A stretch of DNA of 64,000 nucleotides, taken from Paratrimastix pyriformis. Its lineage: Eukaryota; Preaxostyla; Paratrimastigidae. The notes beneath the pieces were generated by a model. It did not search any database. It was not told where the DNA came from and was given only the letters and a program-made list of their open reading frames with translations. Where the stretch lies: positions 310,001-374,000 of the forward strand of contig JAPMOS010000018.1 in NCBI GenBank assembly GCA_027972325.1. Direction: 5' to 3'. Of this stretch, positions 1 through 64,000 are shown piece after piece; within the stretch, counting starts at the first letter, position 1, and every line of letters starts with the position of its first letter. A program made the translations under genes and the position numbers.

Positions 1-430
1 ATCAGATGCCCTCGGCCCCCCAGCCCGAGGTGAGCTTCAACTACCTCGGCCAGTTCGGCGGTGCCCTCACCACGCCTGCGGGAGCCCTCTGGACCGACCT
101 CGGCATGGACGCCCCTGGCACGTCTCGATCCATCTCGCCTCTCAACCACGCCATGGTTCCACTCAGCGTCGAGTGCCAGGTTCTCAACGGTCGCATGCAA
201 ATCGACATGGGCTTCAACGACCAGGTCCTCGCGGGTCCTTCCGTCGAGCGGGTTGCCCGCCGGTACGAGGAGCATCTGCTGGGCCTGATCCAGCACTGCA
301 CCCGCCCGGGGGTCTTTGGCTACACCCCATCCGATTTCCCGCTGCTGCGGGTGAGCTGGCGCGCTGCGAGTTTCTCGGCCGCCAAGCAGCAGACCGTTGT
401 CGACGAGTCGGTGGGCCGCCGTGGGGCGGG
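1..430 (+). other. NRPS E0: C-terminal part of an epimerization domain
   Basis: The window opens inside the gene. The first readable residues carry the late epimerase motif [11 protein letters not shown], also present at the ends of E1 and E2. At least one further C-A-T precedes this point. The following linker, with a VDESVGRRG stretch, recurs word for word between E1 and C2 (about 5960-5995), which shows that E-to-C junctions have been copied between modules. Confidence 0.85.
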
Positions 431-3400
431 GGTTGAGGATGCATACCCCCTGAGCCCCATGCAGGAGGGCATGCTCTTCCACGCTCTCTTCGCGCCCGAC
501 TCGCAGGCCTACCTCCTGCAATCCGTCTTCGAGTTCACGCGAGCGTCCCTCCAAGAGGCCGCCCTAGAGAAGGCATGGGCGGCGGTCATGCGGCGGCACG
601 CTATCCTCCGGACCGGGTTCTGCTGGGAGCACGCGGGCGTCCCACTCCAGTATGTCATGGCCCCGGAGGCCCTTCAGCTCCCCTGGAAGCGGAGTGAACT
701 GTCCGTTTCCGCACCGACCGACCCGGCCGCCGTCCGGGCTGCCATCGATGGCCTCGTGGATGCCGATCGGATGCAGCGGTTCGACCTCCGCCGGGCGCCC
801 CTCTTCCGGCTTCACTTTGTGTCCATCCCCGGGGCGCCTACCTGCTACCTGCTGCTGACGGTTCACCACATGCTGCAGGACGGCTGGTCATTGGGCCTCC
901 TGATGCGCGAGGTGGTTGCTGCTTACTGCGGCCACACCCAGTCTCTGGCGACTCCGGCTGTCCCGTACCGGGCCTACATCGAATGGATCCAGTGCCAGGA
1001 TGCTGCCGCGGGGCGGGACTTCTGGAAGGCCCAGCTGAGCGGGCTCGAGGAGCCCACTCGGCTGGCCGTGGCCTTACCTCGGGCTCCCTTGGTCGGGACA
1101 CCAGTTCGGGCAGGTTACAGCCGGCGGACCCTGGCCGTGGGCCGGCCTCTGACGGCATCGCTGGTGGCCTTGGCCGCGGCACACCACGTCACCATGAGCA
1201 CCGTCATGCAGGCTGCCTGGGCGGTATTGCTTTCTCGGTACACCCGTCAGGAGGAGGTGGTCTATGGGACGACGGTTTCTGGGCGTGGCACAGGCCCGGT
1301 GGGCATCGAGAAGATGGTGGGCCTCTTTATCAACACCCTCCCCGTGCGGGCCTCTGTCCCCGCCCAGGGCACCCTCGCCGAGCTGCTCGCTCAGCTCCAG
1401 CAGCGCATGCTTGCCGCACAGGAGTTTGCCCATGTCCCCCTCGCGCAAATCCAAAGCGCCTGGTCAGGCGCCGCTCCGGAGCCGGGGGCCGCTGCCCGCC
1501 AAAGCACGACGACTTCCCTCTTCGACACGCTCTTCGTCCACGAGAACTACGCCGACTCCTGGGACACCGCGGCGGTGGGGAGTGACTTCCCGCTGCGCAA
1601 GACGTGGGGACTGGAGCAAGACGAGTACCCCCTCAGCCTGACCGTGACCTCGGAGCCCGAGGTGGCGGTGGAGTTCTGCTACCAGAGCGCCCTCTTCGAC
1701 CCGGCCACCGTGGACCGGATGACCTCCCACCTACACGAGATGCTCCGCAACATGGCCCGTGCTTGTTGCGACGAGTCAGGCCAGCCGGCGACTGGCAGCT
1801 CCGTCGCTGTCCGCACCCTCGGCATGCTCACCGGACCCGAGCGGCGTCAGGTGCTGTGGGACTGGAACCAGACGGTCGCCCCGTACCCGCGCGACCTGGG
1901 CATCCACGATCTGGTGCTCGAGTGGTGCCGACAGACCCCCGAGAAGACCGCCCTCGTCTGCGGGTCGGCCCGAATGACTTACGCCCAGCTCGACGCAGCC
2001 TCGGAGCGGGTGGCCCGCACCCTGCAGCAACAATGTGGCGTGGGTCCCGACGTGCTGGTGGCCGTTTGCATGGATCGTTCCATCGAATTCGTGGCTGCCT
2101 TGCTGGGCGTGATCAGGGCGGGTGGGGCGTATGTGCCACTGGACATGGCCTACCCCACCGGCCGCCTGGCGTACATGCTTTCCGACAGTGGGGCCGTCGC
2201 CGTGCTCGTCGACCGCGCAGGGGCTGCCCGCATGACGGAGGTCGCCGCCGAGCGGGACAAGAACGGCGCCCCAACCGCGGCGTCCACGGTACCCGTACTC
2301 CCCTATGAAGATGTTCTCTCGGGCAAGGTGGCGTTGACACCCGCTGCCGGATCGGCCGTGGCGGCTCCCCAAGCTGTCCGGGCACTCCCCGCCAACACGG
2401 GCGAGACTTTGATCTACATCATCTACACGTCCGGGTCGACGGGCCTGCCCAAGGGCGTCCTGGTCGAGCACCGCGGCGTGCTCCGCGAGGTGCGCGGTCG
2501 CCCCTACGTGACTGTCCACCCCGAGGATGTCTTCTCGCTCTTCTCGAGCCTTTCCTTCGATGCGGCCGCGGTGGAGCTGTGGGCTCCCCTTTGCGGTGGC
2601 GCAAGTCTGTTCGAAGTCGGGGTGGTGGGCGCCGGACGGTCGGGTGGATGCGCCGCTCGTTCTTGGGTTGGACAAGGGACTCACTTCTTTCTCCCAATAT
2701 ATCTCCATCGTCTCGTCTGTCGCCGCGTGCAGCTTGCCACATCATCGACTCGGTGGAGATGCGCGACCCACAGCTTCTGTGCGGCGTCCTGAAGAATCGG
2801 GGCATCACCCTGCATTTCGGGACCCCCGTGATGATGTGCGAATGCTTCGCCTACGACCCGTCGGCCTTCGCCAATCTGCGCTGGCTGGCCGTCGGTGGGG
2901 AGGCCTGTCCCATGACCCTCGTCAAGCACTTCGTCTCCATGCCGAAGACCGAATGCATGTCTGTTCCCCTTTTGAACTTCCCCTTTGGTTTGGTCGTTCC
3001 GCGCATTCGCAGCCAATCTGACGGATCTTTCGGCTCTGGTTTGACGTGATGGCGGCAGGAACGCGTACGGCCCCACCGAGAACACCATCGACAGCAGCTT
3101 TTTCGTCGTCAACGAAGCCAGCATGCGGGGCCGGGCGACGGTGCCCATCGGGAGAGCCGTTGGCAATTCCACTTGCTACATCCTCGACCCCCAGGGCCAG
3201 CCCTGCCCAGTGGGGGTGCCCGGCGAGCTGTGGGTGGGCGGCGACGGGGTGGCCCGGGGTTACCACAAGCGCCCCGAGCTGACCGCCGAGCGGTTCCTGC
3301 CGGACCCCTTCATCGCCGAGGCCTGGGGCGCTGCCGCATACCCCACGGAGGTTGATCATCCGTGGCGCATGTACCGCACGGGCGACCTGTGCCGCTGGCT

Positions 3401-6400
3401 ACCCGATGGCCAAGTGGAATTCTTGGGCAGGCTCGACGGGCAGGTCAAGCTGCGCGGCTTCCGAATTGAGCTGGGCGAGGTCGAGGCAGCTCTGGAGCGG
3501 AACAGAGCGATTTCACAGGCCGTGGCCATGGTACGCGAGGACCAACCCGGCCAGAAGCGCCTCGTGGCCTATGTCGTGGCAGGGACAATCCCAGAAGGGG
3601 AATCCGGCATGGCTGCCATGAAAGCCCTGATCACTGAGCTGCGGGCGGGCATCGCCAAGGACCTGCCCGCCTACATGGTCCCTGGCGCCATCGTGCGGCT
3701 GGCGGCCATCCCGGTGGGGCCCACGGGCAAGGTGGACCGGAAGGCGCTGCCCGCCCCCACCGAGGAAGACCTCGAGGCAGAGGGCGCGGCTGGGGAGGGC
3801 TACGTGGCCCCGCGCACGGCGGCCGAGCGGGCCCTGGCCGAGGCCATGGCCGAGGTGCTGCGGCTGCCGCTGGAGCGGGTCGGGGTGCGGGAGAGCTTCT
3901 TCCGGCTGGGCGGCGACTCGATCGTGAGCATCCAGCTGGTGTCGCGGGCCCGCCAGCGGGGCGTCCACCTGACGGTCAAGGACATCTTCCGGGCGCCCAC
4001 GGTGGAGCAGCTGGCCCAGGTGGCCCGGCTCGACGAGGCGGTCTTTGGCCGTGGCACGGATGCTGCTGCTGGTGCGGGTGCTGCTGGTGCGGGTGCTGCT
4101 GGTGCGGGTGCTGCTGGTGCTGGTGCTGCTGGCGTGGCGGCGGCGGCGACCGTTCTGGCCGAGGCGGGGCCGGTCGCGGGCCCGGTGCCGCTGGGCCCGA
4201 TCCAGCGGTGGTTCTTCGAGGAGGCCTTCGAGGCGCCGCAGCACTTCAACCAGGCGGTGATGCTGGCCGTCAGCGCGGGGCGCAGCCTGGAGGTGGGCCA
4301 CCTGCGGGCAGCCGTGGAGGCGCTGCTGCGCCGGCATGATATGCTGCGGGCCGAGTACCACTACCATCCCGGCGGTGACGAGGACGGCCACGAGTGCCCG
4401 CCGCCGCAGGTCCCGCAGTCGGAGGAGCTGGTGCTGCCGGAGCAGGTTGTGCTGGCCCCGACGGAGGCCGGGCGGCTGGCCGAGGCGGCGGTGCGGGTGG
4501 TTGAGCTGGAGCTGGAGCCGGAGCCGGAGCCGGTGCAGTCGGACCTCGCCAGCGGCGGCGGCGCGGAGAGCAGCGAGGCCGCCGAGCAGCGGGCCGAGGA
4601 GCGGGCCCTGGAGCGGGCCCTGGAGCGGGCCGCCACCCAGATCCAGGCGGGGTTCGACCTGACCCGGGCGCCGCTGGTGCGGGTGGGGCTGCTGCGGTGG
4701 CACGGGCGACGCGACGGGGGCCAGCTGCACGAGCGGGTGCTGGTGGTGGTGCACCACCTGGTGGTGGACGGGGTCTCGTGGCGGGTGCTGGTGCCCGAGC
4801 TGGAGGAGGCCTACCGGGCCGCCGCTGCCGCCGCCGGGACTGCGCCGGCGCGGGGTGGGCGAAGCGGCGCCACCTCGTACCGCCAGTGGGTCGGCAAGCT
4901 GGCCGCCGCCGTGGACCCGGCGGGGCCCGGCCCGAAGGCCCTCGCGGCCTCCGGCGAGCCGGACCACTGGCGGAGCGTGGCCGAGTGGGCCACCGCGCAC
5001 GCGGCCGAGTGTGCCCTGCCCAAGCTGGCGGCCGGCGGCAGCGCCAACGGCACCACAGGACTCGCCGCCGCCGCCGCCGCCACGCGGCGCCCCCACAACC
5101 GACTGGTTCGCGCGGGGCTGGGGGCCGCCGAGACGGAGGCTCTGCTGCAGCGGGTGCCGGCCGCCTACCGGACGCAGATCAACGACGTGCTGCTGGCGGC
5201 CCTGGCGCTGGCCCTGGGCGAGTGGATTGCGCAGGCCGCGCGCAAGGGCCGCGACACACCGCCGACGCCGCTGTCGGCGGGTGCCCACTCGGTCTCGCCG
5301 ATCTACGTGATGCTGGAGGGCCACGGGCGCGAGGAGGACTGGCTCCCCGAGGTGGTCACCGAGGGCCACCGGGCCGACCTCTCGCAGGCCGTGGGCTGGT
5401 TCACCAGCATGTACCCCGTGCCCTTGATGATCCCCGAGGGCGCCGAGAAGCCCGACGTCCGATTTGTGGCACGGCTCATCAAAAATGTGAAGGAGCAGCT
5501 TCGCTCGATCCCCGGGCACGGTCTTGGCTATGGCGTGCTGCGCTACTTCGAGAATAGTCTCAGCCCCCTCCTCCGCTCGGCCCCCCAGCCCGAGGTGAGC
5601 TTCAACTACCTCGGCCAGTTTGGCGGCTCTTCTGGGGACCGTTCCGCTCTCTGGACCGACCTCGGCCTCAACGCGCCTTCGACGGGACCCGCGAGCTCTC
5701 CCCTGAACCACGAATCGGTCGCCCTTGGCGTGGATTGCCTGGTCCAGGATGGCGCGCTCGCTGTCTATTTCTCCTTCAACGACCAGGTCCTCGCGGGTCC
5801 TTCCGTCGAGCGGGTTGCCCGCCGGTACGAGGAGCATCTGCTGGGCCTGATCCAGCACTGCACCCGCCCGGGGGTCTTTGGCTACACCCTCTCGGACTTC
5901 CCCCTGCTGCAGCAATCCTGGGAGCGGGCTGGGCTGACCCCCAACCAACAACAACTTCTTGTCGACGAGTCGGTGGGCCGCCGTGGGGCGGGGGTTGAGG
6001 ATGCGTACCCCCTGAGCCCCATGCAGGAGGGCATGCTCTTCCACGCTCTCTTCGCGCCCGACTCGCAGGCCTACCTGATTTACTCCCTTCTCAAGCTGCC
6101 GGTCACTGTGCAAGAGCACACCCTCGAGGCGGCCTGGACGACGCTGATGGAGCGGCATGCGATCCTCCGGACCGGGTTCTGCTGGGAGCACGCTGCGGCT
6201 CCTCTTCAGTATGTTGTGGACCCTGGCCATCTGCCGCTTCCTTGGACGGCCTCTGTGCTTCCCGCCGGCCCCGATGGGGAAACCGAGGCCGCCGAGCTGG
6301 ACCGAGCGATGAACTTCCTGGATGCCGACCGGAAATCCCGCTTCGACTTCCGCAAAGCCTGCTTCTTCCGTCTGCACCTCGTCCGGGCCGCCCACGCGGC

Positions 6401-9400
6401 CTATTTGCTCATTTCGGTGCACCACATCCTCCTCGACGGCTGGTCGGTCTCGCTGCTGCTCCGTGACCTGGAGCTGTGCTACAACAAGCTCCGTACGGGC
6501 CGCGCCGACCTGTCCCCGCCAACGACGCCCTTCAGGCAGTACATCGAATGGCTCCAGCACCAGCCGCTCCAAGAGGGCCTGACCTTCTGGGCCGAGCAGC
6601 TCAAGGGGATCGAAGAGTACACCCTGGTCCAATCGGTGGTCGGCCGGCCCTCGTCGACCGTCCTGGGGGGCCGCGAGACCGTCACCCTGGAGGGTAAGGA
6701 CCTGTTCGGCCAGCAGGATGTGCGGGTTCCTCGCGACCAGACGGCCGCTCTGGTCTCTCTGGCGAAGCGGCTCCAGGTGACCTACAGCACCGTGGTCCAG
6801 TGTGCGCTGGCTGTGGTCCTGGCACGCTACTGCCGCCAAGAAGAAGTGATCTTTGGGACAACCCTCTCCGGTCGCGGCTCAGGACCTGACGGCATCACCG
6901 AGATGGTGGGCCTGTTCATCAACACGGTCCCCATGCGGTACCACGTGGACTCTGAGATGACCATCGAGGGCCTCCTCGCCCAGGCCCAGGCCACCATGGG
7001 CGCCGTCCAGGAGAACACCCATATCTCGCTCGCCCAGATCCAGAACCAGGCCAGCCGTGGGCCGACCAACAGCGCTGGTGGTTCCGCTAGTTCGGGGGCG
7101 TCGGGGGCGTCGACCCTTTTCGACACTCTGCTCGTCTTCGAAAACTACCGGGAAGGTGACGAGGACCAGCCGACCGCCGCGAGCGGCGCGCCGCAGGACG
7201 ACGGCTTCCATCTGAAGGAGGCCACCGCGGCCCGCGAACGAACCGAGTACCCCGTCACCATCGTGGTGGAGCCCCAGGAGGAGCTCATCTTCCACCTGAT
7301 CAACGACCGGCGCCGCATCGACGACGCGGCCTTGCTTGGGCTGGGTTACCATGTCCGGGCCGTGCTTGCCGCCATGGCCACCATGGCCCCCAGCACCCCG
7401 CTGAAGGAAGTCTCCTTGGTTGATGCCGCCGAACGCAAGCGGGTCGTCGCCCAGTGGAACCAAACCGTCACTGCGTACCCCCGCGACGCCACCATAGCGC
7501 AGCTCTTCGAGGAGCAGGTACTGGCCAGTCCCAGCCGCGTGGCCGTCGAGTTCGGCATTCTTCACCTCACCTACGCTCAGCTGGACGCCGAGGCTGGCGG
7601 GCTGGCGATGCGGCTGGCCGAGCTGGGCGTGGGCCCGGAAGTGATGGTGTGCGTCTACATGGAGCGTTCTCTGGAGCAACTCGTTGCCGTTCTGGCGGTC
7701 GTCAAGGTGGGTGGCTGCTATGTGCCCGTTGATCCGGCCTACCCCGAGGCTCGTGTTCGCTTTATGCTCCAGGATACTGCGACTCCTGTGGTCGTGACGC
7801 AGCCTTCGCTGGCTCTCGACCGGAAACTTTCCGAATTCCGTGGCCACGTTGTCGTTTATGGTCGGGGCCCCGAGGCAGACACTGCCTCCTCTCTGGCCTC
7901 GCCAGCCCCCGCGACCCCGACCCCGACCCCGACCCCGGCCCTCGGTGGGCCGCTTCGCTATCTGCGTGATTCGAGCTCGGCCGGGTTGGCTTCCCCAGCC
8001 CCCGTTCGCCCCTCTCTGAAGGCACCCCTCGCGGAGGTAGCCCCGCCCACGGGACGATTCGGCCCTCAGTTGGCCCAGAACGGCTGGGCCTCCACGCAAA
8101 TCTATGAGGGGCTCTTGTTCGGCCCGGGAATGGGCGATACCACCGAGGAAGTGGTCGCCCTGGAGACCGAGCGCCAGCGAGCCCTCCTCCGGCAAGTCCG
8201 CGCCCACGCCACACCCACCGACCTGGCCTACGTCATCTACACGTCGGGCTCGACGGGGCTGCCCAAGGGGTGCCTGGTGCCCCAGCGGGGTGTCGTCCGG
8301 CTGGTCCGGAATACCAACCACGCGCACCTCGAGCCGGGTATGCGCTTCTCGCAGTTCTCGACCCTCAGCTTCGACGCAGCCGTGATGGAAGTGTGGGGCG
8401 CCTGGCTGAACGGAGGCACGCTCTGCTGCATGAGCCGCGAGCAGCTCCTCAACCCACCTCTCTTCTTCCGCTACGTGCGGGACTCCCGCATTTCCGTGCA
8501 GTGGATCACCCCCCCCTTGCTGCAGACCTATCTTGCCGAGGATGCCGCTGCCTTCAAGGGTCCCAAGTACATCCTCTTTGGTGGTGAGGCCTGCCCCACC
8601 ACCTTACCCGCACAGTTGCTCCAGCTGGCTCCCACGATCTCCGGGTCTGTTCCGACTCAGCTTTCCCATTCCCTTCCCTTCCCCCCCTCACCGATTTTCA
8701 CGTGCTCATCGTTCTTCGTTTGTTTTCCCCCTGATCGCAGGAACTGCTATGGTCCCACCGAGAACTGCTGCTACAGCACGGTCTTCTTCCTGTCCGCTCA
8801 AGAATTGGCCGGCTGTGCGACGGTGCCCATTGGCCGCATCATCAGCAACTCGACTGGTTACATTCTCGATTCGACTGGACACCCGTGCCCAGTGGGGGTG
8901 CCCGGGGAGCTGTGGGTGGGTGGCGACGGGGTGGCCCGGGGTTACCACAAGCGCCCCGAGCTGACGACCACCCGATTTGTGCCGGACCCGTTCATCGCCG
9001 AGGCCTGGGGCGTCCAGGCCTCCGCGCTTGCCCCGCCCGGCGGGTGGCGCATGTACCGCACGGGCGACCTGTGCCGGTGGTTGCCCAACGGGTGTGTGGA
9101 GTACCTGTGCCGGCTCGACGAGCAGGTCAAGCTGCGCGGCTTCCGGATTGAGCTGGGCGAGATCGAGGCGGCGCTGACCCGGCTGAGTGGAATCCAGCAG
9201 GCCGTGGCGATGGTGCGCGAGGACCAGCCCGGCCAGAAGCGCCTCGTGGCGTATGTGTCGGGAACAGGGGCGAAAGTCCCCACGGAGGAATTGCGGACCA
9301 GCATCTCGAAGGAGATGCCCGCCTACATGGTGCCCTCGGTCATTGTGCGTCTCGAGGCCATTCCTCTGGCCCCATCCGGCAAGGTGGACCGGAGGGCCCT

Positions 9401-12400
9401 GCCGGCCCCCAACGAGGACGGCGTCGCCGATGAGGTCGATACGTATGTGGCCCCGCGCACGGCGGCCGAGCGGGCCCTGGCCGAGGTCATGGCCGAGGTG
9501 CTGCGGCTGCCGCTGGAGCGGGTCGGGGTGCGGGAGAGCTTCTTCCGGCTGGGCGGCGACTCGATCGTGAGCATCCAGCTGGTGTCGCGGGCCCGCCAGC
9601 GGGGCGTCCACCTGACGGTCAAGGACATCTTCCGGGCGCCCACGGTGGAGCAGCTGGCCCAGGTGGCCCGGCTCGACGAGGCCATGCTTGGCTCGCTGCC
9701 TGCCACCCCCAGAGGGTCGCGGCCGTCCACACCCAAAGGATCGCGCCCCGGGACTCCCATCAACGGCTCCGCCCCTTCTGACTTCACTGCCGGTCTTGTC
9801 GGCGCTCTCGCCTCCCGGGCCGTTCTGGCCGAGGCGGGCCCGGTCGCTGGCTCGGTGCCGCTGGGCCCGATCCAGCGGTGGTTCTTCGAGGAGGCCTTCG
9901 AGGCGCCGCAGCACTTCAACCAGGCGGTGATGCTGGCAACCACTCCCGGCCACCAGCTCGATGTCGCCTTCATGCGCGAGGCACTCCGGTTGCTGCTCGA
10001 GCGGCATGACATGCTCCGGACCGAATTCCGCCCTGTTGCTGGCCAGCAGTTGCCCGAGCAATGTGTTCTGCCCGTTGAAGATGCCGTCCGCTTGGCCACG
10101 GCAGCCCTCTGGGAGCACGATCTTGATGCGCGGTTGAGTGTGGCTTTGGGCGCGGTCCGTGCTGGCGAGACCGTCGCGACCGAGGAGGAGGCCGAACAGC
10201 ATGTCATCGAGCGGGCCGCCACCCAGATCCAGGCGGGGTTCGACCTGACCCGGGCGCCGCTGGTGCGGGTGGGGCTGCTGCGGTGGCACGGGCGGCGCGA
10301 CGGGGGCCAGCTGCACGAGCGGGTGCTGGTGGTGGTGCACCACCTGGTGGTGGACGGGGTCTCGTGGCGGGTGCTGGTGCCCGAGCTGGAGGAGGCCTAC
10401 CGGGCAGCGGCTCGGGTGCCTGGGGCACTTCCAGGCCGCGCAAACAAGGAGGAAGTAGTACAACTTGCCGAACAGTGGGCCCACCCGACGCGCCGGGGCA
10501 CCTCATACCGGCAGTGGGTGACCTTGATGAGCAAGATGCTCCTCAGTCCAAACTCTTCGCTTGCTGCCGAGATCCCACATTGGCGGAGCATGGCCGAGTG
10601 GGCCACCGCGCACGCAGCCGAGTGTGCCCTGCCCAGGCTGGCCGGCAACAGCGCCACCGGCATCACCACGCGGCGCCCCCACAACCGACTGGTTCGCGCG
10701 GGGCTGGGGGCCGCCGAGACGGAGGCTCTGCTGCAGCGGGTGCCGGCCGCCTACCGGACGCAGATCAACGACGTGCTGCTGGCGGCCCTGGCGCTGGCCC
10801 TGGGCGAGTGGATTGCGCAGGCCAAGGACGGCAAGAGGAATTCGGTGCCCCCTCTTTACCTCACTTTGGAGGGCCACGGCCGTGAGGAAGACTGGGCTGT
10901 TGACACACTGGGCTCGGCCACCCAGCAACCCGACCTCTCGCAGACGGTCGGCTGGTTCACGAGCATGTATCCGGTTTTGCTGCAGCCGACTGGCCAGATC
11001 TCCTCCCCTACTCCGGGTCAGGACCAACTGGGGGCTCTGTTGAAAGAGGTCAAGGAACAGCTCCGCGCCGTGCCCGGAAAAGGCGTCGGCTACGGCGTGC
11101 TTCGATACCTCGCTGCCGTCACTTCCAACGCCTCGGCTGAATTGGCCCGCCTGGCCGGCGATCTTCACGCTGCGCCGCAACCCGAGGTCAGCTTCAACTA
11201 CCTGGGGCAGTTCGGCGGGGCGACGGATTTCGACTCGACGCAGCTGAGCACGGCCCTGTGGGTCGAGCTGGGCATGGAGGCGGGCGAAGACGTGGCGTTG
11301 GCCAATCACGCCCCGTGCGCCCTCAATGTCGTTTCGGAGGTCCGCCAGGGCCGATTCGCTTTGACCATGACCTTCAGCGATGCGCTCCTCGACCCGCTCG
11401 CGGTCGAGCATGTCGCCCGTCGGTACGAGGAGCATCTCCTGCTGCTGATTGAGCACTGCACCCGCCCCCAGAGTTGCGGGTACACACCCTCCGACTTTGA
11501 GTTGCTCAAGCGCCATTGGAAGCAGGCTGGCCTGAGTGAGGCCCGCCAGCAGGCGATCGTCGACGAGTCCCTCTCCGTCCTCGGCGGGGGCCTCGAAGAG
11601 GCATACCCGTTGAGCCCCCTCCAGGAGGGCATGCTCTTCCATGCGCTCTTCGCCCCTGACTCGGACGCCTATCTGGTCCAGTTCCACATGACATTCCGCG
11701 ACACGGTCAACGAAGAGGCCCTTCGTTCGGCCTTCGAGGCCTTGATGAGCCGGCATGCCATCCTCCGGACAGGGTTCGCCTGGAAACACGAGGGGTCCCC
11801 CCTGCAATATGTCCTGGAACCGGGCCGACTGGAGCTGCCCTGGAGCCGGCTCCCCGATCCGATGGAAGACCCCGATGCCATTGACAGTCCCGAGGCCCTG
11901 GCCGACTTTATCGAGGAGGACCGGCACCGGCCCTTCGACTTCACCAAGGCACCCCTGTTCCGCCTCCAGTTTGTCCCCGGCGGCTCGGTCGGCTCGGCTC
12001 CCCTGAGCCCCTCCCTCCTCTTCACCATGCACCACATCCTCTTCGACGGGTGGACCTTTGGCATCATCCTGCGCGATCTCGCGGCCGCCTACCAGGAGAT
12101 GGCCGGCTCCATCCCGCAGCCCCCGGCGCCGTTATTCAGCAAATATATCGACTGGCTTCTGCGCCAGGACGCGCATTCCGGGCTGTCCTATTGGAAACGC
12201 CATTTGGAGACCCTCCCACAGCCGACCATGCTCGCTCGGTCTCTCAAGGAGCCTCCGTCGCCTCGGGGGGGGAAGGTCGAATCGCAGGCCACCAAGTTCC
12301 AGCTCTCCTTTGGCCGGCCTCTGACGGCTGCGGTGGAGTCTTTCGCCGCCGCACGTCACGTGACCGTCAGCACCGTCTTTCAGGCCGCCTGGGCGCTGGT

Positions 12401-14440
12401 CCTCGCTCGGTACACGGGCCAGGAAGAGGTCGTCTTCGGGACAACCGTCTCGGGACGCAACGCCGGTCCGGAAGGGATCGAGGAGATGGCCGGGCTGCTC
12501 ATCAACACCCTGCCCTTCCGGGTCCGGGTGTGTGGAGACGACCAGCAGCCGTTGACAGTCAAAGCCCTCCTCAAGCAAGTGCAGGAGAACATGCTGGCCC
12601 TGCAGGAGCATGCCTATGTCTCCTTGGCCCAAGTGCAGGCCGTGTGTCCATGCATTCAGCCCAAGAAGGGCAAGGTGATGGAGCCGGCGGCCGGCGCAGC
12701 AAAGACCACCACCGCCAAGCAGCAGCCGCTCTTCGACACGATCTTCGTCTTCGAAAACTTCCGCGATACGTCGGGCCTGCAGGGAGCCGGGGTTGACTCT
12801 GGTTCGCTGCCCATCACCGAGATCGTTGGGAATGATCCCACCGAGTTTTTCCTGACGGTGGCCGTCTTGCCCGGACCAGTGGTCGAGATGCAATTCGCGT
12901 ACGAGCGCCACAGGATCGCCAGCGAGGACGTTCGCCAGCTGGCCGAGTGCATGCGGACCTTGGTCGAGTCCATCTGCAGCCGGGGCGCCGAGCAGAGCGC
13001 CCGTGCCGTCCGGATGCTACCTGCGAGCATCAGCAAGGGCCTCGCCGCCCGTCATGTGGCCGAGCCCAACTGGGTGGTGCGTTTCGCGGATGGCTGGTAC
13101 CCAGGCTCCCTGCTGGAGGAGCAGCTGCAGTACTGGCAGCGGGCGCTGGCGGGCATCCCCGAGCTGCTCGAGCTGCCCACCGACCGGGCCCGCCCCAAGG
13201 AGCCCACCTACCGGGGCAACTGGTACGTGCACCCCATGCCGGCCGACCTGCTGGCGGGCATGCGGCGGCTGGCCGCCCGCCACGGGGCGACCCTTTTCAT
13301 GGCCGTGCTGGCGGCCTGGCAGCTGCTGCTGCATCGGTACACGGGCCAGGCCGACGTGGTGGTGGGCACGCCCATCGCGGGGCGGCGCTTCGCCGAGATC
13401 GAGGGCCTGGTGGGGTTCTTCGTCAACACGCTGGCCATCCGGACCCAGTTCGAGGACGCCGGCCGGCAGACCTTCGCCGGCCTGGTGGAGCGGGTGCGCG
13501 ACGTGACCCTCGAAGCCTACGGCCACCAGGACGTGCCCTTCGAGGCCCTGGTGGAGCACCTCAAGGTCGAGCGGCACCTCAACGTCAACCCGGTCTTCCA
13601 GACCTTCTTTGGGCATACCGACGAGAGGTCCAACCCCACCGATCCGGCAGTCGAGCCGAGCGTCGAGACAAAATACGATCTGACCCTGGCCTCGGCCGTC
13701 TCGGCCAGCGGGGAGTGGTCTCTGGGTTTTGAGTACGCCGTGGACCTTTTCGACGAGGCCACGGTGGCTCGGATGGGACACCTCATGGAGGAGCTTGTGC
13801 GGAGCTGCCTGGCCACCGAGGGTGACGCCGCCCCCGCCGTCCCGCTGGCCAGCCTGCGGATGCTGCCCGCGGCCGAGCGGCATCAGGTCATCGTTCAGTG
13901 GAACCAGACCATCACCGACTACCCCCGCGATGCGACCCTGGCCCAGCTCTTTGCCGAGCAGGTTCGTCAACGGCCCGCTGCCATCGCGCTGGAGTTTGGT
14001 CGCGACAAACTGACGTACGCCCAGCTGGATGCCGAGGCTTCTGCCCTTGCCGAGATGCTGGTCGGGTTCGGTGTGGGTCCCAACGTGATGGCGTGCGTAC
14101 ACATGGAGCGTTCTCTGGAGTTGCTGGTGGCCATCCTGGCGGTCGTCAAGGCGGGCGGCGCCTATGTGCCCATCGACCCCGCGTATCCCGAGGGCCGTAT
14201 CCGGTTTATGCTGAAGGACACAGAGGCTCCCGTCATCATCACCCAGCGTCCCTTGGCCGGGCCGAAGCTGGCCGAGTTCGAGGGCCATGTGATTCTCTAC
14301 GAGCGTCGGGTCCCCGGTTGCGCCGCCGCACCGCCCTTCGAGCAGCAATCCGAATGGGCGTGGGCATCGGTGCGCATCTTCGACGGGTCGGTGCCGCCCA
14401 GCCAGCGCATCTACAACGGCCAAGGCTCCAAGCCCACCGA

Positions 14441-14473
<33 letters not shown>

Positions 14474-17400
14474 AGGGCTGCCCAAAGGGTGTCTGGTGCC
14501 CCAGCGGGGTGTGGTTCGCGTGGTCTGCCGCACCAAGTGGATCCAGTGGCTCGCCACCGATCGAGTGGCCCAGTTCACGACGGTGAGTTTTGACGTCTCG
14601 GCCTTCGAGATTTGGGGCGCCTGGTCCCACGGATGCGCCCTGTGCGGCGTCAGCCGCGAGCAGATTCTGACGCCGCCCCTGTTCTTCCGGTTCCTTCGCG
14701 AGGACCGCATCACGGTGCAGTGGGTGACCCCTGTGCTTCTCCAGGCGTACATGGCCGAAGATGAGGATGCCTTCCGCAATCTCCGCGTGCTGGTCTTCGG
14801 TGGCGAGGCATGCCCCTATTCACTGGGGCTCCAACTGGCCCAGTTGCACTCGGTCATTCGAATGTCTGTGGAAGCTCCATGGGGGCGGGGGCGGGGGCGG
14901 GGGCGGGGGGAAGGGGAGAGAGATGGGGGGATGCTAGTGAAATGGCATCATCGCTCACGATCTGGGGTGGTGGCGTGATGGGATGCGCGCAGCAACGGAT
15001 ATGGCCCCACCGAAAACAGTGTTTTCAGCAATTGCTGGGTCATGGATGAAGCGGAGGTACCGAAGTACACCACAGTCCCAATCGGGCCGCCGATTAGCAA
15101 CGCCACCGGCTATGTGCTGGACGGTTATGGCCAACCCTGCCCCATCGGAGTGCTCGGCGAGCTGTGGGTAGGCGGTGATGGTGTGGCCCATGGGTACCAC
15201 AAGCGTCCCGAGCTGACCGCCGAGCGGTTCCTGCCAGACCCGTTCATCGCCGAGGCCTGGGGACCCGAGAAGGCCGCGGCCCTGGCCCCGCCCGGCGGGT
15301 GGCGCATGTACCGCACGGGCGACCTGTGCCGCTGGCTGCCCAACGGGTGCGTGGAGTACCTGGGCCGGCTCGACGGGCAGGTCAAGCTGCGCGGCTTCCG
15401 GATTGAGCTGGGCGAGGTCGAGGCGGCGCTAGCCCGTCAGCCGGACGTGCAGCAGGCTGTGGCAGTGGTGCGCGAGGACCAGCCCGGCCAGAAACGGTTG
15501 GTCTGCTACATCGTTGGCGCGGCGGGAACCCCAGTCGACGAGCTCCGGGCAGGGATGGCGCGAGATTTGCCGCCCTACATGGTGCCGGCTGCCATCGTGC
15601 GCTTGGAGACAATTCCGCTGGGCCCCACGGGCAAGGTGGAGCGGCGCGCCCTGCCGGCCCCTGACTGGGCTCTGCTCGGCGGGGAGAACAAAGATATTCT
15701 GGGCCCGCGGACAGCGCTGGAGAAGCAGCTGGCGGGCCTGTTCGGGGCAGTGCTGGGCGTGGAGGCCGACCGGATCGGGGTGCGGGAGAGCTTCTTTGCG
15801 CTGGGCGGCCACTCGCTGCTGGCCACCCAGCTGGTGTCGCGGCTGCGGCGCGAGTGCGGGGTGGAGGTGGCCCTGCGCCGCGTCTTCGACGCCCCCACGG
15901 TGGAGGCCCTGGCCGCCCACATCGATGAGCTGCGGGCTGCGGCCAGCGCCGCGGCGGCGGCGGCGGCGGCCGCAGGCGGCAGTGACGGGAGCGGCGGCAG
16001 CGGGGTCGCGGGCACTCCTGCGGCTGCTGGGGGCGCGGCCGAGGCGGTGGTGCGGGTGGAGGTGACGCGTCCCCGGCCGGCCCACGTGCCGCTCTCGTTC
16101 GCCCAGCAGCGGATGTGGTTCCTGGACAAGCTGGTGCCCAACAAGGCCCTGTACAACATCTGGCAGGTGGAGCGGCTGGGCGGGGCGCTGGACGTGGAGG
16201 CCCTGGAGGCCGCGGCGGCGGCGCTGGTCGAGCGGCACGAGAGCCTGCGGACGGTCTTCGTGGAGGGGCCCGGGGGCGAGGCCGAGCAGGTGGTGCGGCC
16301 GGCCGGCCACTGGGGCCCGTGGGTGCACCTGGTGGCCCCAGCGGCGGCGACAGCCCCAGAGGCGGCGGCGGCGGCGGCGGCGGCAAAGGCGGCGGCGGCG
16401 GCAAAGGCGGTGGACACTGCGGTGCAGGGCGAGGTGGAGCACACCTTCTCGCTGCAGGAGGGCCCCTTGCTGCGGCTGAGCGTGGTGCGGGTGGGGCCCG
16501 CGGAGGCCCTGCTGGTGGTGTGCATGCACCACATCGTCAGCGACGGCTGGTCGATGGGGATCTTCTGGCGTGAGCTGGGCCAGCTGTACGGCGGGCGCTG
16601 GCCTGCCGGGGGCGGCGGCGGCGGCGACGGCGGCGGGCGGGGCGGCCGGGCCGGGCGAGGTGTTGCAGCGGGCCGGCCTGGGGAGCCCTCCGGATGCAGT
16701 ACCCCGACTATGCGGTCTGGCAGCGGGGCTGGCTGCGGGGCCCCGTGCTGGAGGAGCAGCTGCAGTACTGGCAGCGGGCGCTGGCGGGCATCCCCGAGCT
16801 GCTCGAGCTGCCCACCGACCGGGCCCGCCCCAAGGAGCCCACCTACCGGGGCAACTGGTACGTGCACCCCATGCCGGCCGACCTGCTGGCGGGCATGCGG
16901 CGGCTGGCCGCCCGCCACGGGGCGACCCTTTTCATGGCCGTGCTGGCGGCCTGGCAGCTGCTGCTGCATCGGTACACGGGCCAGGCCGACGTGGTGGTGG
17001 GCACGCCCATCGCGGGGCGGCGCTTCGCCGAGATCGAGGGCCTGGTGGGGTTCTTCGTCAACACGCTGGCCATCCGGACCCAGTTCGAGGACGCCGGCCG
17101 GCAGACCTTCGCCGGCCTGGTGGAGCGGGTGCGCGACGTGACCCTCGAAGCCTACGGCCACCAGGACGTGCCCTTCGAGGCCCTGGTGGAGCACCTCAAG
17201 GTCGAGCGGCACCTCAACGTCAACCCGGTCTTCCAGGTCGTGTTCTCCCACGGGGACGAGTCCCAGCAGCAGATCAACCAGCAGTCGTCTTCATCCACGG
17301 CGAGCGATCCGCTGCCGGGGCTACGCTCGCTGCCGGCTCCCGAGTCGGGGGCCCTGCTCTCGGCCAAGTTCGATCTGACCCTGGCCTCGGCCGTCTCGGC

Positions 17401-20400
17401 CAGCGGGGAGTGGTCTCTGGGTTTTGAGTACGCCGTGGACCTTTTCGACGAGGCCACGGTGGCTCGGATGGGGCACCTCATGGAGGAGCTTGTGCGGAGC
17501 TGCCTGGCCACCGAGGGTGACGCCGCCCCCGCCGTCCCGCTGGCCAGTCTGCGGATGCTGCCCGCGGCCGAGCGGAAGCAGGTCATCGTTCAGTGGAACC
17601 AGACCCTGGCCCCCTACGAGCGGGACACCACCCTGGCGGAGCTCTTCGAGGAGCAGGTGCGCCTCTACCCGGAGGCTGTGGCTCTGGAGCACGGGGCCAC
17701 CCGGCTGACGTACGCTCAGCTGGACGCCGAGGCGGGCGGGCTGGCGGTGCGGCTGGCCGAGCTGGGCGTGGGCCCGGACGTGATGGCGTGCGTCTACATG
17801 GAGCGCTCTCTGGAGCAGCTGGTGGCCATCCTGGCCGTCGTCAAGGCGGGCGGCGCCTACGTCCCTGTTGATCCGGCCTACCCAGAGGTGCGCCTTTCTT
17901 CCCCGTCAGATGGATTTCGTTTGCGTTCCCTTTCAGTTTTTTCCTCTCTGCATTCCCCTTTTTCATCATCAATAATCACCACCCACCACAGTGTCTGCAT
18001 CCCCATCAGGTTTCCGACCGCGCGGACGAAAGCAATTTCAAATGTCACAGAGAAACATCACATCTGCACGTTCCTCTTCATTTTTTCTCTTTTCATCGAT
18101 TATCCTCCATCCCCACTTGGACGTCAGATTGCCCTTCTTGGGTTGCCCTCGTTTTCTTGCCTTCCTGACGAAGCATTGCTGATGGGTCCTTCCCCGGTGT
18201 TGTTCGTGTCTCTGCACTGCGTGTGCGCAGGCCCGGGTGCGGTTCATGCTGGGCGACACCGAGGCGCCCGTGGTCATCACGCAGCTCTCGCTGGTGGCCG
18301 ACCGCAAGCTGGCCGAGTTCGAGGGCCACGTGATCGTGTACAGCCATGCGTCCCTCCCCGCCGCGGCCCTGGGCGCCTCCCAGCCGGAGAGCTGGGCCTC
18401 TGCGCAGCTGTACTCGAGCAGCCCCCTGGTGGCGGGCGAGGACCTCTCGGCCCGGCGGGCCGCCGACACGGCCACGCTGCGTGGCGGTGCCCGCACCCGG
18501 GCCAAGGCCACCGACCTGGCTTACGTCATCTACACCTCGGGCTCGACGGGCCTGCCCAAGGGCTGCGTGATCGAGCAGCGCAGCGTGGTGCGCCTGGTGC
18601 GGCACACCAACTACGTGCCCATCCAGCCCGGAATGCGCTTCTCGCAGTTTTCGACGGTCAGCTTCGATGCGGCGACTTTGGAGCTGTGGGGCGCCTGGCT
18701 CAACGGGGGTACGCTATGCCCCCTCTCCCGGGAGCAGATCCTGACGCCTTCGCTGTACTTCCGCTACCTGCGCGAGTCCCACCCCGACGTGCTCTGGATC
18801 ACACCGCTCCTGCTGCAGGCCTACCTGGCCGAAGACCCCGAGGCCTTCAAGTCGGTCAAATATCTCCTCTTTGGTGGCGAAGCCTGCCCCACGGGCCTGC
18901 TTGACCAGCTCTTCAAGCTGGCCCCCGTCCTGCCCATGTCTGTCCCCACTCTCCTCCTCCTTCGTGTGTCTTCTTCTGGTGTTTGAGTCTTCCTGAGTTT
19001 GCGAGAAGAGGACCGGGGTCAGTCGGCTGCCGGGGGCGTGGGATGCCCTGACGTGTTGCGAGGTTTCTCAGTATCGTCGTTTCCTCTTCATTCCCCTGGC
19101 ACTTTCGAACAGCAACGGCTACGGGCCCACGGAAAACACCACCTTCAGCACGGCCTTCGGGATTCGTGGCGACGACCCGCTGTTCGCCCACGGGACCCCG
19201 CAGTCGGTCCCCATCGGGCCGATGATTGCCAACTCGACGGGTTACATCCTCGACCCCCAGGGCCAGCCCTGCCCAGTGGGGGTGCCCGGGGAGCTGTGGG
19301 TGGGCGGCGACGGGGTGGCTCGGGTTACCACAAGCGCCCCGAGCTGACGACCACCCGATTTGCGCCGGACCCGTTCATCGCCGAGGCCTGGGGACCCGAG
19401 AAGGCCGCGGCCCTGGCCCCGCCCGGCGGGTGGCGCATGTACCGCACGGGCGACCTGTGCCGCTGGCTGCCCAACGGCAACGGGTGCGTGGAGTGTCTGG
19501 GCCGGCTCGACGGGCAGGTCAAGCTGCGCGGCTTCCGGATTGAGCTGGGCGAGGTCGAGGCGGCGCTGACCCGGCTGAGCGGAATCCAGCAGGCCGTGGC
19601 GATGGTGCGCGAGGACCAGCCCGGCCAGAAGCGCCTCGTGGCGTACGTGGTGGCGGCGGCCGGGGGGCTGCCCCGAGCGCGGGCGACCTGCGGAGCAGCC
19701 TGGCCCGGGAGCTGCCGCCCTACATGGTGCCGGCGGCCATCGTGGCACTGGCGGCGATGCCGCTGGGCCCCACGGGCAAGGTCGACCGGCGCGCCCTGCC
19801 GGCCCCTGACTGGGCCGCAGCGGGCGGCGAGGGGACCGAGTTTGTGGGCCCGCGGACAGCGCTGGAGAAGCAGCTGGCGGGCCTGTTCGGGGCAGTGCTG
19901 GGCGTGGAGGCCGACCGGATCGGGGTGCGGGAGAGCTTCTTTGCGCTGGGCGGCCACTCGCTGCTGGCCACCCAGCTGGTGTCGCGGCTGCGGCGCGAGT
20001 GCGGGGTGGAGGTGGCCCTGCGCCGCGTCTTCGACGCCCCCACGGTGGAGGCCCTGGCCGCCCACATCGATGAGCTGCGGGCTGCGGCCAGCGCCGCGGC
20101 GGCGGCGGCGGCGGCCGCAGGCGGCAGTGACGGGAGCGGCGGCAGCGGGGTCGCGGGCACTCCTGCGGCTGCTGGGGGCGCGGCCGAGGCGGTGGTGCGG
20201 GTGGAGGTGACGCGTCCCCGGCCGGCCCACGTGCCGCTCTCGTTCGCCCAGCAGCGGATGTGGTTCCTGGACAAGCTGGTGCCCAACAAGGCCCTGTACA
20301 ACATCTGGCAGGTGGAGCGGCTGGGCGGGGCGCTGGACGTGGAGGCCCTGGAGGCCGCGGCGGCGGCGCTGGTCGAGCGGCACGAGAGCCTGCGGACGGT

Positions 20401-23400
20401 CTTCGTGGAGGGGCCCGGGGGCGAGGCCGAGCAGGTGGTGCGGCCGGCCGGCCACTGGGGCCCGTGGGTGCACCTGGTGGCCCCAGCGGCGGCGACAGCC
20501 CCAGAGGCGGCGGCGGCGGCGGCGGCGGCAAAGGCGGCGGCGGCAAAGGCGGTGGACACTGCGGTGCAGGGCGAGGTGGAGCACACCTTCTCGCTGCAGG
20601 AGGGCCCCTTGCTGCGGCTGAGCGTGGTGCGGGTGGGGCCCGCGGAGGCCCTGCTGGTGGTGTGCATGCACCACATCGTCAGCGACGGCTGGTCGATGGG
20701 GATCTTCTGGCGTGAGCTGGGCCAGCTGTACGGCGGGGCGCTGGCCTGCCGGGGGGCGGCGGCGGCGGCGACGGCGGCGGGCGGGGCGGCCGGGCCGGGC
20801 GAGGTGTTGCAGCGGGCCGGCCTGGGGGAGCCCCTCCGGATGCAGTACCCCGACTATGCGGTCTGGCAGCGGGGCTGGCTGCGGGGCCCCGTGCTGGAGG
20901 AGCAGCTGCAGTACTGGCAGCGGGCGCTGGCGGGCATCCCCGAGCTGCTCGAGCTGCCCACCGACCGGGCCCGCCCCAAGGAGCCCACCTACCGGGGCAA
21001 CTGGTACGTGCACCCCATGCCGGCCGACCTGCTGGCGGGCATGCGGCGGCTGGCCGCCCGCCACGGGGCGACCCTTTTCATGGCCGTGCTGGCGGCCTGG
21101 CAGCTGCTGCTGCATCGGTACACGGGCCAGGCCGACGTGGTGGTGGGCACGCCCATCGCGGGGCGGCGCTTCGCCGAGATCGAGGGCCTGGTGGGGTTCT
21201 TCGTCAACACGCTGGCCATCCGGACCCAGTTCGAGGACGCCGGCCGGCAGACCTTCGCCGGCCTGGTGGAGCGGGTGCGCGACGTGACCCTCGAAGCCTA
21301 CGGCCACCAGGACGTGCCCTTCGAGGCCCTGGTGGAGCACCTCAAGGTCGAGCGGCACCTCAACGTCAACCCGGTCTTCCAGGTGATCTTCACTCATTCA
21401 GACGACCTCGATTCCTTGGCCACTGTATCTTCGGGCCACTCCCGCCTTGCCGGACTCCGTTCCCTGCCCGCCTTTGACGGTGACAGCAACCCGCTTGCCA
21501 AGTTCGACATATCATTGGGTTCAACAATCTCGGCCAGCGGGGAGTGGTCCCTGGGCTTCGAGTACAGCACCGACCTCTTCAATCCGCCCACGATTCAGTT
21601 TATGGCCCAACACCTGGAGGAGCTTGTGCGGAGCTGCCTGGCCACCGAGGGTGACGCCTCGGCAAGCGGCACCCCCGCGGTCCCTGCCGTCCCGCTGGCC
21701 AACCTGCGGATGCTGCCCGCGGCCGAGCGGAAGCAGGTCATCGTCCAGTGGAACCAGACCCTGGCCCCCTACGAGCGGGACACCACCCTGGCGGAGCTCT
21801 TCGAGGAGCAGGTGCGCCTCTACCCGGAGGCTGTGGCTCTGGAGCACGGGGCCACCCGGCTGACGTACGCTCAGCTGGACGCCGAGGCGGGCGGGCTGGC
21901 GGTGCGGCTGGCCGAGCTGGGCGTGGGCCCGGACGTGATGGCGTGCGTCTACATGGAGCGCTCTCTGGAGCAGCTGGTGGCCATCCTGGCCGTCGTCAAG
22001 GCGGGCGGCGCCTACGTCCCTGTTGATCCGGCCTACCCAGAGGTCCATCCTGCCTCCTGCCCGCTTCTCTCCTGTCCTCCACCTCAAACGACCCGTCTGT
22101 CTGGAATGGACATCATGAGGACTCTCACCCCACCCGCCTCCTTGTTGGTCTGCATCGTGGCGAACATCGGATGAAGAGGGGTGTCAAAACCTTGCCGCGG
22201 TGCATTTCTGCGTGTCGCGGGGCCTCCCGGATGCTCCTCATCGGAAGAGGGCCTATGCGCTCTGACTCCGGAAAGGCACGACCTCCTCCCTCTCCCTCCC
22301 TCCCCTCCCCTCCCCTCCCCGATGCGGAACCGTCTGCGCGCAAACACCAGAGATAGTCGGTGTATTCTGGCAGCAGACACAGACAAACGAGATGCTTACT
22401 CGGCCAGTCCTTTGCGGGGGGGCACCCCACCAAATGGTGAGCGACCTCGTGGGCCTGTTTGGGTGGAGAAGGATGCAACGTGGGGCTTTGATGAGATCCC
22501 TTTTCGCTTTTTCGAAGAACGGTCCGTTGATGGAGAGATTCAATTTCCAGAAGTGCGGACCGTGTGGACAGCAGATCGCCGATGGGGGACCATCGCAGAG
22601 GAGATCCTGGTCAAGGCGAGAGGTCGTGGGATGGTTGGGGATCTGGCAAATTCATTGATTGGGTGGGGTCACCAACAAGTGGAGGAGTTTCATGAGGTCG
22701 TGTCACAGTGTCGCTTCCCATAGTCATCGTTCGCGGCCCCTCTCTGTTCGCCTTGGGAGTCCGACCGGACTGACTGATTGCTGGGTGTCCGTGTCTCTGC
22801 ACTGCGTGTGCGCAGGCCCGGGTGCGGTTCATGCTGGGCGACACCGAGGCGCCCGTGGTCATCACGCAGCTCTCGCTGGTGGCCGACCGCAAGCTGGCCG
22901 AGTTCGAGGGCCACGTGATCGTGTACAGCCATGCGTCCCTCCCCGCCGCGGCCCTGGGCGCCTCCCAGCCGGAGAGCTGGGCCTCTGCGCAGCTGTACTC
23001 GAGCAGCCCCCTGGTGGCGGGCGAGGACCTCTCGGCCCGGCGGGCCGCCGACACGGCCACGCTGCGTGGCGGTGCCCGCACCCGGGCCAAGGCCACCGAC
23101 CTGGCTTACGTCATCTACACCTCGGGCTCGACGGGCCTGCCCAAGGGCTGCGTGATCGAGCAGCGCAGCGTGGTGCGCCTGGTGCGGCACACCAACTACG
23201 TGCCCATCCAGCCCGGAATGCGCTTCTCGCAGTTTTCGACGGTCAGCTTCGATGCGGCGACTTTGGAGCTGTGGGGCGCCTGGCTCAACGGGGGTACGCT
23301 ATGCCCCCTCTCCCGGGAGCAGATCCTGACGCCTTCGCTGTACTTCCGCTACCTGCGCGAGTCCCACCCCGACGTGCTCTGGATCACACCGCTCCTGCTG

Positions 23401-26400
23401 CAGGCCTACCTGGCCGAAGACCCCGAGGCCTTCAAGTCGGTCAAATATCTCCTCTTTGGTGGCGAAGCCTGCCCCACGGGCCTGCTTGACCAGCTCTTCA
23501 AGCTGGCCCCCGTCCTGCCCATGTCTGTCCCCACTCTCCTCCTCCTTCGTGTGTCTTCTTCTGGTGTTTGAGTCTTCCTGAGTTTGCGAGAAGAGGACCG
23601 GGGTCAGTCGGCTGCCGGGGGCGTGGGATGCCCTGACGTGTTGCGAGGTTTCTCAGTATCGTCGTTTCCTCTTCATTCCCCCTGGCACTTTCGAACAGCA
23701 ACGGCTACGGGCCCACGGAAAACACCACCTTCAGCACGGCCTTCGGGATTCGTGGCGACGACCCGCTGTTCGCCCACGGGACCCCGCAGTCGGTCCCCAT
23801 CGGGCCGATGATTGCCAACTCGACGGGTTACATCCTCGACCCCCAGGGCCAGCCCTGCCCAGTGGGGGTGCCCGGGGAGCTGTGGGTGGGCGGCGACGGG
23901 GTGGCTCGGGGTTACCACAAGCGCCCCGAGCTGACGACCACCCGATTTGCGCCGGACCCGTTCATCGCCGAGGCCTGGGGACCCGAGAAGGCCGCGGCCC
24001 TGGCCCCGCCCGGCGGGTGGCGCATGTACCGCACGGGCGACCTGTGCCGCTGGCTGCCCAACGGCAACGGGTGCGTGGAGTGTCTGGGCCGGCTCGACGG
24101 GCAGGTCAAGCTGCGCGGCTTCCGGATTGAGCTGGGCGAGGTCGAGGCGGCGCTGACCCGGCTGAGCGGAATCCAGCAGGCCGTGGCGATGGTGCGCGAG
24201 GACCAGCCCGGCCAGAAGCGCCTCGTGGCGTACGTGGTGGCGGCGGCCGGGGGGGCTGCCCCGAGCGCGGGCGACCTGCGGAGCAGCCTGGCCCGGGAGC
24301 TGCCGCCCTACATGGTGCCGGCGGCCATCGTGGCACTGGCGGCGATGCCGCTGGGCCCCACGGGCAAGGTCGACCGGCGCGCCCTGCCGGCCCCTGACTG
24401 GGCCGCAGCGGGCGGCGAGGGGACCGAGTTTGTGGGCCCGCGGACAGCGCTGGAGAAGCAGCTGGCGGGCCTGTTCGGGGCAGTGCTGGGCGTGGAGGCC
24501 GACCGGATCGGGGTGCGGGAGAGCTTCTTTGCGCTGGGCGGCCACTCGCTGCTGGCCACCCAGCTGGTGTCGCGGCTGCGGCGCGAGTGCGGGGTGGAGG
24601 TGGCCCTGCGCCGCGTCTTCGACGCCCCCACGGTGGAGGCCCTGGCCGCCCACATCGATGAGCTGCGGGCTGCGGCCAGCGCCGCGGCGGCGGCGGCGGC
24701 GGCCGCAGGCGGCAGTGACGGGAGCGGCGGCAGCGGGGTCGCGGGCACTCCTGCGGCTGCTGGGGGCGCGGCCGAGGCGGTGGTGCGGGTGGAGGTGACG
24801 CGTCCCCGGCCGGCCCACGTGCCGCTCTCGTTCGCCCAGCAGCGGATGTGGTTCCTGGACAAGCTGGTGCCCAACAAGGCCCTGTACAACATCTGGCAGG
24901 TGGAGCGGCTGGGCGGGGCGCTGGACGTGGAGGCCCTGGAGGCCGCGGCGGCGGCGCTGGTCGAGCGGCACGAGAGCCTGCGGACGGTCTTCGTGGAGGG
25001 GCCCGGGGGCGAGGCCGAGCAGGTGGTGCGGCCGGCCGGCCACTGGGGCCCGTGGGTGCACCTGGTGGCCCCAGCGGCGGCGACAGCCCCAGAGGCGGCG
25101 GCGGCGGCGGCGGCGGCAAAGGCGGCGGCGGCGGCAAAGGCGGTGGACACTGCGGTGCAGGGCGAGGTGGAGCACACCTTCTCGCTGCAGGAGGGCCCCT
25201 TGCTGCGGCTGAGCGTGGTGCGGGTGGGGCCCGCGGAGGCCCTGCTGGTGGTGTGCATGCACCACATCGTCAGCGACGGCTGGTCGATGGGGATCTTCTG
25301 GCGTGAGCTGGGCCAGCTGTACGGCGGGGCGCTGGCCTGCCGGGGGGCGGCGGCGGCGGCGACGGCGGCGGGCGGGGCGGCCGGGCCGGGCGAGGTGTTG
25401 CAGCGGGCCGGCCTGGGGGAGCCCCTCCGGATGCAGTACCCCGACTATGCGGTCTGGCAGCGGGGCTGGCTGCGGGGCCCCGTGCTGGAGGAGCAGCTGC
25501 AGTACTGGCAGCGGGCGCTGGCGGGCATCCCCGAGCTGCTCGAGCTGCCCACCGACCGGGCCCGCCCCAAGGAGCCCACCTACCGGGGCAACTGGTACGT
25601 GCACCCCATGCCGGCCGACCTGCTGGCGGGCATGCGGCGGCTGGCCGCCCGCCACGGGGCGACCCTTTTCATGGCCGTGCTGGCGGCCTGGCAGCTGCTG
25701 CTGCATCGGTACACGGGCCAGGCCGACGTGGTGGTGGGCACGCCCATCGCGGGGCGGCGCTTCGCCGAGATCGAGGGCCTGGTGGGGTTCTTCGTCAACA
25801 CGCTGGCCATCCGGACCCAGTTCGGCGACAAGCCCTCCGTCAGCGAGCTGCTGACCCGCGTCCGGGAGACGATGACGCAGGCCCAGGCCCACCAGGACGT
25901 GCCCTTGGAAGCCATCGTGGACCACCTCAAGGTCGAGCGCCAGCTCGGGATCAGCCCGCTCTTCCAGGTGATGTTCGTCCACGAAGACAACACCGCCGCC
26001 CTCGGTGCCGGTGCCGGTGCCGGTGCCGGTGCCGGTGCTGCCGAGGGGGGCCTCCCGCTTGCGCCCGGGGCCGCCTTCGACGAGCTGCACACGAGCCTGT
26101 CCAAGTTCGACCTGACCCTGATTTCCACCCTAGCCGCCAACGGGGAGTGGACGGTGGGCCTCGAGTACAGCACGGACCTGTTCGACGAGAGCACCATGGC
26201 CCGCATGGCACAGCACCTCGAGGTCCTCGTCGGCCAGCTGGCCGCCCTGGGTGAACGCGGCCCCGAGGCTCTTCGGGCCGCCCGGGTCACCGAGGTCCCC
26301 GTCATGACGGCCGCCGAGCGCGAGCAGGTGGTGGTCAGCTGGAACCGCACCGCCACCGCCTACGAGCGGGACGCGTGCCTCCACCAGCTGGTGGATGCGG

Positions 26401-29400
26401 CGGCCGGCCGCGACCCGCACCACCTGGCGCTGGTCTTCGGCGAGGTGCGGCTCACCTACGGGGAGCTGGTCTCGGCGGCCGACCGGGTGGCCGGCCAACT
26501 GCGGGCCGAGGCGGACGTGGGGCGGACCGCTTGGTGGGCGTCTGCATGGAGCGCTCCGCCGGGTTGGTGGTCGCCCTCCTGGGGATCCTGAAAGCCGGCG
26601 GGGCCTACGTCCCGCTGGATCCCGAGGCCCCCGCCAACCGCCTCTCGTACATGCTGGCCGACGCCGGCCTGGAGGCGGTCGTTGCGGATGCTCCATCGGG
26701 GCGCCGCCTGCTGGAGGCCGGCTACACGGGCAAGCTGTTCTACCTTGAGCCGAACGGCGAGGTTCGCCGGGGTGGGGCCGCCCAGGAGATTGTTGCCGCT
26801 CGCTCGCCGAAGGCGGATGAGTGGCGGCCGCCGAGCGCCCGGAGCCTGGCCTACATGATTTACACCTCTGGGACGACCGGGCACCCCAAGGGCGTCCTGG
26901 TCGAGCACCGTGGGGTCGTGCGTCTGGCGACGGCCCATCCTCGGACCACCCCCCAGGACCACTGCTCCTTCCAGATGAGTGTGGCCTTCGATGGGGCCGG
27001 CTATCAGCTCTGGCCGACCCTTTGCAACGGCGCCGGTCTGCATCCCTCTCCTGCCCGGGACGTTCCAACCATAACACGTCTTTTTCCGCCGCAGTCCTCC
27101 ATGGGATCAGCAAGGAAGACACCCTGAGCACGGCGCGGTACTTTGCCTGGATGCGTGAAAGTGCATTGACTTCGCTGGTGTTGCCGACACAGGTGTGCAG
27201 GACTTATCTGCAGGAGGACCTGGAGCCATTCAAGCAGCTCCGCTTCTTCGCTGTGGGCGGGGAGGCATGCGACCCCACCCTCGCCTCGCTTTTCCAGCAA
27301 CTCCCGGGCGTCGATGTGTGCATGTCTGCTCGGCGCCCTTTTTTGATGATTGGTGCTCATCGCTTCGCTAGGAACATCTACGGCCCCACCGAGAACTCCA
27401 TCGCCTCGACCAATTTCATCGTCAACCGAACAAGCATGCACGGAAGGGAGAAAGTCCCCATCGGCCGCCCGTACAACGACTCGACCTGCTACATCCTCGA
27501 CCCCCAGGGCCAGCCCTGCCCTGTGGGGGTGCCCGGGGAGCTGTGGGTTGGTGGCGACGGGGTGGCCCGGGGTTACCACAAGCGCCCCGAGCTGACCGCG
27601 GAGCGGTTCCTGCCGGACCCCTTCATCGCCGAGGCCTGGGGCGTCCAGGCCTCCGCGCTTGCCCCGCCCGGCGGGTGGCGCATGTACCGCACGGGCGACC
27701 TGTGCCGCTGGGCTGCCGACGGGCAGGTGGAATTCATCGGCCGGGTGGATGGGCAGGTCAAGCTGCGCGGCTTCCGGATTGAGCTGGGCGAGATCGAGGC
27801 CGCTTTGGCCCGCCAGCCGGGCGTGCAGCAGGCCGTGGCGATGGTGCGCGAGGACCAACCCGGCCAGAAGCGCCTTGTGGCGTACATCGCGACGGGGGCA
27901 GGGGTGGCCGGCGAGAAATCGCTGGCGATGGAGGATCTCCGTGCAGGCATCGCCAAGGACCTGCCCGCCTACATGGTCCCTGGCGCCATCGTGCGGCTGG
28001 CGGCCATCCCGGTGGGGCCCACGGGCAAGGTGGACCGGAAGGCGCTGCCCGCCCCGACGGCGGCCGACGGGCTGTCCGCCGGCGAGGAGTCCGCTGGGGA
28101 GGGCTACGTGGCCCCGCGCACGGCGGCCGAGCGGGCCCTGGCCGAGGCCATGGCCGAGGTGCTGCGGCTGCCGCTGGAGCGGGTCGGGGTGCGGGAGAGC
28201 TTCTTCCGGCTGGGCGGCGACTCGATCGTGAGCATCCAGCTGGTGTCGCGGGCCCGCCAGCGGGGCGTCCACCTGACGGTCAAGGACATCTTCCGGGCGC
28301 CCACGGTGGAGCAGCTGGCCCAGGTGGCCCGGCTCGACGAGGCGGTCTTTGGCCGTGGCACGGATGCTGCTGCTGGTGCGGGTGCTGCTGGTGCGGGTGC
28401 TGCTGGTGCGGGTGCTGCTGGTGCTGGTGCTGCTGGCGTGGCGGCGGCGGCGACCGTTCTGGCCGAGGTGGGGCCGGTCGCGGGCCCGGTGCCGCTGGGC
28501 CCGATCCAGCGGTGGTTCTTCGAGGAGGCCTTCGAGGCGCCGCAGCACTTCAACCAGGCGGTGATGCTGGCCGTCAGCGCGGGGCACAGCCTGGAGGTGG
28601 GCCACCTGCGGGCAGCCGTGGAGGCGCTGCTGCGCCGGCATGATATGCTGCGGGCCGAGTACCACTACCATCCCGGCGGTGACGAGGACGGCCACGAGTG
28701 CCCGCCGCAGGTCCCGCAGTCGGAGGAGCTGGTGCTGCCGGAGCAGGTTGTGCTGGCCCCGACGGAGGCCGGGCGGCTGGCCGAGGCGGCGGTGCGGGTG
28801 GTTGAGCTGGAGCTGGAGCCGGAGCCGGAGCCGGTGCAGTCGGACCTCGCCAGCGGCGGCGGCGCGGAGAGCAGCGAGGCCGCCGAGCAGCGGGCCGAGG
28901 AGCGGGCCCTGGAGCGGGCCCTGGAGCGGGCCGCCACCCAGATCCAGGCGGGGTTCGACCTGACCCGGGCGCCGCTGGTGCGGGTGGGGCTGCTGCGGTG
29001 GCACGGGCGACGCGACGGGGGCCAGCTGCACGAGCGGGTGCTGGTGGTGGTGCACCACCTGGTGGTGGACGGGGTCTCGTGGCGGGTGCTGGTGCCCGAG
29101 CTGGAGGAGGCTCTTCAGGCCACCGCTTCTGCCTCTCGCTTCGAAGTGGGATGTCCCCCTCGCGCCACCTCCTATCGCCAGTGGGTTGACATCCTCTCCC
29201 AGACTGCCCTCACACTCGCCCGCACCGATTGCCCCGAGCGACAATTCTGGATGACCTTGCTTGGTCGGATCGCGGCCCCCGATGCAACTCGTGCTCGTCT
29301 TCCCTGCCTGCCCGGCGCCTCTCCGCTCCTGCCCCACAACCAGGGCGTCTCGTTCACCCTCTCCTCTGCCGAGAGCGAGCTCCTTCTCCGGCACGTCTCT

Positions 29401-32168
29401 GCCGCCTACCGGACGCAGATCAACGACGTGCTGCTGGCAGCCTTGGTGCTGGCTCTGGGCGAGTGGGTTCCGCCATCCGTTGCTGGCGGCGACCGCAGCC
29501 TCTATTTGACGCTGGAGGGCCACGGACGCGAAGAAGACGTTGTCCAGCTCCTCGAGAACCGTCCCTGCCTGGCTGACCTCTCGCAGACGGTCGGCTGGTT
29601 CACCAGCATGTACCCCGTGCTCCTCGAGGCCCCTGTGGCTGCTGAGCGCAGTGAGAGCGCCCTGGGCGCGCTCCTGCTGGGGATCAAAGAGCAGCTGACC
29701 CAGGCCCCCCTGCACGGCCTCGGCTACCTATCCCTCCGCTACCTGCTGCCCGGCGTGGAGTCCCCTGCTTCCGCCCCCGCCCTCTCGACGGCCCTGATGG
29801 AACTGCTCCGGCGCACGCCCCGGGCTGAGGTCTCCTTCAATTATCTGGGCCAGTTCGACGGCGCTACCGGAGAGGAGGGCCTCCCTGCCCCTGCCCCCGC
29901 CACTGCCTCTGCCTCCGCGCCCACTGCCCCACGGCGGTGGCTCAGCCCTGAGATCAACATGGGCGGGGCCGGCTTGAGTGTGGCCCCCAGCAACCATGCG
30001 GTGACGCCCCTCGAGGTCGGCGGCCAAGTGCAGGGCGGCGTCCTTGTGATGGGCTTCTCCTTCTCCGACCAGGTGCTGCCTCGCGACCGGGTTGCCCAGC
30101 TGGTCGACCGGTTCGGACACCACCTCCGCCGCATCATCGCCCACTGCTCTGCGGCCCCGAGCGATCTCCTGCGCGGATGCAGCCCGTCCGATTTCGCGGC
30201 CTTCCGGCAGGCCCTCTGGGAACGGCGCGTCCCCACCGGCCAACAGCAGCGCCTGCTCGATGCCGCGGTGGCCCGCTGCGGCGGACCTGCCCGCCTCGCT
30301 GACGTGTACCCCCTGACGCCCCTCCAGGAGGGCATGTGGCAGCAGAGCCAAGTTGCCCCCGCCTCGGATGCCTACCTGGTTCAACTCTGCATGGCACTCG
30401 AGGCCCCCGACGAGTTTGCCCTGCGAGGCGCATGGGAGACCGTCATGAAGGGCCAGCCCATCATGCGGACCGGCATCGAGTGGCTGCCCGGCTGCCCGCC
30501 TGTTCAATATGTGGTCGCCCCGGGCCAGCTGGCGTTGCCGTGGCGCCGAGTGACCCTCGATGGGCCCGCCGAGAGACAGGCCCTCGACTCCTTCATGGAG
30601 GCCGACCGACGCGTGCCCCTCGACCTGCGCCAGGCGCCCCTCTACCGCCTTGTGCTGGCCTCAGCCCCTGGCTCGTCGACCCGCTACCTGCTCCTCACCA
30701 CCCACCACGCGCTGATCGACGGCTTCACGGTGGGGCTCTTGCTGCGGGACGTGGCCCGTGCCTACGAGGCCCATGCCCAGCCAGAAGCCCCCGAGCCTGG
30801 CGGGCATGCTTCGGAGCGCTCGCCGCCGGCCCCTCTCTTCGGGGACTACGTCGCCTGGCTCCAGGCCCACATGCGCACGCAGGGACTTCTCAGCCGCCAC
30901 TTCTGGGAGAAGGAGTTGGCCGGCTTGGCTGGGCCGACCCTTTTGAGCGATGCCGTGGGCACGGCCGCTCAGGCGGCTCGCTTCGCCTCCACCCCGTCCG
31001 ACTACGCCCGCCATCGGATGGTGCTGACCAGAGCCACCACTGCCGCCTTGGGGGCGCTGGCCACCAGCCAGGGGGCGACCATGAGCACCGTGATGCAGGC
31101 CGCCTGGGCGCTGGTCCTGCGCCGGCATACGGGCCACGCTGATGTCGTCTTTGGGACGACCCTCTCCGGGCGCGGGCTGGGCCCCGCCCATGTCGAGGAA
31201 ACCGTGGGCCCCACCCTGAATACCATGCCCTTGCGTGTCTCCCTCGGCCAGGCTTCCGTTTTGTCGGTGGGCGACCTCCTTTCCACCGTCCAAGCGCGGA
31301 TGGCCGCCTTGCAGGAGCACGCCTACCTGCCCCTTTCCGTCGTGCAAGCTCAGTGGGAACGTGCCGCTCCGGTTGAGATGCAGTCTCGCCGGGGCCCCAG
31401 GCCCGGTCTGGTGCTCTTCGACACGCACATGGTCTTCGAAAACTACGCCAACGCCTTCGCCGACGAGAGGGAGGCCACGGCACGGTCTCGGCACGAGCTG
31501 CCGCTGCGCGAGTGCTGGGGCGTGGAGCGCCATGAGTACCCGCTTTCGCTGGTGGTGGGTCCCGGGGCCGAGTTGGAGGTGCTCCTCATGTACGAGCGGC
31601 CGCTGCTGCCCACGGCCGTCGTCAGTGCCCTCGCCGACCATCTGGCTGCCGTGCTCGGGCTCATGGCCACGTCCGGCGCGGCCGCTTCTGTGGCGTCTCT
31701 GTTGGCCTTGGAGCCCCCGTCCCCAGTCCCCCCACGGAAAAGCGCTCCTGCCACCAGTGTCGAAGAGAACGACGGATCGCAGCCCTTCCAAAGACCCGAA
31801 GGGCCCACCGAGGAGTTGGTCTGTCGTTGCCTCCATTCCCCCCCCCCCCCCCCCCCCCCCCCCCCCACACACACACACCACCCTCTGGAACTCCCTGTAG
31901 TTGGTTCTTCATTCACATCCCCCGTCTCGCCTCGTAGCTGGCGCGCCTCTGGGCTGAGGTCCTGGACCTGCCACCTTCGACCCCCATTGGCCGCGGGACG
32001 AGCCTCTGGTCTCTTGGGGCCTCATCCCTTCATGCGCTGACTCTGGCAGCCCGCGCCCGCTCGCTGGGGCTGCCCGTCGAGCTGCGTGATGTCTTCATGG
32101 CCCCCAACTTGAGGAGTCTGGCGGCTGTGCTGAGCGGACCTTCGGCTACAACCGTGGTGAAGCAGTAA
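1..32168 (+). CDS. Giant multimodular nonribosomal peptide synthetase, 5' end outside window
   Basis: This gene assembles a peptide on carrier-bound thioesters without a ribosome. Visible order: E0(partial)-[C1 A1 T1 E1]-[C2 A2 T2 E2]-[C3 halfC A3 T3]-[C4 A4 T4]-[C5 A5 T5]-[C6 A6 T6 E6]-[C7 T7]. The condensation and epimerase domains have HHxxxDG, the A domains have [17 protein letters not shown] and YRTGDL, and the carriers have LGGDS or LGGHS. Introns placed by frame and homology are 2605-2732, 2959-3058, 8645-8740, 14864-14992, 17888-18230, 18938-19112, 22043-22815, 23523-23698, 27036-27094, 27324-27371 and 31819-31937. The stop is TAA at 32166. No thioesterase, reductase or C-terminal TE-like motif follows the last carrier. 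The frame is interrupted near 16590-16690, 19320, 19660 and 26520 by loss of single G/C bases relative to sister copies or to the expected domain frame. I see no neighbouring tailoring genes on the right; any cluster would lie to the left. Class and order are certain; the product is unknown. Confidence 0.95.
431..5950 (+). other. NRPS module 1: C1-A1-T1-E1
   Basis: C1 (about 435-1850) starts [13 protein letters not shown], the class that accepts a D-residue from an upstream epimerase, and has HHMLQDG near 868. A1 (about 1860-3760) has the A3 loop near 2410. It carries two introns, 2605-2732 and 2959-3058, the second directly before NAYGPTEN. Residues at GrsA positions 235/236/239/278/299/301/322/330/331/517, aligned by eye, read D-A-V-G-A-G-A-I-D-K. 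T1 (about 3800-4040) has LGGDS, typical of carriers that feed an epimerase. E1 (about 4150-5940) has [10 protein letters not shown] and FNYLGQF. The module should add and epimerize one residue. The substrate is not predictable from this read. Confidence 0.88.
3797..4815 (+). repeat. T1-E1 segment shared with T6-E6
   Basis: This is nearly identical to 28100-29112, about 24.3 kb away in the same gene, including a 15-bp coding minisatellite (4063-4130) that encodes repeated Ala-Gly-Ala-Ala-Gly. The segment spans the carrier domain and the first half of the epimerase. Confidence 0.88.
5951..11570 (+). other. NRPS module 2: C2-A2-T2-E2
   Basis: C2 (about 6000-7430) has SPMQEGM and HHILLDG, consistent with accepting the D-residue made by E1. 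A2 (about 7450-9420) contains one intron, 8645-8740. This intron is 96 nt, a multiple of three, so the unspliced frame stays open. By-eye specificity residues are D-A-M-I-L-G-C-C-Y-K, different from the other A domains. T2 (about 9450-9690) has LGGDS and is nearly identical to T1. E2 (about 9830-11500) mixes stretches identical to E1 (for example 10205-10410) with diverged stretches, which is a gene-conversion pattern. This module is intact in frame. Confidence 0.88.
11571..15945 (+). other. NRPS module 3: C3-(half C)-A3-T3
   Basis: C3 (about 11590-13060) is complete with SPLQEGM and HHILFDG. After a short C-to-A type linker, a second piece begins at about 13085 and runs to about 13860. It is only the C-terminal half of an LCL-type condensation domain. 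It starts at [10 protein letters not shown] and has no HHxxxDG half. From about 13106 to 13598 it is nearly identical to the matching half of C4, C5 and C6. A3 (about 13890-15660) contains intron 14864-14992 with a GGGGGC repeat. By-eye code D-V-F-V-V-G-G-V-F-K. T3 (about 15690-15940) has LGGHS, as expected for a carrier not followed by an epimerase. Confidence 0.83.
13106..13598 (+). repeat. Partial fourth copy of the C-domain C-terminal half
   Basis: This is nearly identical to 16750-17237, 20898-21383 and 25494-25823. It is the half C domain placed between C3 and A3 and ends with VNPVFQ, as in copies A and B. Confidence 0.88.
15701..17237 (+). repeat. T-C block copy A (three-fold duplicated NRPS segment)
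   Basis: This T3-C4 stretch recurs at 19846-21383 (copy B) and 24434-25823 (copy C). The sequence is almost identical, including an alanine-rich linker of GCG codons, far beyond what protein constraint requires. Copy A differs from B and C mainly by short-run length changes. The offsets are 4145 bp (A to B) and about 4588 bp (B to C), close to one module each. Confidence 0.9.
17888..18230 (+). other. Intron in A4, between PAYPE and ARVRFM
   Basis: Splicing GTGCGC...CGCAG restores [12 protein letters not shown], which is continuous in A2 and A3. Only A4 and A5 have an intron here. The body is T-rich compared with its surroundings and shares only its last about 25 nt with the A5 intron, although the flanking exons are the same. 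Confidence 0.85.
18206..19845 (+). repeat. A-domain duplication, A4 copy
   Basis: The last 25 nt of the first A4 intron, the A4 core, the second intron and the A-to-T linker are the same as 22791-24433 apart from a few single-base run-length differences. The duplicated unit therefore includes intron 18938-19112, matched by 23523-23698. Confidence 0.9.
19846..21383 (+). repeat. T-C block copy B
   Basis: This is the second copy of the duplicated T-C segment and is open in frame through C5. It diverges from copy A after VNPVFQ (about 21384), where the rest of C5 is unique. Confidence 0.9.
22043..22815 (+). other. Long intron in A5, between PAYPE and ARVRFM
   Basis: At 773 nt this is the longest intron seen. 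The donor is GTCCAT and the acceptor GTGCGCAG. Its body has no visible similarity to the 343-nt intron at the same site in A4. An open stretch at 22181-22723 has no recognizable domain, and I do not call a gene in it. Confidence 0.82.
22791..24433 (+). repeat. A-domain duplication, A5 copy
   Basis: This is the sister of 18206-19845. It keeps the open frame across the [11 protein letters not shown] region, where the A4 copy is one G shorter. Confidence 0.9.
24434..25823 (+). repeat. T-C block copy C
   Basis: This is the third copy of the duplicated T-C segment. Identity to copies A and B stops inside C6 just after the TLAIRTQF stretch. Confidence 0.9.
24671..30220 (+). other. NRPS module 6: C6-A6-T6-E6
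   Basis: C6 (about 24810-26330) is identical to C5 until about 25823 and then diverges, with a short GGTGCC repeat near 26000-26040 coding Ala-Gly. A6 (about 26340-28070) has introns 27036-27094 and 27324-27371, at the same positions as the two in A1. One G appears to be missing near 26520. By-eye code D-G-Y-V-A-G-I-I-A-K. T6 (about 28110-28345) has LGGDS. E6 (about 28470-30210) is nearly identical to E1 up to about 29110 and then unique. It has [10 protein letters not shown] and an FNYLGQF motif. Confidence 0.85.
28100..29112 (+). repeat. T6-E6 segment shared with T1-E1
   Basis: This is the partner copy of 3797-4815. It carries the same 15-bp minisatellite (about 28367-28434). The two copies differ by a handful of substitutions and one missing proline codon. 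Confidence 0.88.
30221..32168 (+). other. NRPS terminal C7-T7, no release domain
   Basis: C7 (about 30300-31780) has [13 protein letters not shown] and HHALIDGFT. It is followed at once by a carrier domain, with no A domain between. T7 is read after splicing out 31819-31937. It has the core LGASSLHAL, where the usual second glycine of LGGxS is alanine but the serine that takes phosphopantetheine is kept. Fungal siderophore synthetases also end in A-less C and T units, and terminal C domains there can release or cyclize the chain. By analogy C7 may release the peptide or pass it to a partner enzyme. This is inference. Confidence 0.8.
31819..31937 (+). other. Last NRPS intron, with a 29-nt poly-C tract
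   Basis: The donor is GTCTGT and the acceptor CGTAG. The C run at 31838-31866 is followed by a short CA repeat. Removing the intron joins C7 to a carrier domain with LGASSLHAL and a TAA stop at 32166, which supports the call. Confidence 0.88.
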
Positions 32169-32551
32169 TGATTTCCTGATGTTGTTTGCGCACCTTTTCA
32201 CATTCTGAGCTCTGAGAACGTCTGCTCAACAGGAGAAGGAGAGTCGATGTATTCTGGCTCTCTGGCGGCGGCCAGTGCGGCGGCCAGCTGCCCAGAGAGC
32301 CTTGCGGGCCGCCGCCTATGTGTGGTTTTTGTCTTGCACCAGGAATATTGGCAGCTGTTGTGGTTGAAGAAATGAAGATCACGTATTTTTCGGAACGAGG
32401 GGCCTCCTCAGGATGAATGCGATGAGGTTGTTGTATTTCCGAATCAATATTCTGACGCGACAGTACAGAATTCGCGTGTCAGTGACACAGCAGCAACCGG
32501 ACCCACGGTGAAATTCGCTAACACTTGGTTTGAATTTGAATTGATCAAACC
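32169..32551. promoter_or_regulatory. NRPS-CTF4 spacer with probable CTF4 promoter
   Basis: This 383-bp spacer is clearly more AT-rich than the genes. No gene is seen in it. Just before the CTF4 start codon there are two TTTGAA words (32529-32534 and 32535-32540), a motif that recurs in other promoter-position spacers of this window. Confidence 0.5.
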
Positions 32552-35500
32552 ATGCCAAAGCTTCCCGTTTCGCATACATCGGGGCTGGGCGATCTTGTTT
32601 GGGTGTCCCGAGAACAAGGTCAAAAATCTCTGCTCACTTGCGGGGCGGATGGTTTCGTTCGGATGTGGAATCCCCAAAGCCCTGAAGCGGATCCTGTCCA
32701 GTCGGAATGTACCAGTCCCGGGTTCACCTCTATTGATGTTTCGACTACCGTCTGTTGTACAGCACCGGCACTTCAAATCACAATCACACACTTCATGATA
32801 GCGGGTCGCGTTGGGGTGCCAAGATAAATCTTGTTACCTGCTCGAATATCCTTCTCTGAGATTTTTAGAGTATGCAGTACGGCTTCCAATGCCCGTTGGA
32901 CATGCTTGTTTCTCCCCCGGCGGTAACCTTCTCGCTGTGTGCGGAGGGTCTGTCCCAACGACGACCCTCGACTCGTCTTGTCGAACAATCAACGCGTGCG
33001 TAGTGACCAAGCTAAGTTGGTGAACGTGAGCAATGTCAAGCAGAACTTTACCCTGCAAGGTCACGCGGGTTCCTTCCTCTCCCTGGCCTACGACCCCAAG
33101 AGTCAGTTCCTGGTCTGGCGGCGGCTTGTCCCCCCCGAAGGACGGGCTGATTCTTTTCCAGGCGGGCTCCACCCTCGCCGGGAAGTGCTGCCTCTGGGAC
33201 ATTGACACCCACCAGGCCGTGGGGGCGGTCGATCTGGGCACGGATCTGTCTGTTGGCCTCTGCTCGCCCCCGGCACCTCACCTTTGTCCATCTTTCCTTC
33301 TCGTCGCCCCCAAAGGAACGGCCTGACTGAGCGAAAGTCTGCCGGCGTCACTTTTTGCGGGGAGTTGGGCCAGGTTGGGAGAGGGCCGTTTTGGGCGCGG
33401 GGTCACTGAAGTTCGCGGGGCATGCGTCCCCCCGGGGGGTGCCGCAGGGCCCACCGGCTGCGGATGAGCTGGTCGGACGACGCCGGGGCGCTCATTCTGC
33501 CCCGATCGCGGGGTCTGCGGGCCCGGCCGGCTGCCCGCCATGCCGCCTTCCTCGTCCTTCCCTCATCCATGCCCATCGCGCGGCGGCGGGTTCTCTTTTG
33601 GCGGATGCAGATGTCGAGGTGGTCCGGCGGGCCACCTGGGAGCACATGTACTCCCTCGAGGGCGCGGGCAAGGTTCGTAGGGTTGTCTCGCCGAGGGGGC
33701 CCGGGCGTGGGTGTGGGCGCAGGCGCGGGCACGGGCACGGGCACGGGGGCCGAGACAGCCTTCCAGGCGGGGCACGGACATCATCATCGCCTGGCGGGTC
33801 TGGGCGGCCCCCTCGGTCGGGGTCGGGTCGGGTGCAGGAGCTCGTCCTGGCCATGGCGGCGGGCCCCAACCACATCGTGACCGCCGAGGCCGACGGGTGG
33901 CTCGTGTGGGACGTCCGCAAGCGGCAGGCCATCGGCCGCAAGCGGCGCGAGGAGGCCGGGGTGGTGGCCATGGCCTGGGACCAGGCCGCAGCCCGCATGG
34001 CGGTGGTCCGCCTCCTCTCTCCCACCCGCTCCCGCCCCTGGACACAGCCACCTGCCGCGCACCCGCCGCATCGCACCCGCCGCGCCCTGTGTGCCCCCCT
34101 CACGGTGCGCCTCGGGCTCTCGCGTGGCCGCCTGGGGTGGGCAGATGAATGGGCACGGGGTGGTCAGCATCTACGAGGACTTCGCCCCCGCCGCCACGGA
34201 GGCCGCCTCTGCGGATGGCCAGGAGAGCAGGTCCGCCCAGACGGCAGGCGCCCTGGCGGGGCGGATGATTGGGGTGGCATTCAGCGGCTGTGGTCATCTC
34301 CGGCCAGGGGCGCCTCTGCGGGGGGGACAGCCAGGTCCTCCGCATCGCCTCACTGGTGTTGTTGGGGATGGCGCGGTCGGGGTGACGGGTGGGGGGGGGC
34401 GGGGGGGGGGGGGGGGGGGGGACATTTCCGTGTTGGTTGCGTCGCCCTGCTCTCAGCCGGCCGCGGCGCCGCGGTGCGAGCCTCCTCGAGGCCGACAACG
34501 ACGACGACGGGGCCGACGCGAGCCGCCCTCAGCCGAAGGCCGCCGCACCCCGCCGCAGGGCCGGGGCCCCGAGGCCTCCCAGGGTACAGCATGTCCCTGG
34601 TGCTGACCGAGACCCAGCCCCGCCCGACGAGGAGCCTTCCGCCCGGCCCCAGCAGCCCGCCCACGAGCCCCGGCCCCGCCGAGGCGGCCATCGCTGCCCC
34701 GGCCCCGGCCCCGGCCCCGGCCCCGGCCCCGGCCCCGGCCCCGGTGGGCAAGGCGGGGCGGTTGCGGAAGCGGAGCTTGGACGAGCAGTTGGCCGATGCG
34801 GGCATCCTGGCCGACGACGGCGACGAGGACGCGCCCCCCGCCCCCCAGGAGGCCCCCGCCCCCGCGAAGGAGACCGGGTCCCGGAAGGGTCCACACCCCC
34901 CAGCTCATTCCATCATAACCTCCCGTCTGGTTCCCTGGGCAGGGCTGCGCAAGGGCACCGCCACAGGCGGCCGGCCGGAGGGGGACGACGAGGGCGAGGC
35001 CGAGGATGGCGGGGACGGGGACGAGGAGGACGACGAGGCCATCCAGGAGCGCGCCGCCATCGACCTCGCCGACGACGACGAGCGGCCCGACGCCCCCTCG
35101 CACCCCGTCCGCTGGCCCCGCTGCCCCGCCAGCGCCGAGCCTGGATGGCTGGCGCGCCTCATGACCGCACAGAGAATGGGGCATCACGCATGGGGCAGAG
35201 AATGGGGCATCACGCATGGGGCAGAGAATGGGGCATCATGCACGGAGCGGAGCATGGGGCATCACGCATGGGGCGGCATCATGCGCTTCCTATTGCCCTC
35301 TGCCGCCGCGCAGGAGGAGGCCGAGGCGGGCGGGGCGGCTCGGCCGAAGAAGCCGCGCCTCGACCCGGCCGACGAGGGCGCCTCCGACGAGGAGGAGGAG
35401 CAGACCCGCCCCCAGGGCCGCGGTGGTGCCGCCGCCGCTTCGGCGCTGGAGGCCCTCGCCAGGGACGAGCCCCCAGCCCCTCGCGCCAAGCGGCCGGCCC

Positions 35501-36637
35501 GGGAGCAGCACCGCGAGGGTCCGATTCCCACCCACCCACCCACCCACCCACCCACCGCCCGACCACCCGGCCGTCGTGCCTGAGGGAAGCCCGCGCCTCC
35601 CGACTGACGGCCCGCTCCCGCCACCCGGCCGCCCTGCCCACGCGCAGTGCGACTGCAGATGCCCTTCCAGCCCGGGGCGACGCCCGAGGTCGACCTGCGC
35701 CGCTTCATGGGTCCGCCCCTGCCACCCGCCCCCGCCCCTGCCACCCGCCCCCGCCCCTCACTCCGGCCTGCCTGCTGGTCTGCTGACCTGCTTCTCTGTT
35801 GGCATCCTCTCGGCGCGCCCCACCCTGGGCCGGGGCAGCTTGCACGAGCGCGGGGCTGATCTTCCAGCGGCGCCAGCAGGCCCAGCTGGCGGACAGCTTC
35901 ATCGACGTGGAGTTCGCCGACCGGCAGATGAAACCCATCCACTTCCTCGACAACTACGGCTTCACCATGGCCGCCTCGGTCCGCCCCCGCCCCGCCCACC
36001 CCCACCCCCCCACCCATAACCACAGCCCCATGCCGCGCCGCCCACCTTCCACGACGCCTCGTGGCTGCGGTTGGCGAGGGGAGGTGCCGACCCTGGCGCT
36101 CAACCGGGGTGCTGATGCTGGGGACGGCCGGTGCTTGTTGTGTGTGTTGGTGTGGGTCCAGGCCCCAACGCGGCCTGTTCTACTCGGAGGGCAACCGGGT
36201 GCTGTGGTGCCGGCCCTTCGACTCGTGGGCCAGCGGGGCCGAGTGGCGCCTGGCCCTGAGCCCCGACGAGCCCGTCCTCGGTCGGCCCGCGGCCCCGCGG
36301 CCCCCCAACCCCCCCCCCCCCCCAGCACACTCACGCGCCCCTCCTCCTCTGCCCGCCCGCCGGGCTCCTCTGTGGATGGGCGGGGCGGCGCAGCGCTGGC
36401 CATGGGCCCGAGCTTCGGGGCTGTCGCCACGGGGCGGGGCTTCGTGCGGATCCTCTCGTACACCGGCCTCCAACGCATGGTCCCTCGCACCCGCCCGCCG
36501 CCCGCCCCGCCCCGCCCCGCCCGCGCAACCTGGTCGCCCTTGCAGCCTGGCTGCCTCGAGTCGCCTGGCGGGCAGCGGCTCATCCCTTGCGGTGTGCTTG
36601 TCCACTGGGCTGCTGCTGATGCTGCTGGTGCTGCTGC

Positions 36638-36671
<34 letters not shown>

Positions 36672-39626
36672 CTTGTTGTTGTTGTACTGTCTTGGGGTCG
36701 GGCTGGCCGGGCGGGGGCGCAGTGCTTCTCGGTTGCGGGGCCCATCGTGGCCATGGCCGCCTCGCCCGCCGAGGAGACCCTCTGCCTGGTCTACCATGTC
36801 GCGGCCCCCCTCGCCGGTCCGCCAGCCTTCCCCCATGCCGTCCCCGCCCGCTGGGCTGGGAATGCTCGGCCTGTGTGCCTGAGCCACTGCTGGCTGGCGT
36901 CTGGCGGCTGGCGGGGTGCCGTTTTGTGGTGGGCGCAGAGACGCCCCAGCTGCAGTTCGAGGTGCGCCGGCTGGGGGACATGGGCCGCTCCTACCAGGGC
37001 CGCCTGCCGCTCTCGCCCCGCTCGACCCTCACCTGGATCGCTTTCTCGGACACCGACGTCCGCTCCCGCCGCCTGCCCCCGCCCCCGCCCCCTGCCCCCT
37101 GCCCCCTGCCCCCCCTTGCCCCTGCTGCCCCTGCGCCCTCCCCGTGTTCCCGTCACCAGTCACTGCTGCTCAATGCCAGGAGAATGGCGCCTGTGCTTTT
37201 CCGCCCCGCCCCCCCCCCCGTTGGTGGCAGCCGACTCGGCGGGTGTTGTGCGCCGGTATGTGGAGCCCTGGGGGGCCTGGGTGCCCATCTGCGAGCTGGC
37301 CCGCCAGGCGGCCGCCCTGGGGGTGGACCGCCTCTGGCCCTACGCCCTGGTGGACGAGGGGCTCCTCTGCTACCCGTGCCCGGTCGACATCAGCCTCCCC
37401 AAGGGCAAGAAGGTCCCCCTGCCCCCCCCATCCGCGGCCCGCCTCCCTGTCACCCACCCGCCCGCCCGCCCTGCGTCGCGACCTTGCCCCAACCCAGTCC
37501 CTCCTCTTGCCCCGCCTGCTCGTGGCTGCCCGGGGGCCCTCCTGTGGTTGCGGGTTTTGGCAGATCTTCGTGCCCGAGACCCAGCCGCGGCCCCTGGCCC
37601 AGACGGTGCCCCTCGCGGTGCCGCTGCTTGAGCCCGAGGCGCCCTTCAGCCAGGGCCAGAGCGACCGGCTGCTCGAGCTGGCCGAGTACGCCCACAGGCT
37701 CGCCCGCTGGGCCGCCCAGGAGCCCCCCGCGGTCCCCTCCGCCTCCGCCTCCGCCTCCTCCGAGGCCGCCGCGGCCGCCCCGGGGGCCCAGACGCCCCCC
37801 TCGTGCCTGCTGGACAACCGCTGGTGGTACGCCGACCCCATCCGGACGTTCGCCTCGCCCGCCGCGCCCGCTCCCGTCCGTGGGCCTCCCGCCCTCCGCC
37901 ATCAGCCCGCCTCTGCCCCTCCCGCATGGGCCTCATGCGCTGTCCCTGGGTGGGGGAGCGGGTCCTGCGCGCAGGCGCCCGTCACGGCGGCCCAGCTGGC
38001 CAAGATGGAGAGCGACCTCGACAAGCGCACCCTCCGCCTGCTCTCCGTCCGCCCCCCGCCTGCTTGCCCCCCCTATGCCCCCCGCCTCGTGCCCCACCCA
38101 GCCGCGATTCCACTGCCATGGCGCGGCCCTCATGCTGGTCGTGTGGCCCCTTGTGCGCAGGTGGCCTGCGTGGAGAACGCCCCGGCCCGGGCGCTGGACC
38201 TGGCGGGCGACCTGAACCTGCAGAAGGCCCACGGGCTGGCCCAGCAGCTGGCCCACAAGGCCCGCGCCTCGGCCCTGGCCGACCGGGTGGGGCTGCTGAT
38301 GAAGGCCCGCTTCCCGGGCCCCGACCAGGCCCCCTCGGTCCGCGCCCTCCAGCTGCGCCACCGGGCCAAGGCCTTCCAGGCCCAGGTCCTCGCGGCCACA
38401 TCCGGTCCGCCCCGCCTCGGCCCTCGGCCCGCCTGCCCCTTGCGGATGCCCGCATGCGCCTCCTCGAGCCCCAGCCCGATCGGACTCAGACTCAGGACCC
38501 CCTGTCGCCTCGCCTGGCACAGTGTCGGCCCTGTTGGACGCGCCCGCGGTCAGCGGGTCGCCCTTCCCGGCCACCCCGCACCCTCGCGGCCTTCGCCAGC
38601 GCCGCTCGCTCGTCGCCCGCCGTTCAGCCCCGGCCGCTCCTCCCAGTACGGACATCACCTCGACGCCACCCCCGCCAAGCCCCTGACCCGGCTCTCCCAC
38701 ACCTGGCCGACCCGCCGCGGTCCGTCCCCTCTTCCCTGACGGCCCCCCCCCCCCCCCCCCGACAGGGTATGCCTCGCCACGATACCCACCCGCCCGCCCG
38801 CCCGCCCGCCCGCCCGCCCGCCCGCCCAACCCGCCCGCCCGCAGGAGGAGGAGGAGGCCCCAGCTCGAACGCGAGCACGGTCGCCGAGGTGGAGGCGGAG
38901 GGCCCCGGGGGCGACGTGTACGACGAGGGCGACACGGACGACCCGGCGGCCCCCGTGCCCGCCCCCCTGGGGGCCGGCTCGTCGGTGGTCATGACCGGGG
39001 CCCAGCCCCACCGGCGCCCCGCCACGCGGCCCCCCAAGCGGCCCACGGGGGTCTCCATCACGGGGCCCGCCTCCCTGCCCGCGAGCAGCCTGCCGGCCCA
39101 GCCCGAGGGCCCCGGGGCCACCCTGGAGACCCAGCTCTCGCCCACCGTCACCGAGACCAACCCCAACACCAGCACCGCCAACAGCAGCATGCCGCCCCCG
39201 CCCCCGGCTGGCCCCGAGGCGAGCCCTGCTCACGCGGCCGCGGTCGAGTCGGCCAAGAAGCGCCCCGTCCCGCGGGGCTCCGTGCTGAAGTACTTCGCCC
39301 GGGCCGGGCCACAGCCGCCACCGAACGCGGCGTCCCCGTCCGCGGCCCCCGCGTCGCCAGTCGTCGCCAACCCGCCGGCCGAGGCGGCGGCCGACCCGCA
39401 GCCCCAGGCGGAGAGTCCCGCATCGCCAGCCCCGCCCCCCAAGCGCAACAACCCGTTCGCCCTTGGGGTCTGTGGCTGTCTCCTCCTCCCTCCCTCCCTC
39501 CATCCCTCCATCCCCCCTCCTCCAACTCAGGGTGTGCTGGGGCTGGGTGGTGGGCCCTTACCGCAGGCATCGTCGCCCCGCAAGCTCATCCTGGCTGACC
39601 CCAAGAAGCGCCTTGCCCCCAACTGA
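32552..39626 (+). CDS. CTF4: Ctf4/WDHD1/AND-1-like replisome scaffold
   Basis: Ctf4 links the CMG helicase to DNA polymerase alpha and other replisome clients in the nucleus. The exons line up with the WDHD1 family from end to end. WD repeats come first (TCGADGFVRMW, LQGHAGSFLSLAYDP, WLVWDVRK). Next is an acidic and Pro-Ala linker (about 34640-35500), and then the second propeller (PFQPGATP, DSFIDVEF, FSVAGPIVAMA, VAADSAGVVRRYVEPWG). A helical region (RALDLAGDLNLQKAHGL) and a tail with a VLKYFA motif and NNPFALG follow. Introns resolved by frame are 32750-32801, 32948-33003, 33113-33161, 33248-33447, 33513-33610, 33673-33837, 34006-34144, 34889-34942, 35107-35313, 35519-35647, 35711-35838, 36281-36393, 36480-36722, 36817-36938, 38047-38160 and 39468-39566. 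Other boundaries (34140-34640, 35979-36160, 37058-37180, 37848-37973, 38405-38842) are approximate. No HMG box is seen. Confidence 0.88.
34685..34745 (+). repeat. CCGGCC repeat coding Ala-Pro in the CTF4 linker
   Basis: A hexanucleotide CCCCGG repeat within the acidic/Pro-Ala linker of the Ctf4-like protein encodes alternating alanine and proline. Confidence 0.8.
35172..35280 (+). repeat. 24-25 bp tandem repeat inside a CTF4 intron
   Basis: About four degenerate units built on AGAATGGGGCATCACGCATG fill the middle of intron 35107-35313. No coding role is apparent. Confidence 0.8.
36630..36685 (+). repeat. TTG microsatellite in a CTF4 intron
   Basis: A run of TTG/TGC triplets lies within intron 36480-36722. 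Read on the other strand it would give polyglutamine, but the exon joins flanking it place it in an intron. Confidence 0.85.
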
Positions 39627-39980
39627 CCGGCCCACCGCTGCCGCCGCGGCATCCCCACATCCCCCCTCCCGTCGGTCGGCCCTGTCGGGAAGTGGGGCGC
39701 CCCGTGGAGGGGCGCCCCGTGTTGCTGGGAGGGATGGCCGCGTCTAACCCCCCCCCCCCCCCCCCTGCTCCTCTTTCCCCCTGAAGAGCCTTCTCTCCTC
39801 CTCCTCCACCCACCATTGCCACGGGGATATCGGCGGGATGGATGGCCGACCGACGGGGGACGTCCGGGGGGCTGGGGCCACCAAGCCCACGCCCAGCCCA
39901 TTGGGGCCACCGGGCCAGGGGGGGCTGGCTGGGCCCAGGGCGTGATCTCCGCAGATGCTCGTCCGCGCTCGGCACGTCCC
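39627..39980. other. Convergent spacer between CTF4 and BUB2-like
   Basis: The two genes end facing each other. The spacer holds two GGGGCGCCCC palindromes (near 39694 and 39717) and a C18 run (39748-39765). No gene or known terminator motif is recognized. Confidence 0.5.
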
Positions 39981-42900
39981 TCACGTCCCCACCGCGCCAT
40001 GGGCGAGTCGGCCGAGACCGTCGGCCACAACACGACACGACACGGGGAGCGAAGCGACTCTTGGCGGTTGCCCCGACGGGCAGGGCAGGGGCGGACCGGA
40101 TGGGCACAGACAGACACGCGAGTCCCAAAGAGGACACAAAAGGCAAGAGAACGGGCCGGCTCGCCCCTTGGCCGAGTCGAGAAAATACAACAAAGCGAAC
40201 CAGCCAACCAGCGAACCAGCGAACCAGCGAACCAGCGAACCAGCGAATCGGGAGGGAGGAGAAGGCCCAGGAAGAAAGGCGAGGCGCCTGATGTGGGTGG
40301 GGGTGGACCCAGAGGACCCAGCGGGCCCAGGGGGGGCTCGCAGCTGTTGCTGCAAGAGGGCCACCTGGCGCTGCAGCAGCACAACCCGCTGGGCGTCGCT
40401 GAGGGCCGGGTCGTCTGCACACGCAGCCCGGGACGGCCGTGGGGCAAGGATGACCGACCAGTAGGGGGATGATGGATGAGGAGGGTGCAGGGCAGGGCAG
40501 GGCAGGGCAGGGCAGGGCAGGGCAGGGCAGGGCAGGGCAGGGCAGGGCAGGGCAGGGCAGGGCAGGGCAGGGCAGGGCAGGGCAGGGCAGGGCAGGGCAG
40601 GGCAGGGCAAAATGACAGGGCGGGTGGGTGGGGGCTCGGAGGGCATGCCGACCAAGCCGGGGCGCGCCCTCGCCGTCGGCCTTGCGCTGGGCGGGTGGCT
40701 GGGCCCTGGGTTGGGCCTGGGCCTCGCGGGGGGCGGCGGGGGTGGCGTCGATGGCGTCGAACTCATCGAAGGGGTCCGGCTCGGGGGGCCCGGCCGACGG
40801 GGCAGGGGCCGGCCCCGGGCGGAGGGCCGACAGGGAAAGCGGCATGGTCATGGTGGGCCGGAGGGCGGCCCCGGCCTGGGTCAGCTCGGCCATGGTCAAC
40901 AGGCGCGGACCGCCCCGCTTGGCGGCCGCCGGGGCGGCGCCTCCACCGCTGGGGGCGGGGACAGGGACGGCGGGCGCGGGGAGGAGCACCGCCGCCTGCG
41001 AGCGGCCGCCCTGGGGTGGCTCGTAGGGCGGGTCCTCTTCCAGCTCGTCCAAGGCCCCGGCCCCCAGCACCGGCCCGCCGGCCAGGCCCACGGGGGCCCC
41101 GGGAGCTGGCTGCCAGGCGGCGCGTGGTGGCTGGGCGGAGGCCGAGGGGGCGGGGGCCGGCGAGTCGACGGGCAGGTCGTCGAGCTCGTCCAGGGCCCCA
41201 GGCGGCAGCGTCGGCAGGGGGCCCCGGATGGGGGTCGCCCAGACGTCGCCCGACTGCGACTGCGACTGGGGCGGTAGCGCGGTGCCCCGGCGGCCAGCGG
41301 CCGAGGTGGGAGTCGCGTTGGGGTGGAGGGAAGGGAGCAGGGGCGGGTTGGAGTTTGGGCCGACGTTGATGTTGGTGGCGTTGGTGTTGGCGGGGGCAAG
41401 CCGGGGCGCGGTGGGGCCTGGGGGCGTCGGGGTCTGGATGGGGCCGGGGGCGGGGGCGGAGGAGGAGGCGGAGGAGGAAGAGGAGGAAGAGGAGGAGGTG
41501 GGGGAAGGGAGGCCCGTCTTGGCGGGGGCCCCGTGGGGCGGGGTGGACGCGAGGACGCCGCTGCTGGTGAACTGGAAGCTGGGGTTGGGGGCGAACTGGG
41601 ACCGGATGCGCCGCTGCACCTCCTCCACGAAGTACGGGTCCCACGGGTGCCGCACCAGGCGCCCGTACAGGTCGTCGGGCACCCGGTGCGCCTGCGGGGG
41701 GTGGGCGTGGGGCCGATGGGGCGGTGGGCGTGGGGCCGATGGAAGCAGAGGCAGAGGCAGAGGCAGAGGCAGAGGCAGAGGCAGAGGCAGAGGGCGGGGT
41801 TGCTGCGGACCAGGCTGATGGCCGTGGTGATGATCCGCTTGGCGTCCAGGGGCAGGTTGTGCAGGATGGGCAGCGGGCTGCCCGAGGGGCGACGCGCACA
41901 CACGCAGCCGAATGGAGGACAGAAGTCAACCCCCGCCCGGGATGGCCTCCCTCCCCCTCCCCCCACCCCCCCTCCCCCTCCCCCCCTCCCCTCCCCTCCC
42001 CCTCCCCCTCCCCCCTCCCCCTCCCCCCTCCCCTCCCCCCTCCCCCCCCCTCCCCCTCCCCCTCCCCCCTCCCTCCCCCTCCCCCCTCCCCCCCCCCCCT
42101 CCCCCTCCCCCCTCCCCCCTCCCCTCCCTCCTCCCCTCCCCTCCCTCTCCCCCCCCCCCCCCCCCCGCGTGCGCGACAGGGGGAGTGAAGTGGGCGAATG
42201 GGGGCGGGTGTCGTGCGGGGCAGACTTCTTCTCGGAGATGAGCTCCGCTGGCCGACGTACTGGGCGGCCGCGCAGAGACGGCCATGTGGGTCCCGGCGGC
42301 CAGGAAGTCCCAGATCTTGAGCAGCTCCCGATGGGCGGCGAGCAGCCCAGGAAGGTCATCACCGCTGCGCCGCCAAGGCCACCGGGGCAGGGCGGGTGTT
42401 TGGAGGGGAGGGAGAATGGGCGTGAGGAGGACGAGGAGGGAGGAGGGAGGAGGCGGACAGGAAAGCGAGATCTGGCCGTTGAGGCCCTTAGATGCAAGGT
42501 ACGCGAAGAGCTGCGGGTCGCAGTGATGCAGCACCTCGTCCAACAGCTGCGCAGCATTGACGGGGCACGTCAGGCGGCAGCGGAGCCAAAGGGTGAGTGG
42601 TCCGGGCCCCACCTCACATCCCCACCCAACCCCCCCCACCCACCCCCCACCACCACCACCACCATTGCCGCCACGTGTCACACACCAAGGCGGCGCGGCG
42701 GGCTGGGAGCAGACCGCCACCCCGGCGTGGACGCCCTCGAGCATGGGGTAGACGTAGTTGGGGCAGTGGCGCAGCAGCATCCGGCGGAAGCAGAAGAACG
42801 CGTCCACCTCGGGCATCACGTAGATGAAGGGCGCCGCCAGCACCGACATCCCCTGCACGTAGCCCAGGTTCTTGTTCGTCTCTGGGGGGTGCCGTGATGA

Positions 42901-43460
42901 GGTGGCGGGGAAGGGGGAAGGGGGGAGGATGGCATCAGGGGGGATGGAAACCCGCCGAGGGGTTGGTCCCAGGCGGAAGGGTGGTCATGAGGGGCACGAA
43001 CCGACGGAGTGCACGAAGGCATTGAGGAGCCGCACCAGGCGCACCTCGGGGACGCCCTGCTTGAACTGGATGTCGTCGTGGAAGGTACGGAACGTGTCGT
43101 CGCGGATGACTTCGTAAGGCGCGCTGTGCTTTTTCTTAACCAACGACCAATAATATGTAGTGTCGATTGCCGGAATACGAAGTAACACCTGCAACCAGAA
43201 GGGTGGCGTATAGGGTGGTGTGGCGGCGCAAACCTTCCAAACCCGGCCGCGAAGACCGTCCGTCCGATCATTTTCAACCTGAAAGAGGTTCAAAAATCGG
43301 AGTAAGCGCGCGTACAGACCCCGTCTTCCTCTGGGAGCCCCTGAGTGAGGATTAGATGTCGGATTTTTTGAAGGGCGGCTTCTTGCCTCTCTTCCTGCGT
43401 CACGCCGGTAATTTCGGGGCTGCTCAAATCGAGAAGAGCCTCGAAATCCGAGAATGACAT
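39981..43460 (-). CDS. BUB2: Bub2/Cdc16-type TBC-domain GTPase-activating protein
   Basis: Bub2 (Cdc16 in fission yeast) is the GAP for the small GTPase that controls mitotic exit/septation signalling at spindle poles. The protein starts MSFSDFEALLD. It has the family start IRHLILTQGLP, the arginine finger in IRDDTFR, the glutamine finger in YVQGM, then YVYPMLEGVHAG, DPQLFAYLASKGL and VPDDLYGRLVRHPWDPY. Introns on this strand are 43279-43319, 42882-43001, 42547-42714, 42365-42458, 41878-42225, 41692-41820 and 40415-40652. The C-terminal third is longer than in yeast, low in complexity, with three acidic Asp-Glu-Leu/Phe-Asp motifs. A short leucine/glutamine helix follows, and the exact stop is uncertain. 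In the exon 42226-42364 homology changes frame three times by one missing base each and returns to the first frame. Confidence 0.85.
40203..40250. repeat. 8-bp GAACCAGC tandem repeat
   Basis: About six units lie in the last exon or 3' region of the BUB2-like gene. All three frames stay open through it, which is one reason why the stop codon is uncertain. Confidence 0.75.
40487..40610. repeat. CAGGG pentanucleotide array in a BUB2-like intron
   Basis: More than 20 perfect copies of GGGCA/CAGGG occur in a row, inside intron 40415-40652. This is not a telomere repeat type that I recognize. Confidence 0.92.
41748..41796. repeat. GGCAGA hexanucleotide repeat in a BUB2-like intron
   Basis: About seven or eight copies lie inside intron 41692-41820. 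Confidence 0.88.
41945..42166. repeat. CCCCTC-rich polypyrimidine tract in a BUB2-like intron
   Basis: About 220 bp are almost purely C and T on the + strand (purine on the sense strand), ending in a C18 run, within intron 41878-42225. Confidence 0.9.
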
Positions 43461-43558
43461 CGAAGGAGGGGCGCAGTCAGCACGGGAAAGAGAGTTGATG
43501 GAACCCCGGTCTATCAATTTGAAACAAAATCATCGCAGGCGGCAACACTCGCAGGAAC
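43461..43558. promoter_or_regulatory. Bidirectional promoter, BUB2-like and ORP
   Basis: Two start codons face apart across 98 bp. The centre (43510-43535) is AT-rich and contains TTTGAA at 43518-43523. The whole promoter of both genes and both 5' leaders must fit here unless they overlap coding sequence. Confidence 0.65.
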
Positions 43559-45349
43559 ATGGAGCCCACTGAAAAACCACACCCACCAGATTCATCAAGT
43601 GATCCTTATAAGGAGGACGACTCACAAGAAGAGTCAGATCTTGAGACGGCAACCGCACGAGCCGAACTTGCGAGGGCAGAAGCTGAACTCGGTGGGAAAC
43701 CACTCCCCACCGATGCTGAGGTGAACCCGATTTCTTTACTTGAAAAGAGCCTGCGCCAAAACGCAGTCGCAGAAAATCTCGAACAGAACGCCCCGCAGCC
43801 CATCCCAGCACCCACTAACCCCGCCGACGATGAAAGGTTCTCGACAGCTCGTAAGTATGGCGGGCTTAAGGCCGATGACCCAGTTCTGATGCGGTATCAA
43901 CGTGGGTTTGTTTTGTTTTTTGATTGATGCTTCATGCGGCATTCTCCAGTCTTGTCTTTTCCTTGATCAAGCAGGCAGGTGTCAACGTCATGCAAGGGAA
44001 AAATTTGTTGAACGTTTCTCTCCCCGTTCGGATCATGGAACCACGATCGTATCTCCTTCGGATCACTGTCTGCGCACCTGTTTTTACGCGGGCGCTCATG
44101 GCTGGGTGGATAGGAGGCCTTCTCGTACATTGGATTCCTCCATCGCGCCGCTGGTCTGTCTGCTCTCTGGCTCACGCTCGACCCTCGGTCCTTCCAGCGA
44201 CCACCGACCCGCTGGAACGCATGAAGAATTGCATTGCATTCGTCATGGCCGGGATGCACCCAACTCTGCTCCAGGCCAAGCCCTTCAATCCGAGTCCGGC
44301 CACTTTCCATGCCCACATTGATGTTTTGTAGTCCTTGGCGAGACCCTCCAGGCCACATATGCCGATGGGACACAAATCTGGATGGAACAGGTGACACACC
44401 ACCCGCCTGTCTCCGCCTGGCTCGTCCGTGACGCAGCCAAGACATTCGAGTTTGTGGGGTGGGGTGAATACGAGGCCAAATTCCGGGGGAATGCCATCAA
44501 AGCGTCTGCCCTACCCTTCCGTGACGCACAACTGTTAACCTTTTTTTTTTTTTTAGGCACCAAAAAGGCCCTCAATCGGTCAAATTTGCTGATGGGACCA
44601 CCCTTTACTGGCTCTGGCCCGGGCTCAGGATTCACGGCCTGGTGTACGGCGAACGCATCTCCGAATACATTGGCAAGGTGGAGTTCCACTATCCGGCTCA
44701 TAACCTCCAGTCTGTGGTTGGATTTCTTTCCCGCTCCACGCTGGTCTTTTTCCATCGTAGCGCCGAATTGACCTTCGAGACCGAGAACCGCGGCATCATC
44801 CATTCGGTGACGAGCTTCTTCTCCCGCTCGAAGCGGACCGCTCGCCCTGTTGATTTTTTCTCGGGCGACATTTTCCGGCAGCAGTGGCAGGGCCAGTTGC
44901 CTGTGCGAGGATCCCCACGAGAGCGTCTGGCCAGTGTGGACGGGACATGGCTGGCGTACCTCGATATCGACGGCCGGCGCTATTGGGATATTCGCACCTC
45001 CAAGCCCTATGTGCCTCGCCCAGTCGAAAATCCGTTGCCCTCCGATTCACGGTTCCGGACGGACATGACCGAATTAGCCGCGGGTCGCTTGGACTCGGCC
45101 CAGTCGGAAAAGGTGCGCCTGGAGGAGAAGCAGCGGCACGAGGCCAAACTCCGGAAACAAGGGTATGCAAGTTCGGCCCCTGCCACCCCCCCTGTGGCTT
45201 CTGATGGCGCTTCCGCCACCGCCACCGCCACCGCCACCGCCACGACTGCCGCTCCCTCCGAGTCAACGGAGCCCACGGACATGGCCCCTCCCGAGGCGCA
45301 TCCAATCCCCACCTCCCGCAGCACCCCAGATCTCCCGGCCAGCGAATAA
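43559..45349 (+). CDS. Oxysterol-binding-protein-related lipid transfer protein (ORP/Osh)
   Basis: ORPs move sterols or phosphoinositides between membranes at contact sites. The family signature EQVTHHPPVS is at about 44380. Before it are RIMEPRSYL, DPLERM and, across an intron, PFNP-ILGET. After it come the WLWPGLRIHGLVYGE region and the typical C-terminal helix LPSDSRFRTDMTELAAGRLD. The N-terminal exon (about 95 residues) is acidic and low in complexity, and no PH domain or ankyrin repeats are seen, so this is a short ORP. Introns 44294-44331 (38 nt, the shortest seen) and 44504-44556 are exact. The first intron starts at 43851 (GTAAGT) or 43855 (GTATGG), and one near 44068-44197 is likely but its phase does not fit as given. 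The protein ends in a Ser/Thr/Ala-rich tail. Confidence 0.9.
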
Positions 45350-45645
45350 CTGACGACATCGCCTTGTGTTGTTGTTGTTTTGTTTTGTTTTGTTTTTATC
45401 CGATATCGATTGCTCGTTTTTCTTCTTGCGGCAAATTTTGTTCTCTCCTGTTCCCCTCCCCGAGAGCTTTTCCTCGCTCAGCAATAATTTCGGCGGGCAG
45501 AATCAATTCGTCTCTTGACGACGTGCGTGTGAGTGTGTCTGTGTGGATGATGGGGGGGGGGGGGGGGTACTTCGACAGAGCCCAACCAATCGGACTCAGG
45601 CCCTCGGGCGGACAGTCCTGAACTTCCCGCCCCACAGCTGTTTTT
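45350..45645. other. Convergent spacer, ORP and proline-rich gene
   Basis: A T-rich stretch with TTGTT and TTTTG repeats lies just after the ORP stop and could serve its 3' end formation. A G16 run sits at 45552-45567. I see no gene here. Confidence 0.5.
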
Positions 45646-47973
45646 TTAGGGGCCCTCGAAACGCAGCCGCAGACGTGATGGGGAGTGGACAGGGGCACTT
45701 TCGGCAGGGTGGCGCAACCGGCGCTGAACCAAAGCCTCCTTGAGGGCCCCGGTCAGCTGACAGGGAGAAGTCGGTGTCAGGCGATGCCAACGGGAAGGAC
45801 GCGGAGCAGCACAACGGACCTGATCCAGGGCCGTGTGGAGGACTGCATCTTGTGCCGCCGCCTCAGGTCCCTGGGCGGGCGCCGGGCCCCCGACACCGCC
45901 GGCTGCGCTGTCCAGTAGGGCCCCAAGGAGCGAGACCAAGTTGAGGTGCTGCTGGGCTGCTGCGTCGCCGGTGGATGGCGGCGGCTCCCCACCGACCGGA
46001 AGCGGGGATGGAGGGGCGGGTCCCTGGCTGGCAGTGCGGGGTCCTTTGCGAGCAAGACGCGGGAGATACACGCTACTCAGGGCCTCTTCGTAATCCGTGA
46101 AGGACGTATCCTCGTCGCCATCCGCATGGCTTTGCGTGGTGCCAGTCGGAGACGGCACCGCGATTTTCTGCTGTAACTGTTGCCGCCGCTGTCGTGCGGT
46201 TTCAAACCGGTGCGGTGGAGCATCCTCCTCAGCGAGGATGAGTTGGTCAGGGAGGGCCACCTCGGCATCGTCGTCCACCTCGTCCACCGGGTGGGTCGGC
46301 GACCCACAAGTGGTCACAGATAGGCTCAGGGAGAGCTGTGAGAAGGCCGGCGACGGGAGCGGCCGGGGGTATTCTTCGTCGCGGTCGGTGGTCGTGGCCA
46401 ATGAAGGAGGTGATTCCACGCGAGCGAGCGTCACTTCAGGGACGCTGGCCGGAGGTGGGGGCGAGGGGGCTAAGTCTTCGCAGCCCGAGGTGGCGAGGGG
46501 TGGGCATGGTCCGCTGGGGTCCGGCGCCGGGTGTGGGGACGGTGGACGCTGCCGCTCGAAGACAGTCGTGTCGATGGAGGCGCGCTCGTCCGAGTCGTCC
46601 TCGGCGTCCGCTGCCCCGTCGGGGTCGGGGGACGCCACAGGGACCGGAGGGAGTGGGAAAACCATTGCAGAGGAGAGTTCCAATTGTTGTGGGTTGCGCG
46701 CCATCCCGGTGACGGCTCCCTCAAAGGCCGAGACAAGAGATCTGACTCCGCCCCCCATCACGAAACTTGATGGAAGAGGTTGCGAGGAGGTGCGGCGATG
46801 GCGGTGCTTTTTGGCGGAGGCCGCAGGTGCCAAGGCGGGGCGCTCCATCTGCTGGCCCCAGAAGAGGGTGTCCGAGATGGCAGCCGGGGTGACAGACCCC
46901 GCTGACAGCGGGGGCCGGGGTTTGGGAGGTGAACGATCGGACTGCGGGATTGCCGGATCATGGGTGGGATCTGGGGGCATGGATTGATGATGATTCCCGG
47001 ACTCCGTGGCATCCGCCGAGCCGGGCCCAACCGAAATAGGGGAACACTTAGGAAGTGGCGGTAATGCCGGGTTGTGGGGGCCGGACTCACGGGCGGCGTG
47101 CGCGGCGGCGAGCGGGGGAGGAGAGCTTGGGCGGCGGAACAATGGATCGCGAGGAACGTGTGCCACCGGGCACTGCGTCGTGTGGTTGCTTTGCAATTTG
47201 GGGCTCCGGGGGAATGACGAGGAAATCTCAACCAGCGGCGGAGGAGGCGGAGGCGGCGGAGGCAGAGGGACCAAAGGTGGTGCGGGGGCAGGCCGTGATG
47301 GAGGTGGCGGCGGGGGCACCCGAGGCCGAGGGGCGGCAGTTGTCGGTGCAGAAATCTGGGGACGATGGGCTGCTGACGTGAGTGATGGGGCGGGTTGCCC
47401 AACGCTCGGGAGCGAAGGAGGGGGAATTGGAGGGGCGGGTCTGGTCGGGGGCGGGGCAACCTGGATCGGCGCAATCGGAGAAGGCAATGAGTTCGAGCGC
47501 GGTCGCGGCCGTTGATGTGGACAGTTTCGAGTTGGAGGCGCAGGTGAAGACGACCGAGGCGGCGGGGGTGGCTCGAGCGGGCCCGATGGCGGAGGCCGAG
47601 CTGGGGGTGAGGGCTTCTTGAGGTAGCAGACAATCGGTCGCGGAACGAGAGGGGCGGAGTTTTCCTTCCGGTCGGCCAATGGGGATGGCTTTCGGGTTGG
47701 GCAGGGGACACGACGCGGGGGTGGCGCACGGAGGCGGTCAAAATGCTCGTGGGCCACGACCAGGTTTGGGAGTTCTCTTTTCTCCGGGCTTTTCGATATC
47801 AATGTCTTCGCAATTGAGGCTTCAATTTGGTGCTGCAGAGCAGCAATGCGAGAGGAGACTGGTTTCTCGCGGGCTGGCTGTTGAGTATCGGGAGAGGGTG
47901 ATGGAGAGTCATCTGGAGCACGGGGGAGAGGTGGGAGTGGGAGAATTTTCACCAATTCACTCGGATCCGACAT
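45646..47973 (-). CDS. Proline-rich protein of unknown function, single exon
   Basis: An open frame of 775 codons with start MSDPSELVK and no intron. I do not recognize the family. About 40 percent of the length is proline/serine runs, including several P7-P10 blocks between residues 130 and 270 that could bind profilin, SH3, WW or EVH1 domains. A short N-terminal helix (RIAALQHQIEASIAK, about residues 42-56) and a middle segment without low complexity (about 370-440: LFWGQQMERPAL, a KKHRHRR basic patch, then SFVMGGGVRSLVSAFEG) look structured. A third such segment lies near 600-640 (LILAEEDAPPHRFETARQRR). It shares its promoter side with the RING-CH gene. No FH2, WH1 or actin-binding WH2 domain was found. 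The coding sense is supported by length and codon use only. Confidence 0.65.
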   Translation of the reverse strand: MSDPSELVKILPLPPLPRAPDDSPSPSPDTQQPAREKPVSSRIAALQHQIEASIAKTLISKSPEKRELPNLVVAHEHFDRLRAPPPRRVPCPTRKPSPLADRKENSAPLVPRPIVCYLKKPSPPARPPPSGPLEPPPPPRSSSPAPPTRNCPHQRPRPRSNSLPSPIAPIQVAPPPTRPAPPIPPPSLPSVGQPAPSLTSAAHRPQISAPTTAAPRPRVPPPPPPSRPAPAPPLVPLPPPPPPPPPLVEISSSFPRSPKLQSNHTTQCPVAHVPRDPLFRRPSSPPPLAAAHAARESGPHNPALPPLPKCSPISVGPGSADATESGNHHQSMPPDPTHDPAIPQSDRSPPKPRPPLSAGSVTPAAISDTLFWGQQMERPALAPAASAKKHRHRRTSSQPLPSSFVMGGGVRSLVSAFEGAVTGMARNPQQLELSSAMVFPLPPVPVASPDPDGAADAEDDSDERASIDTTVFERQRPPSPHPAPDPSGPCPPLATSGCEDLAPSPPPPASVPEVTLARVESPPSLATTTDRDEEYPRPLPSPAFSQLSLSLSVTTCGSPTHPVDEVDDDAEVALPDQLILAEEDAPPHRFETARQRRQQLQQKIAVPSPTGTTQSHADGDEDTSFTDYEEALSSVYLPRLARKGPRTASQGPAPPSPLPVGGEPPPSTGDAAAQQHLNLVSLLGALLDSAAGGVGGPAPAQGPEAAAQDAVLHTALDQVRCAAPRPSRWHRLTPTSPCQLTGALKEALVQRRLRHPAESAPVHSPSRLRLRFEGP

Positions 47974-48212
47974 TCCCCGGAGATGGAGTGATTTCGGTGG
48001 GGGTGGGGGTGGGAGCGGAGGAAAGGCCTTTTTCTCGGACTATCGAAATAGATAAAAGCGATAATGGGTATTTCCAAGGGAAAAAAAAACCCAGACCTCC
48101 GACATGTGCTCCTCGCGCTCTGCGTCGAGCTCGCGTGCCTGGATTCAAATTGTTGCCTGCGTGCATTTGCACCCGGTTGAGCCGTTGACATTTGACGGTA
48201 GCCGGACTGGGA
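47974..48212. promoter_or_regulatory. Bidirectional promoter, proline-rich gene and RING-CH gene
   Basis: 239 bp separate the two start codons. AT-rich pockets occur at 48040-48095 and 48140-48200, with TTCAAA at 48144-48149 and a TTTGAC variant at 48191-48196. Confidence 0.5.
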
Positions 48213-49118
48213 ATGGAGCTCATCCAGACGCCTCCGCCTGCTTTTTTACCTGTTCAACATCGTTCGCCAACAGAAACAGCATCAACTCCTTCAGGCCCGG
48301 CATGTCGAATTTGTATGATGACAAGGAGGTCCGTCGTCTTTTGTTGTCACCGAGGGGAACAAATTTGGGTAGTGAGACTCCAAATTTGCATTTGATACGA
48401 TCTCCATGTTCCTGCCGTGGGACACTCACACCAGTTCACTTGGAATGCTTGGAGGAATGGATCAGAGCTCGTTCTGGGACTTCATTTCGGGGAAGTACTC
48501 TCACTTGCGAACTCTGCCACACCCCATATAACTTACGTTGGTCGTACCCTCCAATATGGAGGTGGAGATGCCCCCAACCCAAGTCTGTTCTTCCGGTGGG
48601 TCTTTGCGGGCCACCATTACCACTCTCACCTCCACCCCCCAGCAGGGAACAGTTGGTTCTCCTCGTCATGCTTCTGCCGATGGTGGTTATTGTGACTGTA
48701 TTGTCAGCGTACGTACTGCCCCGCACTGTGGAAGCCTATAACCAGATCAAGAATCCCCGCTCTGGGATGCTGTTTTCCCTCGTCATCTTCCTCACCCTCT
48801 TCGGACTTTGTTGTGGGATCATGTTGATGAAAGCCGCGTTCCTCCTCACCTGGATGTTTTGGAGGTGGCGGGTGAGGTCTGCAGGATGCCAACCTCATAT
48901 GCCCAGCCTTTGGTAGTAATCTCCAACTTGTCGTTCCCTTCGATCCCATCACGCCCGAACCGCCAACGAACACTTCGAGGGACATCATCGAGTCAGCTGT
49001 GACGTCACCGAACCGTCCGATTTCAGATGACAAATCCGAAGCCAACGACCGACGGCCAGCACCAGCAACACCCCGGTTGCCAGATTCGGTCTTGGATCCG
49101 GCGTTACGGGGGCTGTGA
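48213..49118 (+). CDS. RING-CH (MARCH-like) membrane E3 ubiquitin ligase
   Basis: MARCH-type ligases ubiquitinate membrane proteins. Splicing out 48329-48372 (GTCCGT...GGTAG, 44 nt) gives a complete RING-CH finger: C31-x2-C34-x16-C51-x-C53-x7-H61-x2-C64-x19-C84-x2-C87, with CRICMM at its start and VHLECLEEW in the middle. Two hydrophobic stretches follow (LVLLVMLLPMVVIVTVLSAY, and a longer one with FSLVIFLTLFGLCCGIMLM), so both ends should face the cytosol. A second small intron, 48877-48916 (GTCTGC...GGTAG, 40 nt), is proposed because it opens a polar 67-codon tail ending in TGA at 49116. Without it the protein stops shortly after 48900. The ATG at 48213 is the first in frame. Confidence 0.85.
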
Positions 49119-49121
49119 GTG

Positions 49122-50016
49122 TTATCGTGAGGATGCTGACGGCGGAGAGCACCTCTGAAAGAGCAAAATATACGCGGGACGGCTAAACACAGCCTGCGTC
49201 GAAACAGGCGTGACGGAATCGTCGTCGTAATGGAACCACCCGTCACCTGGCGAAGGGCAGTTGGGACAAAACGGAAATGCGGCAGGCGGACCGTCACGGC
49301 GAAGAACGTCACACGTGTAGTGACCATTGCCCATATGCTGGCCGAGGTGCGTGATGACTAGGAGGAAAAACGCCCACAATCATGCAGAGGTGGCATCCCT
49401 GATAAACAGACCTGCCATGAGGCGATACCAGCACGGCTTGGGCGTTGGCCTGAGGAGCATGCCGGCAGGAATCTCGAGGTACGGGCCGTAGGAGACGGGC
49501 TTGGCCAGCCTGTCGAGGAGGAGGTTGGATGAGGGGGCGCCCGATGGGCGGGGGCGGACTTTAGGGGCCCGTGGGGCCCGTAGACAAAGCGCTTGAGGTG
49601 GATGACCAGCAAGGGCGGCAGCCGATCGAGCGACATCTGCTTCGAGGCGTGCACCTGTGGTGCCGGCCCATGGAAGTCATGATCACAGGTCTGTTGGGGC
49701 AGGCTGGTGTGAATTGGGGGTGAATCAGACCTCGGCGAGGTGTTCGCGGCGGATGAGGCCCCAGAGGGCGTCTTCGAGGCGCTGCACCTGGGGGTCGGCG
49801 ATGTCCAGCGAGAGACTGTGGAAGGGCTCCACGGTCGTGCGGCCCCGGGCCCCCTCGCGCCGCAGGTTGGAGCGCAGGGTCCCCCCGAAGAGTAGGCTGA
49901 CAGGCGAGACGGCCTGCTTCGTCTGCAAGCACAGCACCCGCGTCACGAGCAACACCCGCAACAGCGAGTATCAGCAATGAGCATCGGGTACCAGTCATGT
50001 CGCCGAGCCCCCATGC

Positions 50017-50048
<32 letters not shown>

Positions 50049-51357
50049 GAGGAGGAGGAGGAGGAGGAGGAGGAGGAGGAGGAGGAGGAGGAGGAGGAGG
50101 AGGAGGAGGAGGAGGAGGAGGAGGAGGAGGGAGGAGGAGGGGAGGGAGGGAGGAGGAGGAGGAGGAGGAGGAGGAGGAGGAGGAGGAGGAGGAGGGAGGA
50201 GGAGGGAGGAGGGAGGGCGACGCGAGTCGTGCCGACTGACCACCGCAAGGCCGCCTCCTGACCGCCCTGCCCACCTCGACCCACTCGTCGTCCTGGGCTG
50301 GGCCGCCCCTGCCTGCTCGAATGGGTTGCGGATCCCCAGGCCTGGACCAGGGCCGCCAGGTCGTCGTGCATCTGGCCCAGGGCGAACTCGAGGAACTCGT
50401 GCGCGTCCTCCTGCGGGCCCGCCACAAGACGCTGCAGCTCGGCCGCTGCGATGGCCGGGTGGTAGAGGTACCCGGGACGGGCCGCGGCTGCGCCCGCGGG
50501 GGGGGGGGGGGGGGGGGGGGGAAGAACCGGATGAGCGGTCGTGGGAGGCAAAGGGCAAGGGCCAGCAGCGGGCATGGAGGGCAGTGGGCCGGACCCCGAA
50601 CGGAGCGGAAGTGGGCCAGCAGCGGGTAGAACATGACGGGGGACATGGGTCCGACGTTTCCCGTGGGAGGCCGGGCCGTCGCCCCGCGGGCCGTCCGGGC
50701 TGCAGGGCCACTAGCAACGGGCGGATGGGCAGAAGTCTGCGTGTCGCGGAGCAGCTCGGCCCAGGCGCGCAGCGAGGGCGACCGGTCCATGAGGAGGGCC
50801 GAACCGCTCAGCTTGTGCAAGGCGGCGCCGAAGCGGGGGGCCCCGATGAGGCTTTGCAGGACCTGGGCGTGGAACGGGGCCATGATGCGCGACGACCGAT
50901 GGGAGGGGGCAAGGAGGGGCCGCGGGGGGAGGGCCGCGAGACGGACGACGTTCATGAAGCAGTAGTTGCCCCGGTTGACCAGCCCGCGCGGTTGGGTGAC
51001 CGGCAAGTCGGGGCTGCCGAGGTCGTCCGGGGGCAGTTGCATCGCCTGCTCGATCAGCTCTGCGAAGACGGCAGATGGGGCGCGACAGATGACATGAGGG
51101 AAGGATAGGCCCATGAGAGGTGGTGGAGGGACAACAGACGGCGGCTGGTGGGATCAGCGGGTGGAACCCCGGGAGCCGGCGGCTGGCCACCCGGTGCATG
51201 CAGTGCAGGCGCAGCAGAAGAAGCCGAGCCCACTGCCGACGGAGGCTGCGAGGGCTCCTGATGGGCCTTTGCCAGGAACTAAGGAGGGGTAGCAGGAGAA
51301 ATCAGGGAGATCACGGGAAGTGGCGGACCTTCGACCATGACATCTTTGGCGCCGGGC

Positions 51358-51412
<55 letters not shown>

Positions 51413-52108
51413 GGGAGCAGGAGCGGGAGCGGGAGCAGGAGCAGGAGCGGGAGCAGGAGCAGGAGCGGGAGCAGGAGCGGGAGCGGGAGCGGGAGCAGGA
51501 GCAGGAGCGGGAGCAGGAGCAGGAGCGGGAGCAGGAGCAGGAGCGGGAGCGGGAGCAGGAGCAGGAGCAGGAGCGGGAGCAGGAGCGGGAGCGGGAGCGG
51601 GAGCGGCTGGAGCTGGGGTTGCCGATGCGGGTGCGGTCGGAGCTGGGTTGGGTGCCGAAGGATGGGCAGGCGCAGGCGCACGAGGAGGTGCAGGCGCAGA
51701 GGAACCAGGAGCAGGCGGAGCGGGTGCCGGAGCGGGTGCCGGAGCGGGCGCAGGCGCAGGGGGCGCCACCGGGCGGGGAGGAGTTGATGTCGCTGGAGTC
51801 ATCGTGCGGTCATGTGGAGGGAAAAGGACAGAGTCGGCTGGAGGGACGGGGCTTTGTTGGGCGGATAATGGGGGGCGGGACGGGGTGCCCATGGGTGGTG
51901 CTGGAGACTGACTAGGCTGCTTTGAAAGATCCTTTTTATAAAGATCTGTGATGTGGCCTCTCTGCCACATGTTGTCTCCTGGCCGATCAGAAAAAAAAAA
52001 AGTGTCTGAATAACCTGTGGGGACAAGCTGACGAAAAACCAAGATGACAGAACCGCAGCGCAGCCCGATAACATCGTTTTCGCCCACAAGTGGAGGATAG
52101 TATACCAT
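49122..52108 (-). CDS. USP10: USP10/Ubp3-type ubiquitin carboxyl-terminal hydrolase
   Basis: This cysteine protease removes ubiquitin; USP10/Ubp3 acts in autophagy, secretion and stress granule control. The catalytic Cys is in GLVNRGNYCFMN, the His in GNGHYTCDV and the Asp region in WFHYDDDSV. QEDAHEFLEFAL, DEWVEVG, SLLFGGTLRS and LPPLLVIHLKRFVYG match USP10 in order. Introns: 49358-49411, 49510-49559, 49655-49730, 49923-50262, 50488-50594, 50863-50946, plus two near 51080-51150 and 51285-51335. The N-terminal part is low in complexity, with a long Ala-Pro repeat (51358-51605). Start MVYYPPLVG at 52108 is likely, possibly with one more intron near 52010. One base is missing from a C run (sense G run) near 50337, between the Q-box and DEWVEVG. 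VPS16 ends 71 bp upstream on the same strand. Confidence 0.87.
50019..50215. repeat. GGA/GAG microsatellite in a USP10-like intron
   Basis: About 195 bp of nearly pure GAG repeat lie inside intron 49923-50262. All + strand frames are open through it but it is not coding. Confidence 0.93.
51358..51605 (-). repeat. GAGCRG repeat coding a 41-unit Ala-Pro tract
   Basis: About 41 hexamers of GAGCAG/GAGCGG on the + strand read as (Ala-Pro)n on the sense strand of the USP10-like gene, in frame with MSWSK at its end and the catalytic part after the next introns. Confidence 0.85.
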
Positions 52109-52179
52109 TAGGCAGTTTGGGCTCACCTTGTCACAAATATTCAACGCTCTTCTGGTTACAAATTCATCAAGATGTTGTA
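52109..52179. promoter_or_regulatory. Short spacer between VPS16 stop and USP10-like start
   Basis: 71 bp, AT-rich, with TTGAATATTTG on the sense strand. It must hold the end of one gene and the promoter of the next unless the genes are co-transcribed. Confidence 0.5.
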
Positions 52180-57533
<5,354 letters not shown>

Positions 57534-57638
57534 CGCGAAGGGGCTCAGAAACGGCGGAGCCGGGTCGAGATTCGAGAGAGCGGGTACTCGTGACTATTAT
57601 CGAGTTCAAAAATTAGTTCAAGTCGATCGAGGCCTGCT
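57534..57638. promoter_or_regulatory. Bidirectional promoter, VPS16 and coiled-coil gene
   Basis: 105 bp separate the two start codons. The half near the coiled-coil gene is AT-rich (57593-57620) with TTCAAA at 57605-57610 and a second TTCAA ten bases later. Confidence 0.65.
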
Positions 57639-59671
57639 ATGCAGGAAGCCCCGATTGTCTGCCCAGAATACTTTCGGAAATGTTTCCTGATTTTTTCTTC
57701 TCAGACTTTCCCGCCCCCTTCAAGTTCCCCCAGAACAACAAGTGTTCTCCGTGGTGAACCCACCCTGAACCCCACTGCGACTCCGACTTCAGTTGCAGCG
57801 AGTCACATTATTGGCAACTCCCTCCCCCAATTCCAGGTCTGGGCAAAATCACCACACACTCAACATCTTCCTCATCTACCCCAGGCCCAAGACCCGGCCC
57901 CGTTCATTCTCGCCCCTCCGACAGCCGCCCCACCCCCACCACCTTCATCCGAGAATCCGGCCTCCACCCCCACTGCCATCCCCCCCTCTACGCTGCTCCC
58001 ACCCACTTCCGCGCGGCGATTCTCGCCCGCCTCGGTCAAGCTGGCCTCCCCTGCTCCCCATGGCACACCCTCTGCCAGCGCGCGGCTCTCGGACGGTTTT
58101 TCTCTTGCGAAATCGAGCCCCTTTCGACAGGGGGCCGTGGGTACTCCCGGGGGGGCAGCCACCTCCCGCGACCAGGTCCTCGAGCTGCGCATCCAGCTGC
58201 TCAAAGACGAGTGCGAGGCCCTCAAGCAGGACATCCGCAAGCGGGACGAGGTCTGGCCCCCTGCCCCAGGGTCGCCCATTCCCCTTCCGCTTCCGCCCAC
58301 CGCGTTGTCGATCGTCAGTCCCCATAATCACCATCCCCCCCCCCCCCCCCCCCCCCCCCCTCCCATCATCAACATCACCTCCACCATCGCCGTCACCATC
58401 ACACCACAGAACCACGCCCTGCTCCAGGGCGAGGTGGCCACCCTGACGCTCTCCCTGGCCGAGCAGCGGCGCCAAATTGAAATGGCCCGCACCCAGTGGG
58501 GCGCCGAGCGGCAAGACCTCCAGTCCCAGATCGGCTCCCGGACGAGGTTCGCCGTTCGTTCTCATCGGCCACCTCCCCGCCCACCTCCGCCCAGATCGTG
58601 ACCTCCCTTGCTTGCCCGTCCTCCGCTCATCATTCCGTGTTCGGTGTTGGCGCGGCTCGGGGCCGGCCGTGGCGGCAGCGAGGTTGGCATTCTCCAGCAG
58701 ACGGTGGCGGCCCTGCGGCAGGCCCAGCAGGACGGCCAGAAGCGACTCGAGGCCGCCGACCGGCAGGTCGATGAGGCCCGGGGGGCCCGCCGCGAGGCCG
58801 AGCGGCAGCGGGACGAGGCCCAGCAGCGCATGGCGGCCGCCGAGAACCAGTCCAAGTCCGCCCAGCCGCCGCCCGAAAGCCCCCCCCCCCCCCCCCCCCC
58901 CCCCGGCCCCTCGGCCCGCTGCACCTCACCCGCTCACCCACTGGCTTTGGGTCGCTCGGGACGGGGTGATGCCCGCGATGCTGTGCGGGGTGTGCGGGGT
59001 GTGCGGGGTGCGGGGTGTGTGCGGTGGTGTGCGGGGTGTGGGGAGCTGCAGCAGGACCTGCTGCGCATGGACCGGAAGCACCGCAAGGAGATGGCCGACA
59101 TCGGCGAGACATACAAGGTCCGGACGGCATGCCGTCCCCCCCCCCCCCCCCCCCCCCCCCCACATTCATCGCCGCTGCCCCCCCTCATATTCATCGCCGC
59201 TGTTCCCACCCACCCCTGCCCACCCGCCCCGCCCGAATGGTGGCAGCACGAGGCCTACCAGACGCGGTACTTCCAGGCTGCGGCCGAGCTGAACCGGCTG
59301 CGGGCCCAGATGGACCGGCTCCAGGCCGTCTGCCTCCGCCAGCAGCGCCTCGACACCCTCCAGCAGGGCTGCCAGAAGATGATCATGGTCGGCCCGCGCC
59401 CGCGCCCGCGCCCTCCCCCGCGGCTGGCCGCCCCCCCTTCACGGGATGTGGGTGAGCGGGGCAGTGGGTGGCATGCTCTGACGGCCCCTGGATGGGTGGC
59501 TGGCTGGGATGGGGATGGGCGCGACCCCCCAGGCGGGCACCCAGACGGTGCTGCGCCGTGGCGAGCTGCTGACGGCCGAGCGGATGCGGGACCAGGCCCA
59601 GCGCACCCAGGACCGCGAGACCCTCGAGCGCTACCAGAACACCGTCGCACAGGTCCGTCGCCCCGGCCCCT

Positions 59672-59709
<38 letters not shown>

Positions 59710-60641
59710 CCGGCCTGCTGGCCCCGCTTCAGGCCGCCGATCAATGTGGCGCGTCTTTCTGGGGTTGGGCGGGGCCTCCGGCGGGGGCAGCTGGAAGGGC
59801 AGGTGGCCCAGCTGGAGGCCAGCGCCCAGGAGGGGCTGCGGGCGAGCCTGGCCCGGGTCGAGGAGGCTCACCAGGCCCAGATGGCCGCGGCCGCCCAGCA
59901 GCAGCAGGCCCGGGAGGCTCTCCTCGCCGAGGACCACGCCGCCCGCATGGCCGCCCTCAAGGTAGCCCATCCCCCCCACCCACCCGCCCGCCCGCCCGCC
60001 CGCCTGGTGGAATGCTGCCAGCCGCTTCCACCTGGAGGCGCAGCGCGGCCGCTGCCCTGGATTCTCAACCGGGGGCTGGGTCCCATCGGGCCCGGTGGTA
60101 CAGAAGGAGGCCGGGCGGCAGGTGGGCGACCTGCAGGCGCAGCTGGAGGCGGCCCACGCGCGCCACGAGGCCCACGCGGGGGAGATGAGCCGCCAGCTGG
60201 AGGAGCTGCTGGCCCGGCTGGGCGACCGCGAGGCCCACGACGACCGGCAGCACGCCGCTCAGCTCGAGGCCGCCCGGCAGGAGGGCGCCGAGGCTCTGGC
60301 CCAGGCCGCGGCCGGCTGGGAGGCCGAGCGGGCCGACCTGGCCGCCCAGTGCGAGGCCTTGGTCCGTCAGAGGCTCCGTCCATCCTGTCCATCCTGTCCA
60401 TCCTATCCATCCTGTCCATCCTATCCATCCTATCCATCCTGTCCATCCTGTCCTGCCCCGCTCATCTGCCGGCCGGCTGGCCGACACTCCTCTGTACGGC
60501 AGCGGGCCGAGTGCGCTGCCCAGGCGGCGGCGGCCGAGGGGCGCGCCCGGGAGGCCGAGGGGCGCGCCGAGGAGCAGCGGCGCCTCATGGCGGCCGACCA
60601 GCAGGCACGCATGGAGGCCCTCCAGGTCCCAGCCGCCCCAT

Positions 60642-60673
<32 letters not shown>

Positions 60674-63600
60674 ATCCCCGGGGGGATCTGGGATCTGGGA
60701 CCTGACCTGGCGGGGCTCCCCTATGGGTCCCTTGTGATCGCGCCCGATTCGCGTCCCGTCTTGGAAGTGACGCCTCTCCCCACGGGGCGGTGGATCGCCG
60801 CAGGGGCAGCACGAGGCCCGGCTGCTCGAGCTGGCCGCCCAGTGGGAGGCCCAGGCGGCCCAGCACAGGCAGCAGTGCCAGGAGGCCGTGGCGGCCCTGC
60901 AGCGGCTGCAAGACGAGCACCGCGAGGCCCTGGGGCGCCTCGAGGCCGCCCAGCAGGAGGTCGAGGGCCTCCAGGGGGCCGTCGAGGCCCACCGGGCGGA
61001 GGCCGACCAGCGCTGGGCCGCCCAGGAGGCCGCCCTGAGCGAGGCTCGCGCCCAGGTCGGCCGGCCGCCCCCATCCCCCACCCAGCCCTGCCCCCATCCC
61101 CCACCCAGCCCCGACCCGAGGCAGCCCGGCGGCCGATGTGTCGCCCCCGCCCGGGCGTTTCTCACCATCTCCGTCCCGTCTCCGTCCCGGCCCGGCCCGT
61201 GTTTGCTCTCTGGCTGTGCGGCTGGGCGGCCGGCCAGGCGGAGGCCGAGGGGGCCCAGTGGCGCAGCCGGGCCGAGCAGGAGGGCTCCCTCAGGGTGCAG
61301 GCCGACCAGCAGGCAGCCGACTTGGCCCAGCGCCTCGAGGAGGCCGCCCACACCCGGGCGGCCATGGCCATCCAGGCAGACGAGGCTCGTCCCCCACCTG
61401 AGCACCATCCTTCTGGGGGGGGGGGGGGGGGGGGGGGGCACCAGCAGCGATGGCGGCGCTTGACGTGGCGATGGTTGGCTGGGCGGCGGGGTGGCCTTGG
61501 GGTGTGGTGTGGTGTGGTGTGGTGTGGGTGCAGCTCGAGGGGCCCTACGGGAGATGGCCATGCGGCGCGGGGCGGCCATCATCGAGGGAGACGCCCTCTG
61601 CGGGGCCGTCCACCAGATGCTCTGCTCCCAGCACGCCCTGGCCGCGGTCCGCCCCGCCCCCGCCCACCGCCACTGCCACCCCGCCCCACCCCACCCCTGA
61701 TGGGCGCTGCTGACGTCGGTGGCACGGGGGTGGCGCTGCACAGGAGGCCATGGCCGCCCAGGAGACCCAGGCCGGTCTGTGCGGCTTCGACTCCATCTGC
61801 TTCGGGGGAAGGGGGAAGGGGGGGAGGGAGGGGGAAGGGGAAGGGGAGGGTGATTCGCCCGTCAGCACCCTGACCTGCCCTGACCTGCCCTGACCTTTCT
61901 GCGCCCCGGGACACGTGCAGCCGAGGCGGGCCGCCTCCAGGAGGCCCTCGATCAGGCCCTCGCAGGGGTCCGCTCCTGCTCCCCCCTCGCCTCGCTCTCC
62001 GTGGTGGGCCCCGCCCAGGCGCCGGCTCGCTCGGGCTGCCTCCCCGGTTCCTCACGTGCCTGTCCTCACCCCGCCCCTGCCCCCCTGCACTCACGGCTGG
62101 CGGTGCAGCGGGCGGAGGCGGAGGGCCGCTGGCGGTCGGCCGAGAGCGCGCTGGCCGAGTGCGAAGTGCGGGGTGCCCTCGAGGGCGTCCTGGGGGCCGT
62201 CATGACCCGCCTCGACAGCCAACAGGTCCGCCCGGCCACGCCCGCCATCCCCATCCCCATCTTCTTGCCCTCGCCCTCGCCCTCGCCCTCGCCCTCGCCC
62301 TCGCCCTCGCCCTCGCCCTCGCCCTCGCCCTTCTCTGCCTCCTCCTCTCACGACCGACCGGGGCGGGGGGCATCGCAGACGGAGGCCGATGTGGGGCGCC
62401 GGCTAGCTGAGGCCGAGCAGGCCGTCGAGGCGGCCCAGCAGCGAGCCGGGGACCTCGAGGCACGGTACGCCGCCCAGACGGGGCAACTCGAGACGGCCGC
62501 GGTCAGCCCCGGCCCGGCCCTTGCCCTCCCCCACCCCCCACCCCCCCTCCGCTCACCACCCGTCCTCCTCTTCATGGTGGGGGCTGCTGCCTGCCGTAGG
62601 CCGATTGTGCCGGGCTGCGGGAGGCGCTGGCCGATGTGGACGCGGCCCGGGGGCAGGCCGTGGCCTCGGTCGAGGCCCTGCTGGCCCAGGGGTGCGTCAC
62701 CAGCGGCACCCTCATGCGCCGCCTCGACCAGGCCCACCTCGCCCTCGGTCCGCCGCCAGCTCTCCCTCCCCCGGGTCCGGCCATTGACACACCCCCGTCG
62801 CTGTCATTTGTGGTGGGGCCACCTCGCAGCCGACCAGGAAGGGGCCCGGGAGCTGCTCCAGGCGGCCCTCGCGGAGAAGGAGGCCGCACGGGCCGCGGCC
62901 GAGGAGCAGTACGCTGCGGCCGCTGAGGAGGTCGGCGCGCCGCCCCGTCCTGCCACCGCCACCACCACCACCACACCGCCAGTCCCTGCCCTCGCCACCC
63001 CCGGGCTGCCCAGCTCGCCCCCCTCTTCGGCCAACCCAACACCGGGGTTCCTCCCCCCCATGTGCTGCGCTGCTGCTGCCGACAGTTGGCCTCTGCCCAG
63101 CGGGAGCTTGGCGAGGTCACGGCCCACGGGGCGGCCCTGACCCGGCAGCTGGAGGGCACCCAGGCCCACGGGGCGGCCCTGGCCCAGCAGCTCGACGAGG
63201 CCGCCGCGGGGCAGCAGGAGGCCCAGCGGTGCTGCGCCCGGCTCGAGGAGGCCCTCGCCATGGCCCGCCAGGACGCCGCCGGCTGGGCGGGCTGCCTCCG
63301 CGAGGCCGAGGCGGCCCGGCTGGAGCGGGAGGCCCTGCTGATGGCCCAGGTGGACCTCCTCCAGGGCGAGAACGTCCGCGCCGCCCCGCGATGTCGATGC
63401 GCGCCGCCACCCCCTCGGCGCGGGTTCCCGCCTGCCCCACCCACCCACCCACCCATCCGCCGACTCACACCACCCCCACGCGCCGCTGGGTGTGGGCCTG
63501 CAGGACGAGCTCAACCAGCTCAACCAGTTCGCCAACGCCGAGAAGGTGGCCCACGACGGGGCCACGACCGAGCTCGAGGTGCAGACCCGCGCCCTGACCG

Positions 63601-64000
63601 ACCGCATCGAGGCCCTCCAGGCCGCCCTGCAGGCCGCCCGGCAGGAGCTCGACGCCCAGCGGGTCAGCGGCCCACTGCCCCCATGCCCACGTCCACGCCC
63701 ACGCCCACACCCCGCCCCGCCCCACCCCGCCCCGCCTCAATGACGACCTTGATCCCTTTGGGCAACCCACCCACCCGCCCGCCGGCATGGCTTGCGTGGC
63801 GCAGCTGCGGGCGGAGCAGCTGAACGGCGAGAAGGCGGCCATGGCGGCCTCCCTGCAGACCAGCACCGAGAGCCTCGCCGAGACCACCCGCCACCTCGAC
63901 CAGCACCTCGTCCGCCACACGCCCCCGGCCCCGCCACCGCCATCACCACCCACCCATGGGAGTCGCGCCCTTGCGCATTGCGCAGCCTCATGGCGATCTT
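57639..64000 (+). CDS. Large alanine-rich coiled-coil protein, 3' end outside window
   Basis: The first exon (57639-58250) codes a Pro/Ser/Thr-rich N-terminus. From about 58160 on, nearly every exon codes Ala/Glu/Gln/Arg/Leu heptads without proline, for example LELRIQLLKDECEALKQD, LLRMDRKHRKEMADIGETYK and LAAQWEAQAAQHRQQC. Exons of 60-300 nt alternate with short C-rich introns whose donors are GTCTGG (58251), GTTCGC (58547), GTCCGC (58856), GTCCGG (59118), GTCCGT (59652 and 60361), GTCGGC (61055), GTCCGC (62226) and GTCAGC (63664). Exact joins 58251-58409 and 58547-58678 preserve the heptads. More than 1000 residues are present and the protein continues. It could be a golgin, centrosomal or motor-tail protein. 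No diagnostic GRIP, motor or other domain is seen in the window. Confidence 0.75.
58335..58360 (+). repeat. C26 run in a coiled-coil-gene intron (one of about 20 long C/G runs)
   Basis: Runs of 13-30 identical C or G bases occur at 31838-31866, 34401-34421, 36309-36322, 38743-38760, 39748-39765, 42149-42166, 45552-45567, 50498-50521, 52946-52961, 53485-53507, 54030-54043, 54859-54872, 55626-55638, 56254-56272, 58335-58360, 58880-58904, 59136-59161, 60644-60673 and 61415-61438. All but possibly 34401-34421 (an unresolved part of CTF4) are in introns or spacers. Confidence 0.9.
60366..60452 (+). repeat. TCCATCCTGTCCATCCTA tandem repeat in a coiled-coil-gene intron
   Basis: About nine copies of a 9-bp unit TCCATCCT(G/A) directly follow a GTCCGT donor. 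Confidence 0.88.
62270..62332 (+). repeat. CCCTCG hexanucleotide repeat in a coiled-coil-gene intron
   Basis: About ten copies lie inside the intron that begins with GTCCGC at 62226. Confidence 0.9.

Follow-up and report, generated by a model that had tools for sequence, protein, structure and literature searches.

The free-living flagellate Paratrimastix pyriformis carries non-standard GTC-type 5' splice sites, typically GTCTGT or GTCCGC, in place of the usual GTAAGT-like signal. The main donor reads GTCYGY and every full-length U1 gene found begins AUACAGACCU, so donor and U1 very probably changed together, and Watson-Crick pairing between U1 and the new donor is predicted. U1 is likely to find introns by base pairing still, although the signal it reads, nearly universal elsewhere, has been rewritten here. 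The literature searched gave no earlier report of GTCYGY donors with a matching U1 in P. pyriformis.

Twenty-seven introns could be fixed with the help of the annotated VPS16 model, NRPS motifs, or homologues. Among their donors, 26 start with GTC, 21 read GTCYGY and none is GTRAGT, in agreement with the original observation that the donor is almost always GTC. The annotated P. pyriformis VPS16 protein (P0001) maps exon by exon, with 0 mismatches, onto the window, i.e., the whole stretch of 64,000 nucleotides analyzed (Table 1). Each of six NRPS introns lies upstream of an NxYGPTE motif, and its GT-AG cut restores the frame; all six occupy the same position in modules that repeat, and they do not count as independent of one another. 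GT-AG cuts were found at 16/16 VPS16 and 6/6 NRPS junctions. For tryptophanase and TGS1, the models were produced by a trained HMM and put to a homology test afterwards. Two of the four tryptophanase junctions (GTTTGG at an alignment gap and GTCCGC beyond the gap) and six of the nine TGS1 junctions were dropped before the count of 27. The first three of the latter were without a test; GTCTGT and GTGGCT ranked top among the GT-AG cuts yet about 9 bits below the best free cut, and GTTCGT was outscored by other GT-AG cuts. When all the dropped rows are put back, GTC opens 31 of 35 donors.

GTRAGT donors a few bases away from the GTC sites would have pointed to misplaced junctions, and none appeared at the VPS16 junctions. 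When GT-AG cuts at most 15 bases away that leave the frame open were compared, no alternative outscored the annotated donor at 16/16 VPS16 junctions, and at 5 of these it was the sole frame-keeping cut. We restricted the comparison to GT-AG cuts because exhaustive scoring free of this demand failed to resolve the exact cuts (the annotated cut came top at 2/16 VPS16 junctions). Of the 26 donor coordinates originally proposed, 25 carry GTC exactly (GTCTGT 14, GTCTGC 4, GTCCGC 4, GTCCGT 2, and GTCCGG 1), while 41820 on the minus strand reads CATCAG, with GTCCGC at 41810. These introns had been described as fixed independently, which holds here for 7 of the 26 (2959, 8645, 14864, 18938, 23523, and 27324 in the NRPS and 57388 in VPS16), whereas the other 19 were checked as letters. 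The HMM decode picked 5 of these 19 exactly (32948, 33248, 38047, 49559, and 50946), which is non-independent support because the motif was trained. The name CTF4 was not confirmed for one of the genes: a search with its draft protein gave no homologue at a cutoff of E ≤ 0.001.

Table 1. Introns and donors in the window, with the basis of each assignment.
Feature	Donor or intron ends	Coordinates	Strand	Basis
NRPS intron	AT/GTCTGT...CAG/G	2959..3058	+	Frame and A-domain motif NAYGPTE restored by cut
NRPS intron	GG/GTCTGT...CAG/G	8645..8740	+	Precedes NCYGPTE
NRPS intron	AT/GTCTGT...CAG/C	14864..14992	+	Precedes NGYGPTE
NRPS intron	AT/GTCTGT...CAG/C	18938..19112	+	Precedes NGYGPTE
NRPS intron	AT/GTCTGT...CAG/C	23523..23698	+	Copy (duplicate) of 18938 intron
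NRPS intron	AT/GTCTGC...TAG/G	27324..27371	+	Precedes NIYGPTE
Putative CTF4, six donors (32750, 32948, 33248, 35107, 38047, 39468)	All GTCYGY	32750..39473	+	Letters
BUB2-like, five donors	Four exact as proposed; fifth at 41810, GTCCGC	41805..43319	-	Letters
ORP, two donors	GTCCGG, GTCTGC	44294..44509	+	Letters
RING-CH, one donor	GTCCGT	48329..48334	+	Letters
USP10-like, three donors	50946 GTCCGT, 49559 GTCCGC, 49411 GTCTGT	49406..50946	-	Letters; 50946 and 49559 also HMM decode
VPS16 intron 1	GTCTGT	57334..57388	-	P0001 model
VPS16 intron 2	GTCTGC	57068..57173	-	P0001 model
VPS16 intron 3	GTCCGC	56881..57003	-	P0001 model
VPS16 intron 4	GTCCGC	56481..56625	-	P0001 model
VPS16 intron 5	GTCCGG	56250..56393	-	P0001 model
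VPS16 intron 6	GTCCGC	55820..56055	-	P0001 model
VPS16 intron 7	GTCCCC	55623..55731	-	P0001 model
VPS16 intron 8	GTCGGC	55014..55415	-	P0001 model
VPS16 intron 9	GTCCGT	54800..54906	-	P0001 model
VPS16 intron 10	GTCCGC	54402..54519	-	P0001 model
VPS16 intron 11 (low-complexity sequence, doubtful model)	GTGGGT, sole non-GTC donor of 16	54018..54064	-	P0001 model
VPS16 intron 12	GTCCGC	53743..53841	-	P0001 model
VPS16 intron 13	GTCCGC	53593..53685	-	P0001 model
VPS16 intron 14	GTCGCC	53429..53511	-	P0001 model
VPS16 intron 15	GTCCGC	53111..53269	-	P0001 model
VPS16 intron 16	GTCTGT	52920..52997	-	P0001 model

The same motif emerged from a larger sample. A gene HMM started from GTRAGT abandoned it and settled on GTC-Y-G-Y; with GT and AG fixed, flat and GTRAGT starts converged on 79 and 80% C at +3 and 58% G at +5. 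A neutral decode with no donor preference past GT predicted 539 introns in 264 kb, a sample that includes false introns (the shortest 5% of the predictions are at most 28 nt long) and that is not fully blind, because the coding and transition values come from a run that had learned GTC. One of the 539 has a GTRAGT donor. GTCTGT and GTCCGC had been proposed as the most frequent hexamers; in this sample the commonest is GTCCGC rather than GTCTGT (80 versus 18 of 539). Position +4 is mostly C in the sample, while C and T are equally frequent in the fixed set (12/27 each). Local GC is lower around donors with T at +4 than around those with C (P = 0.0005), and at +6 no significant GC trend was seen (P = 0.28 and 0.13). 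Acceptors are mostly CAG. CTNAY, a candidate branch-site motif, lies 4 to 45 nt from the 3' end in 70/187 introns, versus 40.0 in shuffles, but CTRAY in only 24, versus 16.9.

It is barely conceivable that all this is an artifact of composition, where C-rich introns would make GTC a GT followed by background and the gene calls would be wrong. Among 215 predicted introns with GTCNG donors, C does reach 53 to 62% at +7 to +10, the HMM sample has its false introns, and a fully free HMM, with neither GT nor AG fixed, ran off into C-rich sequence whichever of three starts was used, as well as in a two-round trial, and was dropped. However, C at +3 (70 to 79%) exceeds that at +7 to +9 (48 to 54%) in the predicted introns, as does G at +5 (49 to 60% versus 17 to 22%), and GTCYGY makes up 28% of the neutral calls (152/539) versus 3.6% of all 25,257 GT sites when both strands of these 264 kb are counted. 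Moreover, annotated, motif-fixed, and homology-fixed introns concur, and U1 is altered at exactly the two matching bases.

The search of the 56-Mb assembly revealed eight full-length U1 genes, all of which start with AUACAGACCU rather than AUACUUACCU, supporting the idea that U1 carries changes matching the donor. All eight matches begin ATACAGACCTTGC, with an invariant 5' end; positions 5 and 6, which face donor +4 and +3, are AG in every gene and UU in the canonical RNA, so that ACAGACC is read in place of ACUUACC. The matches span the whole Rfam model (positions 1 to 166) at 50.8 to 60.2 bits (best E = 3.7e-13), all below the Rfam gathering score of 69.5, and the predicted fold of one copy has the four-stem cloverleaf of U1 (z = -3.35). 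The sequence AATTC directly precedes the start of 8/8 U1 and 6/9 U2 genes, and a CCCATAA box lies about 60 bases before the start of 8/8 U1, 8/9 U2, and 7/7 U5 genes. As for a canonical U1 copy, a DNA search of the assembly gave only the eight genes and one 32-nt 3' fragment, and a pattern for the canonical start that tolerated 3 mismatches retrieved only the same eight, at 2 mismatches each (backward control, 0). Folding predicted for the RNA without its proteins pairs bases 4 to 8 with GUUUG near the presumed Sm site, and a free 5' end would therefore need the snRNP. U1-C was not found, which does not speak for its absence: the zf-U1 search gave a single match, a protein that looks like WBP4 (FBP21) rather than U1-C.

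The exact complement of the U1 5' end, across exon and intron, is AG/GTCTGTAT. In predicted duplexes, the species' own U1 binds 26/27 fixed donors better than canonical U1 does (mean, -6.88 versus -2.40 kcal/mol), and it is better on 379 of the 539 predicted introns, with 85 favoring canonical U1 and 75 ties. Among the 16 possible letter pairs at U1 positions 5 and 6, the real AG ranks 2nd and the canonical UU last. A hypothetical U1 with G5 would fit better than A5 (4.97 versus 4.65 mean Watson-Crick pairs; -9.11 versus -6.88), because C equals T at +4 in the fixed set and prevails in the sample; for this reason, the case for U1-donor matching rests mainly on +3.

The other recognition sequences are unchanged. 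ACAGAGA is kept in the four U6 genes found, and its ACAGA is the complement of UCUGU, as had been pointed out for GTCTGT at +2 to +6; those of U2 and U5 are canonical, including an intact GUAGUA in U2. The two options offered originally, a shift toward U6 or a changed U1, are compatible, since U6 is unchanged and its ACAGA also complements the donor. With AUACAGA now present in both, U1 and U6 could recognize identical intron positions. The idea that the donor shift was caused by losing METTL16 or SNRNP27 is not supported, because both domains are partially matched: PF05971 (METTL16 family; model positions 166 to 272 of 299, with an NPPF motif), which also matches bacterial controls and does not prove METTL16 itself, and SNRNP27 (positions 19 to 47 of 56). 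U12-type donors read RTATCC and are recognized by U11. GTCYGY is unlike this motif, and the U11 search gave no match, which does not count against U11 because no control matched either.

An intact ACAGA in 4/4 U6 genes is also what would be expected if U6 alone drove donor choice, the donor drifting to fit ACAGA and the U1 change being a passenger, or U1 being dispensable. This has a precedent in Entamoeba, for which the available text of the sources describes GUUUGU donors, reports that U1 was not found, and suggests that U6 may be the activator (PMC6018208, PMC6085484, PMC13292270). We consider it improbable in P. pyriformis, where eight near-identical full-length U1 genes are kept with upstream signals common to U2 and U5, and where the two altered U1 bases restore predicted pairing at the two altered donor positions. 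The frequent C at +4 and +6, which A5 and A3 of U1 do not pair, raises the question of whether these adenines are modified, e.g., to inosine, so that Y would be read at both positions with C preferred, and GTCCGC would be the intended partner. Although GTCCGC is the commonest hexamer and unmodified A pairs U alone, C at +4 tracks local GC and is explicable by mutation pressure, making such a modification very unlikely. Also very unlikely is a second class of U1, with another 5' end, serving the GTCCGC introns: a covariance-model score was obtained for 41 of 992 first-look candidates, but neither the DNA nor the pattern search yielded a further full U1 body.

Under the preferred reading, a joint change of donor and U1, G6 of U1 would pair with C at +3 and C4 with G at +5, while A5 and A3 would pair with +4 and +6 wherever these are U. 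At the hand-over, U6 ACAGA would pair with the same +2 to +6 bases using the same letters, as U1 and U6 now share AUACAGA. The change may have started from an ancestor with GTATGT-like donors, similar to those of the related oxymonad Streblomastix and already fitting U6 at +4 to +6; C would then have been gained at +3 and UU replaced by AG in U1, spreading to all copies, before GC pressure exchanged U for C at +4 in many donors, and perhaps at +6. The donor code would have been rewritten: with its pseudouridine pair lost, U1 would begin with seven bases (AUACAGA) that copy the ACAGA box of U6. U1 at first recognition and U6 in the catalytic step would then read identical intron bases with identical letters, and the usual U1/U6 conflict at +3/+4 would be removed. 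We regard this as probable from the sequences; if correct, it would represent the first case in nature of a genome-wide compensatory change between U1 and its introns.

Few RNA stretches in eukaryotes are as well conserved as the 5' end of U1. Here, we infer that very many introns and a multicopy U1 family changed together while U6 stayed fixed. In the P. pyriformis lineage, whose oxymonad relatives retain GTATG donors, the open question of whether donor evolution is governed by U1 or by U6 becomes testable. In practice, software for gene finding or RNA-seq alignment would misread this genome if it assumed GTRAGT.

P. pyriformis resembles canonical U2-type systems in its GT-AG ends, mostly CAG acceptors, U1 cloverleaf, and canonical U2, U5, and U6 recognition sequences, and differs from them in the C at +3 and Y at +4 of the donor and in A-G, not U-U, at U1 positions 5 and 6. 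A laboratory suppressor U1 with a compensatory base change was reportedly described by Zhuang and Weiner in 1986 (as cited in PMC11732430); as predicted here, a U1 base change restores pairing with a changed donor, but that U1 was made for one mutated site. U1 positions 5 and 6 are described as pseudouridines in man and yeast (PMC3510501). The GUAUGU-like donors of yeast, Giardia, and Streblomastix also fit U6 through U at +4 and G at +5, but only P. pyriformis in this comparison has C at +3 and a U1 altered to match: Streblomastix, an oxymonad (a group related to Trimastix), is given A, U, and G at +3 to +5 (PMC1501061), and in Giardia UAUGUU pairs with an ordinary ACUUAC U1, leaving one U-U pair (PMC3510501). 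Saccharomycotina likewise shifted donor preference lineage-wide, switching between A and U at +4, but in the available text of that study their U1 ACUUACC stays invariant wherever U1 was found (227/230 genomes and 9/10 outgroups), and Psi5-to-A is named as a possible compensation that was not found there (PMC10581693). The diplonemid S. specki offers another natural U1 gene with an altered 5' end; according to the text available, it is one C-run variant beside a canonical U1 (PMC12621601), unlike P. pyriformis, where 8/8 full copies found are altered.

Four routes fixed the ends of 27 introns, namely, the annotated VPS16, a motif of the NRPS, an alignment of a tryptophanase-like gene, and a profile for a TGS1-like gene. 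The draft VPS16 of the window (310001-374000 of contig C90) had as its best match, of 7 proteins, the 'putative vacuolar protein sorting-associated protein 16 [Paratrimastix pyriformis]', from a species of the Preaxostyla. This annotated protein of 873 residues lies on the window in 17 exons with zero mismatches, and its model gave GT-AG solutions at 16 junctions, with 15 GTC donors and a single GTGGGT within low-complexity sequence. The P. pyriformis gene models are described as the product of Augustus, retrained on curated models, with RNA-seq intron hints and PASA/EVM (PMC10703272), and because this pipeline used such hints, they are informed by RNA; for VPS16 this support applies to the pipeline as a whole, not intron by intron. 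In the repeated NRPS modules, six introns end directly 5' of the motif NxYGPTE of the A domain, with donors GTCTGT (five) and GTCTGC (one). The tryptophanase-like gene of contig C441 was aligned to the solved tryptophanase 8sl7, and the two junctions taken from the gap-free part have GTCTGT and GTCCGC donors. Junctions of the TGS1-like gene, also on C441, were scored against a profile of 10 homologues, and the three resolved (GTCCGC, GTCTGG, and GTCTGT) were each the top GT-AG cut, at most 3 bits from the best free cut. Counting from the first intron base, the 27 introns showed C at +3 in 26 and G at +5 in 25; the counts were T 12, C 12, G 3 at +4 and C 14, T 11, G 2 at +6. The usual GTRAGT donor was found in none of them.

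A gene HMM covering both strands learned from 264 kb of sequence, namely the window and 20 stretches of 10 kb (ten from C441 and ten from contig C112), two of which carry 2,500 masked bases. With only GT and AG fixed, flat and GTRAGT donor starts led to one common answer: C at +3 (79 to 80%), C or T at +4, G at +5 (58%), and C or T at +6, with C preceding the final AG of the acceptor in 74 to 75%. A neutral decode, where the donor had no preference after GT, predicted 539 introns. GTC started 359 of these introns and GTCYGY 152, compared with 33% and 3.6% of all 25,257 GT sites, respectively; one had GTRAGT and 32 had no GT start. GTC donors were present in all 27 sample blocks, in block 10001 to 20000 in only 1 of 8 calls. 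The GTC donor usage described in the original prediction is real and extends past the window. GTC lies exactly on site at 25 of the 26 coordinates it had listed; the remaining one, 41820, was ten bases off.

The search of the assembly (56.06 Mb, 495 contigs) revealed eight U1 matches over the whole Rfam model, with 50.8 to 60.2 bits, all under the gathering score of 69.5. All eight start with ATACAGACCTTGC and show no differences at positions 1 to 58. A DNA search of the genome for further U1 genes returned only these eight and a 32-nt 3' fragment, and a genome search for the canonical start in a U1 body, with up to three mismatches, gave the same eight genes and nothing else. The U1 change matching the donor is present in 8 of 8 full genes found. 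AATTC stands directly 5' of the gene start in all U1 and in 6 of 9 U2 genes, and 23 of 24 genes (U1, 8/8; U2, 8/9; U5, 7/7) have a CCCATAA box roughly 60 bases 5' of the start. With these elements in front of it, the predicted U1 5' end is well placed. One U1 copy is predicted to fold into four stem-loops, bases 4 to 8 pairing with a downstream GUUUG in bare RNA. We also identified nine full U2 genes with GUAGUA (plus one partial match), seven U5 genes with the loop CGCCUUUUACU, and four U6 genes, all with GATACAGAGAAG. In the snRNA gene stretches (L001-L028), most U1, U2, and U5 genes carry a CTTCAAG-like element about 30 bases upstream. Upstream of U6, a related TTTTTCCGA stretch is found in two of four genes and a TTATAAGG- or TTTATCAGG-like box in all four. 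With a U12 candidate, and no U11 match in a search where no control matched either, a minor spliceosome in P. pyriformis is possible, if unproven.

In antiparallel orientation, the donor bases G U C U G U (+1 to +6) would lie opposite C A G A C A of U1 (positions 8 down to 3). With the canonical U1, neither +3 nor +4 would have a Watson-Crick partner in any of the 27 fixed donors; the real U1 would provide one for +3 in 26 and for +4 in 12, and its predicted duplex is stronger than the canonical one on 26. The complement of the U6 ACAGA at +2 to +6 equals that of U1, with equal counts over the same donors, because AUACAGA is common to both RNAs. Given this shared sequence, the two positions under strong selection (+3 C and +5 G) would form G-C pairs with U1 first and with U6 later. 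We infer that U1-donor and U6-donor duplexes would form in the cell.

C at +4 or +6 stands opposite A in both U1 and U6, and a hypothetical U1 with G at position 5 scores above the real one. Inosine at A5 and A3 of U1 is possible; the simplest reading of the variation at +4 and +6 is weak selection under GC pressure. Among the 152 GTCYGY donors, mean local GC was 0.639 with T at +4 versus 0.681 in the others (P = 0.0005); at +6, no such trend was evident (P = 0.28). In 215 GTCNG introns, T reached 24% at +4 and 29% at +6 versus 11 to 15% at +7 to +10, as expected if U1 A5 and A3 favour T.

Tryptophanase is mostly known from bacteria, and if the tryptophanase-like gene came by transfer, its GTC introns were gained or adapted later. 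The tRNA-Thr call is probably spurious, since the Rfam search within the 64-kb window gave no match.

Features of the window and of other stretches cut from the assembly
Feature	Coordinates	Strand	Remarks
NRPS gene region	1-32200		long
NRPS single open frame	3045-14978		3977 aa, read straight through; 7 condensation and 3 AMP-binding stretches
NRPS introns	18938; 23523		1 difference in first 160 bases
tRNA-Thr (tgt) call	38196-38288	minus	ARAGORN; opposite gene named CTF4 in the original prediction
Minisatellite or triplet repeats	52000-57500; L036, L044, L045		frequent in introns and adjoining sequence; e.g., GGGRWAV-type unit adjoining VPS16 exons; taken for protein by the gene decode
Tryptophanase-like gene (Beta_elim_lyase)	L031:3911-5658	minus	carries GTC introns
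U12 snRNA candidate (L052)	C432:103343-103517	minus	44.9 bits vs cut-off 53; 5' and branch-site region well kept

Among the best matches listed in open PMC text, no publication dealt with P. pyriformis donors or U1, and the main text of the genome paper mentions introns two times and splicing one time, in no case with regard to donors, and has no mention of snRNA (PMC10703272). The oxymonad Streblomastix has A, U, and G at +3 to +5 (PMC1501061), and in Giardia ACUUAC pairs with UAUGUU, leaving a U-U (PMC3510501). The Guillardia nucleomorph keeps ACUUAC together with a GUAAGU donor (PMC6461891). In Saccharomycotina, ACUUACC was invariant in every U1 identified; an A at U1 position 5 was raised as a possible compensatory change, with none observed (PMC10581693). 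Entamoeba has GUUUGU donors, its U1 not having been found (PMC6018208, PMC6085484, PMC13292270), a diplonemid carries one variant U1 alongside a normal U1 (PMC12621601), and the non-GT/AG introns of larvaceans are accompanied by U2AF and m6A changes (PMC13326754). The case of P. pyriformis is a new form of an old splicing system.
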